Positions 1 through 64,000 of a DNA stretch of 64,000 bases are shown piece after piece. The notes below the pieces were generated by a model. That model was not told the DNA's origin. It saw only the letters and a list, made by a program, of their open reading frames with translations, and searched no databases. The stretch is taken from the NCBI RefSeq assembly GCF_004117855.1, contig NZ_QWBW01000008.1:124001-188000 (forward strand), in the 5' to 3' direction. Within the stretch, counting starts at the first letter, position 1. Every line of letters begins with the position of its first letter. This DNA comes from Modicisalibacter coralii (GTDB taxonomy: Bacteria > Pseudomonadota > Gammaproteobacteria > Pseudomonadales > Halomonadaceae). Both the position numbers and the translations under genes were made by a program.

Positions 1-1597
1 CCTTCTCGTAGGCCTGGCGATCGTACAGCTTGACGTACTGCACGAGCCGCGAGGTGTTGACGATGGCGGTCTGGCTCTCGGGATCGAAGGCCACGCCGCC
101 CCACTGTACGCCACCGGCGCTGTCGGGGAAGGTCAGTGCCCCTTCGCCCTGGGTGGTGGGCGGCGTGTACATGCCCTCGTAGTGGAGCTCGTCCCAGAGC
201 GCCGAACACTCGCCGCCGCTCACCGCGTCGGCCAGCCACCAGACCTTGGGCTTCTCGGACTGGTCGAGCAGCGGCGCGGGCTTGGTCGGGAAGGGCTGGG
301 TCGCCGCGTACTTTTCACCCTTCACGGAACCGTCGCCCTGGGGCACCGGGCGCTCCTCGATCGGCCACACGTCCTCGCCGGTCAGCCGGTTGACGACGAA
401 CAAAAAGCCCATCTTGGTCGACTGGATCAGCGCCGGGATCTGCTCGCCGTCGACGGTGATGTCCATCAGCGTCGGCGCGGCATTGATGTCGTAGTCCCAG
501 ACGTCGTGATGTACCCACTGACGTGACCACACCACTTCGCCGGTATCCACGTCGAGCGCGGTGGTCGAGGTCGCCAGCGGCGCCTCTTCGGTCCGGTTGC
601 CGCCCCAGTAGTTGGGCGAGGGCGAGGAGACCGGCAGGTAGACGAGGCCGTGTTCCTCGTCGGCCGACATGTGCGTCCAGACGTTGGCGGTGCCGCTCTT
701 CTCGCGCATTTCGTCGGACAAGGCCTGGAAGGTCCATTCCCGCTCGCCGGTGCGGGCGTTGATGGAGAACACCGTGCCCGGCGGCGCCTGTTCGAAGGCC
801 CAGTCCTTGCCGGCCCAGCCGAGAATCAGGTGATCGCCGACCACCGTCGGCGGCTGCAGCAGCGACAGCGGCCACTTGGCGTGGGTGTCGTTCCACTGGT
901 TGACGTCGAGCACGCCGTTGTCGGCGAACGACTGGCAGGCCTTGCCGGTGTCGGCGTCCACGGCGAACAGGCGGGCGTCCATGGTGCCGATGTAGACGAT
1001 CTTCTGACACGGCTCGCCGGCGACCGGATCGTCCGCCTCCCAGTAGGCCACGCCGCGGTTCTTCAGCGCGGGCTGGGTCATGGCCTCGAGCGTGGACTGG
1101 GTGTCGAAGCTCCACTTCTGCTCGCCGGTGGCCGGGTCGAGCGCCAGGATCCGGTAGAACGGGGTGCCGATGTAGAGCGTGTCGTTGGCGAAGATGGGCG
1201 TCGCCGACCAGACCGTGGCGGGCAGGTCGCCCGAGCCGTCGGAGACGTCGCCGGTATGCACTTCCCAGACCTTTTCGAGATCGTCGACGTTGTCGGTGGT
1301 GATCTGATCGAGCGGGCTGTACTTCTGGGCGTTGAGCTGACCGTGGAAGCTGTCCCAGGTCGGCGTCTCGGGCACCAGCGGAATCGGCGGGCCGGAGGCT
1401 TCGTCGCCCGCGGCGGCGTCGCTCGTCGCGTCCGCCGTCTGCCCGGGCGTCGGGGCCTGGGGATCGGTCGACTGCTGATCGGGTGTCTGTTGCGGGTTCG
1501 CGGACTGCGTCTGGGCCGAGGCCATCAGGGGCACGACACAAAGCGTCAGGGCGGTGGCCGTGGCGAGACGCTTCAGGGCGAATCGGGGGGTCGACAT
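1..1597 (-). CDS. PQQ-dependent dehydrogenase (glucose/quinate type), C-terminus outside window
   Basis: Periplasmic quinoprotein that probably oxidises a sugar or alcohol and passes electrons to the quinone pool. Translating the reverse strand gives about 532 residues before the window edge. Residues 1-29 are a signal peptide (cleavage after ASA). A Pro/Gln/Thr/Asp-rich linker runs to about residue 78, and beta-propeller repeats follow. Family-like motifs include WDSFHGQLNAQKYSPL, ALDPATGEQKW and HHDVWDYDINAAPTL, the last resembling the PQQ-site region of membrane glucose dehydrogenases. Unlike classical Gcd it has no N-terminal membrane domain. A separate small membrane protein is encoded 10 nt upstream. 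The substrate cannot be read from the sequence. The C-terminal propeller blades lie beyond base 1. Confidence 0.85.
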   Translation of the reverse strand, partial: MSTPRFALKRLATATALTLCVVPLMASAQTQSANPQQTPDQQSTDPQAPTPGQTADATSDAAAGDEASGPPIPLVPETPTWDSFHGQLNAQKYSPLDQITTDNVDDLEKVWEVHTGDVSDGSGDLPATVWSATPIFANDTLYIGTPFYRILALDPATGEQKWSFDTQSTLEAMTQPALKNRGVAYWEADDPVAGEPCQKIVYIGTMDARLFAVDADTGKACQSFADNGVLDVNQWNDTHAKWPLSLLQPPTVVGDHLILGWAGKDWAFEQAPPGTVFSINARTGEREWTFQALSDEMREKSGTANVWTHMSADEEHGLVYLPVSSPSPNYWGGNRTEEAPLATSTTALDVDTGEVVWSRQWVHHDVWDYDINAAPTLMDITVDGEQIPALIQSTKMGFLFVVNRLTGEDVWPIEERPVPQGDGSVKGEKYAATQPFPTKPAPLLDQSEKPKVWWLADAVSGGECSALWDELHYEGMYTPPTTQGEGALTFPDSAGGVQWGGVAFDPESQTAIVNTSRLVQYVKLYDRQAYEK

Positions 1598-1607
1598 GGC
1601 GTGCTCC

Positions 1608-1973
1608 TCAGGCATGGGTGGGGCGGTTGGTACGGGGCGAGCGGATCATGTCGATGATCAGCCCGACGAGACCCACGGCCATGGCGACGGTGATCCACCA
1701 TTGGTGCAGCAGGAGTCCGGCAAAGCCGGTACCGGCCAGCCCCAGCAGGATCAGCACGCGCAGCGCGATACGGCTACCGCGACCCGAGGCGGCGGCGAGT
1801 CCGAGCGCCAGGATGGCGAGCACGACACAGGCGAGAATGGCGACCAGCGCGCCCAGCGTGCCGTTGACGCCGGTCAGCGGGGTGAAATAGGCGTAGAGGG
1901 CGACGGCGAGCCCGGCCAGCGAGGCCGCTAGCAGCAGGATGGCGCCCGATCGGGACGAGGCGGATTGCGACAT
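1608..1973 (-). CDS. small four-helix membrane protein, possible anchor of the PQQ dehydrogenase
   Basis: A 121-residue protein with four hydrophobic segments (about residues 10-30, 40-62, 70-90 and 93-112) and a basic C-terminus. The start is supported by a purine-rich AAGGAGAGAGAA stretch just upstream. It lies 10 nt upstream of the PQQ dehydrogenase on the same strand, so the two are almost certainly co-transcribed. Fused membrane glucose dehydrogenases carry about five N-terminal helices, which this protein could replace as a separate subunit. That role is inferred from position and topology only. I recognise no family motif in it. Confidence 0.7.
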   Translation of the reverse strand: MSQSASSRSGAILLLAASLAGLAVALYAYFTPLTGVNGTLGALVAILACVVLAILALGLAAASGRGSRIALRVLILLGLAGTGFAGLLLHQWWITVAMAVGLVGLIIDMIRSPRTNRPTHA

Positions 1974-2033
1974 GGCGTTTCTCTCTCCTTGGGAAACCGA
2001 AGGCGATGTGAGCGTCCTAACCGGCGTAGATCG

Positions 2034-2041
2034 TTAGGGAA
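2034..2041. other. left end of MITE copy 1 with TTAG target duplication
   Basis: TTAG at 2034-2037 directly precedes the GGAAACACTG terminus of the element. The same TTAG follows its other end at 2180-2183. A 4-bp YTAR duplication is what the IS5 subgroup of the IS5 family generates, so this copy looks like a clean transposition product. Confidence 0.7.
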
Positions 2042-2179
2042 ACACTGCACAAATGCCTGCACGGGCGAATCGCTGCGTTGCGCGGTGCGCGGAATCCTCA
2101 CATATACCCCATATGCTGCGGTTCCTGTGCGCCGGGCGCCTTGCACTTCATCCCGCTCGCCTATTTGTTCAGCGCTTCC
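2038..2179 (-). mobile_element. MITE copy 1 (142 bp, IS5-like ends)
   Basis: Non-coding element found three times in the window; this copy is inverted relative to the others. The plus strand starts GGAAACACTGCACAAAT and ends ATTTGTTCAGCGCTTCC, imperfect terminal inverted repeats that differ at three positions. It is flanked by TTAG on both sides. It encodes no transposase, so it would need one supplied in trans. It sits between the 3' end of azlD and the promoter side of the PQQ dehydrogenase pair. ORFs predicted inside it read through the repeat and are not credible genes. Confidence 0.8.
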
Positions 2180-2231
2180 TTAGCCGGTAAACGATGGGGT
2201 CGTGATATTAGCAGAAAGTCGTAGGCTTTTA

Positions 2232-3179
2232 TCAGGGCCGGCGTTTGCAACCGCCGGCATTCAGCCACTCAACCGGGCCACGGCCACCACCAGGCCGAAG
2301 GCGGCGACACCGGCGATCACCGGCCACCCCAGGGTGCGGGTGCGCCGCCACACGATCAGGGTAGCGCCGATACCCACCAGTGTCGCGCACCAGCCGACGG
2401 GATCCTGGCGCTGCGGGATCAGCGACACACCGAACAGTGCGGCGATCATCAGCGGCCCCAGCATGCTCAGCCATGCGGGCAGGGCGCCGGAACTGGAAGC
2501 AGACGGCGCCACACAGTGCTGCCAGGGGGATGCTGACATTGGTGTAGCCGCCCAGGGAGAACGTCAGCGCCGCCGCCACGCTGACGCCCAGCGCCAGCGA
2601 CCAGCGTGGCGAGGTGAAGCGCGGTGCCAGCAGTACCAGGAACAGCGCCGGCAGCGCGAACGGCATCACTTCGCCGAGCAGCGGCCAGCGCCGGGTCAAC
2701 CATTCCCCGGCGACGGCGCCGAGCAGACTGCCGGCGATCCAGCTCAGCCAGGCCAGCCCCGCGGCGCCCGCGAACCAGCCGAGGCGCCGCTCCGGCGGCA
2801 TTTGCGGCAGGCGGGTGTGGGCCAGGGCGAAGATCTGGTCGGTCAGGCCGTGCATCAGCCACGGCCACCAGCGGCTGGCGGTCATCCAGGGCGCCAGGTT
2901 GGGGGCATAGACCAGGTGGCGAACGTTGATCAGCAGCGTCAGGGCCACCGTCAACCACAGCGGAGCGCCGCCGGCGGCCATGCCGACGAACAGGAACTGC
3001 GAGGCACCGGCGTAGATCAGGGTCGAGATGGCGACGACCTCCCAGGTCGAGAAACCCGCCTGGACGGCCACGAGGCCGAAAGAGACCGCCACCGGGACAT
3101 ACCCGCCGAGCAGCGGCAGCGCTTCGCGCAGCCCGGCCCTCCAGGCCGGCGACGGGTCGTGCAAGCGAGCATCGTTCAT
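2232..3179 (-). CDS. azlC: AzlC-family permease, C-terminus running out of frame through azlD
   Basis: Large subunit of a branched-chain amino acid exporter (AzlCD / YgaZH type). Its ATG overlaps the stop of the XRE regulator by 4 nt. The first 225 or so residues are typical AzlC: LLGGYVPVAVSFG, YAGASQFLFVG and the LLINVRHLVYAPNLAPW stretch, with alternating hydrophobic segments. Homologues stop near the segment matching SIPLAALCGAV. Here no stop occurs, and the frame continues for about 90 polar, Arg/Gly-rich residues antisense to any hydrophobic logic, over the whole azlD region. This indicates a deletion that removed the azlC stop and the azlD start. Function is therefore doubtful. Confidence 0.8.
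   Translation of the reverse strand: MNDARLHDPSPAWRAGLREALPLLGGYVPVAVSFGLVAVQAGFSTWEVVAISTLIYAGASQFLFVGMAAGGAPLWLTVALTLLINVRHLVYAPNLAPWMTASRWWPWLMHGLTDQIFALAHTRLPQMPPERRLGWFAGAAGLAWLSWIAGSLLGAVAGEWLTRRWPLLGEVMPFALPALFLVLLAPRFTSPRWSLALGVSVAAALTFSLGGYTNVSIPLAALCGAVCFQFRRPARMAEHAGAADDRRTVRCVADPAAPGSRRLVRDTGGYRRYPDRVAAHPHPGVAGDRRCRRLRPGGGRGPVEWLNAGGCKRRP
2261..2539 (-). CDS. azlD: AzlD-family permease subunit, apparently N-terminally truncated
   Basis: The small subunit partnering AzlC. From about residue 18 it matches the AzlD pattern: LPAWLSMLGPLMIAALFG, then two further hydrophobic segments (WCATLVGIGATLIVW and PVIAGVAAFGLVVAVA). The usual first membrane helix before LPAWL is missing. The 17 residues that replace it are polar and come from an overlap with azlC in another frame. 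The only available ATG lies inside the azlC coding region with no clear ribosome-binding site. This gene is probably the remnant of a normal azlD joined to azlC by a short deletion. It may not give an active transporter. Confidence 0.6.
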   Translation of the reverse strand: MSASPWQHCVAPSASSSGALPAWLSMLGPLMIAALFGVSLIPQRQDPVGWCATLVGIGATLIVWRRTRTLGWPVIAGVAAFGLVVAVARLSG

Positions 3180-3703
3180 GGTTGCTGCCCGCCGGCGTAG
3201 ACGATCGTCACCAAAAACGTCGCCGCCTCGTGAGTGGTGCGATAGGCGTGGGGGCGGTCGGCGGCGAAGGTGTGCCGATCGCCGGCACCCAGGGTCTGCA
3301 GCGACTCGACGGGGCCGGCCGCGAGCGAGCCGCCGATCATGCAGATGGTCTCCTGCGTTCCCGGCGAGTGAGGCGCGGCGAGACGCTCGGTGTCGGGCTC
3401 GCAGTGCATCCAGTAGGCATCCACGGCCGGGATGTCGTGGCCGCGATCGAGCAACTGGACCCTGACCCCCGCCTCGCCGAGCGTGGCGGTGATCGGCGCG
3501 ACCAGGGCACCGAAGGGGATGTCGAGCTGGATCGCCAGGCGCCACAGGGTATCCAGCGTGGGATTGCCGTCGCCCTGTTCGAGTCGCGACAGGTTCGACT
3601 TGGCGATGCCCGCGCGTGCCGCCAGTTGCGACAGCGACCAGCCGCGGCGCTGGCGCAGCGTCTGCAGGTGCTTTCCCAGGGTATACAATGCCGGCTCGTC
3701 CAT
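3176..3703 (-). CDS. XRE-family regulator with C-terminal cupin domain
   Basis: A 175-residue DNA-binding regulator. Residues 10-65 form a helix-turn-helix (LRQRRGWSLSQLAARAGIAK, then SNLSRLEQGDGNPTLDTLW). Residues 95-170 form a small beta-barrel cupin (GDRHTFAADRPHAYRTTHE). This architecture is common in local regulators of amino acid or amine genes placed next to azlCD. Its stop overlaps the azlC start (ATGA), so it is first in the operon. A tandem palindrome at 3726-3757 lies just upstream of its start and is the obvious candidate for autoregulation. The effector is unknown. Confidence 0.9.
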   Translation of the reverse strand: MDEPALYTLGKHLQTLRQRRGWSLSQLAARAGIAKSNLSRLEQGDGNPTLDTLWRLAIQLDIPFGALVAPITATLGEAGVRVQLLDRGHDIPAVDAYWMHCEPDTERLAAPHSPGTQETICMIGGSLAAGPVESLQTLGAGDRHTFAADRPHAYRTTHEAATFLVTIVYAGGQQP

Positions 3704-3725
3704 GCGCGCTCCGTACCTATCGGCT

Positions 3726-3757
3726 GTTCTCTAAAAAGAACGTTCTATAAAAGGAAC
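3726..3757. promoter_or_regulatory. tandem operator, probably for the XRE-cupin regulator
   Basis: Two adjacent 16-bp units, GTTCTCTAAAAAGAAC and GTTCTATAAAAGGAAC, sit head to tail. Each is itself a dyad with GTTC and GAAC half-sites, and a perfect AGAACGTTCT palindrome forms at the junction. The site lies 23 bp upstream of the regulator start codon, with an AT-rich core that could overlap its -10 box. Repression by the adjacent regulator is inferred. Confidence 0.7.
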
Positions 3758-3991
3758 AGTGCGGCGTCAACCCATGAATTGCGCGGCGTGGCACGAAACG
3801 CCCGCCGCACGGGGCCGGCACGGCCGGTAGCGGGCTCGGGCAGGGCGCAGCGGGAGGGGCCGTCCGCTCGGCCAACGTCGCATCAGCGACACCCATGACG
3901 CTTTTGGGATTCCCCCCGTCGCTTCCAAGCGTCGAGTCGGCCAGGCTCAGGGCTATTCTGCGGCCATGACGCCAATCCTCGGGAGCCGACC

Positions 3992-4969
3992 ATGACCCCG
4001 CAAGCCCTGCACGACGACGCCATCGTCATCGACGGCCTGATCATCGCCAAGTGGAACCGCGCGCTGCTGGAAGACATGCGCAAGGGCGGCCTGACCGCCG
4101 CCAACTGCACCGTGTCGGTGTGGGAAGGCTTCCAGGCGACGGTCGACAACATCGTCAGAAGCAACGCCCTGATGGCCGAGTGCAGCGACCTGGTGCGCCC
4201 GGTGTACACCACCGCCGACATCACCCGCGCCAAGGAGGAGGGCAAGACCGGCATCATCTACGGCTTCCAGAACGCCCATGCCTTCGAGGATCAGATCGGC
4301 TACGTCGAGATCTTCAAGAAGCTCGGCGTGGGTATCGTGCAGATGTGCTACAACACCCAGAACCTGGTCGGCACCGGCTGCTACGAGCGTGACGGCGGCC
4401 TGTCCGGGTTCGGCCGCGAGATCGTTGCCGAGATGAACCGCGTGGGCGTCATGTGCGATCTGTCCCACGTCGGCGAAAAGACCTCCCGTGAGGTGATCGA
4501 GGCCTCCGAGAAGCCGGTCTGCTACTCCCACTGCCTGCCCGCCGGCCTCAAGGAGCACCCGCGCAACAAGTCCGACGAGGAACTCAAGTTCATCGCCGAC
4601 CACGGTGGCTTCGTCGGGGTGACCATGTTCACGCCCTTCCTGCGCGCCGGCGTCGACGCCACCGTCGACGACTACGTCGAGGCCATCGAGTACGTGATGA
4701 ACATCGTCGGCGAGGATGCCATCGGCATCGGCACCGACTTCACCCAGGGTCACGACCAGGACTTCTTCGAATGGCTGACCCATGACAAGGGCTACGCCCG
4801 GCGCCTGACCAACTTCGGCACGATCATCAATCCCGAGGGCATCCGCACCATCGGCGAGTTCCCCAATCTCACCGAGGCGCTGCTGCGTCGCGGCATGAGC
4901 GAGACCCAGGTGCGCAAGATCATGGGCGAGAACTGGGTGCGCGTCCTGAAGGACGTCTGGGGCAGCTAA
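3992..4969 (+). CDS. M19-family (membrane dipeptidase-like) protein of the dimethylglycine operon
   Basis: 325 residues, first gene of the dgc cluster. The same gene heads the equivalent Pseudomonas aeruginosa locus (PA5396), so the neighbourhood is conserved. The fold is that of peptidase family M19: DLSHVG, CYSHC, HPRNKSDEEL and GIGTDF are present. The first metal-ligand motif (DGHxD in canonical dipeptidases) reads DGLIIAKWN, the usual metal-binding Glu region reads FQNAHAFED, and the substrate-binding His region reads CYNTQNLVG. A normal two-zinc dipeptidase site is therefore unlikely. The role in betaine catabolism is unknown. ATG follows a GGGAG ribosome-binding site. Confidence 0.85.
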   Translation: MTPQALHDDAIVIDGLIIAKWNRALLEDMRKGGLTAANCTVSVWEGFQATVDNIVRSNALMAECSDLVRPVYTTADITRAKEEGKTGIIYGFQNAHAFEDQIGYVEIFKKLGVGIVQMCYNTQNLVGTGCYERDGGLSGFGREIVAEMNRVGVMCDLSHVGEKTSREVIEASEKPVCYSHCLPAGLKEHPRNKSDEELKFIADHGGFVGVTMFTPFLRAGVDATVDDYVEAIEYVMNIVGEDAIGIGTDFTQGHDQDFFEWLTHDKGYARRLTNFGTIINPEGIRTIGEFPNLTEALLRRGMSETQVRKIMGENWVRVLKDVWGS

Positions 4970-4975
4970 AGCATT

Positions 4976-5060
4976 CAGAAGGAAGAGGAGAGGAGCAAGA
5001 GCGCGGCCGCCGCGCGTTTTTCCACCCTCTTCCCCCTTATCTCTTCTTTCTTCTTATAAC
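4976..5060. repeat. polypurine/polypyrimidine hairpin with GC core and T-run
   Basis: A purine-rich stretch (about 4978-5000) faces a pyrimidine-rich one (about 5023-5054) across a GC-rich core at 5001-5015 (GCGCGGCCGCCGCGC) followed by TTTTT. The core plus T-run resembles an intrinsic terminator; the outer arms could form a longer imperfect stem. It separates the M19 gene from the rest of the operon, so it may attenuate transcription or stabilise the upstream mRNA. Confidence 0.55.
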
Positions 5061-5081
5061 GATAATTCGAGGAATCCAACC

Positions 5082-5627
5082 GTGACCAAAATGGCCCCCG
5101 AACTGCCCATCGAAGTGGACAGCGAGACCGGCGTGTGGACCACCGACGCGCTGCCGATGCTCTATGTGCCACGCCACTTCTTCATCAACAACCACATCGC
5201 CGTGGAAGAGGCGCTGGGTGCCGAGAAATACGCCGAGATTCTCTACCACGCCGGCTACAAGAGCGCCTGGTACTGGTGCGAGAAGGAGGCCGAATGCCAC
5301 GGTCTCGCGGGGGTGGACGTCTTCGAGCACTACATGACGCGGCTCTCCCAGCGCGGCTGGGGGCACTTCATCACCGAGGCGATCGACCTCGACGCCGGCA
5401 CCGCCCAGGTGCGCCTCGAGCACAGCGCCTTCGTCTATCAGCTCGGCAAGGTCGGGCGCAAGGTCGAGTACATGTTCACCGGCTGGTTCGCCGGGGCCAT
5501 GGACCAGATTCTCGAGGCCCGCGGCAGCGATCTGCGCACCATCGCCGAGCAGACCCAGAGCGCCGCCGAGGAAGGCTGCGACGTCGGCCGCTTCACGGTC
5601 GTTCCCCGTCATTACCTGGCAGGTTGA
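5082..5627 (+). CDS. DUF5943-type protein of the dimethylglycine operon
   Basis: 181 residues, matching the small conserved protein found directly before dgcA in Pseudomonas (PA5397). It has no signal peptide or membrane segment. Aromatic and His/Cys-rich stretches are visible (YKSAWYWCEKEAECHG, VPRHFFINNH). The fold is probably related to the V4R small-molecule-binding group, which is a family-level guess. The start is taken as GTG with a GAGGA ribosome-binding site 9 nt upstream; an in-frame ATG follows at 5091. It ends 10 nt before dgcA, so the two are translationally close. Biochemical role unknown. Confidence 0.8.
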   Translation: MTKMAPELPIEVDSETGVWTTDALPMLYVPRHFFINNHIAVEEALGAEKYAEILYHAGYKSAWYWCEKEAECHGLAGVDVFEHYMTRLSQRGWGHFITEAIDLDAGTAQVRLEHSAFVYQLGKVGRKVEYMFTGWFAGAMDQILEARGSDLRTIAEQTQSAAEEGCDVGRFTVVPRHYLAG

Positions 5628-5637
5628 GGTTCCCGAG

Positions 5638-7722
5638 ATGGCATTCGATGCGTTGTTCAAGCCGATCGAGATCGGCAATCTCACCATTCGCAACCGCGTG
5701 GTCAGCACCGCCCACGCCGAGGTCCATGCCACCGACGGCGGCATGACCACCGATCGCTACGTCAAGTACTACGAGGAGAAGGCCAAGGGCGGCTGCGGAC
5801 TGTGCATCTGCGGCGGCTCCTCGCCGGTGTCGATCGACAGCCCCCAGGCCTGGTGGAGCTCGGTCAACGTCTCCACCGACCGGATCATTCCGCACTTCCA
5901 GAACCTGGCGGACGCCGTGCACAAGCATGGCGGCAAGATCATGATCCAGATCACCCACATGGGCCGCCGCTCGCGCTGGGACGGCTTCGACTGGCCGACC
6001 CTGCTGTCGCCGTCGGGCATTCGCGAGCCGGTGCACCGCTCGACCTGCAAGACCATCGAGGAAGAAGAGATCTGGCGGGTCATCGACGACTTCGCCCAGG
6101 GCGCGCGGCGCGTGAAGGAAGGCGGACTCGACGGCATCGAGCTGTCGGCCGTGCACCAGCACCTGATCGATCAGTTCTGGAGTCCGCGCGTCAACAAGCG
6201 CGAGGACCAGTGGGGCGGCAGCTTCGAGAATCGCATGCGCTTCGGCATGGAAGTCATCAAGGCGGTGCGCGCCGAGGTCGGTGACGACTTCGTGGTCGGC
6301 CTGCGCATCTGCGGCGACGAGTTCCACCCGGACGGCCTGACCCACGACGACATGAAGCAGATCGCCGCCTACTACGATGCCACCGGCATGATCGATTTCT
6401 TCGGCGTGGTCGGCTCGGGGTGCGATACGCACAACACCCTGGCCAACGTGATCCCCAACATGTCCTATCCGCCGGAGCCGTTCCTGCACCTGGCGGCGGG
6501 TATCAAGGACGTGGTCAGCGTGCCGGTGATCCACGCCCAGAACATCAAGGACCCCAACCAGGCCAGCCGTATCCTCGAGGGCGGCTACGTCGACCTGGTG
6601 GGCATGACCCGCGCGCACATCGCCGACCCGCACCTGATCGCCAAGATCAAGATGGGCCAGACCGACCAGATCCGGCAGTGCGTGGGCGCCAACTACTGCA
6701 TCGACCGCCAGTATCAGGGGCTCGACGTGCTGTGCATCCAGAACGCCGCGACCTCGCGCGAATACCTGGGCCTGCCCCACGAGATCGCCCCCAGCGACGG
6801 GCCGAAGCGCAAGGTGGTGGTGGTCGGCGGCGGTCCCGGCGGCATGGAGGCGGCGCGCGTCGCTGCCGAGCGCGGCCACGACGTTACCCTGTTCGAGGCA
6901 TCGGAGCAGATCGGCGGCCAGATCACGCTCGCCGCCAAGGCGCCGCAGCGCGACCAGATCGCCGGCATCACCCGCTGGTACCAGCTCGAGCTGGCGCGGC
7001 TCAAGGTCGACCTGCGCGTGGGCACCCGCGCCGACGAGGCGACCATCGCCGACCTGCGGCCGGACATCGTGGTGCTCGCCACCGGCGGCCAGCCCTTCCT
7101 GTCGCAGGTGCCCGAATGGGGCTATTCCGAGGATCGCGGACAGAGCCTGGTGGTCAGTACCTGGGACATCCTCGGCGGCGCCGTGGAGCCCGGCAAGAAC
7201 GTGCTGATCTACGACACCATCTGCGAATTCGCCGGCGTCTCGGCGGCGGACTACCTGGCCGACAAGGGCGCCAAGGTCGAGATCGTCACCGACGATATCA
7301 AGCCCGGCGCGGCGGTCGGCGGGACCACTTTCCCGACCTATTACCGCAGCCTCTACGAGAAGGAGGTGATCATGACCTCTGACCTGGCGCTGCACAAGGT
7401 CTATCGCGAGGGCGATGCCCTGGTCGCGGTGCTCGAGAACGAGTACACCGGCGCCCAGGAGGAGCGGGTGGTCGACCAGGTGGTGGTCGAGAACGGCGTA
7501 CGCCCCGACGAGGCGCTCTACTACGCGCTCAAGGAACGCTCCCGCAACAAGGGGCAGGTCGACATCGAGGCGCTCTACGCCATCCAGCCGCAGCCCGCGC
7601 TGGCGACCCTGGACGATGACCCGGATGCCGGCTTCGTGCTGTTCCGGCTGGGCGACTGCACGGCGCCGCGTAACACGCATGCGGCGATCTACGATGCCCT
7701 GCGGATCTGCAAGGACTTTTAA
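5638..7722 (+). CDS. dgcA: dimethylglycine demethylase, flavoprotein subunit DgcA
   Basis: 694 residues. Residues 1-370 form an old-yellow-enzyme-type TIM barrel (FKPIEIGNLTIRNRVV, AVHQHLIDQFWSPRVNKRED). Residues 385-690 form an FAD/NAD-binding module (VVVVGGGPGGMEAARVAAERGHD). It is related to trimethylamine and dimethylamine dehydrogenases and oxidatively demethylates dimethylglycine to sarcosine with DgcB. The cluster-binding region reads CVGANYC then CIQN from about residue 347. The second cysteine of the trimethylamine dehydrogenase motif CxxCxxC is replaced by Ala. The gene order M19, DUF5943, dgcA, dgcB, ETF matches P. aeruginosa PA5396-PA5401, which is the main reason for the specific assignment. 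Confidence 0.92.
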   Translation: MAFDALFKPIEIGNLTIRNRVVSTAHAEVHATDGGMTTDRYVKYYEEKAKGGCGLCICGGSSPVSIDSPQAWWSSVNVSTDRIIPHFQNLADAVHKHGGKIMIQITHMGRRSRWDGFDWPTLLSPSGIREPVHRSTCKTIEEEEIWRVIDDFAQGARRVKEGGLDGIELSAVHQHLIDQFWSPRVNKREDQWGGSFENRMRFGMEVIKAVRAEVGDDFVVGLRICGDEFHPDGLTHDDMKQIAAYYDATGMIDFFGVVGSGCDTHNTLANVIPNMSYPPEPFLHLAAGIKDVVSVPVIHAQNIKDPNQASRILEGGYVDLVGMTRAHIADPHLIAKIKMGQTDQIRQCVGANYCIDRQYQGLDVLCIQNAATSREYLGLPHEIAPSDGPKRKVVVVGGGPGGMEAARVAAERGHDVTLFEASEQIGGQITLAAKAPQRDQIAGITRWYQLELARLKVDLRVGTRADEATIADLRPDIVVLATGGQPFLSQVPEWGYSEDRGQSLVVSTWDILGGAVEPGKNVLIYDTICEFAGVSAADYLADKGAKVEIVTDDIKPGAAVGGTTFPTYYRSLYEKEVIMTSDLALHKVYREGDALVAVLENEYTGAQEERVVDQVVVENGVRPDEALYYALKERSRNKGQVDIEALYAIQPQPALATLDDDPDAGFVLFRLGDCTAPRNTHAAIYDALRICKDF

Positions 7723-7733
7723 CCCCAGTCATA

Positions 7734-7872
7734 AGCTGTAAGCCGGAAGCTGTAAGAGCACCTTCCCAACGCATGACGAGGTGAGCATCCGAGGGGCTCA
7801 TCTCGCCATGCGGGTTGTGAAAGGATCTCCGCCAGAAGGGGACTTACCGCTTACAGCTTAAGGCTTACAGCT
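7734..7872. repeat. nested inverted-repeat element between dgcA and dgcB
   Basis: The 23-bp sequences at 7734-7756 and 7850-7872 are inverted copies of each other with 21 matches, built from repeated AAGCTGTAAG units. Inside them a second stem pairs 7771-7786 with 7796-7811 (14 of 16). The whole 139-bp stretch could fold as one long hairpin or cruciform. It carries no ORF. It may be a small intergenic repeat, or a processing and stability element that sets the DgcA to DgcB ratio. Confidence 0.75.
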
Positions 7873-7896
7873 CCTCATTGAGGAGAGGTGAGTACC

Positions 7897-9879
7897 ATGC
7901 TCGATATCCTCCTGCCGATCCTGATCTTCTCCGCCCTGGCGCTGGCGGCGATCGGCGCCGTGCGGCGCATTCGCCTGTGGCGCCAGGGGCGGCCGTCGCC
8001 GGTGCCCGTGCTGCGTGGTCTGGCCGCGGTGCCGCGGCGTTATCTGGTCGATCTGCACCACGTGGTGGCGCGCGACAAGGTGATGTCCAACACCCACGTC
8101 GCTACCGCCGGCGGCTTCGTCGCCGCCATGGCGCTGGCGATCGTCGTCCACGGCCTGGGGCTGGCCGAGGGCGTGCTGGGCTGGCTGCTGCTGGCGGCCA
8201 GCGCGACGATGTTCGCGGGTAGCCTGTTCGTCGCCCGGCGCCGGCGCGACCCGCCGGCGAGGCTGTCCAAGGGCCCCTGGATGCGTCTGCCCAAGAGCCT
8301 GATGGCGTTCTCGCTGGGCATCTTCGCCGTCACCCTGCCGGCGGTGGGCGTGCTGCCCGCCGACGCCGGCGGCTGGCTGGTGGCGGTACTGCTCGCCGCG
8401 GTGGTGGCCTGGGGGCTGGCCGAACTGGTGTTCGGCATGACCTGGGGCGGGCCGATGAAGCACGCCTTCGCCGGTGCCCTGCACCTGGCCTTCCATCGCC
8501 GGCCGACGCGCTTTTCGGTCAAGCGCGGGGGCGAGGGCCGCTCGACCGGGCTCAAGGCGCTGGACCTGGACGACGCCGACGCGCCGCTGGGCGTCGAGAA
8601 GCCCGCCGACTTCACCTGGAACCAGTTGCTGGGCTTCGACGCCTGCGTGCAGTGCGGTCGCTGCGAGGCGGTGTGTCCGGCCTTCGCCGCCGGCCAGCCG
8701 CTCAATCCCAAGAAACTGGTGCAGGACATGGTGGTGGGCATGGTCGGTGGCAGTGATGCCCGCTACGCCGGCAGTCCATACCCGGGCAAGCCGGTCGGCG
8801 AGCACGCCGGCGACCCCCACGGGCCGATCGTCGCCCGGGAAGGCACCGCCCTGGTCGACGCCGAGACGCTGTGGTCGTGCACCACCTGTCGCGCCTGCGT
8901 CGAGGAGTGCCCGATGATGATCGAGCACGTCGACGCCATCGTCGACATGCGGCGCTTCTTGACCCTGGAGCGCGGCGAGACCCCCAACAAGGGCGCCGAG
9001 GTCCTCGACAACCTGATCGCCACCGACAACCCTGGCGGCTTCGATCCCGGCTCGCGACTGCACTGGGCGGCGGATCTCGACCTGCCGCTGATCGCCGATC
9101 GCGGCGAGGCGGAAGTGCTGCTGTGGCTGGGCGACGGGGTCTTCGACATGCGCAACCAGCGCACCCTGCGTTCGCTGGTCAAGGTGCTGCGCGCCGCCCG
9201 GGTCGATTTCGCGGTACTCGGCAACGAGGAGCGCGACAGCGGCGACGTGGCCCGCCGGCTGGGCGACGAGGCGACCTTCCAGCGTCTCGCCCGGCGCAAT
9301 ATCGCCACGCTGTCCCAGTATCGCTTCGACCGCATCGTGACCTGCGATCCGCACAGCTTTCACGTGCTCAAGAACGAGTACGGCGCCCTGGGCGGCGACT
9401 ACGAGGTCTTCCACCATAGTACCTACCTGCACACCCTGATCGAGGCCGGCGCGCTCAGCATCACGCCGACGGCGCTGGGTCGGGTGACCTATCACGACCC
9501 CTGCTACCTGGGGCGCTACAACGGCGAATACGCCGCGCCCCGGGCGGTGCTCGAGGCCCTCGGTGTCGAGCTGGTCGAGATGGCGCGTTCCGGTTACCGC
9601 TCGCGCTGCTGCGGCGGTGGCGGCGGGGCGCCGATCACCGACGTGCCCGGCAAGCAGCGTATCCCCGACATGCGCATGAACGACGTGCGCGAGACCGGCG
9701 CCGAGCTGGTCGCGGTGGGCTGTCCGCAGTGCACCGCCATGCTCGAGGGCGTGGTGGCCGAGGACCGTGCCGAGATCAAGGACATTGCCGAGCTGGTCGC
9801 CGCGGCGCTCGGCGATGACGCCACACCGGCGCCGGCCGCCAGCGATACGCGGCGCACGACCGAGGAGGTGATGGGATGA
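7897..9879 (+). CDS. dgcB: dimethylglycine demethylase, membrane iron-sulfur subunit DgcB
   Basis: About 660 residues. The N-terminal 180 residues contain several membrane helices (1-25, 70-90, 93-110, 130-150 and 160-180). Two 4Fe-4S motifs follow, CVQCGRCEAVCP near 250 and CTTCRACVEECP near 327. The C-terminal half has the cysteine-rich CCG domain of heterodisulfide reductase type (HDPCYLGRYNG and CCGGGGG near 570). It takes electrons from DgcA and links them to the ETF pair or membrane. The ATG at 7897 is preferred because AGGAGAGGTGAG lies just upstream; a GTG at 7888 is in frame. It overlaps the ETF alpha gene by 4 nt. Confidence 0.9.
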   Translation: MLDILLPILIFSALALAAIGAVRRIRLWRQGRPSPVPVLRGLAAVPRRYLVDLHHVVARDKVMSNTHVATAGGFVAAMALAIVVHGLGLAEGVLGWLLLAASATMFAGSLFVARRRRDPPARLSKGPWMRLPKSLMAFSLGIFAVTLPAVGVLPADAGGWLVAVLLAAVVAWGLAELVFGMTWGGPMKHAFAGALHLAFHRRPTRFSVKRGGEGRSTGLKALDLDDADAPLGVEKPADFTWNQLLGFDACVQCGRCEAVCPAFAAGQPLNPKKLVQDMVVGMVGGSDARYAGSPYPGKPVGEHAGDPHGPIVAREGTALVDAETLWSCTTCRACVEECPMMIEHVDAIVDMRRFLTLERGETPNKGAEVLDNLIATDNPGGFDPGSRLHWAADLDLPLIADRGEAEVLLWLGDGVFDMRNQRTLRSLVKVLRAARVDFAVLGNEERDSGDVARRLGDEATFQRLARRNIATLSQYRFDRIVTCDPHSFHVLKNEYGALGGDYEVFHHSTYLHTLIEAGALSITPTALGRVTYHDPCYLGRYNGEYAAPRAVLEALGVELVEMARSGYRSRCCGGGGGAPITDVPGKQRIPDMRMNDVRETGAELVAVGCPQCTAMLEGVVAEDRAEIKDIAELVAAALGDDATPAPAASDTRRTTEEVMG

Positions 9880-11162
9880 GCGATATCGTCCGTCGCGACC
9901 CGCGCAAGGAGTGGATCGCCCGCAACCGGCTGCACCCCGAGCATTTCGCGGTGCTCGCCGAACTCGGCGGGGAGGGTGCCTCGCCCAGCGAATGGATCGG
10001 CCCCAGCGGACTAATACGCCGCAACCCGCGTGCCGTCGGCTTCATCGGCCCCAACGGCATCAAGCGCATCGATCGCAGCGGGGGGCAGCGCGGTGCCCAG
10101 GCCGCCCAGGGCCGCCGTAGCCAGGCCGGGCCGACGCGGCGTAGCGTGGCGATCGAAGAACCGGCGTTCCTGATCGCGGTGGTGCCGGACCTCGCCGGCG
10201 GCCGGCTGTCGTCCCACGACCGGGACCTGCTGGGGTTGGCCCGGCAACTGGCCGATGCCGACCCCGAGCGCCCCGGTGCGGTGCTGGCGCTGACCTTCGG
10301 CAGCCACAAGGAGACGGCCTTCGGCGATGCCGGGATCGACCGCCTGATGGCCTTCGACGAGGCGATCTTCGACGGTTACGCCCCCGAGGCACGCCTGGCC
10401 GCGCTGCAGGCCGTGGAGCGCGAGCTTGCCCCGCGTCACTGGCTGTTGCCGGATTCCTCGCTGGGCGGCGGCGAGCTTGGCCGGCGTCTGGCGGTGCGGC
10501 TCGGCGAGCGCGCGGCGACCCAGGTCTGGCAGGTCGAGGCCGATGCCGAGGCGCCCTCCGGCTGGCGCTGCACGGCGCGTGCCTCGGCGGGGGCCAATGA
10601 CCTGCGCCGGCCACTGCCGCGCGTCGCACTGGCCCTGGCGGAGTGCGCCGAACCGGTCAGCGAGACGCATCACGCGGCGCGCCCGTTGACCTTGAGCCAG
10701 CCGCTGCCCGAGGCCTTCACGCGCATCGAGGATGGCGGCGCGGTGGCGGTGGATCCCGCCGGGGTGGCACTCGCCGAGGCAGAGTTCATTCTTTCCGCCG
10801 GCAACGGCGTGCGCGACTGGGACGCCTATCACCATGCCGCGCGGACCCTGGGCGCCACCGAAGGGGCGTCGCGGGTCGCGGTGGACGACGGCTTCATGCC
10901 GCGTGACCGCCAGGTCGGCGCCACCGGTACCTGGGTCACCGCCCGGGTCTACGTGGCGGTGGGCATCAGCGGTGCCATTCAGCACCTGCAGGGCATCCAG
11001 CGCTGCGACAAGGTGGTTGCGATCAATCTCGATCCCGGTTGCGACATGATCAAGCGCGCCGACCTCGCGGTGATCGGCGACGCCGGCGCGATTCTCGAGG
11101 CGCTGGTGGCGAGGGTCGAACGCGAACGCCAGGGGGCGGAGGAGCAGCGTGATGTCGCATGA
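9876..11162 (+). CDS. electron transfer flavoprotein alpha subunit (dgc-linked)
   Basis: 428 residues. The C-terminal domain (about 310-415) has the FAD-binding ETF-alpha signature (VGATGTWVTARVYVAVGISG, AINLDPGCDMIKRADLAVIGD). The N-terminal 90 residues are an extension absent from housekeeping FixB/EtfA. It contains two similar IGPxGxxR segments at residues 41-48 and 57-64 and a basic Gln/Arg-rich linker. The equivalent Pseudomonas protein (PA5400) has a similar extension as far as I recall. It is the probable electron acceptor for dimethylglycine oxidation, paired with the next gene. ATG overlaps the dgcB stop. Confidence 0.88.
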   Translation: MSDIVRRDPRKEWIARNRLHPEHFAVLAELGGEGASPSEWIGPSGLIRRNPRAVGFIGPNGIKRIDRSGGQRGAQAAQGRRSQAGPTRRSVAIEEPAFLIAVVPDLAGGRLSSHDRDLLGLARQLADADPERPGAVLALTFGSHKETAFGDAGIDRLMAFDEAIFDGYAPEARLAALQAVERELAPRHWLLPDSSLGGGELGRRLAVRLGERAATQVWQVEADAEAPSGWRCTARASAGANDLRRPLPRVALALAECAEPVSETHHAARPLTLSQPLPEAFTRIEDGGAVAVDPAGVALAEAEFILSAGNGVRDWDAYHHAARTLGATEGASRVAVDDGFMPRDRQVGATGTWVTARVYVAVGISGAIQHLQGIQRCDKVVAINLDPGCDMIKRADLAVIGDAGAILEALVARVERERQGAEEQRDVA

Positions 11163-11964
11163 CACGACGAAGCAGGCGTCGGGCGGTCTCGACGTGGCGG
11201 TGCTGGTCTCGGTGGGGCGTCACCCGCTGACCGCCCGCGCGCGGCGCGCCGATCATGACGCCCGGGCGGTGGAACTGGCCCTGGGCCTGGAGGCGGCGCG
11301 GGTGCGCCTGATACATGCCGGGCGCAACGACCCCGACAGCGAGGCGGCGCTGCGGGACTATCTGGGCATGGGCTTCGCCTCGCTGACGCGGATCGATCAG
11401 CCCGCGGGCGCCGACGTGCTGCCGGCGCTGCTCGAGGCGCTGCGCGAAGCGGCTCCGCAACTGCTGTTCACCGGCTCGCGGGCCGAGACCGGCGAGGGTT
11501 CGGGGCTTCTGCCCTACCTGCTGGGCGAGGCGCTGGGCTGGCCGGTGGTCACCGGCATCGCCGCGGTGGAGAGCGTCGAGGGCGGCACGGCGACGCTGCT
11601 CCAGGCATTGCCACGCGGCCAGCGGCGGCGCCTGCGGGTGCGCCTGCCGGCGCTGATCAGCGTCGACGAGGCGGGGCCGGCGCCGCGTCAGAGCGCCTAC
11701 GGCCCGGCCCGGCGCGGGACGCTGAGCGCCGAGACCCGTCCCGCCGAGACGGATGATGCCCTGGCGGGGTGGACGCTGGAGCCGGCCCGGGCGCGTCCCA
11801 AGCGGCTCAAGATCGTCAAGGCCAGCTCAGCGCGGGAGCGCTTCAAGGCCGCTGCGGCCAAGGCCGAGGGCGGCGGCGGGCAGGTGCTCACCGATGTCAC
11901 GCCCGAACAGGGCGCCGAGGCGATCTTCACCCTGCTCAAGGAAGAGGGCGTGCTGCGCCACTGA
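11152..11964 (+). CDS. electron transfer flavoprotein beta-like subunit (dgc-linked)
   Basis: About 270 residues, homologous in layout to ETF beta: VAVLVSVGRHP at the start, a conserved alternating alpha/beta core (LLFTGSRAETGEGSGLLPYLLGE), and an LPALISVDEAG segment. It overlaps the alpha subunit gene by 11 nt. The ATG at 11152 is preferred over a GTG at 11149 because GGAGGAG lies at optimal distance. It is divergent in sequence from housekeeping EtfB and matches the short partner found last in the Pseudomonas dgc locus (PA5401). No clear terminator follows. A 109-bp gap separates it from the next gene. Confidence 0.85.
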   Translation: MSHDTTKQASGGLDVAVLVSVGRHPLTARARRADHDARAVELALGLEAARVRLIHAGRNDPDSEAALRDYLGMGFASLTRIDQPAGADVLPALLEALREAAPQLLFTGSRAETGEGSGLLPYLLGEALGWPVVTGIAAVESVEGGTATLLQALPRGQRRRLRVRLPALISVDEAGPAPRQSAYGPARRGTLSAETRPAETDDALAGWTLEPARARPKRLKIVKASSARERFKAAAAKAEGGGGQVLTDVTPEQGAEAIFTLLKEEGVLRH

Positions 11965-12073
11965 GTCGGTACCTCGGCGTCCTGACTTGTCATGATCCTC
12001 GCGATGCGGCCCAATTGGGGTTCATTCGACACGAAGGCGTCGCGGTGCGATCAGCGCCGCGGCGGCGAGGGGC

Positions 12074-13366
12074 ATGAAGCGAGCGTTGCGCAAGATCGAG
12101 TCGCTGCTGCGGCGACTCCCCGTGGGCCGTCGGTTGATGCTGGCGGTCGCGGTACTGGTGGTGCCGATGACGGTGCTGATCGTCGTCAGCGTGTCGGTAC
12201 TCGAGCGTCAGGAAACCCGCTTGCAGCGTACCGTCGATGAGGCGGTGACGCTGCTGGTGCCCTTGGCCACTCTCGAGTACGACCTGCAGCGTGCCCTGAC
12301 CGACGCCCTGGCGGCGGAGACCGGCGAGGCCGTGCCCGACTACGGTGGCCTGACCGGGGCCATCGACCGGCTGTTCGCGCAGCTTGCCGCCGCCGCCCCC
12401 GAGCGTGACCGGTTGCAGCAAAGCCTGGCTCGGGCGCGCTCGGCCTGGCAGACGGCACGGCCGGCCATCGCGGGGCTGGTCGAAGAGACCCGGCCGCTGC
12501 ACCTGGCCGGCGATGCACCGGTCTTCGCCACCGTGCGTCAGCGTCTCACCGCGGCCATCGACGATCTGCAGCAGGTCCAGACCCACCTGTCGGCGGCGAT
12601 CCAGCGGCGGGCCGCCCTGGCCACCCGGGCCCAGCAGCGCCAGCTCGAATGGTTGGTCGGTGCCTGGGGCGCGACGCTGCTGATCGCCGCCGGACTGTTC
12701 GCGCTGATCGTGCTCTCCATCGTGCGCCCGGTACGGGATCTCGGGCGTACCGTCCAGCGACTCGGCGAGGGCGATCTGACGGCACGTGCCGATACCCGGG
12801 GCGGTGACGAGCTGGGTACCGTCGCCGGCTATCTGAATGCCATGACCCATCGCTTCGCGACCTGGCGGCGCATCATGGAAGACGCCGCCAACCAGGACGC
12901 GCTCACCGGACTGCCCAATCGCCGGGCGATCCTGGCGGCACTCGAGGCCGCCCTGGCGTCGAGCGCCGCCACGCAGACCCCGGTCGGCGTGCTGATGATC
13001 GACGTCGACCACTTCAAGCAGATCAACGACCAGTATGGCCACGTGGCGGGCGATCGGGCGCTGGCCTGGATCGCCGGGACCCTGCGCGGGCAGTTGCGCA
13101 GCGAGGACCACGTCGGTCGCTACGCCGGCGACGAGTTTCTCGCCGTGCTCCCGGGCAGCGGCGAGGAGGAGACGCGCCAGATCGCCGAAAGGCTCTGCGA
13201 ACAGGTCCGACAGGCGGCTCTGGGCGACCCGCGGCGCCCGACACTGACCATCGGCGTCGCCGCCAGTCACGATGGCGAGACGCCCGCCGAGGCCCTGATC
13301 GAGATCGCCGACCGGGCCCTGTACCGCGGCAAGCAGGCCGGACGTGGCCGGGTGGCGCCGAGCTGA
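12074..13366 (+). CDS. diguanylate cyclase with HAMP domain (AGDEF)
   Basis: 430 residues. One N-terminal helix (17-42), a periplasmic helical region (45-190), a second helix (195-220), a HAMP domain (221-275), then a GGDEF domain. It makes cyclic di-GMP at the inner membrane in response to an unknown periplasmic signal. The active-site loop reads RYAGDEF near residue 349; the first Gly is Ala, a change seen in active cyclases. RSED five residues upstream fits the RxxD inhibitory site, so product inhibition is likely. It converges with an EAL gene only 3 nt from its stop. Confidence 0.9.
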   Translation: MKRALRKIESLLRRLPVGRRLMLAVAVLVVPMTVLIVVSVSVLERQETRLQRTVDEAVTLLVPLATLEYDLQRALTDALAAETGEAVPDYGGLTGAIDRLFAQLAAAAPERDRLQQSLARARSAWQTARPAIAGLVEETRPLHLAGDAPVFATVRQRLTAAIDDLQQVQTHLSAAIQRRAALATRAQQRQLEWLVGAWGATLLIAAGLFALIVLSIVRPVRDLGRTVQRLGEGDLTARADTRGGDELGTVAGYLNAMTHRFATWRRIMEDAANQDALTGLPNRRAILAALEAALASSAATQTPVGVLMIDVDHFKQINDQYGHVAGDRALAWIAGTLRGQLRSEDHVGRYAGDEFLAVLPGSGEEETRQIAERLCEQVRQAALGDPRRPTLTIGVAASHDGETPAEALIEIADRALYRGKQAGRGRVAPS

Positions 13367-13369
13367 CGC

Positions 13370-14143
13370 TCAGCCGCGGTCGAGTTCGGCGAAGCGTTCG
13401 GCGTCGACCGTGGGCAGCGTCTCGAGGCCCGGTCGGGCGAAGAAATAGCCCTGTTGGCGGCTGATGCCGGCGGCGCGCAGCCAGCGTGCCTCGGCGGCGG
13501 TCTCCACGCCTTCGGCGATCAGGCGGCAGCCGATCCCTTCGGCCATGACGATCGCCGCGCGCACCAGCGTCTGGCGTCGCGGGTCGCGATCGATGCCCAT
13601 CACCAGCTGGCGGTCGAGCTTGAGGGCTTCGGGATGCAGCTCGGTGAGCAGGTCGAGGTTGGCGTAGCCGGTGCCGAAGTCGTCGAGTGCGGTGGAGAAG
13701 CCCATCGCGTGATAGGTGTCGACGATACGCTTGAGATGCCCGCGGTCGGTGATCGCTTCGCTCTCGACGATCTCGAAGTTGATCCGTTCGATTGGCCAGG
13801 CGTGGCGCTCGGCGGCCTGCAGAGTGGCCTGGATGCAGGCGCTGGGCTCGTAGACGGCGTTGGGCAGGAAGTTGATCGACAGCACTTCGCGCATGCCCAG
13901 GCGGCTGGCCAGCTCGATCGCCTTGACCCGGCAGGCCTGATCGAAGCGGTAGAGGAGGGTGTCGTCGAGGCGTTGCAGGATGTCCCGGGCCGATTCGCCC
14001 TGCGTGCCGCGCACCAGGGCCTCGTAGGCGATGATCTCGGCGTGCGCGACGTCGACGATCGGCTGGAAGGCCATGGTGAAGGCGAACGGCAACGGCCGGT
14101 CACAGCGACCACAATGCTCCTCGACCCGTGCGCAATGCGTCAT
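13370..14143 (-). CDS. EAL-domain cyclic di-GMP phosphodiesterase
   Basis: 257 residues made up almost entirely of one EAL domain, with no membrane segment. YEALVRG (residues 40-46), the metal-binding LDDFGTGYANL and the EGVET segment are all intact, so hydrolysis of c-di-GMP is expected. The N-terminal 20 residues contain Cys4, Cys11 and Cys14, a CxxC-like arrangement that could bind a metal or sense redox. It lies tail to tail with a diguanylate cyclase, so their 3' ends are almost touching. There is an opposing-activity pair here, but no shared promoter. Confidence 0.9.
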   Translation of the reverse strand: MTHCARVEEHCGRCDRPLPFAFTMAFQPIVDVAHAEIIAYEALVRGTQGESARDILQRLDDTLLYRFDQACRVKAIELASRLGMREVLSINFLPNAVYEPSACIQATLQAAERHAWPIERINFEIVESEAITDRGHLKRIVDTYHAMGFSTALDDFGTGYANLDLLTELHPEALKLDRQLVMGIDRDPRRQTLVRAAIVMAEGIGCRLIAEGVETAAEARWLRAAGISRQQGYFFARPGLETLPTVDAERFAELDRG

Positions 14144-14268
14144 GGTTTTTTTCGCTCCCTGGTCGTTGTCGTTGGCGGCGTCCGTCGGCCGTCGTCGAGG
14201 GTATACCGCTATCGGTGCCGGGCCGACATGACCCGTCGCATCGCCCGGGACGGGCGTCCCGGACGATG

Positions 14269-15234
14269 CTATTGCGTGCCGACACTCTTATCGGCAGCAA
14301 CGCGCGATGCTTGTGTCCCCGGCGTTCGGCGCTGGCCGCGCACCACCAGCACCACGCCGCTCAGGGCGACCAGCATGCCGGCCAGTGCCACCGGGCCCAG
14401 GGTCTCGTCGAACAGCCACCAGGCCTCCAGCGCGGTGAGCGGCGGCACCAGATAGAACAGGCTGGCGACCTTTGACGCCGCGCCGCGACGGATCAGCGCC
14501 ATCAGCAGCAGGATCGCCGCCACCGACAACACCAGTACCAGCCATGCCAGCGTGAGGGCGAAGGTCGTGTTCCAGACCACGGGCGCGTCCTCGAGCCACA
14601 GCGACCCCAGCCCCAGCGCGACGCCGGCCGCCAGATACTGCATCACACTGCCGCCGAGCAGGGGCACCGCCTGGCAGAAGCGCTTCTGATAGAGGGTGCC
14701 AAGCGAGATGCCCGCCAGCGCCGCGACGATGCACGCCAGGGCGCCGATCCCGAAGCCGTCGAAGACGCCGTCGCCATCCGGCGCGAGATTGCCGCCGAGC
14801 ACCATCACCACACCCGCCAGGCCCAGCACGAGTCCCAGCCACTGCCAGCGGGTGAGACGCTCGCCGAGCAGCGGCCGGGCGAGTACCGCGGTCAGCAGCG
14901 GCTGCAGCCCGACCAGCAGCGACGCCAGCCCGGCCGGCAACCCCCGGTCGATGGCGTAGAACACCCCGCCCAGGTAGGTGGCGTGAACCAGCAGGCCGGT
15001 CACCGCGGCGTGCAGACAGAGCGCGGGCGTTTCCGGCCAGCGTGCCCGCAGGACCAGGGCCAGCGGCACCAGCACGGCCAGCGTCAGGGCAAAACGGATC
15101 GCCAGGAAGGCGAAAGGGGCGGCGTAGGGCAGGCCGAACTTGGCGCCGATGAAGCCGGTGCTCCACAGCACCACGAACAGCCCGGGCATTGCCGCCAGCC
15201 AGGGCGACGCTCGCTGGCTCGTCAACTGGCTCAT
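14269..15234 (-). CDS. EamA/DMT-family transporter
   Basis: 321-residue membrane protein with ten hydrophobic segments arranged as two EamA repeats (about residues 12-145 and 165-300). WSTGFIGAKFGLPYAAPF at the start and LFYLVPPLTALEAWW near the end are typical. These carriers usually export metabolites or amino acids; the substrate cannot be told. The start overlaps the stop of the upstream DUF4174 gene by 4 nt, so the two are coupled. The 125 bp beyond its stop hold the EAL gene promoter region. Confidence 0.88.
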   Translation of the reverse strand: MSQLTSQRASPWLAAMPGLFVVLWSTGFIGAKFGLPYAAPFAFLAIRFALTLAVLVPLALVLRARWPETPALCLHAAVTGLLVHATYLGGVFYAIDRGLPAGLASLLVGLQPLLTAVLARPLLGERLTRWQWLGLVLGLAGVVMVLGGNLAPDGDGVFDGFGIGALACIVAALAGISLGTLYQKRFCQAVPLLGGSVMQYLAAGVALGLGSLWLEDAPVVWNTTFALTLAWLVLVLSVAAILLLMALIRRGAASKVASLFYLVPPLTALEAWWLFDETLGPVALAGMLVALSGVVLVVRGQRRTPGTQASRVAADKSVGTQ

Positions 15235-15692
15235 GGTTGCGACTCGCGACGCCGCAGGGGCATGTTGTCGATGATCTCGAAGACCTGCCGGGGGGCCACG
15301 TAGCCCTCGAGCTGCATCTTCTTGCCGCCGTCCAGACCTACCAGGATCACCGTCAGCGGCGCCGTCGCCGGGACCTCGAGTGCCTCGAGCAACGCGCGGG
15401 TCTCGGTGTCGGTCATCGGCTTGCCGGCGCGTTGCCCGGCGCCCTCGACGACGGTGTAGAGCAGCATCTTGCGCGCCTCGGCGGCCGTGTGACGCTGGCT
15501 GAGGCCGTCGCGCAGGCGCCGGTAGTCGGGGGCCTCGCCATCGGGGGCGACGATGATCAGCGGGCGAAACAGGCCGCGATCGGTGATCAGCGGATTGGCC
15601 GGATTCTCGGCGGCGCTTGCCGGGCCGGCCAGCAGCGTCAGCCACAGCAGGAGGGCGTGCCAGGGCCGGGCGTGTTGCAACGGGGCAGTCAT
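15231..15692 (-). CDS. DUF4174-family exported protein
   Basis: 153 residues with a signal peptide (about 1-27, cleavage after ASA). The mature part has a thioredoxin-like alternating pattern: RPLIIVAPDGEAPDYRRL, then LTVILVGLDGGKKMQLEG and VFEIIDNMPLR. DUF4174 proteins are small exported proteins of unknown function. It is translationally coupled to the DMT transporter downstream. It is divergent from the TRAP genes across a 338-bp gap. Confidence 0.8.
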   Translation of the reverse strand: MTAPLQHARPWHALLLWLTLLAGPASAAENPANPLITDRGLFRPLIIVAPDGEAPDYRRLRDGLSQRHTAAEARKMLLYTVVEGAGQRAGKPMTDTETRALLEALEVPATAPLTVILVGLDGGKKMQLEGYVAPRQVFEIIDNMPLRRRESQP

Positions 15693-16030
15693 CCTCGGGA
15701 CCTCGAAGAGCGGCGATGCCCACCAGCAGACCAGAATCGGCGCCCGGGCGCCAGCCGCCGTGGTGACGACCTCGTGCTTTGGTCTAACGCGTTGAGTTCA
15801 TGGGTAAACTGGTCTGACCAGAAGCGGGTCACAAGCGGCGCGGCCGGCGCGCCTTTTCAGGCCGCGATGCCGATGAGGCGGGTGTCCGACAGCGTTGACG
15901 AATTCAGTGGTCAGCCAACGCAACTCGGCTACTGTGAACAGCGGGACGTACTGCCGCGTCAGGCAGCACGGGTACAACAACAAGCCACATCACCCCGTCG
16001 AGGGTGGCCTGATTCCCAGGAGACCTTGCC
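15693..16030. other. divergent intergenic region upstream of the TRAP operon
   Basis: 338 bp without a credible gene. It contains the CTGGTCTGACCAG palindrome annotated separately and two partial relatives, TTGGTCTAAC near 15778 and GTGGTCAGCCAAC near 15909. These could be extra half-sites for the same regulator. No terminator or RNA gene was recognised. Confidence 0.6.
15809..15821. promoter_or_regulatory. GntR/FadR-type operator upstream of the TRAP operon
   Basis: CTGGTCTGACCAG has perfect 6-bp arms around one central base. The TGGTC/GACCA arms resemble sites bound by FadR-subfamily GntR regulators such as PdhR and LldR, which often control organic-acid uptake genes. No regulator of that family is encoded in the window, so the partner is unknown. 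Confidence 0.55.
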
Positions 16031-17200
16031 ATGCAAGACGAAACGCCCAATACGCCCGCTACCCGCCAAGCAACCCCCGACACCCCGGCCACGACGGTGT
16101 CGCCATCGCCCTCGCGTCGCCATTTCCTCAAGGGGGCCGCCGTCGGTTCCGCGGTGGCGGTCGCGGCGCCCTGGGTCGGCAACGTTCAGGCCCAGCAGGG
16201 CATCCAGATCCGTATGCAGTCTTCCTGGCAACCGGGCACGACGGGTTACAAGACCTTCGAGACCTGGGCCAACAGCGTTCAGGAGCTGACCGGCGGCGAG
16301 GTGACCATCAAGCCCTTCCCGGCCGGTGCGGTGGCCGGGGCCTTCGAAGTCGCCGATGCGGTACGCAACGGGGTGCTCGACGGCCAGAACTGGTTCACCG
16401 TCTACTGGCCCGGCAAGATGCCCGCCGGGGTCTTCCTCACCGCCTATCCCATGGGCCTGTCGATGCCGCATCAGTGGGACATCATGTTCGGCGCCTACGG
16501 CGGGTTCGGCATCGCCAAGGACCTCTATCACAAGCAGGGCCAGGAACTGCTGGGCTATGTCCACCACGACCTCAACCTGATCCATTCCAAGGTACCACTG
16601 CGCAGCTTCGACGACTTCAAGGGCATCAAGCTGCGCATGCCCGGGGGGATCGTCGCCGAGACCTTCGCCTCGATCGGCGCGCGCACCACGCTCTTGCCCG
16701 GTTCCGAGGTCTATCCGGCGCTGGAGAAGGGCACCATCGATGCCGCCGATTACACCGGCGCGGCGGTCAACTACGAACTGGGCTTCTGGCAGGTCGCCAA
16801 GTACATCATCATGGGCCCGCCTTCCACGCCCTGCCTGCACCAGGCCGTCGACCTGATGGACATCGCCGTCAACCGGCGCGTCTACGAGCGCATGTCGCCG
16901 CAGACCCAGGATCTCATGCACGAACTGGTATCGGCCTATTCCCGCGACCACTATGCGGCGATCCAGAAGGCCAACGCCGAGGCCTGGCCCAAGTATCGCG
17001 AGAAGGGCGTGGAGATCATCCACCTCTCCGAGGACGATGCCGACCGCTTCCGCAAGGCGGCGATCCCGCTGTGGTTCAAGTGGGCCAACAAGGACCCGGA
17101 TGCCACCCGGCTGTTCCGCGCTCACCTCCAGACCATGCAGGACCCGGCGGTGGCCCTGGTGACCGACGAGGACATCAAGGACTACTCGCTGAACGGCTGA
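16031..17200 (+). CDS. TRAP transporter substrate-binding protein (DctP family)
   Basis: 389 residues. A long N-terminus carries a twin-arginine signal (SRRHFLKGAAVGSA, Arg29-Arg30; cleavage after VQA), so the folded protein is exported by Tat. The mature domain has the DctP fold (TTGYKTFETWANSVQELTGG, FDDFKGIKLRMPGG). It resembles the mannitol/chloroaromatic-type branch, which binds carboxylate-like ligands; the actual substrate is not deducible. It is followed by the fused membrane subunit. A strong hairpin between the two probably keeps the binding protein in excess. Confidence 0.9.
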   Translation: MQDETPNTPATRQATPDTPATTVSPSPSRRHFLKGAAVGSAVAVAAPWVGNVQAQQGIQIRMQSSWQPGTTGYKTFETWANSVQELTGGEVTIKPFPAGAVAGAFEVADAVRNGVLDGQNWFTVYWPGKMPAGVFLTAYPMGLSMPHQWDIMFGAYGGFGIAKDLYHKQGQELLGYVHHDLNLIHSKVPLRSFDDFKGIKLRMPGGIVAETFASIGARTTLLPGSEVYPALEKGTIDAADYTGAAVNYELGFWQVAKYIIMGPPSTPCLHQAVDLMDIAVNRRVYERMSPQTQDLMHELVSAYSRDHYAAIQKANAEAWPKYREKGVEIIHLSEDDADRFRKAAIPLWFKWANKDPDATRLFRAHLQTMQDPAVALVTDEDIKDYSLNG

Positions 17201-17215
17201 TCGGCCCCTGCCCGA

Positions 17216-17244
17216 CCCCGCCGTCGGCCAGGCCGGCGGCGGGG
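17216..17244 (+). terminator. hairpin between TRAP binding protein and permease
   Basis: Two 14-nt arms at 17216-17229 and 17231-17244 pair with one mismatch around a single base. It is very GC-rich and has no T-run, so it is more likely an mRNA-stabilising or partial attenuation hairpin than a full terminator. Confidence 0.5.
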
Positions 17245-17308
17245 CGCTCCGACGACATGCATACCGGTACCGTGGCGGTCTTCTGATCGCATCGACGGGG
17301 GAGAGCCC

Positions 17309-19507
17309 ATGAATCTACAAGTCAATTTCGTGCTGCCCCATTGGCTGTACTGGGCGGTGCTGCTGGTCCTGCCGCTGGTGGTGATGGGCCTGGTCGAGCG
17401 CAGCTTTCGGCGTGGCGGCCGGGTCAGTGGCTCGACCACCGGCGAGGCCCCCGCCGCGGCGTCTGACGCCGCCTATCGGCCCCCGGGCAACGGCCTGACC
17501 CGGGCGATCGATGCGATCTCCGGCTTCACGGGCCGCTACGTGGCCTATTGGGCGCTGATCGCGCCGTTCGCCTACTGCTACGAGGTATTCGTCCGCTACG
17601 CTCTCAACTCGCCGACCAACTGGGTCCACGAGTCGATGTTCCTGATGTTCGGCATGCAGTACCTGCTGGCCGGGGCCTATGCGCTTCGCGAGGGCGGCCA
17701 CGTGCGCGTCGACATTCTCTACACCCGCGGGCGCCCGCTGACCCGGGCGGCGCTGGACCTGATGACCTCGGTCTTCTTCTTCGTCTTTGCCCTGGCGCTG
17801 TTGTCCACCGGTTGGACCTTCTTTTCGCAGTCGGTGGATCAGAACAGCGTGTTCTTCGGCGCCGGCTACGCCAACGAGGTGTCGTTCACCGAATGGGCGA
17901 TCCAGTACTTTCCGATCAAGTTCACGCTGTTCTTCGGCGCCGTGCTGCTGCTGCTGCAAGGGGTCGCCCAGTTGATCCGCGATCTCCAGGCCTTCCGCCA
18001 CGCCCTGAAGGCGCGCGACGGCAATCTCGTCTTCGCCTGGGCGATGGTGATGCTGGGGGCGGTGCTGGCGGTGGTGTTGCTGTTCGAGATCGTCAACATA
18101 GTGGTCAACGACTACGAGTCGTTCGCGCTGAGCGTCGAGCACCGTCTCGCCGGCGTGGGGATCGGTACGCTCACCGCGCTGATGTTCGGCACACTGATGC
18201 TGGTGCTGATGGCCGGTCTGCCGCTGGCCTTCGTCACCGGCGGGCTGGGCGTGGTGTTCCTCTATCTGGTCGGCGATCAGTTCATGCTCAACATGATGCC
18301 GTCGCGAATCTTCCCGATGATGACCAATTACCAGCTCTCGGCGATCCCGCTATTCATCTTCATGGCGGCGGTGCTCGAGAAGGCCGGGCTGATCGAGGAG
18401 CTGTTCGACGTCGTCTACAAATGGATGGGCGGGCTCAAGGCGGGGCTGGCGATCGCCACCATCGTCGCTTCGACGCTGCTCGCGGCGATGGTCGGGGTGA
18501 TCGGTGCGGCGGTGGTGACCATGGGCCTGATCGCGCTGCCGGCGATGCTCAAGCGCCACTACGATCCCGAGATCGCCCTGGGCTCGATCATGGCCGGCGG
18601 CACCCTGGGTATTCTGATTCCGCCGTCGATCCTGGCGATCATCTATGGCGTGGTCGCCCAGCAGTCGGTGGGCGAGCTGTATCTAGGTTCGCTGATCCCC
18701 GGGCTGCTGCTGGCCGGCATGTACGCCTTCTACGTCTGGCTGCGCGGCAAGCTCAACCCGCGTACCGCGCCGGCCCTGCCGCCCGAGGATCGGGTCAGCA
18801 CCCGCGAGAAGCTGCGTCTGCTGCGCAACATGCTGGCGCCGATCATTCTGGTGATCGTGGTGCTGGGGGTGATCTTCACCGGGCTGGCCACGCCGGTCGA
18901 GGCGGCGGGTATCGGCACCTTCGGCGCCATGGTGGTGGCCGCCATGCACGGTCGCCTGACCTGGCCCAATCTGCACGCGGCGTGCATGACCACCCTGGTC
19001 GCCACCGCGATGGTGATGTGGATCATCTTCGGGGCGACGATCTTCGTCGGCTTCTACATCCTGCAGGGCGGGCAGACCTTCGTTCAGGAGCTGATCTCCG
19101 GTGCCGGACTGGGGCCCTATGGCGTCCTGGCGATCATGATGCTGCTGTTGATCGCGCTGGGCATGTTCCTGGACTGGGTGGGCATCCTGCTGCTGGCGGT
19201 ACCGATCTTCGTGCCGCTGATCCAGCCGCTCGAGTTCGACGGCCTGTTCGGCCTGCCCGGGGTCTCGGCCGCCGATGTCTCGCTGTGGTTCGGGGTGATC
19301 TACCTGGTCAACATGCAGATGTCGTTCTTGAGCCCGCCGTTCGGCTATGCGCTGTTCTACATCAAGGGGGTGTGTCCGCCGCACATCACCATGGCGCAGA
19401 TATTCCGCTCATCGCTGCCGTTTCTGGGCATTCAGGCGCTGGGACTGTTCCTGGTGATCGTGTTTCCCGCGCTGATCACCTGGCTGCCGGATCTGGTCTA
19501 CGGGTAA
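17309..19507 (+). CDS. TRAP transporter fused small and large permease subunits (DctQM)
   Basis: 732 residues in one chain. The first 235 or so hold the DctQ-type four-helix domain (YCYEVFVRYALNSPTNWVHE, YALREGGHVRVDILY). From about residue 255 the DctM-type large permease begins, with more than ten helices (VGVIGAAVVTMGLIALPAML, GGTLGILIPPSILAIIYGVV, LDWVGILLLAVPIFVPLI). Fused QM proteins are known in this family. Together with the upstream binding protein it forms a sodium-driven uptake system for an organic acid. A hairpin just after the stop (19529-19546) probably ends the operon. Confidence 0.92.
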   Translation: MNLQVNFVLPHWLYWAVLLVLPLVVMGLVERSFRRGGRVSGSTTGEAPAAASDAAYRPPGNGLTRAIDAISGFTGRYVAYWALIAPFAYCYEVFVRYALNSPTNWVHESMFLMFGMQYLLAGAYALREGGHVRVDILYTRGRPLTRAALDLMTSVFFFVFALALLSTGWTFFSQSVDQNSVFFGAGYANEVSFTEWAIQYFPIKFTLFFGAVLLLLQGVAQLIRDLQAFRHALKARDGNLVFAWAMVMLGAVLAVVLLFEIVNIVVNDYESFALSVEHRLAGVGIGTLTALMFGTLMLVLMAGLPLAFVTGGLGVVFLYLVGDQFMLNMMPSRIFPMMTNYQLSAIPLFIFMAAVLEKAGLIEELFDVVYKWMGGLKAGLAIATIVASTLLAAMVGVIGAAVVTMGLIALPAMLKRHYDPEIALGSIMAGGTLGILIPPSILAIIYGVVAQQSVGELYLGSLIPGLLLAGMYAFYVWLRGKLNPRTAPALPPEDRVSTREKLRLLRNMLAPIILVIVVLGVIFTGLATPVEAAGIGTFGAMVVAAMHGRLTWPNLHAACMTTLVATAMVMWIIFGATIFVGFYILQGGQTFVQELISGAGLGPYGVLAIMMLLLIALGMFLDWVGILLLAVPIFVPLIQPLEFDGLFGLPGVSAADVSLWFGVIYLVNMQMSFLSPPFGYALFYIKGVCPPHITMAQIFRSSLPFLGIQALGLFLVIVFPALITWLPDLVYG

Positions 19508-19528
19508 GATCGACCGGAAGGCAGGCAA

Positions 19529-19546
19529 GGGCGCCCTCGGGCGCCC
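19529..19546. terminator. hairpin between convergent TRAP and lpxR-like genes
   Basis: GGGCGCC and GGCGCCC pair around a CTCG loop, seven perfect base pairs. It lies 22 nt after the permease stop and just before the convergent gene's stop, so it can serve both directions. Confidence 0.6.
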
Positions 19547-19553
19547 GTTGCCC

Positions 19554-20540
19554 CTACAGCCAGGTCGACAGGGTGAGCGAGCCGAACTGGTCGGAAGTGT
19601 CCTGGGACTCGAACTCGCGGGTGCGCCACACGTTGGTGAAGGCGACCTGCCAGCGATCCCAGCTGACCACCACGCCCGCGGTCAGATCGCCGACCCACTC
19701 GCGGCGGTCGACGCTGTGGCTGTCCTCGAAGGTGTTGCCGTCGAGCAGCAGGTTGTGGGCCATATAGCGCCCTTCGGCGCCCAGGAAACCGTACCAGCCG
19801 AAACCGTCGTCGGCCTCGAAGCCCTGGCGGCCGCCCAGGGCCGGGGCGACGCTGGGAATGCCGAAGCTCTTGTCGAGTCGCCGGCCGAAACGCACCGCGC
19901 CGCCGCCGCCCAGGTAATCGTAGAGGTTGCCGATCTGGAAGGTGGCGCTGGGGCCATACTCCCATTCCAGGCCCGCCCCACGGCTCTGCCACCACCAGGC
20001 CTTGTTGCCGGCCACGCCGATCAGCGGCTCGTTCTCGAGCTGGTGGGACCAGCCTTCGGGCTGGTCGCTGCCGATCATTCGATGCACGCCCTTCTGCAGG
20101 ACCTTGCCCCCGGCGGCGGGGCCCACCCAGCCGAGCTGCAGGTCGAGCATCGAGGCCTCGCGCCAGCCGTCGTGCTCCACATCGTCATAGAGCGACACCC
20201 CACCGATCACCAGGCCGGCATAGGGGCGGTCGTCCTCGATCAGCTCGCTGCGCTCGATGTCATTGGGCGTGTAGATCTGATGGGCCAGGTGATAGCCGAC
20301 GGCGTCGACGTCACCGGCCTGCCAGCCGGGAAGCCAGTCGGCCAGGCGCCGTGACCAGTGATCGGCATCGGGCAGGCTGATCCGGGTGAGTTCGACGCCG
20401 CTGGTGTAATGACCGTCGTCGCCCGACGAGAACAGGTCGTTGGTGACCTTGAGCGAATAGAGGTCGTCGGCCTGAGCCACGGGGGCGGCAAGCAGTGCCA
20501 GACACAGCACCAGGCGGGGTCGGTTGAATGAGGCGTGCAT
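19554..20540 (-). CDS. LpxR-like outer-membrane lipid A deacylase (DUF2219)
   Basis: 328 residues with a signal peptide (1-24, cleavage after AQA). The mature protein looks like an outer-membrane beta-barrel. It has the family's start, TNDLFSSGDDGHYTSGVEL, and the DDRPYAG, LGWVGPAAGG and VHRMIG segments. The Asn, Thr and His that form the active site in Salmonella LpxR appear conserved (N34, T46 and the His in VHR, by pattern only). It ends in Trp-Leu, a barrel-like C-terminus. It would remove the 3'-acyloxyacyl chain of lipid A. The ATG is chosen because the signal peptide starts there; longer upstream frames are unlikely. Confidence 0.85.
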   Translation of the reverse strand: MHASFNRPRLVLCLALLAAPVAQADDLYSLKVTNDLFSSGDDGHYTSGVELTRISLPDADHWSRRLADWLPGWQAGDVDAVGYHLAHQIYTPNDIERSELIEDDRPYAGLVIGGVSLYDDVEHDGWREASMLDLQLGWVGPAAGGKVLQKGVHRMIGSDQPEGWSHQLENEPLIGVAGNKAWWWQSRGAGLEWEYGPSATFQIGNLYDYLGGGGAVRFGRRLDKSFGIPSVAPALGGRQGFEADDGFGWYGFLGAEGRYMAHNLLLDGNTFEDSHSVDRREWVGDLTAGVVVSWDRWQVAFTNVWRTREFESQDTSDQFGSLTLSTWL

Positions 20541-20562
20541 GGCTCTTCCCTGAGTGGTTGTA

Positions 20563-20582
20563 AACATACGAAGGCGTATGTT
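20563..20582. promoter_or_regulatory. perfect palindrome in the lpxR-like leader
   Basis: AACATACG and CGTATGTT pair perfectly around AAGG, 23 bp before the start of the lpxR-like gene. It could be a repressor operator or an mRNA hairpin close to the ribosome-binding site. The regulator is unknown. Confidence 0.55.
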
Positions 20583-20745
20583 GATGATCAATTTAGCAAA
20601 TGTTAGCGACGAAACCAACTGCCCGCCAGGCGCGCGAGTCGGGTCGCGATCCCGGTTTGGTAATTTATTTCCTTTATTGTAAAAATATTTGCAGTTTGGC
20701 GATAGCCCTCTAGAATGGCGTGTATTCCAGTGAACGAGCGCGCCC

Positions 20746-21651
20746 ATGACGTCATCAACGCCCCCGGCCGATTACGCCCAGCTTCAGGCCCTGCCGGCCC
20801 GGGTCCGCCGCGGCGACCCCGAGGCCCCGCGACTCTCCGTCAAGGCGCTGGACCTGCTCGAGGCGCTGGTCGGCGAGCCCGAGCGGGTGGGCACGTCGAG
20901 CATCTCGCAACTCGCCGAGTGGCAGGGCGTGCACGCCTCCCGCCTGACCCGATTGTCGCGGGCCCTGGGCTTTTCCGGTTTCAAGGCCTTCCAGGCCCTG
21001 TTCCGCCGCGACCTGACCGGTGGCGCCTTCTATTCGACCCGCGCCGAGCGGCTGCTGGATTTCGGCGAGACGCCCGAGGCGCAGCCCGACGCCGCTTGGG
21101 ACCGCGCGCTCTGGCAACAGGAGATGGCCAATCTCTCCAGCGCGGTGGAGGGTCTCGACGCGCGGCTTCTCGAGGGTGCCGCGCGCGCGGTGATCGCCGC
21201 CCGGCGAGTGCATGTGGTGGGTCTCAGGGCCAGCTTCGGTGCCGCCCATTACCTGGCCTACTACCTGGATTATCTGCGCCGTGACGTGCAACTGGTCTCG
21301 CCCCAGGCCGGCGTCGACGTCGAACGGGCCCTGGACCTGGGCCGCGACGACCTGGTGATCGGTATCGCCTTCCGTCCAGAAACCCGGGTCAGCGTCGACT
21401 ACTGCCGGCTGGCGATCGAGCAGGGCGCCGGTCTCGTGGCGTTGACCAATCATCCGCGTTCGCAACTCGCAGGGCTCACGGACTGCCGACTGGTCGCGCC
21501 CGCCGAGGGGCCGTTCTTCTTCAACCCCATGAGCAGCCTGTTCATGCTGGTGGAGATGCTGCTGTCGCGCATCGCCCGGGCCATGGGCCCCGAAGCGGTG
21601 ACCGCCATCCGCCGCCGCGAGGCCTTGATCGCCCGCCTGCACGTCGAATGA
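20746..21651 (+). CDS. MurR/RpiR-family regulator with SIS domain
   Basis: 301 residues. Residues 30-105 form the RpiR helix-turn-helix (SISQLAEWQGVHASRLTRLS, GFSGFKAFQALFRRDL). Residues 130-275 form a SIS sugar-phosphate-binding domain (RRVHVVGLRASFGAAHYLAY, GAGLVALTNHPRSQLA). Such regulators respond to phosphosugars or, in this subgroup paired with aminotransferases, possibly to amino compounds. Its stop lies close to the start of the aminotransferase gene, so the two are probably one unit. It is divergent from the lpxR-like gene across an AT-rich promoter region (20583-20745). Confidence 0.88.
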   Translation: MTSSTPPADYAQLQALPARVRRGDPEAPRLSVKALDLLEALVGEPERVGTSSISQLAEWQGVHASRLTRLSRALGFSGFKAFQALFRRDLTGGAFYSTRAERLLDFGETPEAQPDAAWDRALWQQEMANLSSAVEGLDARLLEGAARAVIAARRVHVVGLRASFGAAHYLAYYLDYLRRDVQLVSPQAGVDVERALDLGRDDLVIGIAFRPETRVSVDYCRLAIEQGAGLVALTNHPRSQLAGLTDCRLVAPAEGPFFFNPMSSLFMLVEMLLSRIARAMGPEAVTAIRRREALIARLHVE

Positions 21652-21689
21652 CGCCCTTCCTCACCCCGTGCCCTCCAAGGAGGTTCTCG

Positions 21690-23006
21690 ATGTCCCCGGT
21701 CACCGATTCCGACACCGCCCGGCCGGGCGCTGCGCCCCTCTCCGCTCGACTGACGGCCGGTTACGGACGTGCCGATGCGGGCACGCCCGCATCGGACACT
21801 CTGTTGATCAACGAGCAGTCGCGGCTGCTCGAGGCCCATGGCAAGCGGGTCTACAAGTTCGGCTTCGGCCAGTCACCGTTTCCGGTCTTCGCCCCGGCGG
21901 TGGCGGCGCTCGCCGAGCATGCCGCCGAAAAGGCCTACCTGCCCGTGCAGGGGCTCGCGGCGTTGCGCGAGCAGGTGGCGGCATTTCATCGCGCCACCGA
22001 CGGCAGCGACTGGCAGGCCGAACGCGTGCTGGTGGGGCCGGGCAGCAAGCTGCTGCTGTTCGCGCTGATCAGGGCGCTTCCCGAGGCGGACATCCTGATC
22101 CCGGCACCGGCCTGGGTCTCCTATGCGCCCCAGGCGCGGCTCGCCGGTCAGCGGGCGGTCCGCCTGGCGGCGGATTTCGCGACCCGCTGGCAGGTCACCG
22201 CCGAGCGGCTCGAGGCGCACTGTCAGGCCGAGCCGGAGCGACTCAAGGTGCTGATCCTCAACGCCCCGGGCAACCCCACCGGTCTCTCGCCCACGCCCGA
22301 CGAGCAGCGCCGGCTGGTCGAGGTGGCGCGGCGGCATGGCGTGCTGGTGCTGGCCGACGAGATCTACGCCATGCTCGATCACGCCGGCGCCCATCGTGCC
22401 TTCGCCCGCGATTATCCCGAAGGCACGGTGACCACCAGCGGGCTTTCCAAGTGGTGTGGCGCCGGCGGTTGGCGGCTGGGCGTGATGCACGTGCCCGCCA
22501 CACTGGGCGACGAGCTGTTCCAGCGTCTGATCGGGCTGGCCTCGGAGACCTGGTCGAGCGTGACCAGCCCCGTCCAGTACGCCGCCATCACGGCCTATAC
22601 GCCGAGCCCGGCGCTGACGGCCTACGTCGAGCGCCAGCGACAGATCCTCGCCGAGCTCGGCCAGTGGTGTGCGGCGCGCCTCGACGCCACCGGGGTGCGC
22701 ACCCACGCCCCCGATGGCGGTTTCTACCTGTTTCCGGACTTCGAGGCCTATCGCGAGCGGCTCGCGACCCGTGGCATCACCACCAGCGCCGAGCTCACCC
22801 GTTGCTTGCTCGACGAGGCGGGTGTCGCGCTGCTGCCGGGCAGCGCCTTCGGCGCCGAGCCGGCGCAGTTGACGGCGCGCCTGGCATATGTTGATTTCGA
22901 GGGCGCTGCATTGCTCGACGCCGACGGTGACGCGATCGGTCATCCGGCGACGCAGGCTCTGGTCGGGGGCATCGAGGCGCTCGTCGCCTGGCTCGAGGGG
23001 CTCTGA
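21690..23006 (+). CDS. PLP-dependent aminotransferase, class I/II
   Basis: 438 residues of fold-type I. NAPGNPTG binds the substrate carboxylate and phosphate region, and Lys254 in SGLSKWCGAGGWRLG should hold PLP. FLIA-like helices and a C-terminal GSAFGAE segment complete the family pattern. The start is set at the ATG preceded by AAGGAGG at 6 nt; an earlier ATG at 21648 overlaps the regulator gene and has no such site. The substrate is unknown. Pairing with an RpiR regulator suggests an inducible amino-acid or amine catabolic step. Confidence 0.9.
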   Translation: MSPVTDSDTARPGAAPLSARLTAGYGRADAGTPASDTLLINEQSRLLEAHGKRVYKFGFGQSPFPVFAPAVAALAEHAAEKAYLPVQGLAALREQVAAFHRATDGSDWQAERVLVGPGSKLLLFALIRALPEADILIPAPAWVSYAPQARLAGQRAVRLAADFATRWQVTAERLEAHCQAEPERLKVLILNAPGNPTGLSPTPDEQRRLVEVARRHGVLVLADEIYAMLDHAGAHRAFARDYPEGTVTTSGLSKWCGAGGWRLGVMHVPATLGDELFQRLIGLASETWSSVTSPVQYAAITAYTPSPALTAYVERQRQILAELGQWCAARLDATGVRTHAPDGGFYLFPDFEAYRERLATRGITTSAELTRCLLDEAGVALLPGSAFGAEPAQLTARLAYVDFEGAALLDADGDAIGHPATQALVGGIEALVAWLEGL

Positions 23007-23176
23007 TCCGAGGGCGCCGGATTCGAGGGCCCTGGCCTGTCGCCCGAGGGCGACGGATGTAGTGACCGGGGAACTCGAATTTTCAATGCGTTACACGAAA
23101 TTCAGGAACCCTGGGGCGGATGCGTCGTCACAGTCCGTACACGCCACGAACCAATCAATGTTGTTGGAGGTTTTAC

Positions 23177-23578
23177 ATGCAAAGGATCACTGCCCTGTTC
23201 GCTGCTGCGCTGCTCACCGCCGGAATGGTCTCGGCGCCCGCCATGGCGCAGGAGAGCGGCAGCCAGACGCAACAGCAGCAGACCCAGCAGGCTGCGCCCT
23301 CGGCCGAGGACTTCACCGACGGGCAACTGCAGAAGTTTGCCGATGCCTCGCAGCAGATCGCGGTGATCTCTCAGGACTACACCCAGCGTCTGCAGAAGGC
23401 GGACGACCAGTCCAAGCAGCAGGAGATCCGCAAGGAGGCCAACGACAAGATGGTGTCCGTCGTTCAGGACAGCGGCCTGACGGTCGAAACCTTCAACGCC
23501 ATCGGCCAGGCGATCCAGCAGGATCCCGAACTGATGAAGCGGGTCCAGTCGATGGCCAACGAATCCGCCAATTCCTGA
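23177..23578 (+). CDS. DUF4168-family exported protein
   Basis: 133 residues with a signal peptide (1-23, cleavage after AMA) and a Gln-rich stretch after it. The mature part is predicted helical and fits DUF4168: FTDGQLQKFADASQQIAVI, MVSVVQDSGLTVETFNAIGQ and IQQDPELMKRVQ. The function of this family is unknown; it is periplasmic or surface-associated. The start is the ATG 6 nt after TTGGAGG. It is a monocistronic gene with a strong hairpin 28 nt after the stop. Confidence 0.88.
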   Translation: MQRITALFAAALLTAGMVSAPAMAQESGSQTQQQQTQQAAPSAEDFTDGQLQKFADASQQIAVISQDYTQRLQKADDQSKQQEIRKEANDKMVSVVQDSGLTVETFNAIGQAIQQDPELMKRVQSMANESANS

Positions 23579-23605
23579 TCCGTACCCACGGGCCATCGAA
23601 TCACG

Positions 23606-23633
23606 CGAAGGGGGCGCATCGGCGCCCCCTTCG
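23606..23633. terminator. bidirectional terminator hairpin
   Basis: CGAAGGGGGCGC and GCGCCCCCTTCG form a perfect 12-bp stem around ATCG. It lies between the convergent DUF4168 and BCCT genes. There is no T-run on either side, so it may act as an mRNA end-protecting hairpin or a strong bidirectional terminator. Confidence 0.75.
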
Positions 23634-23656
23634 TGTGTCCGGGTGTCGCCCGTGTC

Positions 23657-25258
23657 TCAGAGGCGACCGTCGTCGACGAGATCGGTGGGTACGGCGGGGG
23701 CCCGGCGGCGGTGCTGCTCGGCACGCAGCCCTCGGTAGAGGCTGACGCACATCAACAGCAGCACCACGGTGAACGGCAGGCCGGTGGCCACGGCGCCGGC
23801 CTGGAGCGCGCCCAGCGCCTGGCTGCCGCCGCCGTAGAGCAGGGCACCGGCGATCACCCCTTCCAGGGTCGCCCAGAACACGCGCTGCCCCTTCGGGGCG
23901 TCGAGCTTGCCGCCGGCGGTGATGCTGTCGATCACCAGCGAGCCCGAGTCCGACGAGGTGATGAAGAACACCAGCACCAGCACGATCGCCAGCGTCGAGG
24001 TCAGGCCGGGCAACGGCAACTGGGCGAGCATGTGGAACATCGACAGCGAGACGTCGTCGATACCCTCGGCCAGAGCGCCGATGCCGTGGGCGGCCTGGTA
24101 CAGCGCGGTACCGCCGAAGGCACTCATCCACACGATCGTCACCAGTGTGGGTACCAGCAACACGGCGATCAGGAATTCGCGGACGGTGCGCCCGTAGGAG
24201 ACCCGGGCGATGAACATGCCGACGAACGGCGACCAGGAGATCCACCAGGCCCAGTAGAACACCGTCCAGCCATGGAACCAGCTGGTGTCGTCGCGACCGA
24301 TCCAGTTCGACAGCGGCACGATGTGGGTCAGGTAATCCAGGCTCGCGTGACCGATGCCGGTGACGATCAGCAGTGTCGGTCCGGCGGCGATGACGAACAG
24401 CAGCAGCGCCGCGGCGATCACCATGTTGATGTTGGAGAACAGCTTGACGCCGCCGTCGAGCCCGCGCCAAACCGAGAACAGGGCGATCGCGCTGACCACC
24501 ACGATGATCGCGATCTGGGTGCCCAGGGTGTTAGGGACGTCGAACAGGAAGGCGAGCCCGCCGGCGGCCTGGGTGGCGCCCAGGCCCAGCGAGGTGGCCA
24601 GGCCGAAGATGGTCGCCAGTACCGCGACGATGTCGATGACGTGCCCGGGCCAGCCGCGGACCCGCTCGCCGAGGAGCGGCTGGAACGCCGAACGCAGGGT
24701 CAGCGGCAGCCCCTTGTTGAAGGCGAAGAAGGCCAGCGACAGCCCCACCACGGCGTAGATCGCCCAGGGGTGCAGGCCCCAGTGGTAGAGCGTCGCGCCC
24801 ATCGCCGCGCTGGCCGCGTCCGGGGTACCGGCGGGCACGTTGAGCGGGGTGCCGTACCAGTCGGTGTAATAGGCCACCGGTTCGGCGACGCTCCAGAACA
24901 TCAGGCCGATGCCCATGCCCGCGGCGAACAGCATGGCGAACCAGGACAGGGTCGAGAACTCCGGTCGCGCGCCACTGCCACCCAGGCGAATGCGGCCCAC
25001 CGGCAGCACGATCATCGTCAGGCAGAAGATCACGAAGACGTTGCCGGCGATCATGAACAGCCAGTCGAAATGGTCGATGGCCCAGGTTCGCGCGGTGACC
25101 ATCTGGGTGTTGGCGGCGTCGGGGTAGACCAGGGCGTAGATGATGAACGCCAGAATGGCGATCGCCGAAAGCGGGAAGACCGGATTGTGGAAATCCAGTC
25201 CCAGTACCTGGGTGTTGTCCTGCCCCGGGCGCATGACGGGGCCGTCTCGTTGTTCCAT
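23657..25258 (-). CDS. BCCT-family betaine/choline transporter
   Basis: 533-residue membrane protein with about twelve helices. GMGIGLMFWSVAEP and the aromatic segment FYWAWWISWSPFVGMFIARV are the signatures of the betaine-choline-carnitine transporter family. It takes up a quaternary ammonium osmolyte, driven by sodium or protons. The short C-terminal tail (about 20 residues) suggests a transporter without a long osmosensing domain. It lies beside the gbc genes, so it may supply betaine as carbon source. Start at 25258; upstream reading frames are not credible. Confidence 0.93.
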   Translation of the reverse strand: MEQRDGPVMRPGQDNTQVLGLDFHNPVFPLSAIAILAFIIYALVYPDAANTQMVTARTWAIDHFDWLFMIAGNVFVIFCLTMIVLPVGRIRLGGSGARPEFSTLSWFAMLFAAGMGIGLMFWSVAEPVAYYTDWYGTPLNVPAGTPDAASAAMGATLYHWGLHPWAIYAVVGLSLAFFAFNKGLPLTLRSAFQPLLGERVRGWPGHVIDIVAVLATIFGLATSLGLGATQAAGGLAFLFDVPNTLGTQIAIIVVVSAIALFSVWRGLDGGVKLFSNINMVIAAALLLFVIAAGPTLLIVTGIGHASLDYLTHIVPLSNWIGRDDTSWFHGWTVFYWAWWISWSPFVGMFIARVSYGRTVREFLIAVLLVPTLVTIVWMSAFGGTALYQAAHGIGALAEGIDDVSLSMFHMLAQLPLPGLTSTLAIVLVLVFFITSSDSGSLVIDSITAGGKLDAPKGQRVFWATLEGVIAGALLYGGGSQALGALQAGAVATGLPFTVVLLLMCVSLYRGLRAEQHRRRAPAVPTDLVDDGRL

Positions 25259-25281
25259 GGGCTTTCCTCGTTGTTGTTGTT

Positions 25282-25295
25282 CACGCCGCGGCGTG
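25282..25295. promoter_or_regulatory. perfect CG-rich palindrome upstream of the BCCT gene
   Basis: CACGCCGCGGCGTG is a 14-bp perfect palindrome 24 bp before the BCCT start. It may be a regulator site or a leader hairpin. The rest of the 288-bp gap shows no gene. Confidence 0.35.
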
Positions 25296-25546
25296 CGGTC
25301 GCGACCGGCTGATTCTTCGCCGGGGCCGGCAGGCTCGGTTGTCTGAAACCGACCTCGGCGTGCGGGCCGACGGCCGTGCGAGACTCGACTGGTGGCGAGA
25401 TGCCCGGAAGCGACATGCACATGACAATGCTCGGCATGCCCGGGTGCCGGGGGCTGCCGGGCGTTGCGCCGACCGGGCCGAGCGTTGACTATCTGACGAG
25501 AAGTCGACGGCAGGGGCTCCCGCCCCGGGTGATCAGGAGGTGCGTC

Positions 25547-25786
25547 ATGATGATTGTCGAGTTGATCGATGGGGACGATTTTCGCGCCCGGCTGCAGGCG
25601 CTGGACGTGCGGATACCCGATCACGCCTGTCCCGAGACCTGCGCGCGGATGGCCCTGCGCAAGCACGTCGAGGTGGGCGTGCCGGGGCTCCAGGAACTGG
25701 TCCGGGAACTGATGGCGCACACCGACGTGATGCTGCCCTCGGTGCGTCAGGCGATCGAGCGCTTCCTGCTGCCCGGCTTGCGGTGA
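25547..25786 (+). CDS. hypothetical protein (79 aa)
   Basis: A small protein preceded by AGGAGG at a good distance (6 nt). It starts MMIVELIDGDDFRARLQ and has a helical, charged C-terminal half (LQELVRELMAHTDVMLPSVRQ, AIERFLLPG). I do not recognise the family. It has no signal peptide or membrane segment; Cys and His occur in DHACPETCARM. Codon use is normal for the window. It stands alone between the BCCT gene and a convergent flavin reductase. A longer in-frame start at 25376 is possible but lacks a ribosome-binding site. Confidence 0.55.
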   Translation: MMIVELIDGDDFRARLQALDVRIPDHACPETCARMALRKHVEVGVPGLQELVRELMAHTDVMLPSVRQAIERFLLPGLR

Positions 25787-25835
25787 GCGACCGCGGGACC
25801 GCACACCTGGAGAGGCCCATGGGGGCCGAGAGGGG

Positions 25836-25858
25836 GCCCCGGGCAGCCGGCCCGGGGC
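25836..25858. terminator. hairpin between convergent genes
   Basis: GCCCCGGG and CCCGGGGC pair perfectly around a 7-nt loop, between the stop codons of the 79-aa gene and the flavin reductase gene. No T-run on either side. Confidence 0.55.
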
Positions 25859-25867
25859 ATCATGGCC

Positions 25868-26494
25868 TCAGTCGGGCCTTTGCAGGGCGAAGCGATCGGT
25901 GACGCGGGCGTAGTCGGCACCGGCCAGACGGCCGACCGGGCGCAGCGTCTCGATATCGACGTGGCGACCGTCCCACACCGCCGGGTCGGCATGGATGACG
26001 ACGATCTCGGCGAGCACCAGACGCCCGGCTCGCGGCCGGTCTCCGAAGCGCACCACCTCGCGGACCCGGCAACCGAAGGCGATCGGTGCGTCGGCGATGC
26101 GTGGCACCCGCAGGTCACCCAGGGGCGCCTTGTCGAGTCCGGCGTGGGTGAATTCGTCCTCGCCGGGGGGCAGGGTCGCGCTGGTGGCGTTGAGGGCCTC
26201 GATCAGGGCTTCGCCACTGATGTGAACCACGCATTCGGGGACCGTCTCGATGTTGCGAACGGTGTCCTTGGCCTGGCTCTGCGCGTCGAGCAGCGGGGCG
26301 AAGGCGAGGATCGGCGGGTCGACGCTGGCGACGTTGAAGAACGAGAAGGGCGCCAGATTGGCGTTGCCGTCGGCGTCGACGGTGGAGACCCAGGCGATCG
26401 GCCGCGGCGCGATCGAGCCGCTCATCAAGCGGTAGAGGGTCGCCGGCTCGAGATCGGCGGCAGCGAACGATGACGTGTCGGATGGTTGGGACAT
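25868..26494 (-). CDS. flavin reductase-family protein (FMN-binding split barrel)
   Basis: 208 residues. The split-barrel pattern is clear: RPIAWVSTVDADGNANLAPF, SFFNVASVDPPILAFAP, and the C-terminal VGRLAGADYARV. Such proteins bind FMN and reduce it, or serve as flavoenzymes themselves. It lies downstream of gbcA on the same strand, but a hairpin (26540-26566) separates them, so it may be independently expressed. A link to betaine catabolism is only positional. Confidence 0.88.
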   Translation of the reverse strand: MSQPSDTSSFAAADLEPATLYRLMSGSIAPRPIAWVSTVDADGNANLAPFSFFNVASVDPPILAFAPLLDAQSQAKDTVRNIETVPECVVHISGEALIEALNATSATLPPGEDEFTHAGLDKAPLGDLRVPRIADAPIAFGCRVREVVRFGDRPRAGRLVLAEIVVIHADPAVWDGRHVDIETLRPVGRLAGADYARVTDRFALQRPD

Positions 26495-26539
26495 GCGCAG
26501 CCTCGTGGCAATCGGGTTCGCCGCTATCCCATCATGCGA

Positions 26540-26566
26540 CTCGCCGGGCGTCCAGCACCCGGCGAG
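26540..26566 (-). terminator. terminator-like hairpin after gbcA
   Basis: CTCGCCGGG and CCCGGCGAG form a perfect 9-bp stem with a 9-nt loop, 14 nt past the gbcA stop on its strand. No clear T-run. Confidence 0.6.
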
Positions 26567-26580
26567 CCGGTCCCGCCGGA

Positions 26581-27882
26581 TCAGCCCTGGGCGAGCTGCA
26601 GCGAGGGAGCGTGGCCCAGGTTGGCCAGCATGCGTTCGCCGTACCAGTCCAGGAAGTCGATCACGCCGAACTCGTAGGTCTCGGAGTAGGGGCCGGGCTG
26701 GTAGGCCATGGAGTTGATGCCGCGCTGGTTCTCCTCGGCCAGGCGCCGGTCCTGGTCGTTGGTGGCGTCCCATACCCGGCGCAGTTCCTCGGGATGATAG
26801 TCCTTGCCCTCGACCGCATCCTTGTGCACCAGCCACTTGGTGGTGACCCGGGTCTGCTGCGGGCCGAGCGGCATCACCCGGAAGACCACCGCATGATCGC
26901 CCATGAAATGGTTCCACGAGTTGGGCAGGTGAAGAATGCGCAGCGAGCCCATGTCGGGATCGGTCAAGCGGCCCATGAGCTTCTGGCAGCCCGGCTTGCC
27001 GTCCAGAGTCATCGACACCGTGCCGTCGAGCAGCGGCGTCCGCGTCAGGCGGTTGCGCTTGCCGAAGCGGGTGAGCTGCCAGGGCACGTTCTGGCAGCTC
27101 CAGTCGGCCTGCTTGCGCTCGACCAGCGCCTTGTAGGATTCGGTGGCCCGCGGGTCGTCGGTATCGTCGAATTCCTGCAGCGAGTTGAGCAGTTCCGGGT
27201 GGGACCCGTTGCAGTGATAGCACTCGCGGTTGTTCTCGATCACCAGCTTCCAGTTGGCCTGCTCGACGATGCTCGATTCCACCGCGACCTTGACGTTGTC
27301 CATCTCGTAGGGCTCGAGGTAGTGCTCGAGCGAGACCAGGAAGTCGTCGATGGCCGGCGGCTGTTCGGCCAGGCTGATGAACATGAAGCCCCCGGCGCTG
27401 CGCACGTGTACCGGCTTGAGGCCGTAGCTGGCCAGGTCGAAGTCGGCGCCCATGTCGGTGCCGGCGAACAGCAGCCGACCGTCGAGCTCGTAGGTCCACT
27501 GGTGATAGGGACAGACCAGCTTGGCGACCTTGCCCTTTTCCTGCACGCACAGTCGTGAACCGCGGTGGCGACAGACGTTGTGGAAGGCGTGGATCTCGTT
27601 CCCGGCACCGCGCACGATGATCACCGAATTGTCGCCGACCTCGACGGTCATGTAGTTGCCCTTGGCGGGGATCTCGCAACTCATGCCGGCGAACAGCCAC
27701 TCCTTGGCGAAGATCTGCTGCATGTCGAGCGCGAACAGGCGCGGATCGTTGTAGAACGCCTGGGGCAACGAGAAGGTGCGGTCGCGTTCGTGCAACAGGT
27801 TGGCGGTGGCCTCCTTGACGCTGCCCAGGGGGTCTTCGAACGGGGAACGAGCTATCAGGTCCATGAACGAGTCCTCATGCAT
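26581..27882 (-). CDS. gbcA: glycine betaine monooxygenase, Rieske oxygenase subunit GbcA
   Basis: 433 residues. The Rieske 2Fe-2S site is CRHRG (Cys104, His106) and CPYHQW (Cys124, His127). The mononuclear iron site includes His223 and His228 in ECYHCNGSHPEL. It converts glycine betaine to dimethylglycine with release of formaldehyde, using electrons from GbcB. Sequence and divergent arrangement with the reductase match Pseudomonas gbcA/gbcB, and the dimethylglycine genes in the same window support the role. The start is the ATG preceded by GGGAGG. An AraC-type regulator (GbdR) controls it in Pseudomonas; none is in the window. Confidence 0.93.
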   Translation of the reverse strand: MHEDSFMDLIARSPFEDPLGSVKEATANLLHERDRTFSLPQAFYNDPRLFALDMQQIFAKEWLFAGMSCEIPAKGNYMTVEVGDNSVIIVRGAGNEIHAFHNVCRHRGSRLCVQEKGKVAKLVCPYHQWTYELDGRLLFAGTDMGADFDLASYGLKPVHVRSAGGFMFISLAEQPPAIDDFLVSLEHYLEPYEMDNVKVAVESSIVEQANWKLVIENNRECYHCNGSHPELLNSLQEFDDTDDPRATESYKALVERKQADWSCQNVPWQLTRFGKRNRLTRTPLLDGTVSMTLDGKPGCQKLMGRLTDPDMGSLRILHLPNSWNHFMGDHAVVFRVMPLGPQQTRVTTKWLVHKDAVEGKDYHPEELRRVWDATNDQDRRLAEENQRGINSMAYQPGPYSETYEFGVIDFLDWYGERMLANLGHAPSLQLAQG

Positions 27883-28217
27883 CGCTGCCTCCCGCGAGGA
27901 CGGCGATGACAACGGTCGGTGATGATCGGGGAATGCACGGCGTGTCTGTGGCGGCAACGTCCCGTTAGCCACCACGGTTGCGCCGAGTGTGGCCGAGCGC
28001 TGGCCATGAGGGTTGTCTGGGCGCGACCTGAGACGATATCGAGGGCGACGTCTGCCCGGGGGGCGAGGGGGGACCCTGGACGTGCCTGACATGTGCAGGT
28101 CGTTGGCAGACAAGTCGCCCTGCCGGGGCGTGCCCCAGAATGCCAACACGACGAGGGCCTCGGCAGGTGGTGGGGGCAGTCGTCAGGCAGCCCATGTTCC
28201 GGCAGGCAGAGACAACG
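27883..28217. promoter_or_regulatory. gbcA-gbcB divergent promoter region
   Basis: 335 bp with no credible gene. It must hold the promoters of both gbcA and gbcB. Two GTCG half-elements 15 bp apart (near 28099-28117) could be an AraC-type site, but I could not match them securely to the known GbdR sequence. Confidence 0.5.
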
Positions 28218-29324
28218 ATGACAATGAATTACTTCAATCCGGTGACCACCCAGACCTGGACCAACGGTCGCCACCGCGTGCGTTGCGTCAAGGTGATCCA
28301 GGAAACCTGGGACGTCCGCACCTTCTGCTTCATGGCCGAGCAGCCGGTGCTGTTCTTCTTCAAGCCGGGGCAGTTCGTCACCCTGGAACTGGAGATCGAC
28401 GGCGAGCCGATCATGCGCTCCTATACCATCTCCAGCTCGCCGTCGATCCCCTACAGTTTCTCGATCACCGTCAAGCGTCTGCCCGACGGCCGGGTCTCCA
28501 ACTGGCTGCACGACAACCTCAAGGTCGGCGACGAGCTGGCGGTGCACGGCCCGGTGGGCGACTTCAACGTCATCGACTACCCCGCCGAGAAGGTGCTGTT
28601 CCTGTCGGGTGGCGTGGGGATCACCCCGCTGATGTCGATGACCCGCTGGTTCTTCGACACCAATGCCAACGTCGACGTCGACTTCGTGCATTGCGCGCGC
28701 TCGCCGCGTGACGTGATCTATCACCGCGAGCTGGTGCACATGTTCTCGCGGCTGCCGGAATTCAAGCTGCACGTGGTCTGCGAGAACAAGTCCGACATCG
28801 GCGAGGCCTGGGCCGGCTACCGCGGTTTCCTCACCGAGGCGATGCTCGAGCTGATGGTCCCGGACTATCTCGAACGCGAGATCTTCTGCTGCGGGCCGAC
28901 GCCCTACATGAACGCCGTCAAGCAGATCCTGCGCAGCAATGGCTTCGACATGAGCCATTACCATCAGGAGTCGTTCGGTGCCACGCCCCTCGACGTCCGC
29001 GAGGACGTTCGCGAACTCGCCGAGCAGGCCGAGGCCGAGGCCGAGGAGATCGATTACGCCGATCTGCTCCAGGTGGAATTCGCCGGGTCCGGCAAGAGCG
29101 TGCGCATCCAGCCCGGCGAGACGGTCCATGCCGCCGCCGCCAAGCTCGGCCTGCACATTCCCAAGGCCTGCGGGATGGGGATCTGCGGTACCTGCCGCGT
29201 GGGCATCAAGTCCGGCGAGGTCGAGATGGACCACAACGGCGGGATCACCGACGAGGACATCGCCGAAGGCTACATCCTGTCCTGCTGCAGCCGGCCCAAG
29301 GGGAACCTGGTGGTGGATTACTGA
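28218..29324 (+). CDS. gbcB: glycine betaine monooxygenase, reductase subunit GbcB
   Basis: 368 residues. Residues 20-120 form the FAD-binding barrel (RSYTISSSPS). Residues 125-245 form the NAD-binding domain (LFLSGGVGITPLMSM, EIFCCGPTPYMNAV). The C-terminal 85 residues form a plant-type 2Fe-2S domain (CGMGICGTCRVG with a fourth Cys in SCCSRP). It passes electrons from NAD(P)H to GbcA. The start is set at ATG 28218, with a second ATG two codons later; upstream in-frame ATG at 28140 lies in the promoter region. Its 3' end overlaps the convergent sulfatase-like gene by 7 nt. Confidence 0.92.
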   Translation: MTMNYFNPVTTQTWTNGRHRVRCVKVIQETWDVRTFCFMAEQPVLFFFKPGQFVTLELEIDGEPIMRSYTISSSPSIPYSFSITVKRLPDGRVSNWLHDNLKVGDELAVHGPVGDFNVIDYPAEKVLFLSGGVGITPLMSMTRWFFDTNANVDVDFVHCARSPRDVIYHRELVHMFSRLPEFKLHVVCENKSDIGEAWAGYRGFLTEAMLELMVPDYLEREIFCCGPTPYMNAVKQILRSNGFDMSHYHQESFGATPLDVREDVRELAEQAEAEAEEIDYADLLQVEFAGSGKSVRIQPGETVHAAAAKLGLHIPKACGMGICGTCRVGIKSGEVEMDHNGGITDEDIAEGYILSCCSRPKGNLVVDY

Positions 29325-30916
29325 GACCCCGGTGTTGCGGCGCCGCGGTGTGCGCCGAACAGTCGGTGCAGCAGGCCGCGGAAGTCGGCCTGACGCCAGC
29401 GGGCGGGGTCGCTCGGCGGCATCAGGCCGGGCTTGAAGCCGGCGGCGATGAAGGGCCGGATCAGCGTCGGGTCGGCGCTGATCACATGGACCGGCACGTC
29501 GCGACTGGCGTCCTCTCCGGTGATCAGCGGTGCCGGCTGATGATCGCCGAGCACGATCAGCAGGGCCTCCTTTCCCAGATAGCGCTCGGCGAATCCGCCC
29601 ATCGCCGCCAGCGCATAATCGATCGCGCGAATGTAATGGTGGCGTACCCGCTCCGGGTCCTGCCACAGGACCTCCGGGCTCGGGCCGGCGTCCGCCCAGG
29701 ACGCGAAACGCCCGCCGCCGGCCAGGCCGTCCCAGTCGTCGAGCAGCGGCAGGATCGGCGTCCACGGGGCATGACTCGAGATCATCGCCAGCTCGGCGAA
29801 CAGCGGTCGTGCCTGACGTTCCCGGTAGTCGGCGAAGAAGCGCCAGGTGTACTGGTCGGGCATGGTCACCCAGTTGAGGGCGGGCCCCTGATAGGGGATG
29901 TTGCGGGCGTCGAGGATCGCGTCGTAGCCCAGCCGGCGCCCGGCCGGCCAGGGGGCGGTGATCGCCGGCATGATCGCCACGCTGCGCTGCCCCGTGAGGC
30001 GAAAGTCGTCGACCAGCGTCGGCGCCCCCTGTGCCAGCAATAGGTCGTAATGCCGCTGACTGGTCAACCACAACCCGCTGATCACGCTGCCGTGCGCCAG
30101 CCACGACTGTCCACCCTGTACCGGTGCGGTGAGCCGGGCGCTGGCGACATGCAGCCCGGCGGCCGCAAAATCGCGGCGCAGGCGTTCGAGCCGTGGCCGG
30201 AGTACCGGGGCATAGCGCGGGTCGAACAGCGCCGATACGCCGTAGGACTCGATGAAGGTCAATGCCACGTCGTGGCCGGCCAGTCCGGGAAGTGCCCGGG
30301 CGGGGGCGGCCCGTTCGGCGAGCCGTCGGCGGAAGTCGCTCAGGGTGTCGTGTGTCTCCCGCCATTGCTGCCAGTGCCGCTCGATCAGCGTCAGCGCTGG
30401 CGTCGCCAGCGGTGCCGGCGCCGTCAGCGGGGCCAGCCCGGCGCCCAGCGGCACCAGCATCAGCGCGATAGCGGCCCGGTGGCGGGCTGCGACCGGTAGC
30501 GGACGGGCCCCGGCCAGCAGTCGCGTCAGCCCCCACGTCAGCATCAGCCACAGTGCCGCCGCCACCACGAGCCCGGTCACGGTCAGGAACTTGCCGACAT
30601 TGTCGATCATCAAATGGTAGGCTGGGCGTGCCAGACTGGTGTCGAGCAAGGGATTGAAGGCACGCCCCAGGCTCAACCGGGCCAGGGCGTCGAGGATCGC
30701 GAGCAGCACCAGCAGACTCAGCACGCCGGCCAGCCAGGGGGCGAGGCGGCGACGCGTGCCGCGACTCGGCAGGGTCAGCGCGAGCAGCAGCCAGGGCGCT
30801 TCCAGGGCCAGCCAGCCGTGTCCGGCCATGGAGTGCGTGAGGAACGTCAGACTGGCGAGCAGCAGATTGATGACGAATAAAATTAGCAGGTTATGATACA
30901 AGGGCTCGCTCCGCAT
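29318..30916 (-). CDS. inner-membrane sulfatase/phosphatase-fold enzyme (LTA synthase-like)
   Basis: 532 residues. Four to five N-terminal helices (about 8-30, 38-50, 58-80, 110-135 and 148-170) precede a large alkaline-phosphatase-superfamily domain outside the membrane. FIESYG carries the usual catalytic Ser/Thr region and LIVLGDHQPAP the metal-binding Asp-His. The family includes phosphoglycerol and phosphoethanolamine transferases. Divergence from opgGH across 125 bp suggests that it modifies periplasmic glucans, as OpgB does in E. coli, but this is inferred. The similarity to OpgB itself is only at the fold level. Confidence 0.8.
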   Translation of the reverse strand: MRSEPLYHNLLILFVINLLLASLTFLTHSMAGHGWLALEAPWLLLALTLPSRGTRRRLAPWLAGVLSLLVLLAILDALARLSLGRAFNPLLDTSLARPAYHLMIDNVGKFLTVTGLVVAAALWLMLTWGLTRLLAGARPLPVAARHRAAIALMLVPLGAGLAPLTAPAPLATPALTLIERHWQQWRETHDTLSDFRRRLAERAAPARALPGLAGHDVALTFIESYGVSALFDPRYAPVLRPRLERLRRDFAAAGLHVASARLTAPVQGGQSWLAHGSVISGLWLTSQRHYDLLLAQGAPTLVDDFRLTGQRSVAIMPAITAPWPAGRRLGYDAILDARNIPYQGPALNWVTMPDQYTWRFFADYRERQARPLFAELAMISSHAPWTPILPLLDDWDGLAGGGRFASWADAGPSPEVLWQDPERVRHHYIRAIDYALAAMGGFAERYLGKEALLIVLGDHQPAPLITGEDASRDVPVHVISADPTLIRPFIAAGFKPGLMPPSDPARWRQADFRGLLHRLFGAHRGAATPGSQ

Positions 30917-31047
30917 CGGTAACGGCAGGCACCGGGCGTGGATGACGGGTTCCCATCATTGCCCAGGCGCGTCGGCAACGGCAAACCGCTATAGTGTGGG
31001 CAGTGAACAGAGGGGTCGCATTGTTAACTAGGGAATGAGGAATGCAC

Positions 31048-32754
31048 ATGAAGGTGTGGCAATGCTTGGCGCTGGCAGGCCTGTGTCTGGCCGTGCCGGT
31101 CGCCGAGGCTCAGGAAACGTCTGCACCCCCGCAGGAATCGAGTCAGTCGTCTCAGGCGCCGGCCGCCGACGAGGGCTCGTCGCAGCAGAATGCGTCGGCA
31201 CCGCAGGGCGCCGCCCAGAATCAGCCGGCATCGACCGGGCAGGAAGCGCCCCCGGCGCCGCGCGAGGACTGGACGCCCCAGGCGCTCTTCGATCGCGTCA
31301 TCGAACGGGCCAGGACCCTGGCCGGGCAGGAGTACAGCAAGCCCCAGTCCCAGTTGCCCGATGCCCTGAAGAATCTCGCCTACGACGATTACCGCAACAT
31401 CCATTTTCGCAAGGAACACGCCCTGTGGCGTGACGACCGGCTGTTCGAGGTCCAGTTCTTCCACCCCGGCTTCCTCTATGACGTGCCGGTGGAAATGCAC
31501 GTCCTCAAGGGCGGGCGCATCGAGGACATCGGCTTCGAGGCGTCAATGTTCGATTACGAGGATTCCGCGTCCGCCGTCAAGGAGGTGGTGGAGAAGACCG
31601 ACCCCGCCAAGCTGGGGTTCGCCGGCTTTCGTCTGCACTATCCGGTCAACACCCCCGACTACAAGGACGAGATCGCGGTCTTTCTCGGTGCCTCCTATTT
31701 CCGGCTGGTCGGTCGCGGCCAGGGGTACGGGCTGTCGGCTCGCGGGCTGGCGGTCGACACGGCCACCCAGGGCGGCGAGGAGTTTCCGGCGTTTCGTGCC
31801 TTCTGGCTGGTACGCCCCGAGCCCAACGCGTCCGACATGATCCTCTTCGCGCTGCTCGACAGTCCCTCGGTCACCGGGGCCTACCGCTTCGACATCCATG
31901 CCGGTGCGAACACGGTCGTCGACGTCGATGCCCGGCTGTTCGCCCGCCAGGAGGTCGGCAAGCTGGGCGTGGCGCCGCTGACCAGCATGTTCCTGCACGG
32001 CGAGAACAGCCAGGGCGACTATGACGACTATCGCCCCGAAGTGCACGACTCCGACGGCCTGCTGATGCACACCTCGACCGGTCAGTGGATCTGGCGGCCG
32101 CTGTCCAACCCGCCCTCGCTGAACGTCACCCAGCTGCGCGACACCGACCCGCTGGGCTTCGGCCTGATGCAGCGCGATCGCGACTTCGAGCACTATCTGG
32201 ACATGGATGCCGGCTATCAGCGTCGTCCCAGTCTGTGGGTGCGTCCCGACGAGGGCGACTGGGGGCAGGGCGGCGTCGAGCTGGTCGAGATCCCCACCGA
32301 CAAGGAGATCCACGACAACATCATCACCTACTGGGTCCCCGACAAGCCGTTCAAGGCCGGCGAGTCGCGGCGTTACCAGTATCGCCTGTCGACCCATGAT
32401 GGCGCGGTGCCCGACGAGTCGCTGGGCCGGGCGGTGCGCATGCGCAACGGCTGGGGCGCCGATCCGGGGCAGAAGAACCCGCCCTCGCACGGCCTGCGGC
32501 GTTTCGTGGTCGACTTCCGCGGTGACGCGCTCGCCGGTCTCGATGCCTCGCAGCCGGTCAAGGCCGAGCTCAACGTCTCCCACGGCAAGGTCAACGACCT
32601 TCAGGTGCGGCGCTTGCCCGACGGCAAGACCTGGCGTGCGTCCTTCAAGCTGGACCCGCAAGGCGAATCCGCCGACATGCAGCTCGAACTCAAGCTGCGC
32701 GGTCAGCGGTTGACCGAAACCTGGAGCTACCTGTGGAATCCCGATGTCCTGTGA
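31048..32754 (+). CDS. opgG: periplasmic glucan biosynthesis protein OpgG
   Basis: About 568 residues. A signal peptide (residues 1-22, cleavage after AEA) precedes a Gln/Pro/Ser-rich linker of about 55 residues. The OpgG/MdoG fold then begins at FDRVIERARTLAGQEY. Matching segments include LPDALKNLAYDDYRNIHF, FHPGFLYDVPVEMH, YRFDIHAGANTVVDVDARLF and ITYWVPDKP. It acts in the periplasm on beta-glucan backbones made by OpgH. It is longer than E. coli OpgG (511) because of the linker. ATG 31048 is chosen for the GAGG 7 nt upstream; ATG 31042 is also possible. Confidence 0.93.
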   Translation: MKVWQCLALAGLCLAVPVAEAQETSAPPQESSQSSQAPAADEGSSQQNASAPQGAAQNQPASTGQEAPPAPREDWTPQALFDRVIERARTLAGQEYSKPQSQLPDALKNLAYDDYRNIHFRKEHALWRDDRLFEVQFFHPGFLYDVPVEMHVLKGGRIEDIGFEASMFDYEDSASAVKEVVEKTDPAKLGFAGFRLHYPVNTPDYKDEIAVFLGASYFRLVGRGQGYGLSARGLAVDTATQGGEEFPAFRAFWLVRPEPNASDMILFALLDSPSVTGAYRFDIHAGANTVVDVDARLFARQEVGKLGVAPLTSMFLHGENSQGDYDDYRPEVHDSDGLLMHTSTGQWIWRPLSNPPSLNVTQLRDTDPLGFGLMQRDRDFEHYLDMDAGYQRRPSLWVRPDEGDWGQGGVELVEIPTDKEIHDNIITYWVPDKPFKAGESRRYQYRLSTHDGAVPDESLGRAVRMRNGWGADPGQKNPPSHGLRRFVVDFRGDALAGLDASQPVKAELNVSHGKVNDLQVRRLPDGKTWRASFKLDPQGESADMQLELKLRGQRLTETWSYLWNPDVL

Positions 32755-34804
32755 AAACGACTCCCGTACACAACATCCGAGCCACGCCGGCGGTGCCACC
32801 CTGGGTGCCGTCGCCGGCGAGCGCCCCGATGACGACACGCCCGGGGCCGACGCTCACGAGGCGCCTTCCAGCGATTCCCGTTCGGCCGGTTGCCCCGGTG
32901 GCCAGGGCATGCCGCTGTTGGGATTGCGGCGGCTGATCTTCTTCACCCTGTCGGTGGTGACCAGCCTGCAGGGTGCCTACATGATGTTCGACATCCTGCG
33001 TGCCAACGGCCTGACCGTGCTCGAAGGCACGATCCTGGGGCTGTTCGTGTTCATGTTCGCCTGGCTGACGGTCTCGTTCTGGTCGGGGATCGCCGGCTTC
33101 CTGGTGGTGGTCTTCAAGCGCGACCCGCTGACCCTCAAGCGGGCCGCGCCGCTCGACGAGACCCTCGATCCCGAGCGGCGCATCGCCCTGGTGATGCCGG
33201 TCTACAACGAGGAAACGTCACGCGTGATCGCCGGGCTCGAGGCGACCTGCGATTCGCTGGTCGAGACCGGCAAGGCGGCGGCGTTCGACGTCTATCTGCT
33301 CAGCGACACCACCGATTCGGAAATCGCCGATGCCGAGCGGCGTGCCGCGGCGGCCCTGCGCAAGCGCATGCCCGGCGGACTGCGGCTCTACTACCGCCGC
33401 CGCGAGCGCAACATCGGCCGCAAGGTCGGCAACCTGGAAGACTTCTGCTGCCGCTGGGGTCAGGCCTACGAGAGCATGATCATCCTCGACGCCGACAGCG
33501 TGATGGGTGGCCGGACGCTGGTGCGCATGGCCGCCACCATGCAGGCCAATCCACGCCTGGGACTCTTGCAGACCGTGCCGCTGCCGGCGCGGTCCAATAC
33601 CCTGTTCGGGCGCTTCCTGCAGTTCGCGGCGACCCTCTACAGCCCCATGCTGGCGGCCGGGCAGAGCGTCTGGCAGGGCGACACCGCCAACTACTGGGGG
33701 CACAACGCGATCATTCGCATCGAGGCCTTCGTCAATCACTGCGGGCTGCCGGCGCTGCCCGGCAAGGCGCCGATGGGCGGCGACATCCTCAGTCACGACT
33801 TCGTCGAGGCGGCGCTGCTGCGTCGCGCCGGCTGGGAGGTCCGGCTCCACGCCGGCCTCGAGGACAGCTACGAGGAACTGCCGGGCAACATGGTCGACTA
33901 CGCCAAGCGCGACCGTCGCTGGTGTCAAGGCAACATGCAGCATCTGCGCCTGCTGCTCTCGCGGGGGCTGCACCCGATCAACCGCCTGCACTTCCTGCTC
34001 GGGGCGCTGGCCTACATGGCCTCGCTGCTGTGGCTGATCATGCTGGGCCTGAGTACCGTCGATGCCGTGGTGCGGGCGGTCGCCAAGGTGCGTTTCTTCA
34101 ACGAGGGCTACCAGCTATTCCCCGAATGGCCGGAATCCAAGGTGGCGATGATCGCCTCGCTGCTGGTGATCACCGTGCTGATGCTGTTGCTGCCCAAGCT
34201 GCTCGGGATGATCGTCGGCCTGCTCCAGCGACGCCGGGATTTCGGCGGCGGTTTCCGCCTGGCGGTCAGCGCGTTTCTCGAGGTGCTCTTCTCGATTCTC
34301 ATCGCGCCGTTGATGATGGCCTTCCACGCCTGGTTCGTGGTCAGCGTGCTCGCCGGGCGCACCGTGTCATGGAGTTCGCAGGTCCGTGGCGGTCGCCTGA
34401 TCCCGTGGCGCGTGGCGTGGCGGCGCACCGGGGCGATGACCCTGCTGGGCCTGCTCTGGGGCGGCGTGAGTTATTACTACGCTCCGTTGTTCTTCTGGTG
34501 GCTGTCGCCGGTATTGCTGGGCATGGTCGCCTCCGCACCGCTGCTGCGCTACACCAGCAGCATCCGGGCCGGTGAGTGGCTGCAGCGCCACCGCCTGGTG
34601 TGCATCCCCGCCGAGGTCAATCCGCCCTGGGTGCTCACGCGGCTGGAGCAGCTCGAGGCGAATCCGCCGAGCGACGAGGCGGCCGATGTCGATGCGGCAT
34701 CGCTGCTGCCCGAGACCGAGCGGCGTCAGACGATGCCCACCCAGTCGCTCAAGGCCTGGTGGGGGTTGGGTGGGGCCAAGCCACCGGCGGCGGAAAGCGC
34801 TTAG
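32744..34804 (+). CDS. opgH: glucan beta-glucosyltransferase OpgH
   Basis: 686-residue inner-membrane GT2 enzyme that polymerises glucose from UDP-glucose for osmoregulated periplasmic glucans. Two N-terminal helices (about 64-88 and 95-122) are followed by the catalytic domain: VMPVYNEETSRV, ILDADSVMGG (the DxD region), GGDILSHDFVEAALLRR, and RDRRWCQGNMQH. Five or more C-terminal helices follow. It is shorter than E. coli OpgH (847), as in several other gammaproteobacteria. The start overlaps opgG by 11 nt, so translation is coupled. A low-GC gap follows the stop. Confidence 0.93.
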   Translation: MSCENDSRTQHPSHAGGATLGAVAGERPDDDTPGADAHEAPSSDSRSAGCPGGQGMPLLGLRRLIFFTLSVVTSLQGAYMMFDILRANGLTVLEGTILGLFVFMFAWLTVSFWSGIAGFLVVVFKRDPLTLKRAAPLDETLDPERRIALVMPVYNEETSRVIAGLEATCDSLVETGKAAAFDVYLLSDTTDSEIADAERRAAAALRKRMPGGLRLYYRRRERNIGRKVGNLEDFCCRWGQAYESMIILDADSVMGGRTLVRMAATMQANPRLGLLQTVPLPARSNTLFGRFLQFAATLYSPMLAAGQSVWQGDTANYWGHNAIIRIEAFVNHCGLPALPGKAPMGGDILSHDFVEAALLRRAGWEVRLHAGLEDSYEELPGNMVDYAKRDRRWCQGNMQHLRLLLSRGLHPINRLHFLLGALAYMASLLWLIMLGLSTVDAVVRAVAKVRFFNEGYQLFPEWPESKVAMIASLLVITVLMLLLPKLLGMIVGLLQRRRDFGGGFRLAVSAFLEVLFSILIAPLMMAFHAWFVVSVLAGRTVSWSSQVRGGRLIPWRVAWRRTGAMTLLGLLWGGVSYYYAPLFFWWLSPVLLGMVASAPLLRYTSSIRAGEWLQRHRLVCIPAEVNPPWVLTRLEQLEANPPSDEAADVDAASLLPETERRQTMPTQSLKAWWGLGGAKPPAAESA

Positions 34805-34900
34805 GCGATTAAGGTCTAGCCAAATTTCCACAAATAACTTCATGATATAAAGCATGGCGGTCAAAATGCGCACTGAATCTCTTTCAGCCGCAGGACCGCC

Positions 34901-36670
<1,770 letters not shown>

Positions 36671-36740
36671 GGCGTGGCGTCGGGTGGCGTGATAGGCTGT
36701 GCCGTTCCTGTTCCATCCACACGGCGCCGAGGAGAATGGC

Positions 36741-37409
36741 ATGGCACGCGAGCCACGGGTGATCGAACCCGCTAACGGGCAGGCGGCGGACGCCGCGCTG
36801 ATTCTGCTGCACGGCCTGGGGGCCGACGGCAGCGACTTCGAACCGCTGGTGCCGGCGCTCGGCCTGCCGCGCGAGCTGGCCCTGCGGGTCGTCCTGCCGC
36901 ACGCCCCGGTCCGGGCGGTGACCGTCAACGGCGGCATGCGCATGCCGGCCTGGTACGACATCCTCGAGATGGACCTGTCGCGCAAGATCGACGTCGAGCA
37001 GCTCGAGGCCTCGGCGGCGACCGTGCAGGCCCTGATCGATGCCCAGCGCGAGGCGGGCATCGACAGCCGGCGGATCGTGATCGCCGGCTTCTCCCAGGGC
37101 GGGGCGGTCGCCTATCAGGCGGCGTTGACCTATCCGCACCGGCTCGCCGGCCTGCTGGCGATGTCCACCTACTTCGCCACCGGTGACACGCTCGACGTCG
37201 CCGAGGCCAATCGCGACCTGGCGGTCGAGGTGCACCACGGCACCTTCGATCCGATCGTTCCCGAATCGCTGGGGCGGGCCGGCTACGAGCGGGCGCGTGA
37301 GCTGGGCCTGCCGGCGCACTATCGCAGCTACCCGATGGCCCATGCCCTGTGCCCGCAGCAGATCGCCGATATCGGCGGCTGGCTGAAGCGGCGCCTGCCC
37401 ACCGCCTGA
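36741..37409 (+). CDS. carboxylesterase/phospholipase-family alpha/beta hydrolase
   Basis: 222 residues with the compact hydrolase fold. ILLHGLGADGSDFEPLVPAL forms the oxyanion region. Ser in GFSQGG, Asp in HGTFDPIVP and His in YPMAHALCP form the triad. Such enzymes (EstB type) hydrolyse short-chain esters and lysophospholipids. The start is placed at 36741 after GAGGAGA; a longer frame from 36699 is possible but has no ribosome-binding site. No operon partner. Confidence 0.9.
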   Translation: MAREPRVIEPANGQAADAALILLHGLGADGSDFEPLVPALGLPRELALRVVLPHAPVRAVTVNGGMRMPAWYDILEMDLSRKIDVEQLEASAATVQALIDAQREAGIDSRRIVIAGFSQGGAVAYQAALTYPHRLAGLLAMSTYFATGDTLDVAEANRDLAVEVHHGTFDPIVPESLGRAGYERARELGLPAHYRSYPMAHALCPQQIADIGGWLKRRLPTA

Positions 37410-37442
37410 TCGCGTTCTTGTGCGGCGGGCGACGGCTCTGTT

Positions 37443-38423
37443 CTATTCCAGGCTGCCCTTGAGCTGATCGAGATCCGCCTTCGAGGGCAGCGACGCATAG
37501 GCCCCGGGGCGGGTCACGGCGTGAGCGCCGCAGCGACAGGCCACGTCCACCGCCCGTTCGAGACGCGGCGTGTCGTCGCACCAGGCGGCGAACGCACCGG
37601 CATCGACGTCGTCTTCGGCGAGCATGGCGAGCAGCCCGCCGATGAAGGCATCGCCGCCGGCGGTGGTATCCACGGCCCGGACCGCCGGCGGCGTGACCGT
37701 GAGCCGCTGATTGAGCCGGTGAACCTCCACGGGCGCGGCGCCGTCGGTGATCACGATCAGCTTCACCCCGGCGGCGAAGCGTTGATTGAGCCAGGCGTCC
37801 ACCGGATGATCGCCACGCAGCGCCTCGACCTCGTCCCGCGAGAGCTTGAGCAGGTCGGCGCGATCGAGCAGCGCCGTGGCCAGGCCGATATCCACCTGGC
37901 CCTCGGGCCACAGGTTGTGGCGCAGATTGGCGTCGACACTGACCAGGCTGCCCGAGCGCCGCGCGATGTCGGCCAGCGCCAGGGTGGTCTCGGCGATCGC
38001 CTCTTCGGTGAGGCTGTTGCTGCACAGGTGGACGATCGCCGGCTCGGCGAAGATCCCCGCCGGCAGGTGCTCGAGGCGATATAGCAGATCGGCGGCGGGC
38101 GGACGGTAGAAATCGAAGGTCCGCTCGCCGTCGGCGTCGCGGGAGACGAAGGCCAGGGCGGTGCGGGCCTCCGTCGTCACCCTCACGCCCGAGGTGTCGA
38201 CGCCGTGGCTGGCCATCTCGGCGGTCAGCAGGCGGCCGAAGCGGTCGTCGCCGACCATGCCCAGGAAGTGGCTTTCCACGCCGAGCCTGGCACAGGCCAC
38301 GGCGACGTTGGCCGGCGCGCCGCCGGCATAGGGCGTGAAGGTCTCCGTGCCGCCGGTGTCGTCGCCGAGCCGGCTGGAGAGCATGTCGACGAGTGCTTCG
38401 CCGAAGGCGATGACGGGAATCAT
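37443..38423 (-). CDS. PfkB-family carbohydrate kinase, probable fructokinase
   Basis: 326 residues. GGAPANVAVACARLG near the start and DTTAGGDAFIGG near residue 250 are the PfkB signatures; the Asp of the second is the catalytic base. Related proteins are fructokinases, and the next gene upstream is pgi, so fructose to fructose 6-phosphate to glucose 6-phosphate is the likely route. Its start overlaps the pgi stop by 4 nt, so the two are one transcriptional unit. The substrate is inferred from context. Confidence 0.9.
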   Translation of the reverse strand: MIPVIAFGEALVDMLSSRLGDDTGGTETFTPYAGGAPANVAVACARLGVESHFLGMVGDDRFGRLLTAEMASHGVDTSGVRVTTEARTALAFVSRDADGERTFDFYRPPAADLLYRLEHLPAGIFAEPAIVHLCSNSLTEEAIAETTLALADIARRSGSLVSVDANLRHNLWPEGQVDIGLATALLDRADLLKLSRDEVEALRGDHPVDAWLNQRFAAGVKLIVITDGAAPVEVHRLNQRLTVTPPAVRAVDTTAGGDAFIGGLLAMLAEDDVDAGAFAAWCDDTPRLERAVDVACRCGAHAVTRPGAYASLPSKADLDQLKGSLE

Positions 38424-40093
38424 GAACGCTTTCCCTGAGTGGTGGATTGGCTCTTGCCCTTGCCCCGGCCTTCACGCTTGGCGGCGGTGGTGTCGCCGCC
38501 CTGGTTGCCGGGGAAGTGCTGACGGACCAGGGCCAGCAGGCCCTGGGTCGAGGCGTCGAAATCCTGGACCCGCTCGTCGATGCGCTCGCTGATCTCGCCG
38601 GCGATGCGCTTGCCGAGCTGGACGCCCCACTGGTCGAAGGAGTTGATGTTCCAGATCACCCCCTGGACGAACACCTTGTGCTCGTAGAGCGCGATCAGCG
38701 CGCCGAGGTTGCGCGGCGTCAGCTCGTCGAGCAACAGGGTGCTCGACGGGCGGTTGCCCGGGCAGCTGTAGGGGTCGAGCTGGCTGCCCTGCTGGCTGCC
38801 CTCCATGAAGGCGTTGGCCTGGGCCAGCATGTTGGTGAGCAGGGCGAAGTGGTGCTCCTCCATGCCCTCGTCGGGCTTGAGCGAGGCGATGAAGTCGATC
38901 GGCACGTAGCGGGTGCCCTGGTGGAGCAACTGGAAGAAGGCGTGCTGGCCGTTGGAGCCGGTCTGGCCCCAGACGATCGGCCCGGTCTTGTAGTCGACCG
39001 GGTGGCCGAAGATGTCCACCGACTTGCCGTTGGACTCCATGTCGAGCTGCTGGAGGAAGGCCGGCAACTGATGCAGGGCCTGATCGTAGGGCACGATGGC
39101 GTGGGTCTCGGCACCGTGGAAGTTGATGTACCAGATGCCGATCAGCGCCATCAGTACCGGCATGTTGCGGTCGTTGGGCGCCTCGATGAAGTGGCGGTCC
39201 ATCTCGTAGGCGCCCTCGAGCAGCTCCATGAAGCCGTCGAAGCCGATCGACAGGGCGATGGGCAGGCCGATCGACGACCACATCGAATAGCGCCCGCCGA
39301 CCCAGGCCCAGAACTCGAAGACGTTCTCCTCGCGGATGCCGAATTCCATGGCCGCCTTGCGGTTGGTGGAAGCGGCGATGAAATGGGCGCCGACGTCGGC
39401 GTCCTCGCCGGCGTTGTCGAGGAACCAGCGCCGCGCGGTCTTGGCGTTGAGCAGCGTCTCCTGGGTGGAGAAGGTCTTGGTCGAGACGATGAACAGCGTG
39501 GTCGCCGGGTCGAGCCGGCGCAGGACCTTCTGGATGTGGGCGCCGTCGACGTTGGAGACGAAGTGGAAGTTGAGGTCCTGGTTGCGATACTCGAGCAGGG
39601 CCCGGCAGGCCATGTTGGGCCCCAGGTCCGAACCGCCGATGCCGATGTTGACCACGTCCTTGATGCGCTTGCCGCTGTAACCCTGCCAGCTGCCGTCGCG
39701 CACGGCCTCGGAGAAGGCGCGGATCTGCTCGCGGGTACGCTTGATCTCGGGCATCACGTCCTTGCCGTCGACCATCAGCGGGGCGTCACCCTGGTTGCGC
39801 AGGGCGGTATGCAGCACCGGGCGGTTCTCGGTGACGTTGATGATGTCGCCGGAGAACATCTGCGCGCGACGCTGTACCAGCGCCGAGTGATCGGCGAGTT
39901 CGAGCAGCTTGTCCAGCACCGTGTCCGAGATGTGGTGCTTGGAGTAGTCGAGGAACAGCCCCCCGACACGCAGGCTCATCTTGTCGAAGCGCGCCGGATC
40001 GGCGCTGAAATAATCGCGGATGCGGTCGTTGGCGGTTTCCCGGTGGAGCGTCTCGAGGGCCTGCCAGGTGACGCTGCGGGTGAGTTGGAACAT
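38420..40093 (-). CDS. pgi: glucose-6-phosphate isomerase
   Basis: 557 residues, close to the 549 of E. coli. Family segments are NIGIGGSDLGPNMACRAL, STKTFSTQETLLNAKTAR and GRYSMWSSIGLP. The C-terminal region PFDQWGVQLGK-like (FDQWGVQLGKRIAGEI) contains the catalytic Lys. It interconverts glucose 6-phosphate and fructose 6-phosphate. The start is the ATG of MFQLTRSV, with GAGGA upstream; the ORF extends further upstream, but that part overlaps an inverted repeat (40135-40174) and is not coding. A Lys/Gly/Arg-rich tail of about 25 residues is unusual. Confidence 0.95.
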   Translation of the reverse strand: MFQLTRSVTWQALETLHRETANDRIRDYFSADPARFDKMSLRVGGLFLDYSKHHISDTVLDKLLELADHSALVQRRAQMFSGDIINVTENRPVLHTALRNQGDAPLMVDGKDVMPEIKRTREQIRAFSEAVRDGSWQGYSGKRIKDVVNIGIGGSDLGPNMACRALLEYRNQDLNFHFVSNVDGAHIQKVLRRLDPATTLFIVSTKTFSTQETLLNAKTARRWFLDNAGEDADVGAHFIAASTNRKAAMEFGIREENVFEFWAWVGGRYSMWSSIGLPIALSIGFDGFMELLEGAYEMDRHFIEAPNDRNMPVLMALIGIWYINFHGAETHAIVPYDQALHQLPAFLQQLDMESNGKSVDIFGHPVDYKTGPIVWGQTGSNGQHAFFQLLHQGTRYVPIDFIASLKPDEGMEEHHFALLTNMLAQANAFMEGSQQGSQLDPYSCPGNRPSSTLLLDELTPRNLGALIALYEHKVFVQGVIWNINSFDQWGVQLGKRIAGEISERIDERVQDFDASTQGLLALVRQHFPGNQGGDTTAAKREGRGKGKSQSTTQGKRS

Positions 40094-40134
40094 GGGGGGC
40101 GTGTCCTCTTGTTGTCCGTTTTGCTTGCTGGGCC

Positions 40135-40174
40135 TTGTACGAAAACTGTCTGCGCTCGTCGCCTTTTCGTACAA
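40135..40174. promoter_or_regulatory. perfect 11-bp inverted repeat upstream of pgi
   Basis: TTGTACGAAAA at 40135-40145 and TTTTCGTACAA at 40164-40174 are perfect inverted copies, 18 bp apart. They lie 42-81 bp upstream of the pgi start. The spacing between half-site centres (29 bp) fits a regulator that contacts two widely spaced sites, or a looped structure. No regulator gene is adjacent. Confidence 0.6.
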
Positions 40175-40300
40175 ACCCTGGATGAATCGTGTCACCCGAT
40201 CTTCTCAGAGGGCCTGACGCTTGTCACCGGGCGCTCGCCGGCTGCGCCGAGCCTGTGGCCTCGTGCCACCTGGCCGTCACCGCCACCGGGCGCCGAGGGG

Positions 40301-41176
40301 TCATGCCACGCGCTGCCCGCGGGATTCCTCGAGCAGGGCGAACCAGGTGGCACGATCGATGGCATGGCTGCCATCCGCGGCCAGCTCGCGGATGCGCGAC
40401 TCGCGCAGGGTGCCGATCACCGGTACCGGGCCGCCGGGTATCCGGCGCAGCCAGGCCAGTGCCAGTCCGGCGCGGCTGACCTGATACTCCTCGGCGAGTC
40501 GGGTCAGCGAATCGCCCAGCACGTCCTCGAAGACCGTGCCGCCCCCCAGCGGCGACCAGGCCAGGGGCCGCTGGCCGTCGTGAAGGACGGCATCGTAGCG
40601 GCCGTCGAACAGCGGTTCGGCGTGAGCCAGAGAGAGTTCCAGCTGATGGGCCACCAGCGGGTGGCGCATGGCGTCCTGCAGGCGCCGCCACTGCTCGGGG
40701 AGGAAGTTGGAGACCCCCACGGCGCCGACCTTGCCGCTGTCGATGGCGTCGTCCAGGGCCGCGGCGGTGGCCTCGACCTCGATCAGCGGGTCGGGGCGGT
40801 GGAGCAGGAAGTGATCCAGACGCGCGACGTTCAGCCGCGACAGTGCGGCGTCGATGGCCGCCTTCAGATACGCCGGCGAGGTGTCGTAGTGCTTGACGCC
40901 GTGACCGGAGTCGTCGAGCTGGGGCAGCACGATGTCGGCCTTGGTCACCACGCGGACCCGGGCGGCCAGCGCCGGGCGGGCGCGCAGCGCCTCGCCGAAG
41001 CGTGTCTCGCCGGCGCCCTTGCCATAGATGTCGGCGTGGTCGAACCAGTGGAGCCCCTCGTCGAGGCGTGCCTCGATCCAGTCGGCCAGCCGCGCCGGGG
41101 TGTTCAGGGTATGGGCCTCGTGGAGGCGCATCATGCCCAGCAGGAAGGGCACGTCGAAATCCAGGGAATCGCTCAT
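40301..41176 (-). CDS. aldo/keto reductase
   Basis: 291 residues. The expected tetrad is visible: Asp and Tyr in FDHADIYGKG, Lys in VVTKADI and His in FLLHRPD. KVGAVGVSNFLPEQW is a family signature. It reduces a carbonyl with NADPH; the substrate is unknown. It is the fourth gene in a chain of ATGA overlaps (edd, glk, mutarotase, this gene), so it is made with the Entner-Doudoroff enzymes. It resembles the YdhF type of aldo/keto reductase. Confidence 0.88.
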   Translation of the reverse strand: MSDSLDFDVPFLLGMMRLHEAHTLNTPARLADWIEARLDEGLHWFDHADIYGKGAGETRFGEALRARPALAARVRVVTKADIVLPQLDDSGHGVKHYDTSPAYLKAAIDAALSRLNVARLDHFLLHRPDPLIEVEATAAALDDAIDSGKVGAVGVSNFLPEQWRRLQDAMRHPLVAHQLELSLAHAEPLFDGRYDAVLHDGQRPLAWSPLGGGTVFEDVLGDSLTRLAEEYQVSRAGLALAWLRRIPGGPVPVIGTLRESRIRELAADGSHAIDRATWFALLEESRGQRVA

Positions 41177-42060
41177 CGGGCGGTCTCGTCGCGGCTGATC
41201 GTGGTCGCCAGCAGATGCTGGGCACCGGGCACCAGCCATACCGGGTCGAGGCGCGTGCAGGCCGCCTCGACGCAGACGAAACGGTGGCCGGCCTCGCCGG
41301 GTACGTCGTCGGGGGGTGCGTCGTCGGGCTGCCAGACCACCGTCGAATCGCTGCCCTGCTTGGCGATGCGCAGGCGGCGCCGGCCGTCGTCGAGGACCGT
41401 CTCGCGGTTGGACTGGTAGATGCGATCGACCGCGCCGCGGATGCCCAGTTCGCCCTGCTGGACGTGCTCGGCGAAGTCCTCGAGCTTGTCCAGGTAGCGC
41501 GCCCCGGCGAGCCCCTCGACCCGACAGGCATGGCTGTGGGCGACGGCGAAATAGCTGTGCAGGGCGGCGGTCAGCTTGACCGGCGTCTCGCCGCGATGCT
41601 CGGTGATCAGTTCGACCTGCAGGCGCTGGGCGTTGGCGCGGATCACCGCACGCGGCACGAGTTGGCTGTGCAGGCGCTCGACGGGGGAGAGGTGCACCTC
41701 GACGCCTTCGGCGTGCTCGTCGGCGGCGTCGAGCCGCCACTCGGCCTTGCGCGCCGGACCGTGCATCGGTCCCGAGTGGTCCGGCGACTCGTCGGCGAAA
41801 CGCTCGTCGGCGAACCACGGCCAGCACAGCGGAATGCCGCCGCGAATCGCCCCGGGCAGGTCCTGGGGCGTGGGGGTCACCCACAGCCAATCGTCGACCG
41901 ATTCGCCGGCCGGACGATAATGAAGCACCTGGGCGCCCTGCAACGACACCGCCAGCTCCCCCCAGGGCTCGTTGGCCAGCCATACCTCGCGGCCGGCCCA
42001 CTCGGCGCGGCGCTGGCCGTGGGTCGCGTCGAGCAACTCGCGCAGGGATGCCGGAATCAT
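41173..42060 (-). CDS. D-hexose-6-phosphate mutarotase
   Basis: 295 residues of the aldose-1-epimerase superfamily, YeaD branch. GGIPLCWPWF, HGPARKAEWRL and ALHSYFAVA with the His and Glu of the active site are visible. It interconverts alpha and beta forms of hexose 6-phosphates. Placement between glk and the aldo/keto reductase, with 4-nt overlaps on both sides, fits a role in glucose use. Confidence 0.9.
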   Translation of the reverse strand: MIPASLRELLDATHGQRRAEWAGREVWLANEPWGELAVSLQGAQVLHYRPAGESVDDWLWVTPTPQDLPGAIRGGIPLCWPWFADERFADESPDHSGPMHGPARKAEWRLDAADEHAEGVEVHLSPVERLHSQLVPRAVIRANAQRLQVELITEHRGETPVKLTAALHSYFAVAHSHACRVEGLAGARYLDKLEDFAEHVQQGELGIRGAVDRIYQSNRETVLDDGRRRLRIAKQGSDSTVVWQPDDAPPDDVPGEAGHRFVCVEAACTRLDPVWLVPGAQHLLATTISRDETAR

Positions 42061-43025
42061 GTCACCTCCTCGTTGTGCAATGCCTCGCAGGCGCCCAGCA
42101 GCCCCGTCCAGGGTGCCGTGACCACCCACACCGGAATGTCGGCATTGTAAGCGCTCATGCGGCCCTTGTCGGCAAAGGCGCGGCGGAAGTCGCTGTCCGG
42201 CAGCCAGTCGAGCAGGCGCGGCACGATCCCGCCGCACAGGTAGACGCCGCCACGCGCGCCCAGGGTCAGGGCCGCGTCGCCGCAGACGTCACCCAGTATC
42301 TTGAGAAAGCGCAGCACGCTGGCCTCGGCCAGGCTCTCGCCGTCCCGCGCCGCCTGGGTGACCTGAGCGGGGCTGTCGAAGCGCGTTTCCGCGCCCTGCA
42401 GTCGGGCGAAGGCGTGATACAGGTCGAGCAGCCCCTGGCCGCAGAGCAGGCGTTCCACCGAGACGCGCCCGTAGCAGTCGCGGAAGTAGGGCAGCAGTTG
42501 CTGTTCGACGGCATCGGTGGGCGCGAAGGTCACGTGGCCCCCCTCGGTGGACAGCGGAATCCAGGCGTGACGGCCGGGGAAGAGGCCGGCCACGCCCAGC
42601 CCGGTGCCGGGGCCGATCACCAGGCAGGCACGATGCGCCTCGGCCTCGCCGCTGCCCACCGGGACCAGGTCGTCGGCGGCGACATGGGGGACGCCGAGGG
42701 CCTGGGCGGTGAAGTCGTTGATCACCTTGAACAGGGTCAGGTCCAGCGCCGCCTGGACCTGGCGCTTGGAGAAGCGCCAGGCGTTGTTGGTCATACGCAC
42801 TTCGTCGTCGTGGACCGGGCAGGCGAAGGCCAGACAGGCCTCCTGCGGCACGGACGCGTCGCTCACCCCGGCCGCCTCGAGGTAGGCGTGGATCGCCGCC
42901 TCGAGGGTCGGGTAGTCGGCGCAGGCCAGGGTACGGATCTCGTAGGGCGCGAAATCCCCCGGCCGCACCAGGGCGAAGCGGGCGTTGGTACCACCGATGT
43001 CACCGATCAGGGCCGGACGGCTCAT
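42057..43025 (-). CDS. glk: glucokinase
   Basis: 322 residues, almost the length of E. coli Glk (321). [13 protein letters not shown] binds ATP phosphate, [17 protein letters not shown] holds the sugar-binding Asn and Asp region, and [14 protein letters not shown] is the second phosphate loop. It phosphorylates glucose with ATP. It overlaps edd upstream and the mutarotase downstream by 4 nt each, so the four genes are tightly coupled. Confidence 0.95.
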
Positions 43026-44875
43026 GCCTGCCGATCCCCGTCGACGTCGCGGGCCTCGAAACCGCCGAAGGTCGCCGCGCCTTCCTCGGCGCCGCCGACC
43101 AGGCTGCGGAAGCCGGCGAACAGCTCACGACCCATGCCGTAGCGGTAGGTCTCGATGTCGGTGGTGGCCAGCTCGCGGGCCTGCCATTCGGCATCGTCGA
43201 CCAGCGCCCTGAGTTCGCCGCGTTCGGGGTCGAGGCGCACCACGTCGCCGTCGCGCAGCCGCGCGAGCGGGCCGCCGTCGTAGGCCTCCGGGGTTACGTG
43301 GATCGCCGCCGGGACCTTGCCCGAGGCGCCGGACATGCGCCCGTCGGTGACCAGCGCGACCTTGTAGCCGCGATCCTGGAGCACGCCCAGATAGGGGGTG
43401 AGCTTGTGCAGTTCGGGCATGCCGTTGGCGCGCGGGCCCTGGAAGCGCACGACGACGACCACGTCGCGGTCGAGCTCACCGGCGTCGAAGGCGTCCTTGA
43501 GCTCGTTCTGGTCGCTGAACAGGCGTACCGGGGCCTCGACGCGACGGTGCTCGGGCTGAACCGCGGAGATCTTGATCACCCCCCGGCCCAGATTGCCGTC
43601 GAGCACCGCCAGCCCGCCGGTGGGCGAGAACGGGTCGCTGACCGGGCGCAGCACGTCGCGGTCCATGCTCTCGGTGGGGCCGTCGCGCCACACCAGCTCG
43701 CCGTCCTCGAGGAACGGCTCCTTGGTGTAGTCGGAGAGGTCGCCGCCGAACACGCTGGGCACGTCGCGATGGAGCAGCCCGGCGTCGAGCAGCTCGCGCA
43801 TCAGGAAGCTCATGCCTCCGGCGGCCTGGAAGTGGTTCACGTCGGCCTGCCCGTTGGGGTAGATGCGGGTCATGCTGGGCACCACCGCCGAGAGTTCGGC
43901 GAAGTCGTCCCAGGTGATGGTCAGCCCGGCGGCGCCGGCCATGGCGACCAGGTGCAGGGTGTGGTTGGTCGAGCCGCCGGAGGCCAGCAGGCCGACCATG
44001 GCGTTGACGATCGCCTTCTCGTCGATCTGCTGCCAGAACGGCCGGTAGTTGCCGCCCGGTTCGCTGTTGCGGATCGACTGCTCGGCGGCGTAGCGGGTCA
44101 GCGCCTCGCGCAGCGGGGTGCCGGGGTTGACGAAGGAGGCGCCCGGCAGGTGCAGGCCCATCATCTCCATCATCAACTGGTTGGAGTTGGCGGTACCGTA
44201 GAAGGTGCAGGTGCCGGGGCTGTGGTAGGACTCCGACTCGGCCTCGAGCAGCTCGGCGCGGCCCACCTTGCCTTCGGCGTAGAGCTGGCGGACACGGGCC
44301 TTCTCCTTGTTGGGCAGGCCGCTGGTCATCGGTCCGCCGGGGACGAAGATCGCCGGCAGGTGGCCGAAGCGCGCCGCACCGATGAACAGCCCCGGGACGA
44401 TCTTGTCGCAGATGCCCAGGTACAGGGCGGCGTCGAACATGTTGTGCGACAGCGCCACCGCGGTGGCCATGGCGATCACGTCGCGGGAGAACAGCGACAG
44501 CTCCATGCCCGGCTGACCCTGGGTCACGCCGTCGCACATCGCCGGCACCCCGCCGGCGAACTGGGCGGTGGAGCCCATCTGACGGGCGGCGTCCTTGATG
44601 ATGTCGGGAAAGGGGCCGAGCGGCTGATGCGCGGAGAGCATGTCGTTATATGACGAAACGATCCCCAGGTTGGCGCTGTTCATCAGCTTGAGCCGATTCT
44701 TATCCTGGCTGCCGCAGGCGGCGAAGCCGTGGGCCAGATTGCCGCAGGACAGTTCGCCGCGATGCACGCCGTGACGGTGCTGTTCCTGCATGTGTCGCTC
44801 GTATTCGGCGCGGCGCGGGGCCGAACGTTCGCGAATGCGCCGGGTGACGCTGGAGACGGTGTCGTGGACAGCCAT
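43022..44875 (-). CDS. edd: 6-phosphogluconate dehydratase
   Basis: 617 residues of the IlvD/Edd family (E. coli Edd 603). It dehydrates 6-phosphogluconate to KDPG in the Entner-Doudoroff pathway and holds a 4Fe-4S cluster. Characteristic parts are [59 protein letters not shown] and [17 protein letters not shown]. It is first in the edd-glk-mutarotase-aldo/keto reductase operon and divergent from gapA. KDPG aldolase (eda), zwf and pgl are absent from the window. A palindrome at 44914-44923 lies 38 bp upstream of its start. Confidence 0.96.
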
Positions 44876-44908
44876 GGCAACCTCTTGTCACGGTCGGGGG
44901 TGTGAGTA

Positions 44909-44929
44909 TGTGTGTAAATTTACCAAAAA
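44909..44929. promoter_or_regulatory. HexR-like palindrome in the edd-gapA divergent promoter
   Basis: GTAAATTTAC at 44914-44923 is a perfect palindrome inside TGTGTAAATTTACCAAA. It is AT-rich and lies between edd and gapA. HexR controls these same genes in Pseudomonas and Shewanella and binds similar TGTAAT-type palindromes, so HexR control is plausible. No hexR gene is in the window. Confidence 0.5.
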
Positions 44930-45077
44930 AATTACTTGAACGTCGTCATCCTTTGGGCCAAATTGTGGCTAAAGCGTAGGATTATTTCATCGTGGTTGCC
45001 TCCCGGGCCGGCCTCCTCCGGCAGCGGGCATGCGGCCGCGTATCGGGTTCACGTCAGTCGTATCGAAGGAGGCCACC

Positions 45078-46079
45078 ATGACCTTGCGTGTCGCCATCAA
45101 CGGGTTCGGACGTATCGGTCGCAACGTGCTGCGGGCGCTGTATGAGAACGGCTATCGGGATCGCATCCAGGTGGTCGCCATCAACGATCTGGGCGATCCG
45201 GCGCTCAACGCCCATCTGCTCAAGCATGATAGCGTGCATGGCCGTTTCTCTCCGGAAGTGGGCCACGACGACGAATCGCTGAGCGTGGGCGAGGACCGCA
45301 TCGCCACCTTCGCCCAGCGCGATCCCGCGCAACTGCCCTGGGCGTCGCTCGAGATCGATCTGGTCATGGAGTGCACCGGGCTGTTCACCAAGCGCGAGGC
45401 CGCCGCCAAGCATCTGCAGGCCGGCGCGCAGCGGGTGTTGATCTCGGCGCCCAGCCCGGATGCCGATGCCACCGTGGTCTATGGGGTCAACGACGATGTG
45501 CTGACCGGCGAGCATCGGGTGGTCTCCAATGCCTCGTGCACCACCAACTGCCTGGCGCCGGTGGCCAAGGTGCTCAACGATGCGGTGGGTATCGAAAACG
45601 GCCTGATGACCACCGTGCATGCCTACACCAACGACCAGAATCTCTCGGACGTCTATCACAAGGATCCGTACCGGGCGCGCAGCGCCACGCAGTCGATGAT
45701 TCCCACCAAGACCGGCGCCGCGGCGGCGGTGGGGCTGGTGCTGCCGGAACTCGACGGCAAGCTCGACGGGCTGGCGGTGCGCATTCCGGTGATCAACGTC
45801 TCGCTGGTCGATCTGACCTTCACCGCCGGTCGCGACACGTCCAAGGAAGAGATCAACCGGTTGATGGAGCAGGCGGCCGCCGACTCGTCGGTGCTGGCGG
45901 TCAACGCCCAGCCGCTGGTGTCGATCGACTTCAATCACGACCCCAACTCGTCCACCTTCGACGCCAACCACACCCGCGTCAACGGGCGCCTGGTCAAGGT
46001 GATGGCGTGGTACGACAACGAGTGGGGCTTCTCCAACCGCATGCTGGACACCGCCCTGGCGATGCAGGCCGCCGCCTGA
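45078..46079 (+). CDS. gapA: glyceraldehyde-3-phosphate dehydrogenase, type I
   Basis: 333 residues. The NAD-binding [15 protein letters not shown] starts the chain. The catalytic Cys lies in [21 protein letters not shown] and RVPVINVS-like ([15 protein letters not shown]) segments follow, and [14 protein letters not shown] ends the domain. It oxidises glyceraldehyde 3-phosphate. The start ATG follows AAGGAGG at 5 nt. Divergence from the edd operon fits co-control of glucose catabolism. An intrinsic terminator lies at 46199-46222. Confidence 0.96.
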
Positions 46080-46198
46080 GGGGTGTCCCACCGGGTGTGG
46101 TGGCGCGCCGGTGAAAACGCTTCGCGCACTCACGGCTCCGCACGGAATGTTGCGCCGCCGCGCCGCCACCTTCCATGACTTGAGCTAGCGAGTGCTTG

Positions 46199-46222
46199 GG
46201 GTGCCTTTGGGCACCCTTTTTT
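46199..46222 (+). terminator. rho-independent terminator of gapA
   Basis: GGGTGCC and GGCACCC pair around TTTG and are followed by TTTTTT. It is 120 nt after the gapA stop. The rest of the 361-bp gap to the next gene shows no further feature apart from a possible promoter near 46270-46430. Confidence 0.85.
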
Positions 46223-46440
46223 CTTGCGCTGTCTCATGCTTTCGGCGGATTGCGGGGCGGCTTTCTTCAGCAGTGGTCGGCACAGCTGCTAGGCTTTTCT
46301 CGATCCATGGGCGCAAGAACCACCCCGACGACCACGCGTCTTTGCTGATACACTTGGGTCGGAAGCTTCCATTCACCCGGCGGAAGGCGGTGGGCGTGTG
46401 CCCGGTACCGTCTCGGCCATGACGACTGTGTACCAGGACC

Positions 46441-46794
46441 ATGCGTGACAGTGTTGCCCAGGCCCACCTGCTGATCGGTGCGACGCTGCGGGATCCGCAG
46501 CGCCAGCGCGAGGGGCGTGTCGTGGGCGTGGATCAGACCCGCGACGTACCGGCATTGTGGCTGGTATGGAGCGACCAGTCGAGGGCCGAGCGCGTGACCC
46601 TCAGCCGGTCCGAGTTGAGCCGCCTGGTCGAGGGCTGTGCTCCCCAGCAGCGCGCGGCTCCGGCGATCGATGACGATGGCGGGCGGCGTGCGAACGTCGC
46701 TGCCGGCGCCGACCGCGTGCGCCGTTCGAGGTCCGAGGTGCGGGGCGGGGCGTCCCCGGCCGCGGTGGCCTTGAAACGTACCGGCGGTGAGTGA
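46441..46794 (+). CDS. hypothetical protein (117 aa)
   Basis: A small cytosolic protein that I do not recognise. The first 60 residues look structured (LLIGATLRDPQRQREGRVVG, ALWLVWSDQSRAERVTLSRS). The rest is Arg/Ala/Gly-rich and low in complexity. The ATG follows ACCAGGACC, a weak ribosome-binding site. It ends 63 nt before the cyclase gene on the same strand. It may be a real accessory gene, but the C-terminal composition is close to that of chance reading frames in this GC-rich DNA. Confidence 0.4.
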   Translation: MRDSVAQAHLLIGATLRDPQRQREGRVVGVDQTRDVPALWLVWSDQSRAERVTLSRSELSRLVEGCAPQQRAAPAIDDDGGRRANVAAGADRVRRSRSEVRGGASPAAVALKRTGGE

Positions 46795-46857
46795 CCGGCC
46801 ACGCGGAGCGTGCGCCCCGGCGGTGTCCAGGGAATCGGAAGAGGGGGGACGGTGTGC

Positions 46858-48549
46858 ATGGTGGCATCGCCGTTACAGTTGTTGCCGCGGTTCATGGACG
46901 CGATGCTGGGGGCATCGCCCGCCGTCGTCTATGCGACCGATCCGGGGTGGTGGCAGGGGCGCCTGCACTACCTGGGAGTCAACGTCGCCGAGCTGTGCGG
47001 TATCGAGCGCGAGGCGCTGCGCGAGTGCCCCCAGCGCTGGCTGGAGTGCATCGACGCCAGTTGTCGTGAATCGCTGTTCGCGCAGCTCGAGACGGCCCGT
47101 CACGACGGCACTTCCCGCCTTTGCCTGCAGTACGCCGTGTTCCATCTCGACGGCACTCGTCATCACCTGCAGGACGACATCGTCCTGCATCGCGGCACCG
47201 ACGGCGAGCTGGTCGAGCTGGTCGGCTCGCTGGTCGACGTCACCGAGCGTCAGACGCTGCTGGAGCGCTTCGAGAAGCTCAGCGAGCAGCTTCCCGGCAC
47301 CCTCTATCAGTGCCGGCTGGCCCCCGACGGACGCCTCGACTTTCCCTTCGTCAGCGCCGGTATCCGGCGCCTCTTCGGCCTTGCCCCGGAGACCGTGATG
47401 GGGCGGGCCTCGGTGGCACTGGAACGGGTCCATTCCGAGGACGGCGAGGGGCTGTGGCGCAGCATCCTGCGCAGCGCACGGCGCCTCAGCGTGTGGCGTC
47501 ACGAGTTCCGCTACCACCATCCCGATGGCTACCAGCTGTGGGTGCATGGCCAGGCCAAGCCGGAAAGACAGCCGGATGGCAGCATTCTCTGGCATGGCTT
47601 CTGTGAAGACGTCACCCTGCGCCGACAGGCACAATTGGCACTCGCCGAGAACGAGCGGCGCTATCGCTTCATCGTCGAGAACGTCAGCGACCTGATCCTG
47701 TTGCTCGATGCCGATGGGCTGTGCCGCTTCGCCTCGCCCTCGGTCGGCCGGATTCTCGGCCATGCGCCCCAGGATCTGCAGCTGCGCCCGATGATCGAAC
47801 TGCTGCCGCCGGACGACGCGTCGCGTGTCCAGCGGCACATTCACGAAACCGCGCGGATGGGCAGCAACCTGCGTCTCGAGCTTCGCGCGCGTCACGCCCA
47901 GGGGCACTACGTATGGCTGGAGACGGCCTGTTCGCCCTATGTCAGCCCGCTCAATGGTCGTTACGAGTGGATCCTCGCGGTGGGGCGCGACGTCACCGAC
48001 CGCAAGCTGCGCGAGATGAAGCTGCACGAGCTGTCGACCATCGACAGCCTCACCGGCGCCCTCAATCGCGGCGCCTTCCTGGGGTGTCTGCGCAGCGCGC
48101 TGGAGGCAGCCGATCCCTCGGCCGCGCGATCCTCGCTGGTGATCTTCGATATCGACCACTTCAAGGCCATCAACGATACTTGGGGGCACGCCGCCGGTGA
48201 TCTGGTGCTCGCCAGCCTCGGCGAGATCTGCCGCAGCACGCTGCGTGCCCACGACATCTTCGGGCGCATCGGCGGTGAGGAGTTCGCCCTGGTGCTGGTC
48301 TCGCAGCCGCTTCAGGAGGCCATCGGGCTCGCCGAGCGACTGCGCGGGAAGTTCGAGAACGTGCTGGTCGAGTTCCACGGCGAATGGCTCAACTTCACGG
48401 TCAGTTTCGGTGTCGCCGAACGCCGCGACGACGAGCCCATCGAGGATCTCATGCACCGGGCCGACATGGGCCTCTATGCCGCCAAGCGGCACGGCCGCAA
48501 CCGGGTCCATCGGGCGCCGGGCGAGCCGACGGACGACAAGACGCCGTGA
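46858..48549 (+). CDS. diguanylate cyclase with three PAS domains
   Basis: About 563 residues, no membrane segment. Three PAS domains run at about 8-125, 140-260 and 262-390 (the third with SVGRILGHAPQDLQ and WILAVGRDVTDRK). A GGDEF domain fills 400-550. FGRIGGEEF near residue 470 is an intact catalytic loop, and RAHD five residues before it is an RxxD inhibitory site. It should make c-di-GMP in response to a cytosolic signal; the second PAS core (WVHGQAKPERQPDG) has no obvious haem or flavin residue. The start may also be GTG 46852, which has a better-spaced AGAGGGGGG site. Confidence 0.9.
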   Translation: MVASPLQLLPRFMDAMLGASPAVVYATDPGWWQGRLHYLGVNVAELCGIEREALRECPQRWLECIDASCRESLFAQLETARHDGTSRLCLQYAVFHLDGTRHHLQDDIVLHRGTDGELVELVGSLVDVTERQTLLERFEKLSEQLPGTLYQCRLAPDGRLDFPFVSAGIRRLFGLAPETVMGRASVALERVHSEDGEGLWRSILRSARRLSVWRHEFRYHHPDGYQLWVHGQAKPERQPDGSILWHGFCEDVTLRRQAQLALAENERRYRFIVENVSDLILLLDADGLCRFASPSVGRILGHAPQDLQLRPMIELLPPDDASRVQRHIHETARMGSNLRLELRARHAQGHYVWLETACSPYVSPLNGRYEWILAVGRDVTDRKLREMKLHELSTIDSLTGALNRGAFLGCLRSALEAADPSAARSSLVIFDIDHFKAINDTWGHAAGDLVLASLGEICRSTLRAHDIFGRIGGEEFALVLVSQPLQEAIGLAERLRGKFENVLVEFHGEWLNFTVSFGVAERRDDEPIEDLMHRADMGLYAAKRHGRNRVHRAPGEPTDDKTP

Positions 48550-48596
48550 CGCGCACGCACGGCCACCGCGCCACGACCACGAAACAAGGAGAAACC

Positions 48597-49445
48597 ATGC
48601 GCACCCTGCTCAAGCTGCTGTGTCTGCTACCCGTCCTGCTGATCCTTTCGCCGGCTCAGGCCCAGGAGGAGGGCAAGGCGGACACCTCGCCGGTGACCAT
48701 CGCCCAGGGCCCGCGGGTCGTCGGCGAACCGTTCACGTATTCCACCGGCGGCCAGACCTACCAGGGCTACCTGGCACGCAACGTCGCCGACGACGAGCCC
48801 CGCCCGGCGGTGCTGATCGTCCACGAATGGTGGGGGCTCAACGACTACGCCAGGGCGCGCGCCGACCAGTTGGCGGCACTGGGCTTCGTGGCGTTGGCCG
48901 TCGACATGTACGGCAACGGCGAGACCACCACCCACCCCGACGAGGCCGGCCAGTTCGCCAGCCGGGTGATGCAGGACTGGCCCACCGCCCGCGCCAGCCT
49001 CGAGGCGGCGATGGCCAAGCTCAGTCAGAATCCGGCGGTCCGCGGCGACCGCATGGCGGCGATCGGTTACTGCTTCGGCGGGGGCGTGGTGATGAACATG
49101 GCGCTCGCCGGGATGCCCATCAAGGCGGCCATCAGCTTTCACGGCAGTCCCACCCGGGCGGTGACCAACCCGCAGCCCTTCGACGGCGTGGTGCAGATCC
49201 ACAACGGTGCCGACGATCCGCTGGTCAAGCGTGACGATCTCAAGGCAATGGCGCGCACGCTCAAGGCCCAGGGCGCCAAGGTCAAGGTGGTCAACTACCC
49301 CCACGCCAAGCACGCCTTCACCAATCCCCACGCCGATGCTCTCGGCGCCGAGGACGACCTGCCGCTGGCCTACAACGCCGCTGCCGATGCCGCCTCCTGG
49401 CAGACCGCGCTGCTGGCGCTCGACAAGACCCTCAACGGCGACTGA
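48597..49445 (+). CDS. exported dienelactone hydrolase-family protein
   Basis: 282 residues. A signal peptide (1-23, cleavage after AQA) makes it periplasmic, while classical dienelactone hydrolases are cytosolic. The triad is visible as Cys in GYCFGGG, Asp in NGADDPLV and His in HAKHAFTNP. VLIVHEWWGLNDYARARAD is the oxyanion part. It probably hydrolyses a lactone or ester outside the cytoplasm. ATG follows AAGGAG at 7 nt. Confidence 0.9.
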   Translation: MRTLLKLLCLLPVLLILSPAQAQEEGKADTSPVTIAQGPRVVGEPFTYSTGGQTYQGYLARNVADDEPRPAVLIVHEWWGLNDYARARADQLAALGFVALAVDMYGNGETTTHPDEAGQFASRVMQDWPTARASLEAAMAKLSQNPAVRGDRMAAIGYCFGGGVVMNMALAGMPIKAAISFHGSPTRAVTNPQPFDGVVQIHNGADDPLVKRDDLKAMARTLKAQGAKVKVVNYPHAKHAFTNPHADALGAEDDLPLAYNAAADAASWQTALLALDKTLNGD

Positions 49446-49525
49446 GCCTGGCCGGCCCGGGTTCCCGGGTCGGTTCCGGACAACCCCGTCGTTCGGCCGC
49501 CGTCGCCGGGCGTCGCAATACCTTT

Positions 49526-49555
49526 CCGGGGGCCGGCCTCCCGGGGGCCGGCCTC
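49526..49555. repeat. tandem repeat, two 15-bp units
   Basis: CCGGGGGCCGGCCTC occurs twice without interruption. Each unit contains a GGCCGGCC palindrome, so both hairpins and slippage are possible. Confidence 0.8.
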
Positions 49556-49657
49556 CGAGGGCAATCCGCACCAAGCGTGCGGACTGCCCATGGCGTCGCT
49601 TCCCCGGGGAACGCGTTGGGCACGGTTCTCGACCGGGGCGCATGGCGATACCCTATC

Positions 49658-49799
49658 GGAAGCTCTGAACAAATAGGCGAGCGGGATGAAGCGCAAGGCG
49701 CCCGGCGCACAGGAACCGCAGCATATGGGTTATATGTGAGGATTCCGAGCACCGCGCAACGCAGCGATTCGCCCGTGTAGGCATTTGTGCAGTGTTTCC
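49658..49799 (+). mobile_element. MITE copy 2 (142 bp)
   Basis: Same element and length as at 2038-2179, in the opposite orientation. It starts GGAAGCTCTGAACAAATAGG and ends GCATTTGTGCAGTGTTTCC. The flanks (TATC and CACC) do not form a direct repeat, so the duplication has decayed or the copy arose by recombination. It lies 68 bp before the start of the FemAB/GNAT-like gene and may carry part of its promoter region. Confidence 0.8.
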
Positions 49800-49866
49800 C
49801 ACCCACGCGATCGCGATGGGCATAGGCTGCCCTTTGCCGCGACGAACGCCACAGGGAGAGCGAGAC

Positions 49867-51030
49867 ATGCGCTTTGCGATCGAGACGCTGAACGCCGTCG
49901 AGGCGCTGCCGGCAACGGCCTGGAATGCGCTGGTGCCGGCCGATCAGCCGTTTCTGCGCCACGAGTTCCTGCATGCCCTGGAGGCGAGCGGTGCGGTGTC
50001 GCCCGCCAGCGGCTGGACGCCGCGGCATCTCGCGGTGCGTCTCGACGGGGTGCTGGTGGCATTGCTGCCCCGTTATCTCAAGGATCACTCCTTCGGCGAA
50101 TATGTCTTCGACTGGGCCTGGGCGGACGCCTGGGAACGTGCCGGGGGCGACTATTACCCCAAGGGGCTGACGGCGGTGCCCTTCACCCCGGTGCCCGGCG
50201 CGCGGCTGCTGATGGGGGATGGCGCGGCGCGGCGCGAGGTGATGGCGGCGCTTGGCGAGCATTGCTGTGACGCGACGCTGTCGAGCTGGCACCTGCTGTT
50301 CGCCGAGGACGCCGAGATCGACGACTGGCTGGCGGTGCGGCCCGAGCTGCTGGAGCGGGCCGCGGTGCAGTTCCAGTGGCGCGATGCGGGGTTCGGCGAC
50401 TTCGCGGGCTTTCTCGCCGCGATGAGCGCCAAGCGCCGCAAGGAGGTGCGCCGCGAGCGGCGCCGGGTCGCCGAACAGGGCCTCGAGCTGGTGCGCCTGG
50501 AGGGCGAGGCGATCGATGCCGCGGCCCTCGAGCACTTCTACCGCTGTTACCGGATCACCTATTACGAGCGCGGCCAGCAGCCCTACCTGTCGCTGGATTT
50601 CTTCCGCCGCCTGCGCGAGACGATGCCCGAGGCGCTGCTGCTGGTCCAGGCGTGGCACGGCGCGCGGCCGGTGGCCGCCGCGCTCTGCCTGCAGGGCAGC
50701 GAGACCCTCTACGGGCGTTACTGGGGCAGCGAGGTCGAGGCCGACTGCCTGCACTTCGAGGCCTGCTACTACCAGGGCATCGAGCATTGCCTGGCGAAGG
50801 GGCTGACGCGTTTCGATCCGGGCACCCAGGGCGAACACAAGCTGAGCCGCGGTTTCGCGCCGCGCCGGCTGCGCTCGCTGCACTTCATCGCCCACCGGGG
50901 CTTTCGTGACGCGGTGGCGCGCTTCTGCGCGGAGGAGCGCGAGCACGTCGCGGCCTATGCGCGTCACGCCGAGACACGGCTGCCGTTTCGTCGCGACCAC
51001 GATGCCGCTGGGGAAGCGCTGAACAAATAG
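49867..51030 (+). CDS. FemAB/GNAT-like protein (peptidogalycan biosynthesis family), C-terminus altered by MITE
   Basis: 387 residues of the family long named DUF482 (peptidogalycan biosynthesis/recognition). MSAKRRKEVRRERRRVAEQG, FYRCYRITYYERGQQPYLS and FDPGTQGEHKLSRGF are family motifs; the fold is that of an acyltransferase, and the substrate is unknown. The stop codon lies inside MITE copy 3: the last five residues (EALNK) are encoded by its left end. The insertion therefore replaced the original C-terminus by a few residues. The gene lies between two copies of the element. Confidence 0.85.
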   Translation: MRFAIETLNAVEALPATAWNALVPADQPFLRHEFLHALEASGAVSPASGWTPRHLAVRLDGVLVALLPRYLKDHSFGEYVFDWAWADAWERAGGDYYPKGLTAVPFTPVPGARLLMGDGAARREVMAALGEHCCDATLSSWHLLFAEDAEIDDWLAVRPELLERAAVQFQWRDAGFGDFAGFLAAMSAKRRKEVRRERRRVAEQGLELVRLEGEAIDAAALEHFYRCYRITYYERGQQPYLSLDFFRRLRETMPEALLLVQAWHGARPVAAALCLQGSETLYGRYWGSEVEADCLHFEACYYQGIEHCLAKGLTRFDPGTQGEHKLSRGFAPRRLRSLHFIAHRGFRDAVARFCAEEREHVAAYARHAETRLPFRRDHDAAGEALNK

Positions 51031-51198
51031 GCGAGCGGGATGAAGCGGGCGTCGCCACGCCGCAAGGCGCCCGGCGCACAGGAACCGCAGCATATGGGGT
51101 ATATGTGAGGATTCCGACCGGGCTGGCGTTCCAGCACCGCGCAACGCAGCGATTCGTCGGGGACGCCGAGTTCGTGCAGGCATTTGTGCAGTGTTTCC
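51012..51198 (+). mobile_element. MITE copy 3 (187 bp) with CTGG duplication
   Basis: Starts GGAAGCGCTGAACAAATAGG and ends GCATTTGTGCAGTGTTTCC, flanked by CTGG on both sides (51008-51011 and 51199-51202). It is 45 bp longer than copies 1 and 2 because of three internal insertions of 14-16 bp. It provides the stop codon of the upstream gene and lies 60 bp before the kefC-like gene. No transposase is encoded. Confidence 0.85.
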
Positions 51199-51258
51199 CT
51201 GGCTGAGCGGCGAACGGGGCGATAGCATGCCCGCAGGGAACGCGAGGACACCGGGACC

Positions 51259-53073
51259 ATGGATTTTCTCTTCGAAGCGGCCGTACTGCTGGGTGCGGCG
51301 ATCATTGCGGTGCCGCTCTTCCAGCGGCTGGGACTGGGATCGATCCTCGGTTATCTCGCCGCCGGGCTGATTCTCGGTCCGTCGGTCAGCGGCTTCATCG
51401 CCGAACCCGAGACGGTGCTGCACTTCGCCGAATTCGGCGTGGTGATGCTGCTGTTCATCATCGGCCTCGAACTCGAGCCGGCGCGGTTGTGGCGTCTGCG
51501 CAAGCGTCTGCTGGGCCTGGGCAGCCTGCAGCTGATCGGTTGTGCGGTGCTGCTCACTCCGCTGGGACTGGCCCTCGACCTGCCGATGGATCGCGCCATC
51601 CTGCTGGGTCTGATCCTGGCGCTGTCGTCGACCGCCTTCGCCCTGCAGGTGCTCAACGAACGCCATCAGCTGGCCGCCCCGCACGGCCAGGCGGCGTTCG
51701 CCATCCTGCTGTTCCAGGATCTGGCGGTGATTCCGTTGCTGGCGCTGCTGCCGCTGTTCGCCGGCGACATCGGCCTCGCCTCCGGCGATACCTGGCTGAC
51801 CGTGCTGCGCAGCGTGGGCATGGTGGTCGCGGCGATCGTCGTCGGGCGGCTGGTGTTCCCGCGGGTGCTGGCCTTCGTCGCGCGCAGCGAGGTCCACGAG
51901 GTGTTCACCGCCGCGGCGCTGTTCATGGTGCTGGGCATGGCGCTGGTGATGGACTGGGCGGGGCTGTCGATGGCGCTGGGCGCCTTCCTCGGTGGGGTGA
52001 TGCTCGCCGATACCGTCTATCGCCACGAGCTCGAGGCCAATATCGAGCCGTTCAAGGGGCTGTTGCTGGGACTGTTCTTCATCGCCGTGGGCATGTCGGT
52101 GGACCTGTCGCTGGTCTTCCACAACCTGCCGTGGGTGCTGGCCATCACCGCCGGCCTGGTGATCGGCAAGCTGGTGGTGATCGGCCTGGTGGGGCTCGCC
52201 GCCCGGCTGCCGCGAGCCGAGGTACCACGCCTGGCGGCGGTCATCGCCCAGGGCGGGGAGTTCGATTTCGTGCTGCTCACCGCCGCGGTGAGCGCCGGGG
52301 TCTTCGAGGCCCGTATCGCCAGCCTGTGCATCGCCGCGGTGACGCTGTCGATGGCGCTGACGCCGTTTCTCTACCAGGCCGGGGAGCGCCTGGGGGCGCG
52401 CTTCAGGGACAAGCGTCCCTACGACGGCGATTTCGGCGATTCGTCGCCGCCGGTGTTGATCGCCGGGCTGGGGCGCTTCGGCCAGATGGTCGCGCGGGTG
52501 CTCAAGAGCCAGGACATCCTGTTCACCGCCCTCGATCCCAACATCCGTCAGGTCGAGTTCATCCGCCGCTTCGGTTCGCAGATCTACTACGCCGACGCCT
52601 CGCGCCTGGATCTGTTGCGGGCCGCCGGCGCCGAGCGTGCCCAACTGCTGGTGGTCGCCGTCGACGATGCCGAGACCGCGTCGCGGATCGTTCGTCAGTC
52701 GCGGGCGCATTTCCCCGAACTCAAGATTCTCGCCCGCGCCCGCAATCGCCATCACGCCTGGGAGCTGATGGAGATGGGTGTCGACGTGGTGGTTCGCGAG
52801 ACCTTCGCGGCGAGCATGGAGATGAGTCTCGAAGTCCTCAAGGGTCTGGGTTACCCGAGCTCCAACGCCATGGACGCGGTACGCACCTTCCGCGACTTCG
52901 ACGTGCAGCTGTTCCACGATTCCTACGCGCATCGTCACGACGAGGAGGCGCTGGTCGCCAACGACCGGGCGGCAATGGCGGAGCTGCGCTCGCTGTTCCA
53001 GAAGGAGTTGAGCGGGCGAACGCCGCGCGATGCCACGCCCGGTGTCGCGCGCAGCGAGCCCGAGGCCAGCTGA
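51259..53073 (+). CDS. KefB/KefC-type cation:proton antiporter
   Basis: 604 residues of the CPA2 family. About twelve helices cover residues 1-380 (LGYLAAGLILGP, FGVVMLLFIIGLELEP, LLFQDLAVIPLL and LGAFLGGVMLAD). An RCK/TrkA-N domain follows, with the NAD-binding GLGRFG near residue 403. It probably exchanges potassium for protons and is gated by the cytosolic domain; glutathione-linked gating as in E. coli KefC is possible but not shown, and there is no KefF-type partner. The start is the ATG of MDFLFEAAV. Confidence 0.92.
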   Translation: MDFLFEAAVLLGAAIIAVPLFQRLGLGSILGYLAAGLILGPSVSGFIAEPETVLHFAEFGVVMLLFIIGLELEPARLWRLRKRLLGLGSLQLIGCAVLLTPLGLALDLPMDRAILLGLILALSSTAFALQVLNERHQLAAPHGQAAFAILLFQDLAVIPLLALLPLFAGDIGLASGDTWLTVLRSVGMVVAAIVVGRLVFPRVLAFVARSEVHEVFTAAALFMVLGMALVMDWAGLSMALGAFLGGVMLADTVYRHELEANIEPFKGLLLGLFFIAVGMSVDLSLVFHNLPWVLAITAGLVIGKLVVIGLVGLAARLPRAEVPRLAAVIAQGGEFDFVLLTAAVSAGVFEARIASLCIAAVTLSMALTPFLYQAGERLGARFRDKRPYDGDFGDSSPPVLIAGLGRFGQMVARVLKSQDILFTALDPNIRQVEFIRRFGSQIYYADASRLDLLRAAGAERAQLLVVAVDDAETASRIVRQSRAHFPELKILARARNRHHAWELMEMGVDVVVRETFAASMEMSLEVLKGLGYPSSNAMDAVRTFRDFDVQLFHDSYAHRHDEEALVANDRAAMAELRSLFQKELSGRTPRDATPGVARSEPEAS

Positions 53074-53131
53074 CGCCGATCACCCGAGGCGACTATCTGA
53101 AGCCACATACCTGACAGAGAGGGAGGCGCGG

Positions 53132-53962
53132 ATGAGCGATCGAGACTGGCACGAGCGCTTGGCGGCGCTGGGCCTGGAGATCGTCGGCGAGCCGCGGGCG
53201 CTGGCCGGCGGCGACATCGCCGAAGTGAGCCGCCTCGAGACCCGCCAGGGGGCCGTCGTCGCCAAGCGCGACGACCCGCGGACGCTGGCGGCCGAGGCCG
53301 ACGGCCTGCGTGCGCTGCGCGAGGCCGGCAGCGCGTTGATCGTGCCCGAGGTCATCGCCCTGGACGACGACCTGCTGGTGATGGAAGCCCTCGACGCCGG
53401 CGGGCGCCGCGACGGTGCCCGACTTGGCGAGGGGCTGCGCGAGTTGCACGGGGTGGTCGGCGAGACGCACGGCTGGCCCCGCGACAACCGCTGCGGCCCC
53501 ACCCCCCAGCGCAACACGCCGTGCGCCGACGGTCGGGTCTTTCAGCGCGAGCAGCGGCTGCTGGCGCTGGGGCGGGCCTGCCTTGAGCGCGGTTCGCTCG
53601 AACGCACGACCTTCGCGGCGCTCGAGCGCATCGCCCGGGGCCTCGAGGCCTGGCTGCCCGATGCGCCGCCGCGGCTGGTCCACGGCGACCTGTGGTCGGG
53701 CAACGTGCTCTACACGCCCCGGGGCCCGGCGATCATCGATCCGGCCGTGTACTACCACTACCCGGAGGTCGACCTGGCGATGCTGACCCTGTTCGGTCAC
53801 CCCGGCGAGGCATTCTTCGAGGCCTACTGGGACGGCGGGGCGCCGGACGACTGGCCGCGACGCGAGCGGCTCTTCCAGCTCTACCCGCTGCTCAACCACC
53901 TGCTGCTGTTCGGCGGCGGCTATCGAGGCGCCGTGGAACGTACCATCGCCGAGCTGGCCTGA
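53132..53962 (+). CDS. fructosamine kinase-family protein
   Basis: 276 residues of the Fn3K family, related to aminoglycoside phosphotransferases. HGDLWSGNVLY near residue 183 is the catalytic loop with Asp and Asn, and IIDPAVYYHYPEVDLAM holds the second metal-binding Asp. Bacterial members phosphorylate ketoamines on glycated proteins or small molecules, which makes the sugar leave. The start follows GGGAGG. It comes after the antiporter gene (58-bp gap) and converges with a hydrolase gene. Confidence 0.9.
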   Translation: MSDRDWHERLAALGLEIVGEPRALAGGDIAEVSRLETRQGAVVAKRDDPRTLAAEADGLRALREAGSALIVPEVIALDDDLLVMEALDAGGRRDGARLGEGLRELHGVVGETHGWPRDNRCGPTPQRNTPCADGRVFQREQRLLALGRACLERGSLERTTFAALERIARGLEAWLPDAPPRLVHGDLWSGNVLYTPRGPAIIDPAVYYHYPEVDLAMLTLFGHPGEAFFEAYWDGGAPDDWPRRERLFQLYPLLNHLLLFGGGYRGAVERTIAELA

Positions 53963-53975
53963 TCAGGCTCTTGTC

Positions 53976-54875
53976 TCAGCCGCGGCCGGCACCGCGCAGT
54001 CGCGCCAGACCGTGACGCAGGCGCGCGGCGAGGCCTGAATGGCGTGCGCCGAGAAAGGCGCGTATCGGCTCGACCTGGTCGCGCTGGTTGAGCATCGGCG
54101 CGTGCCCGCAGCCGGGCACCTCAAGGGTGGTCAGGTGGGGCCGTTCGGTCTGCATGCGGGCCAGGGTCGCCGCCGAGAGGATGTCGGAGCGCTCGCCGCG
54201 GATCGCCATCAGCGGGCACTCGAGGGACTGCCACATCGGCCACAGGTCCTGCGGGGAGTCGTGAAGAAACTGTTCGGCGATGCGCGGATCGAAGTGAAAC
54301 CCCCAACTGCCGTCGATCAGCCGTCGCGAACTCTCCAGGGCCAGGCGTCGCCAGGCGTCCTCGCCGTCGATGCCGAACTCGGCGTAGTGATGCTTGAGCT
54401 CGGCGAGCAGCTCGCTGAAGGTCGAGAAGCGGTGCGGCACGGCAAAGTAGCTGGCCAGATGGGCCAGGCTGTCGGCGTCGATTTCCGGCCCCACGTCGTT
54501 GACGATCAGTCGCGAAATGCGCTCGCGACCGCTCTCTGAACCGGCCAGCAGGATCCCCAGCAGGCCGCCCATCGAGGTGCCCAGCCAGGCTACCCGGTCG
54601 AGGGCGAAATGATCGAGCACGGCCAGGGCGACATTCTGATAGTGGCTGTAGAGATAGTCGTGGGCGGGAAACAGCGACCAGCTCGACAGGCCGCGTCCGG
54701 GCGTGTCGGGGGCGATCACCCGCCACTCGGGGCCGAGCCGCCGTGCCAGGTCGTGGAAATCGCCGCCGTGGCGCGACAGGCCGTGCCAGGCGAGCAGCGT
54801 CCGGCGCCCTTCGGGGTGCCAGACGCGCACCGCCACCTCGAGAGCGCGAAAGCGGATCAGCTCGAGCGCATCCAT
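53976..54875 (-). CDS. alpha/beta hydrolase
   Basis: 299 residues. LGTSMGGLLG carries the nucleophile Ser, and VPGCGHAPML the His; Asp is in the segment before AATLARMQ. LAWHGLSRHGGDFHDLARRL near the start is the oxyanion region. It resembles ester or lactone hydrolases with a broad lid region, but the substrate is unknown. It is tail to tail with the kinase gene. Confidence 0.87.
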   Translation of the reverse strand: MDALELIRFRALEVAVRVWHPEGRRTLLAWHGLSRHGGDFHDLARRLGPEWRVIAPDTPGRGLSSWSLFPAHDYLYSHYQNVALAVLDHFALDRVAWLGTSMGGLLGILLAGSESGRERISRLIVNDVGPEIDADSLAHLASYFAVPHRFSTFSELLAELKHHYAEFGIDGEDAWRRLALESSRRLIDGSWGFHFDPRIAEQFLHDSPQDLWPMWQSLECPLMAIRGERSDILSAATLARMQTERPHLTTLEVPGCGHAPMLNQRDQVEPIRAFLGARHSGLAARLRHGLARLRGAGRG

Positions 54876-54947
54876 GGGAACCCTCCCTCAGTGTGCACCC
54901 CTGCAGTGTAGCGCCTATGCTGTGTTGCAGCATGAGGCATCCTGCAT

Positions 54948-55559
54948 TCAGGGGCGCATCAGATCGAGCAGGGTATCGACCACCACGGTGCCGCGCTTGT
55001 CGATCGGCAGTTCCTCGGGGTCGCGCAGCCAGTCGTGGAAGAGGCCGCCGATGCAGCACTGCAGCATGTCGGCGGCCATCTCGGGCGACAGCGACGCCTT
55101 CAGTTGACCGCAGCGCTTGGCCTCGCGAAAGGAATCCAGCATCGATTCCAGACAGTCGCGTTTCATCTGGCGCTGCATCTCCAGCGGATCGATGTCGCTG
55201 AAGAACTCGCAGCGGTGGATGAGAATCGAGTGGATGCGCTGATAGCGCGGTTCCTGAAGCCGCGCGAAGCTTTCGTGGCAGGCCAGGCGAATGCATTCCA
55301 GCGGCGAGGGGTTGTCGTGGGTCGCCTCGATGGCGCGGGCGAGATCCTCGAACGGCAGGCGTACGCGTTCCAGCAGGGCGTGGAAAAGATCCGCCTTGTT
55401 CTTGAAATGCCAGTAGACCGCGCCACGGGTCATTCCGGCGCGGCGGGCGATCTGCTCGAGCGAGGTGCGCGCGACCCCTTTCTCGTAGAACAGCGCTTCG
55501 GCCGCGTCGAGAAGAGACTCCCGGGTCGCTTCGGCTTCGGCTTTGGTGCGTCTGGGCAT
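54948..55559 (-). CDS. TetR-family repressor, AcrR/TtgR type
   Basis: 203 residues. The first 60 residues hold the DNA-binding domain (RESLLDAAEALFYEKGVART, IARRAGMTRGAVYWHFKNK). The rest is the helical ligand-binding domain seen in AcrR and TtgR (LMHRCEFF-like IHRCEFFSDIDPLEMQRQ). It lies divergently next to the efflux genes it most likely represses. An operator with the Pseudomonas putida TtgR-site sequence lies in the gap (55632-55656). The start is placed at MPRRTKAEAE, the usual start of this group; a longer frame adds 17 residues. Confidence 0.92.
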   Translation of the reverse strand: MPRRTKAEAEATRESLLDAAEALFYEKGVARTSLEQIARRAGMTRGAVYWHFKNKADLFHALLERVRLPFEDLARAIEATHDNPSPLECIRLACHESFARLQEPRYQRIHSILIHRCEFFSDIDPLEMQRQMKRDCLESMLDSFREAKRCGQLKASLSPEMAADMLQCCIGGLFHDWLRDPEELPIDKRGTVVVDTLLDLMRP

Positions 55560-55631
55560 GGCGACTGAGTGCTCTGGAAGACGGGTAGAAGGCGACTTTT
55601 TTGACGCCATCTTACCCCATCGCCCGAATAT

Positions 55632-55656
55632 TTACATTCATGGTTGTATGGCTGTA
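55632..55656. promoter_or_regulatory. TtgR/AcrR-type operator
   Basis: TTACATTCATGGTTGT followed by ATGGCTGTA. The first 16 bases agree, from memory, with the published TtgR operator of P. putida ttgABC; the second half is less conserved. It lies between the divergent repressor and pump genes, 36 bp before the adaptor start. Confidence 0.7.
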
Positions 55657-55691
55657 GTCTTGCGTCATTCGTTATTCGACTAAGGGATGTC

Positions 55692-56981
55692 ATGATGGAA
55701 GCCGTGATGCTTCGAAGCCGCAAGCGGTGGCTTCTGCCGCTGGCGCTCGCCGCCGTGCTGGCGGGTTGCGGGGAGGGCGATTCGGGCGGTGAGAAGTCCG
55801 CTCAGGCACAGCAGGCGCCGCCCCGTCCCGCTCAGGTGATGACCGTGGAACCGCGCGACCTGACGCTGGACAGGCAATACCCTGCCATGGTGCGCAGCAA
55901 TCGCGAGGTCACCGTCATGGGCCGCGTCGAGGGCATCCTCGAGGCGCGTCATTACGAGGAGGGTAGCCGGGTCGAGAAGGGCGATCTGCTCTATACCATC
56001 CAGCCCGACGCCTATCAGGCGACGGTGCGTCAACGCGAGGCCGACGTGCAGAGCGCCGAGGCCGAACTCTACCGGACCCAGCGCAACGCCGATCGTTACC
56101 AGCGCCTGTATCAGCAGAACTCGGTCAGCCAGCAGCAGCTCGACGATGCCAAGGCCGACCTGCGGGCGGCCCAGGCGACCCTGGCCCAGGCCAAGGCGGC
56201 GCTCGACGCCGCCAAGATCGACCTGAGCTACACCCAGGTCCGCGCGCCGGCGAGTGGCATGATCAGCCTCAGCCAGGTCAACGTCGGCAGTCTGGTCCAG
56301 CCGCCCGAGGCACTGACGACGATCACCCCGCTGGATCCGCTCGACGTGCGCTTCTCGCTGCCCGCGGTGGATGCCCTGGCCCTGCGTCAGCAGCGTCAGG
56401 CCTCGCCGGGGCCGCTCCAGGCGGCACTCACCGCGCCGGGCACCGGCGGGGCGAGCACTGCGCCCAACCGGCTCGAGGGGCACGTCGACTTCTTCGGCGC
56501 GCGGGTCGACGAGTCCACCAGCACGGTGCAGGCCGAGGCCGAATTCGCCAACCCCGATCATCTGTTCCTGCCCGGGCAGTTCGTGCGCGTGTCGCTGACC
56601 GACGTCAAGCGCTACGACGTGTTCGCGGTGCCCGCGGTGGCCGTCACCGAAGGGCTCAAGGGGCCCCAGGTGATGGTCCTCGACGACAAGGACACCGCGC
56701 AGGCGCGTTTCGTGTCCCTGGGCCAGCAGGCCGGCGACTGGCAGATCGTCAGCGACGGTCTCGAGAAGGGCGATCGGGTGATCGTCAGCGCCATCGGCAG
56801 CATCAGCCCGGGGGACAAGATCGAGCCCCAGCCCTTCGACGGCGACCCCGAGACCGGGCAGGACAAGCCGGTCGCCGACGGCAGCGGCCGCCAGGGCGAT
56901 GATGCCGGTCAGGGCGGCAAGGATGACCAGGCCTCGGCGTCCGGATCGGCGGCGCAGGGTGAGGATGGGGGCGAGGGATGA
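55692..56981 (+). CDS. RND efflux periplasmic adaptor lipoprotein (AcrA/TtgA type)
   Basis: 429 residues. The lipobox LAGC near residue 22 makes it an anchored lipoprotein. The coiled-coil hairpin occupies about 110-175 (VQSAEAELYRTQRNADRYQR), flanked by lipoyl halves (GRVEGILEARHYEEGSRVEK and YTQVRAPASGMISLSQVNVG). A Gly/Gln/Asp-rich tail of about 45 residues is longer than in AcrA (397). It bridges the RND pump to an outer-membrane channel; no such channel gene is present here. It overlaps the pump gene by 4 nt. Confidence 0.92.
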   Translation: MMEAVMLRSRKRWLLPLALAAVLAGCGEGDSGGEKSAQAQQAPPRPAQVMTVEPRDLTLDRQYPAMVRSNREVTVMGRVEGILEARHYEEGSRVEKGDLLYTIQPDAYQATVRQREADVQSAEAELYRTQRNADRYQRLYQQNSVSQQQLDDAKADLRAAQATLAQAKAALDAAKIDLSYTQVRAPASGMISLSQVNVGSLVQPPEALTTITPLDPLDVRFSLPAVDALALRQQRQASPGPLQAALTAPGTGGASTAPNRLEGHVDFFGARVDESTSTVQAEAEFANPDHLFLPGQFVRVSLTDVKRYDVFAVPAVAVTEGLKGPQVMVLDDKDTAQARFVSLGQQAGDWQIVSDGLEKGDRVIVSAIGSISPGDKIEPQPFDGDPETGQDKPVADGSGRQGDDAGQGGKDDQASASGSAAQGEDGGEG

Positions 56982-59900
56982 ATTTCTCGAGCGTTTTCAT
57001 CCGCCGGCCGATCTTCGCCACCGTCATCTCGGTGATCATCGTGCTGATCGGGCTGATGGCGGTGCGGGTGCTGCCGGTGGAGCAGTACCCGCGCGTGGTG
57101 CCGCCCAGCGTCAGCGTCACGGCGACCTACCCGGGGGCCAGCGCGCAGACCGTCTCGGATACCGTGGCCTCGACCCTCGCCGAGGAGGTCAACGGCGTCG
57201 AGAACATGATCTACATGACCTCGGCGAGCTCCGACAGCGGCAGCATGTCGATGCAGATCTACTTCTCGATCGGTACCGACCCGCAGACCGCGACCATCAA
57301 CGTCAACAACCGCGTCCAGCGGGCCCTGTCGCAATTGCCCAGCGAGGTCCAGGCCCAGGGGGTGACGGTCGAGCAGCGCTCCAACAGCGTGCTGATGTTC
57401 GTCGCGGTCACCTCCAGTTCCGATGCCTATGACTCGCTGTTCCTGACCAACTACGCCAACCTCAACATCACCGATGAGCTCAAGCAGCTTCACGGGGTGG
57501 GGCAGGCGCAGGTACTGGGCAATCAGGAATTCGCCATGCGCGTCTGGCTCAACCCCGACAAGCTGGCCCAGTACGACCTGACCCCGGCGGAGGTGTCGGC
57601 GGCGATCAAGGCGCAGAACACCGTGGTCCCGGCGGGCAAGCTGGGGGCCGAGCCTCAGGATGACCCGACCGCCTATACCTACACCATCACCACCCAGGGG
57701 CGGCTGAAGGACGTCGACGATTTCCGCAACATCCTGCTGCGGACCAACGAGGACGGCTCCTCGCTGCGCCTGGGTGACGTCGCGCGCGTCGAACTGGGCA
57801 AGAACAGCTACGGCGTGCAGGGCTACGTCAATAACAAGCCGATCGCGCCGATCGCCATCTACCTGCAGCCCGGTGCCAATGCGCTCGACGTGGCGGGCGA
57901 GGTCAAGGACAAGATGGCCGAGCTCAAGAGCCGCTTCCCGGCCGGGCTCGACTACGAGATCCCCTACGACACCACGCTGTTCATCGATGCCTCGGTCTCC
58001 TCGGTGGAGCACACCTTCATCGAGGCGCTGCTGCTGGTGATCGCCATCGTCTTCGTGTTCCTGCAGAGCTGGCGCTCGACGCTGGTGGCGATGTCGGTGG
58101 TGCCGATCTCGGTGATCGGGACCTTCGCCGGCATGTACCTGCTCGACTTCTCGATCAACCTCCTGTCGCTGTTCGGCATGATCCTGGCGATCGGGATCGT
58201 CGTCGACGATGCCATCGTGGTGATCGAGAATACCGAGCGCATCATGGAGGAGGACGAGAGTGCCACGCCGCTCAGCGCCGCCTTCCTGGCGATGAAGGAG
58301 GTTTCCGGCGCGGTCATCGCCACGGCGCTGATCATGGCCGCGGTGTTCATCCCGGTGGGCTTCATGGGCGGGATCACCGGCCAGATGTACCAGCAGTTCG
58401 CGATCACCATCGCGATCTCGGTGGCGATCTCGGCGGTGGTGGCGCTGACCTTCACGCCGGCGATCAGCGCGCTGTTCCTCAAGAACGCTCACCACATCGA
58501 GCACTCGCGGCTGTTCCGGACGATCCACAAGCCCTTCGACTGGTTCAACAAGGGTTTCGCCAAGATCACCGATCTGTTCATGGCGGTGACCCACTTCCTG
58601 ATCCGGCATATGGTGCTGACGCTGGTCCTGCTGGTCGCCATCGGCGCCGCCTCCTGGGTGATCTACGAGCGGCTGCCGAGCGGGCTGATCCCGGCGACCG
58701 ACCAGGGGGTCGCGCTGGCCGCGATCTCGCTGCCGGCGGGGTCGTCGTTCGCCCGCACCGATGCCTACATGCACAAGCTCAGCGAGCGGATGGAAGAGAT
58801 TCCGGCGGTCGAGTACGCGGTCAGCGTGCCCGGCTTCGACATCCTGTCGAGCTCGGCGAACACGGCGAAGGGCGTGATGTTCGTGACCATGAAGCCGTGG
58901 AGCGAGCGTGACATCGGGGTCGAGGATCTGGTGGGCATGATCATGAAGGCCGGCGCCGAGATCCCCGGCGGCAAGGCGATGGCCTTCAACATCCCGCCGA
59001 TCCAGGGGCTGTCGACCACCGGCGGGTTCACCGGCTATCTGCAGTCCTTCGACGGCGCCTCTCCGCAGGCGCTGGCCCAGGCCTCGATGAAGGTGATGCA
59101 GGCGGCGGCGAAACGCCCCGAACTGACCCGCGTGTTCACCACCCTGGATGTCAACGTGCCGGTCTTCGACGCCACCGTGGATCAGGACAAGGCGCGGGCG
59201 CTGGGGGTCGATCTGGGCGATCTCAACACCACCCTGAGCAGCACCTTCGGCAGTTCGTTCGTCAACTACTTCACCAAGGCGAGCCGCAGCTTCCAGGTCT
59301 ACATGCAGTCGGAGGCCGACTATCGCCAGCATCCCGACGATCTGAAGGACGTCTATGTGCGCGGCGGCGACGGTCAGCGCATTCCGCTCTCCGAGCTGGT
59401 GACCTTCGAGCGTAGCAAGGCCCCCTCGGTGCTCGACCGCTACAACGTCTACCCGGCGGCACGCTTCCAGGGCGAGCCGGCACCCGGCTACAGTTCCGGC
59501 CAGGCGGTGGAGGCGATGCAGGAAGTGGTCAGCCAGACGCTGGGTAAATCCTATGGCATGGGCTGGACCGGCGAGGCCTTCCAGCAGCGTAACGTGGGCA
59601 CCGCCGCGGCGCTGGCGCTGACCTTCGGCATCGTCATGATGTTCCTGATCCTCGCCGCCCAGTACGAGAGCTGGACGCTGCCGCTGGCGGTGGTCTCCGC
59701 GGTGCCGTTCGCCTTCATCGGCGCGGTGGTCGCGGTCTACCTGAGCGGCATGAGTACCAGCGTCTACCTTCAGGTGGGGCTGCTGGTGGTCGTGGGTCTG
59801 GCGGCCAAGAACGCCATCCTGATCGTCGAGTTCGCCGAACAGCAGCGCAAGCACGAGGGACTGTCGGTGGTCGAGGCGGCGCGCGTGGCGGCCCGCCAGC

Positions 59901-60157
59901 GCTTCCGGCCGATCGTCATGACCTCGCTGGCGTTCATCGGCGGCTCCCTGCCGCTGGCGCTCGCCACCGGCGCCAGTGCGGCGAGCCGCAATCAGATCGG
60001 CACGCCGGTGGTCGGCGGGATGATCGCGATCACCGTGCTGGCCAGCGTCTTCGTGCCTGCTTCCTACGTGCTGATCATGAAGGTCACCCATACGCTGTCG
60101 CGCTGGGTGGGACGCGACCCCGACAAGGCTGGCAAGCCGGCCGACGAGCGCGGTTGA
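56978..60157 (+). CDS. RND efflux pump, inner-membrane transporter (AcrB/TtgB type)
   Basis: 1059 residues, the AcrB/MexB size class. It has the usual two halves with six helices each. The proton-relay residues are visible: GIVVDDAIVVIENTERI (two Asp near residue 409) and the Lys in GLAAKNAILIVEFAEQQ (near 940). RPIFATVISVIIVLIGLMAV at the N-terminus is typical. It exports hydrophobic drugs and solvents together with the adaptor and a TolC-like protein encoded elsewhere. Translational coupling to the adaptor gene and a strong terminator after it (60183-60212) define a two-gene operon. Confidence 0.95.
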   Translation: MNFSSVFIRRPIFATVISVIIVLIGLMAVRVLPVEQYPRVVPPSVSVTATYPGASAQTVSDTVASTLAEEVNGVENMIYMTSASSDSGSMSMQIYFSIGTDPQTATINVNNRVQRALSQLPSEVQAQGVTVEQRSNSVLMFVAVTSSSDAYDSLFLTNYANLNITDELKQLHGVGQAQVLGNQEFAMRVWLNPDKLAQYDLTPAEVSAAIKAQNTVVPAGKLGAEPQDDPTAYTYTITTQGRLKDVDDFRNILLRTNEDGSSLRLGDVARVELGKNSYGVQGYVNNKPIAPIAIYLQPGANALDVAGEVKDKMAELKSRFPAGLDYEIPYDTTLFIDASVSSVEHTFIEALLLVIAIVFVFLQSWRSTLVAMSVVPISVIGTFAGMYLLDFSINLLSLFGMILAIGIVVDDAIVVIENTERIMEEDESATPLSAAFLAMKEVSGAVIATALIMAAVFIPVGFMGGITGQMYQQFAITIAISVAISAVVALTFTPAISALFLKNAHHIEHSRLFRTIHKPFDWFNKGFAKITDLFMAVTHFLIRHMVLTLVLLVAIGAASWVIYERLPSGLIPATDQGVALAAISLPAGSSFARTDAYMHKLSERMEEIPAVEYAVSVPGFDILSSSANTAKGVMFVTMKPWSERDIGVEDLVGMIMKAGAEIPGGKAMAFNIPPIQGLSTTGGFTGYLQSFDGASPQALAQASMKVMQAAAKRPELTRVFTTLDVNVPVFDATVDQDKARALGVDLGDLNTTLSSTFGSSFVNYFTKASRSFQVYMQSEADYRQHPDDLKDVYVRGGDGQRIPLSELVTFERSKAPSVLDRYNVYPAARFQGEPAPGYSSGQAVEAMQEVVSQTLGKSYGMGWTGEAFQQRNVGTAAALALTFGIVMMFLILAAQYESWTLPLAVVSAVPFAFIGAVVAVYLSGMSTSVYLQVGLLVVVGLAAKNAILIVEFAEQQRKHEGLSVVEAARVAARQRFRPIVMTSLAFIGGSLPLALATGASAASRNQIGTPVVGGMIAITVLASVFVPASYVLIMKVTHTLSRWVGRDPDKAGKPADERG

Positions 60158-60182
60158 GTCGCGAAGCCGTTGTCGTGTCACG

Positions 60183-60212
60183 CAAAGCCAAGGCCCCGGG
60201 GTCTTGGCTTTG
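60183..60212 (+). terminator. terminator of the RND operon
   Basis: CAAAGCCAAG and CTTGGCTTTG form a perfect 10-bp stem around a 10-nt loop. It is 25 nt after the pump stop. TGTCGTTG follows, so it has only a weak T-run. Confidence 0.75.
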
Positions 60213-60267
60213 TCGTTGACAGGCGTCAGGCTTCGGGGGCCGATGACGGACAGCCTGGGGAGGTGGC

Positions 60268-62486
60268 ATGTCGTTGAGATATCTGTGCCGGCTGCTCTGC
60301 CTGCTGGCCATGCTGATGGCCCCGGCGGCGAGTCGGCCGATTCGTCCTCCGATTCGCAGCAGTTGCAGGATTCGCTGGATCGGGTGATCGCCACCCTGGA
60401 GGACGACGCGCAGCGCAGGCAGTTGCTCGAGCAGCTCAAGGCCTTGCGCGAGACGACCCGCGCCGCGGCCGGGGGCGGCGACACCGAGCAGCGCCAGGGG
60501 CTGCTCGGCGCGCTGGCCGACTCGCTGACCGATCTCGGCGAGCAGGCCGAGGCGGGTCGGTCGCCGCTGGCCATCTGGGGCCGGCGCAGCCAGCGGGCGC
60601 TGGACGACCTGGATGGGCTGATCACCGGGATGGGTCACAGCGAGGTGATTCGCCAGAGTCTCGAGGCCCTGACCCTCACCGCGGTCTGGCTGGGACTGCT
60701 GTTGCTGCTGATGGCGGCCGGGCGGCTGCTGGCGCGACGCTACGACTGGCCATTGGCGCTACCGCCGGAGCCGCGCCCGGCGCTGCTGGTGGTGCACTTC
60801 CTGCGCAAGGTGCTGCCCTGGGCGCTGGCCTTTGCCGCCATGCTGGCCAGCCTGCGCTGGCTGACCCAGCCCAGCCCGGCGCGGGCCAGCGTGCTGGTGA
60901 TCGCCTATGTCACGCTCTGCGGACGCCTGCTGTCGACGGTGTTCGACGAGGTGATCGCGCTGTTCACCCGGGGGCACCGCCGCGTGGCGGTGGCGATCCT
61001 GCGCCGTCAGGCGCCGCGACGGCTGTTCGTGATCGGTGCCCTGGCGGCGTTCGGCGACGCGGTCAACAGCGAACGGCTGGTGACGCTGCTGGGCAATGAC
61101 CTGGCCGGCTGGCTGTCGGTGCTGGCCAATCTGCTCGCGGGGCTGCTCAGCGGGGTGCTGGTGCTGCGCATGCGGCGTCCGGTCAAGCACCTGATCCGCA
61201 ACCGGCCCTATTCGCAACGCCGCGACTCGAGCACCCTGCGCGACGTGGCCGTGGCGCTGGGGCGCTTCTGGCATGTCCCGGCCCTGCTGCTGATCGGGGC
61301 CTCGCTGGTGGCGATCTTCGTCTCCGTCGGCAATGCCGACGTGGCCTTCACCCGGGCGATTCTCTGTGCGGCACTGCTGGTGCTTTCGCTGGTCGCCAGC
61401 AGCGGCCTGCACCGGCATGCCGAACGCGCCACCCGGCGCCGACGCAAGTCCCAGTATCGGCGGCGTCTCGAGCGCTTCGGCTATACCCTGGGGCAGTTCA
61501 TCGTCTGGGGGCTGTTCGCCGAGCTGTCGCTGCGGGTCTGGGGGTTGTCGCTGCTGGGCATCGGCCAGGAGGGCGCCGTGAGCGCGCGAATCGGCCATGC
61601 CCTGCTGCGCATCGGCCTCACCGTGCTGCTCGCCTGGCTGATCTGGATCTTTGCCGATACCGCCATCCAGCGCGCCTTGCGCGGCTCGGCCAATGCTCGC
61701 GGCCGGCGCATCCACAGCACCCGGGCGCAGACCATCACCCCGATGATCCGCAACGTGGTCTTCACCACCATCCTGGTGATCGCCTCGATCGTCGGACTGG
61801 CCAATCTCGGCGTCAACGTCACGCCGCTGCTGGCCGGTGCCGGGGTGATCGGTCTGGCGATCGGCTTCGGTGCCCAGACGCTGGTCCAGGATCTGATCAC
61901 CGGGCTGTTCATCCTGATCGAGGACTCGCTGTCGATCGACGACTTCGTCGACGTCGGCGGGCACATGGGCACCGTCGAGGGGCTCAGCCTGCGTACCGTG
62001 CGGCTGCGCGATCTGGATGGCATCGTGCATATCATCCCCTTCAGCCAGATCAAGGGCATCCAGAACTTCGCCCGTGAGTTCGGCACCGCGCTGATGCGTA
62101 TCCGCGTCCCGCATACCATGAAGATCGACGCCGCCACCGAGCTGGTTCGCGAGGTCGCCGATGCCTTGCGTCAGGATCCGATGATGCGTCACCACATCTG
62201 GTCGCCGCTGGAATTGCAGGGCATCGAGAGTTTCGATCAGGGCGCGGCGATCCTGCGCGTGCGCATGCGTACCAGCCCGTCGATGCAGTGGGACGTGGCG
62301 CGTGCCTTCAATCTGCGTCTCAAGCAGCGGCTCGACAGCGAAGGCCAGGACCTGTCGCTGCCGCGGATGAGCGTGGTGCTCGAAACGTCGCGCGACGGTG
62401 GCGATGCCGGCCGCGACGTGGCGATGCCCCCGCGCCGCGCCTCGGCCACCCCACCTCCGGAGGGGGCCGATGGCGAGCCGCAGTAG
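60268..62486 (+). CDS. MscS-family mechanosensitive channel (YbiO-like) with apparent frameshift near the start
   Basis: About 740 residues if one base is added near 60320-60335. ATG 60268 has a perfect GGGGAGG site and begins a signal peptide (MSLRYLCRLLCLLAMLM). The rest of the protein is in another frame from about 60330 (GGESADSSSDSQQLQDSLDR). About ten helices follow, then the MscS domain: LANLGVNVTPLLAGAGVIGL, AIGFGAQTLVQDLITGLFIL, and HIIPFSQIKGIQNFARE. E. coli YbiO is 741 residues with the same layout. It would protect against osmotic downshock. The open frame without the signal peptide starts earlier, but has no good ribosome-binding site. Confidence 0.8.
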
Positions 62487-62520
62487 CGGCCGCTGGCACC
62501 CTTATTGCTTTCCCTAATGT

Positions 62521-62542
62521 GGCGCCGTCTCGTGGCGGCGCC
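62521..62542 (+). terminator. hairpin after the MscS-type gene
   Basis: GGCGCCG and CGGCGCC pair around an 8-nt loop, 34 nt after the stop. No T-run. Confidence 0.45.
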
Positions 62543-62707
62543 GATTCTGCCGGTTCGCCCGGCTGCGGTGGCATCGGTCGGCGGATACCCGGCGCTTGCG
62601 CACCGCCAGGGTGCATGGCGCAGGGTGTGCTGCACCACGGGGGAGCCGGCCATCATCGGCCGACGCATCAGGGAGCGAGGCGGGGCCGCGATCGGGGAGC
62701 GGTGCCT

Positions 62708-64000
62708 ATGCAAGTCTCGATGCTGGATACCCTATGGGTGTTGTGGGGGGCGATGCTGGTCTTCGTCATGCAGGCCGGTTTCCTGTGCCTGGAGTCGGGC
62801 GTCACGCGCGGCAAGAACGCCATCAACGTGGCGATGAAGAACCTCGCCGACTTCACGGTAACCGTGGCGGTGTTCTGGCTGGCCGGGTTCGGCCTGATGT
62901 TCGGCGACGGCGTGGCCGGCCTGGTCGGCAGGGATCATTTCCTGCCCACGCTGGGGGTCGGTCACGATGCCTGGCTGGCCTGTTTCTTTCTCTTCGAGGC
63001 GATGTTCTGTGCCACCGCCACCACCATCGTCTCCGGCGCGGTGGCCGAGCGCATGCCGTTTCTCGCTTACCTGGCGCTCACCGTCGGGGTGGGCGTGCTG
63101 GTCTACCCGCTGTTCGGTCACTGGGCCTGGGCCAGCGCGCTGAGCGACCGGCCCGGTTGGCTGGAAGCGCGCGGCTTCGTCGACTTCGCCGGCTCGACGG
63201 TGGTTCACAGCCTGGGCGGCTGGGTGGCGCTGGTCGCGGTACTGCGCATCGGCCCGCGCGCCGGCCGCTTCGTGCCCGGGCAGGCCGCCAGGCCCGTGCC
63301 GGCGAGCAATCTGCCGCTGGCGATGCTCGGCGTGTTGCTGCTGTTCCTCGGCTGGTTCGGCTTCAATGGCGGCAGCACGCTGGCGCTCGACGAGCGGGTC
63401 CCCGGGGTGCTGGTCAATACCGTGATGGGCGCCGTGGGCGGGGTGCTGTCGGCCATGCTGGTGGGGTGGCGGCTGCGTCGCTACGCCGAGGTCATGTATG
63501 CCATGAATGGCGCGATCGCGGGTCTGGTGGCGATCACCGCCGGCGCGCATGCGATGACCGCCGGCCAGTCGCTGTTCATCGGTGCGCTGAGCGGGGTGCT
63601 GATGGTGGTGACCAGCGAGGGGCTGCTCAAGTACCGCATCGACGACGCGGTAGGAGCGATCCCCGCGCACCTGGTGGCCGGCATCTGGGGGACCCTGGCG
63701 GTGGGGTTGATGGGCGATCTCGACCTGCTCGGCACCGGTCTCGATCGCGCCCATCAGGTCGCGGTGCAGTGCCTGGGCATCGCGGTCTGCGCCCTCTGGG
63801 GCGGGGGTTCGGCCTGGCTGCTGCTGGCGCTGATCGGGCGCGGCCTGTCGCTGCGGGTCACGCCGGACGCCGAGCGGTTGGGGCTGAACGTCGCCGAGCA
63901 CGGGGCGCGCAGCGAACTCTTCGATCTGCTCGAGGCGATGCGCCGCCACGAGCGCAGCGGCGACGTGCGCGGGCGGGTCGAGGCCGATCCGTTCACCGAG
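62708..64000 (+). CDS. Amt ammonium transporter with extended C-terminal region, cut by window end
   Basis: 431 residues to the edge. The Amt domain has about eleven helices. DFAGSTVVHSLGGWVALVAV holds the first pore His; IPAHLVAGIWGTLAVGLMGD holds the second. FCATATTIVSGAVAERMPFLAY is another family segment. The Amt core ends near residue 380; the tail then goes into ERLGLNVAEHGARSELFDLL and RVEADPFTE, a segment that in related proteins leads to PAS or GGDEF domains. The remainder lies outside the window. Start: ATG after GGGAG. It may be a sensor-transporter rather than a pure carrier. Confidence 0.9.
   Translation, partial: MQVSMLDTLWVLWGAMLVFVMQAGFLCLESGVTRGKNAINVAMKNLADFTVTVAVFWLAGFGLMFGDGVAGLVGRDHFLPTLGVGHDAWLACFFLFEAMFCATATTIVSGAVAERMPFLAYLALTVGVGVLVYPLFGHWAWASALSDRPGWLEARGFVDFAGSTVVHSLGGWVALVAVLRIGPRAGRFVPGQAARPVPASNLPLAMLGVLLLFLGWFGFNGGSTLALDERVPGVLVNTVMGAVGGVLSAMLVGWRLRRYAEVMYAMNGAIAGLVAITAGAHAMTAGQSLFIGALSGVLMVVTSEGLLKYRIDDAVGAIPAHLVAGIWGTLAVGLMGDLDLLGTGLDRAHQVAVQCLGIAVCALWGGGSAWLLLALIGRGLSLRVTPDAERLGLNVAEHGARSELFDLLEAMRRHERSGDVRGRVEADPFTE

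What the first reader, a model, noticed from the sequence alone, without database searches (positions are those of the whole stretch)
2038..51198. Three copies of a non-autonomous IS5-like MITE in one window
Copies at 2038-2179, 49658-49799 and 51012-51198 share about 140 bp of non-coding sequence. They have 17-nt imperfect terminal inverted repeats (GGAAGCGCTGAACAAAT and GGAAACACTGCACAAAT). TTAG and CTGG duplications flank copies 1 and 3, matching or close to the YTAR preference of the IS5 subgroup. No transposase is encoded. Two copies are 142 bp and one is 187 bp, with three internal insertions of 14-16 bp at different places. Sequence conservation across copies is high, so the element is probably young or under constraint.
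Basis: partly seen in the sequence, partly recalled or inferred. Interest (0 to 1): 0.75.

Follow-up and report, generated by a model that had tools for sequence, protein, structure and literature searches.

The report
IS5-driven hairpin repeat with plug-in modules
Short non-coding repeats in a salt-loving bacterium appear to be copied around by a helper jumping gene seen in its relatives, fold into a long conserved hairpin, and gain or lose small plug-in hairpins, one larger kind of which also occurs in the classic ERIC repeats of gut bacteria.

Summary
In detail: three copies at the stated places, 142/142/187 bp, TTAG and CTGG duplications at copies 1 and 3. All three proposed refutations fail: the genome gives 74 good matches to the family model; relatives carry an autonomous IS5-family element with a matching right end; copies 1 and 3 have clean empty sites in related species. 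It is a non-autonomous IS5-type MITE.

The case goes further. (1) The element is a conserved rod: 19 of 39 base pairs show compensatory changes, and one strand folds much better. (2) The 14-16 bp insertions are hairpin modules at fixed sites; 15 of 21 orthologous copy pairs differ by a module (12 exactly so), once by three modules at 99.3% element identity. (3) The same core occurs in elements with other ends, in this genome and in other families of the order. (4) A ~76-nt multi-hairpin insert in some copies is homologous to an insert in E. coli ERIC elements (best E 3.8e-7; one 24-nt hairpin identical). Kinship of the ERIC core itself is not significant.

A gene-orientation bias was tested and rejected. 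Cellular function and the mechanism of module exchange are inferred. Verdict: new variant of a known kind (ERIC-like structured MITE).

The parts
2038..2179 (-). MITE copy 1, 142 bp, no modules
2034..2037 (.). target duplication TTAG, left of copy 1
   Evidence: single TTAG at the empty site in G002 and G003
2180..2183 (.). target duplication TTAG, right of copy 1
49658..49799 (+). MITE copy 2, 142 bp, no modules, no target duplication
   Evidence: no element at the aligned place in G002, G003 and G009, but the alignments there are poor and the site is not clean
51012..51198 (+). MITE copy 3, 187 bp, modules A, B and C
51008..51011 (.). target duplication CTGG, left of copy 3
51199..51202 (.). 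target duplication CTGG, right of copy 3
51046..51060 (+). module A (15 nt) of copy 3
51117..51132 (+). module B (16 nt; hairpin GCTGG-CGTT-CCAGC together with the next 3 nt) of copy 3
51159..51172 (+). module C (14 nt net) of copy 3
51028..51030 (+). TAG inside copy 3 that now ends the FemAB-like ORF 49867-51030
   Evidence: the empty site in G002 reads GCC GCT GGC TGA

Best explanation
The three copies belong to a family of non-autonomous elements, widespread in Halomonadaceae, moved in trans by an IS5-family (IS5 subgroup) transposase that recognises the ~17-bp ends and inserts at YTAR-like 4-bp targets. Between the ends lies a structured core that folds, as the + strand, into one long imperfect rod. 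Selection on the element keeps the fold while the sequence drifts. The rod has fixed places that accept or lose small hairpin modules (A, B, C, D, and larger 51- to 76-nt multi-hairpin cassettes) precisely, after the element has landed. Shown: transposon anatomy, an IS with matching ends in relatives, empty sites, covariation, module gain/loss in orthologous copies, homology of one cassette to an ERIC insert. Inferred: that this transposase actually moves it; that the folded form acts as RNA, most likely making intergenic insertions tolerable or processable in transcripts, as reported for ERIC and NEMIS; and that modules move by replication template switching or short-tract copying between dispersed hairpins.
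For: Copies: 17 of 38 genomes, own included; 76 model matches in the own genome. IS: PF05598 in 60 of 151 family genomes; of 14 elements tabulated, 10 have right end GGAAACGCTGCATAAAT or GGAAACGCTGCACAAAT and 9 a left end GGAANCNCTGAWCAATT, several with open 336-345 aa frames and YTAR-like repeats; family. Duplications: 103 of 268 near-full copies have perfect 4-bp repeats, 18 expected from shuffled partners; position 1 is Y in 103 of 103, then T 88, A 84, R 101. Empty sites. Structure: 98.4% of cells paired, 19 of 39 pairs with changes on both sides, 0 of 500 shuffles as high, slid controls 1-5 pairs; consensus fold -38.6 kcal/mol on the + strand, -20.9 on the other. Modules: 15 of 21 orthologous pairs differ by a module; differences near module junctions are not raised in the 10 pairs examined (17 of 262 against 60 of 1157, p 0.45). 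Cassette.
Against: No transposition was observed. No partner was found in this genome. Only the terminal ~17 bp are shared with the IS, so it is not a plain internal deletion of it; 165 of 268 copies lack a perfect 4-bp repeat. No orientation bias in tandem contexts in the pooled set, which speaks against a cis function selected by the host. Strand asymmetry is weak on strand-neutral pairs (13 G-U against 4 A-C cells) and on pairs found on the other strand (16 against 11), and the alignment was made on the + strand. Copies used for the orthologous pairs were partly picked with a module-bearing query, and pairs are not all independent (L403 occurs twice; L326/L367 and L275/L365 have only ~75% element identity).
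Confidence: 0.8

Rival explanations
1. Plain MITE: the palindrome and its covariation are by-products of intra-element template switching that keeps the two arms alike; there is no selection on a folded strand.
For: Quasi-palindromes are known to be corrected this way (recalled). Modules look like replication products, and one ortholog (L469, G012) has lost the whole centre of the rod, as in palindrome-induced deletion, a title seen in the reference list of PMC3696847. Strand asymmetry is weak on pairs found on the other strand (16 G-U against 11 A-C cells).
Against: Arms are not perfected: the same mismatches and bulges persist across copies (read from the alignment). Wobbles are asymmetric on the RNAalifold pairs (41 G-U against 6 A-C) and on strand-shared pairs (13 against 4).
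Confidence: 0.3
2. The element works as an ERIC-like RNA processing or stability site in intercistronic mRNA and is kept by the host.
For: Rod-like RNA fold; ERIC is reported to expose an RNase E site and Correia/NEMIS to be cut by RNase III (passages of PMC10969869 and PMC2229807). All three window copies run with both neighbouring genes (gene calls of my own script).
Against: Pooled orientation in tandem contexts is even: module-bearing ++ 23, -- 23; module-free ++ 48, -- 50. A first signal (17 against 4, p 0.002) reversed in the independent set (6 against 19, p 0.006).
Confidence: 0.2
3. Modules are inherited states of separate MITE lineages fixed before transposition, not events at the landed copy.
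For: In the 29 own copies aligned, module C in the second subfamily always goes with B. Copy 3 carries ABC and its site is empty in G002.
Against: 15 of 21 orthologous copy pairs are discordant, including L287 (none) against L399 (ABC) with element identity 99.3% and flanks 95.0% and 97.7%.
Confidence: 0.07

Closest known systems
ERIC / IRU repeats of enterobacteria, with their internal insertions
   Same: Intergenic, similar size, one long imperfect hairpin (passages of PMC2267715), precise internal insertions; a ~70-80-nt insert cassette is homologous (Halomonadaceae profile to L493 E 3.8e-7; reverse profile ranks the Halomonadaceae inserts next) and lies at a corresponding place of the right arm
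   Different: Different terminal repeats and target (4-bp YTAR here; TA at ERIC termini, passage of PMC2229807, and recalled); an autonomous IS with matching ends is identified here; core similarity to ERIC not significant (E 0.057 and 0.45)
MITEs of IS5-family insertion sequences
   Same: Ends, 4-bp target duplication and a partner transposase of model IS5_4
   Different: Conserved structured core with exchangeable modules; the core is shared with elements that have other ends
RUP of pneumococcus (mobilised by IS630-Spn1, inferred from ends)
   Same: MITE whose partner is inferred from matching ends (passage of PMC2229807)
   Different: Other IS family and target; no modules in the passages seen
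Small dispersed repeats (SDR) of cyanobacteria
   Same: Very small mobile repeats (only a mention and the title in the reference list of PMC3116915 seen; details recalled)
   Different: Here the units are 14-16-nt hairpins at fixed places of a structured MITE
BOX elements of pneumococcus
   Same: Modular repeat (recalled; PMC3049150 seen in a search listing only)
   Different: No homology tested

Membership tests
MITE of the IS5 family (IS5 subgroup) | short element with terminal inverted repeats, many copies | tested here: met
MITE of the IS5 family (IS5 subgroup) | 4-bp YTAR-type target duplication | tested here: met
   103 of 268 perfect against 18 expected; consensus Y-T-A-R; own copies 22 of 34
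MITE of the IS5 family (IS5 subgroup) | autonomous IS5-family element with the same ends | tested here: met
   not found in the own genome
MITE of the IS5 family (IS5 subgroup) | empty sites in relatives | tested here: met
   copy 3 in G002, copy 1 in G002 and G003; copy 2 absent in three genomes but not a clean site
MITE of the IS5 family (IS5 subgroup) | mobilised in trans by that transposase | not testable with these tools
   needs an experiment
ERIC | ERIC terminal repeats and TA target | tested here: not met
   ends are GGAAGC.../...GTTTCC with YTAR; E. coli copies begin TATACTCTAAATAATT or alike
ERIC | homologous core | tested here: inconclusive
   R1 10.9 bits, E 0.057, full-length in L483, over 8 loci of which three are identical; R2 5.4 bits, E 0.45, over 6 loci; unrelated sequence reaches 13.4 bits in 43.7 kb
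ERIC | ERIC-type internal insert cassette | tested here: met
   the reverse search is weaker, only one of six Halomonadaceae inserts passes HMMER's inclusion threshold
Rfam RNA family | match at gathering score | tested here: not met
   0 matches in the window

The most novel reading that the evidence does not exclude
Short hairpin modules and multi-hairpin cassettes are themselves mobile units. They enter and leave structured hosts (MITE families with different ends, ERIC in enterobacteria, and the T-loop position of partial tRNA-Gly repeats) cleanly and without a transposase, and the structured core is likewise carried between different transposon ends. ERIC would then be one branch of a gammaproteobacterial superfamily whose ends, core and modules are exchangeable.
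Probability: 0.35. Interest if true: 0.85.

Novelty: new variant of a known kind. Interest (0 to 1): 0.62.

Why it matters
To my knowledge (recalled) ERIC-like repeats have no identified mobiliser and their insertions no mechanism. This family offers a structured, ERIC-like element with a candidate IS5-family partner, present in many copies in culturable halophiles, plus a ready set of orthologous copies that differ mainly by a module. That makes mobilisation, selection on the fold, and the origin of the insertions testable. The shared cassette links Halomonadaceae and E. coli repeats directly.

Tried and rejected
Orientation bias: a first set suggested that module-bearing copies run with their neighbouring genes (++ 17, -- 4; module-free ++ 19, -- 30; p 0.002), the independent set reversed it (++ 6, -- 19; module-free ++ 29, -- 20; p 0.006), pooled 23 against 23. 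Rejected. Left over in the pool: module-bearing copies lie more often between convergent (28) than divergent (12) genes; left neighbour sense against module-free copies p 0.08; not followed.

Gene conversion as the cause of module differences: no excess of differences near the junctions in 10 of the 15 discordant pairs. Not supported, not excluded.

ERIC core homology by covariance models R1 and R2: not significant (control).

Partner IS in the own genome: the only PF05598 protein (C18:47352) lacks the ends; the contig-end PF01609 fragments belong to another transposase, and no exact pair of these ends flanks them (L074 holds a MITE copy).

Plasmid and phage collections: no match for the 187-bp element. 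Papers: the searches showed no description of a Halomonadaceae MITE in the listings seen (open-licence library only).

Full report
The three copies are real and placed as described. Copy 1 lies on the - strand with TTAG on both sides, copy 3 on the + strand with CTGG on both sides, and copy 2 has no duplication. The window is G000:C18:124001-188000.

Copy number. As a DNA query the 142-bp element matched 17 of 38 genomes, the own one included. The end pattern with up to two mismatches gave 41 + 37 places in the own genome against 1 + 1 for the control. Covariance model R1, built from 35 module-free copies, gave 76 matches in the own genome, 74 at E <= 2e-5; one of the other two is the reverse strand of a counted copy.

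Partner. PF05598 was found in 60 of 151 family genomes. Of the 14 elements tabulated, 10 show the right end GGAAACGCTGCATAAAT or GGAAACGCTGCACAAAT; L089, L092, L093 and L097 end otherwise. Nine left ends read GGAANCNCTGAWCAATT; L082, L085, L086, L092 and L093 do not. Four-base repeats such as CTAG (L085), TTAG (L086), TTCA (L087) and TTAA (L081) flank several; L078 has TTAG / CTAA, L095 CTAG / TTAG, and L089 and L097 do not match. The transposase is DDE_Tnp_1 plus DUF772 and IS5_4. In the genus it is found in 6 of 14 genomes, with an intact frame in G013 and G010, and not in G000. Only the terminal ~17 bp are shared with the MITE.

Target and empty sites. Of 268 distinct near-full copies among the loci fetched, 103 have perfect 4-bp repeats, against 18 expected when partners are shuffled; among own copies 22 of 34. 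At copy 3, G002 has ...GATGCCG-CTGG-CTGAG...; at copy 1, G002 and G003 have ...GATCG-TTAG-TCGG.... The same alignments against G003, G007 and G009 at copy 3, and G009 and G001 at copy 1, show no element but are too diverged for a clean junction. Copy 3 replaced the stop of a FemAB-like gene: the frame runs through the left end to the TAG at 51028-51030.

Fold. RNAalifold on A1 gives a rod of 39 pairs; 19 have changes on both sides, with 0 of 500 shuffles as high and 1-5 such pairs when partners are slid. The reverse strand folds worse (-20.9 against -38.6 kcal/mol). In pairs whose commonest type is Watson-Crick, G-U outnumbers A-C 41 to 6; on pairs found on both strands 13 to 4; on the pairs of the reverse-strand fold only 16 to 11. 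Single-sequence z-scores are -3.06 and -2.46.

Modules. Lengths fall into steps of about 15 nt. By regular expressions on 268 copies: none 172, B 52, AB 21, ABC 7, BC 5, A 5, BD 2, AC 2, C 1, D 1; three of the 172 are longer than 150 nt and carry other inserts. An alignment-based classing missed many A modules. Module B hairpins parse in 86 of 87; the stems are GCTGG/CCAG(C,T) or TCAGT in 79, TCCGA/TCGGC in 5, ACCGG/CCGGC in 1 and GCTCG/CGAGC in 1, with loop CGNN. Orthologous copies (both flanks matching by blastn) form 21 pairs; 15 differ by an indel of at least 8 nt, each involving a module or cassette; in 12 the indel is exactly one, and L397/L379, L275/L365 and L368/L333 are untidy. L155 and L206 differ by one 51-nt double-hairpin insert at 99.3% element identity; L287 and L399 by A, B and C at 99.3%. 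In the triplet L403 (B), L308 and L329 (none), one gain is the shorter account if G013 (L329) is the outgroup, as flank identities suggest. Six pairs are concordant.

Beyond this family. Twenty-one further own-genome matches of R1 were read out: 15 have ends like GAGGGTGTTTACAAA, 12 of these with perfect 3-bp repeats by eye; the other six have still other ends. Some carry module B, in either arm. Pattern ACCGGGCTGGCGNNCCAG has 26 exact and 6 one-mismatch places in the genome (control 1 and 0). Those printed lie in such elements, in partial tRNA-Gly 3'-half repeats beside tRNA-Gly genes (L434, L453, and L205 from Billgrantia saliphila), and L454 looks like a coding chance match. In the order, R1 found 26 of 194 genomes at E <= 1e-4, 22 of them outside the family (16 candidates scored per genome, E-values rough); the seven such loci read have the core with other ends. 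A cross-family alignment of 22 elements gives 21 predicted pairs, 20 with double changes, and no shuffle control was run on it.

ERIC. A recalled 42-nt ERIC core found 5375 of 5426 E. coli genomes. R1 and R2 do not reach significance on ERIC loci. The cassette does: a profile of four Halomonadaceae inserts finds, in 2.1 Mb, its own kind (six), then L493 at E 3.8e-7, L491 3e-4, L493 again 4.5e-4, L487 1.4e-3 and L492 0.012, before the first unrelated match at 0.31. The reverse profile ranks the six Halomonadaceae inserts next (E 0.0013 to 0.16; one passes the inclusion threshold) before an unrelated match at 1.3. L491-L493 were fetched because they match the L487 insert; the best-scoring left-arm cassette of L493 lay in its flank. 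L493 shares ACAAATTCGTCAGGAACGAATTTG exactly with L386 and L401. The L487 insert is in 633 of 5426 E. coli genomes. That ERIC has insertions which keep an RNA fold is in print by title (reference list of PMC3696847); those papers were not read. Passages of PMC10969869, PMC2229807, PMC2267715 and PMC3116915 were seen.

Noticed in passing
L434, L453 (own genome); L205:5356-5825: Partial tRNA-Gly 3'-half repeats beside intact tRNA-Gly(gcc) genes carry module B at the T-loop position; in L205 three of them are spaced 81 bp apart.
   Followed up: partly
L469 (G012), ortholog of L399: The MITE copy has lost the whole centre of the rod, leaving a short hairpin, as in palindrome-induced deletion.
   Followed up: no
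L493:89-280: One E. coli ERIC copy carries two cassettes, one in each arm; the left one is the closest to the Halomonadaceae cassette.
   Followed up: partly
L274, L275, L279: A fourth module site D in the left arm holds a near reverse complement of module C at the mirrored place.
   Followed up: partly
own genome contig ends C55, C70, C29, C34, C8, C12: A like PF01609 transposase fragment sits at six contig ends, so an unrelated multi-copy IS probably breaks the assembly.
   Followed up: no
L408-L427 (own genome): Of 21 weaker R1 matches read, 15 share the core but have GAGGGTGTTTACAAA-like ends, most with 3-bp duplications; no transposase for them was identified.
   Followed up: partly
window 49867-51030: A FemAB-like gene now ends inside MITE copy 3 and gains the C-terminal residues EALNK.
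   Followed up: partly
268 copies: Module-bearing copies lie between convergent genes more often than between divergent ones (28 against 12).
   Followed up: no
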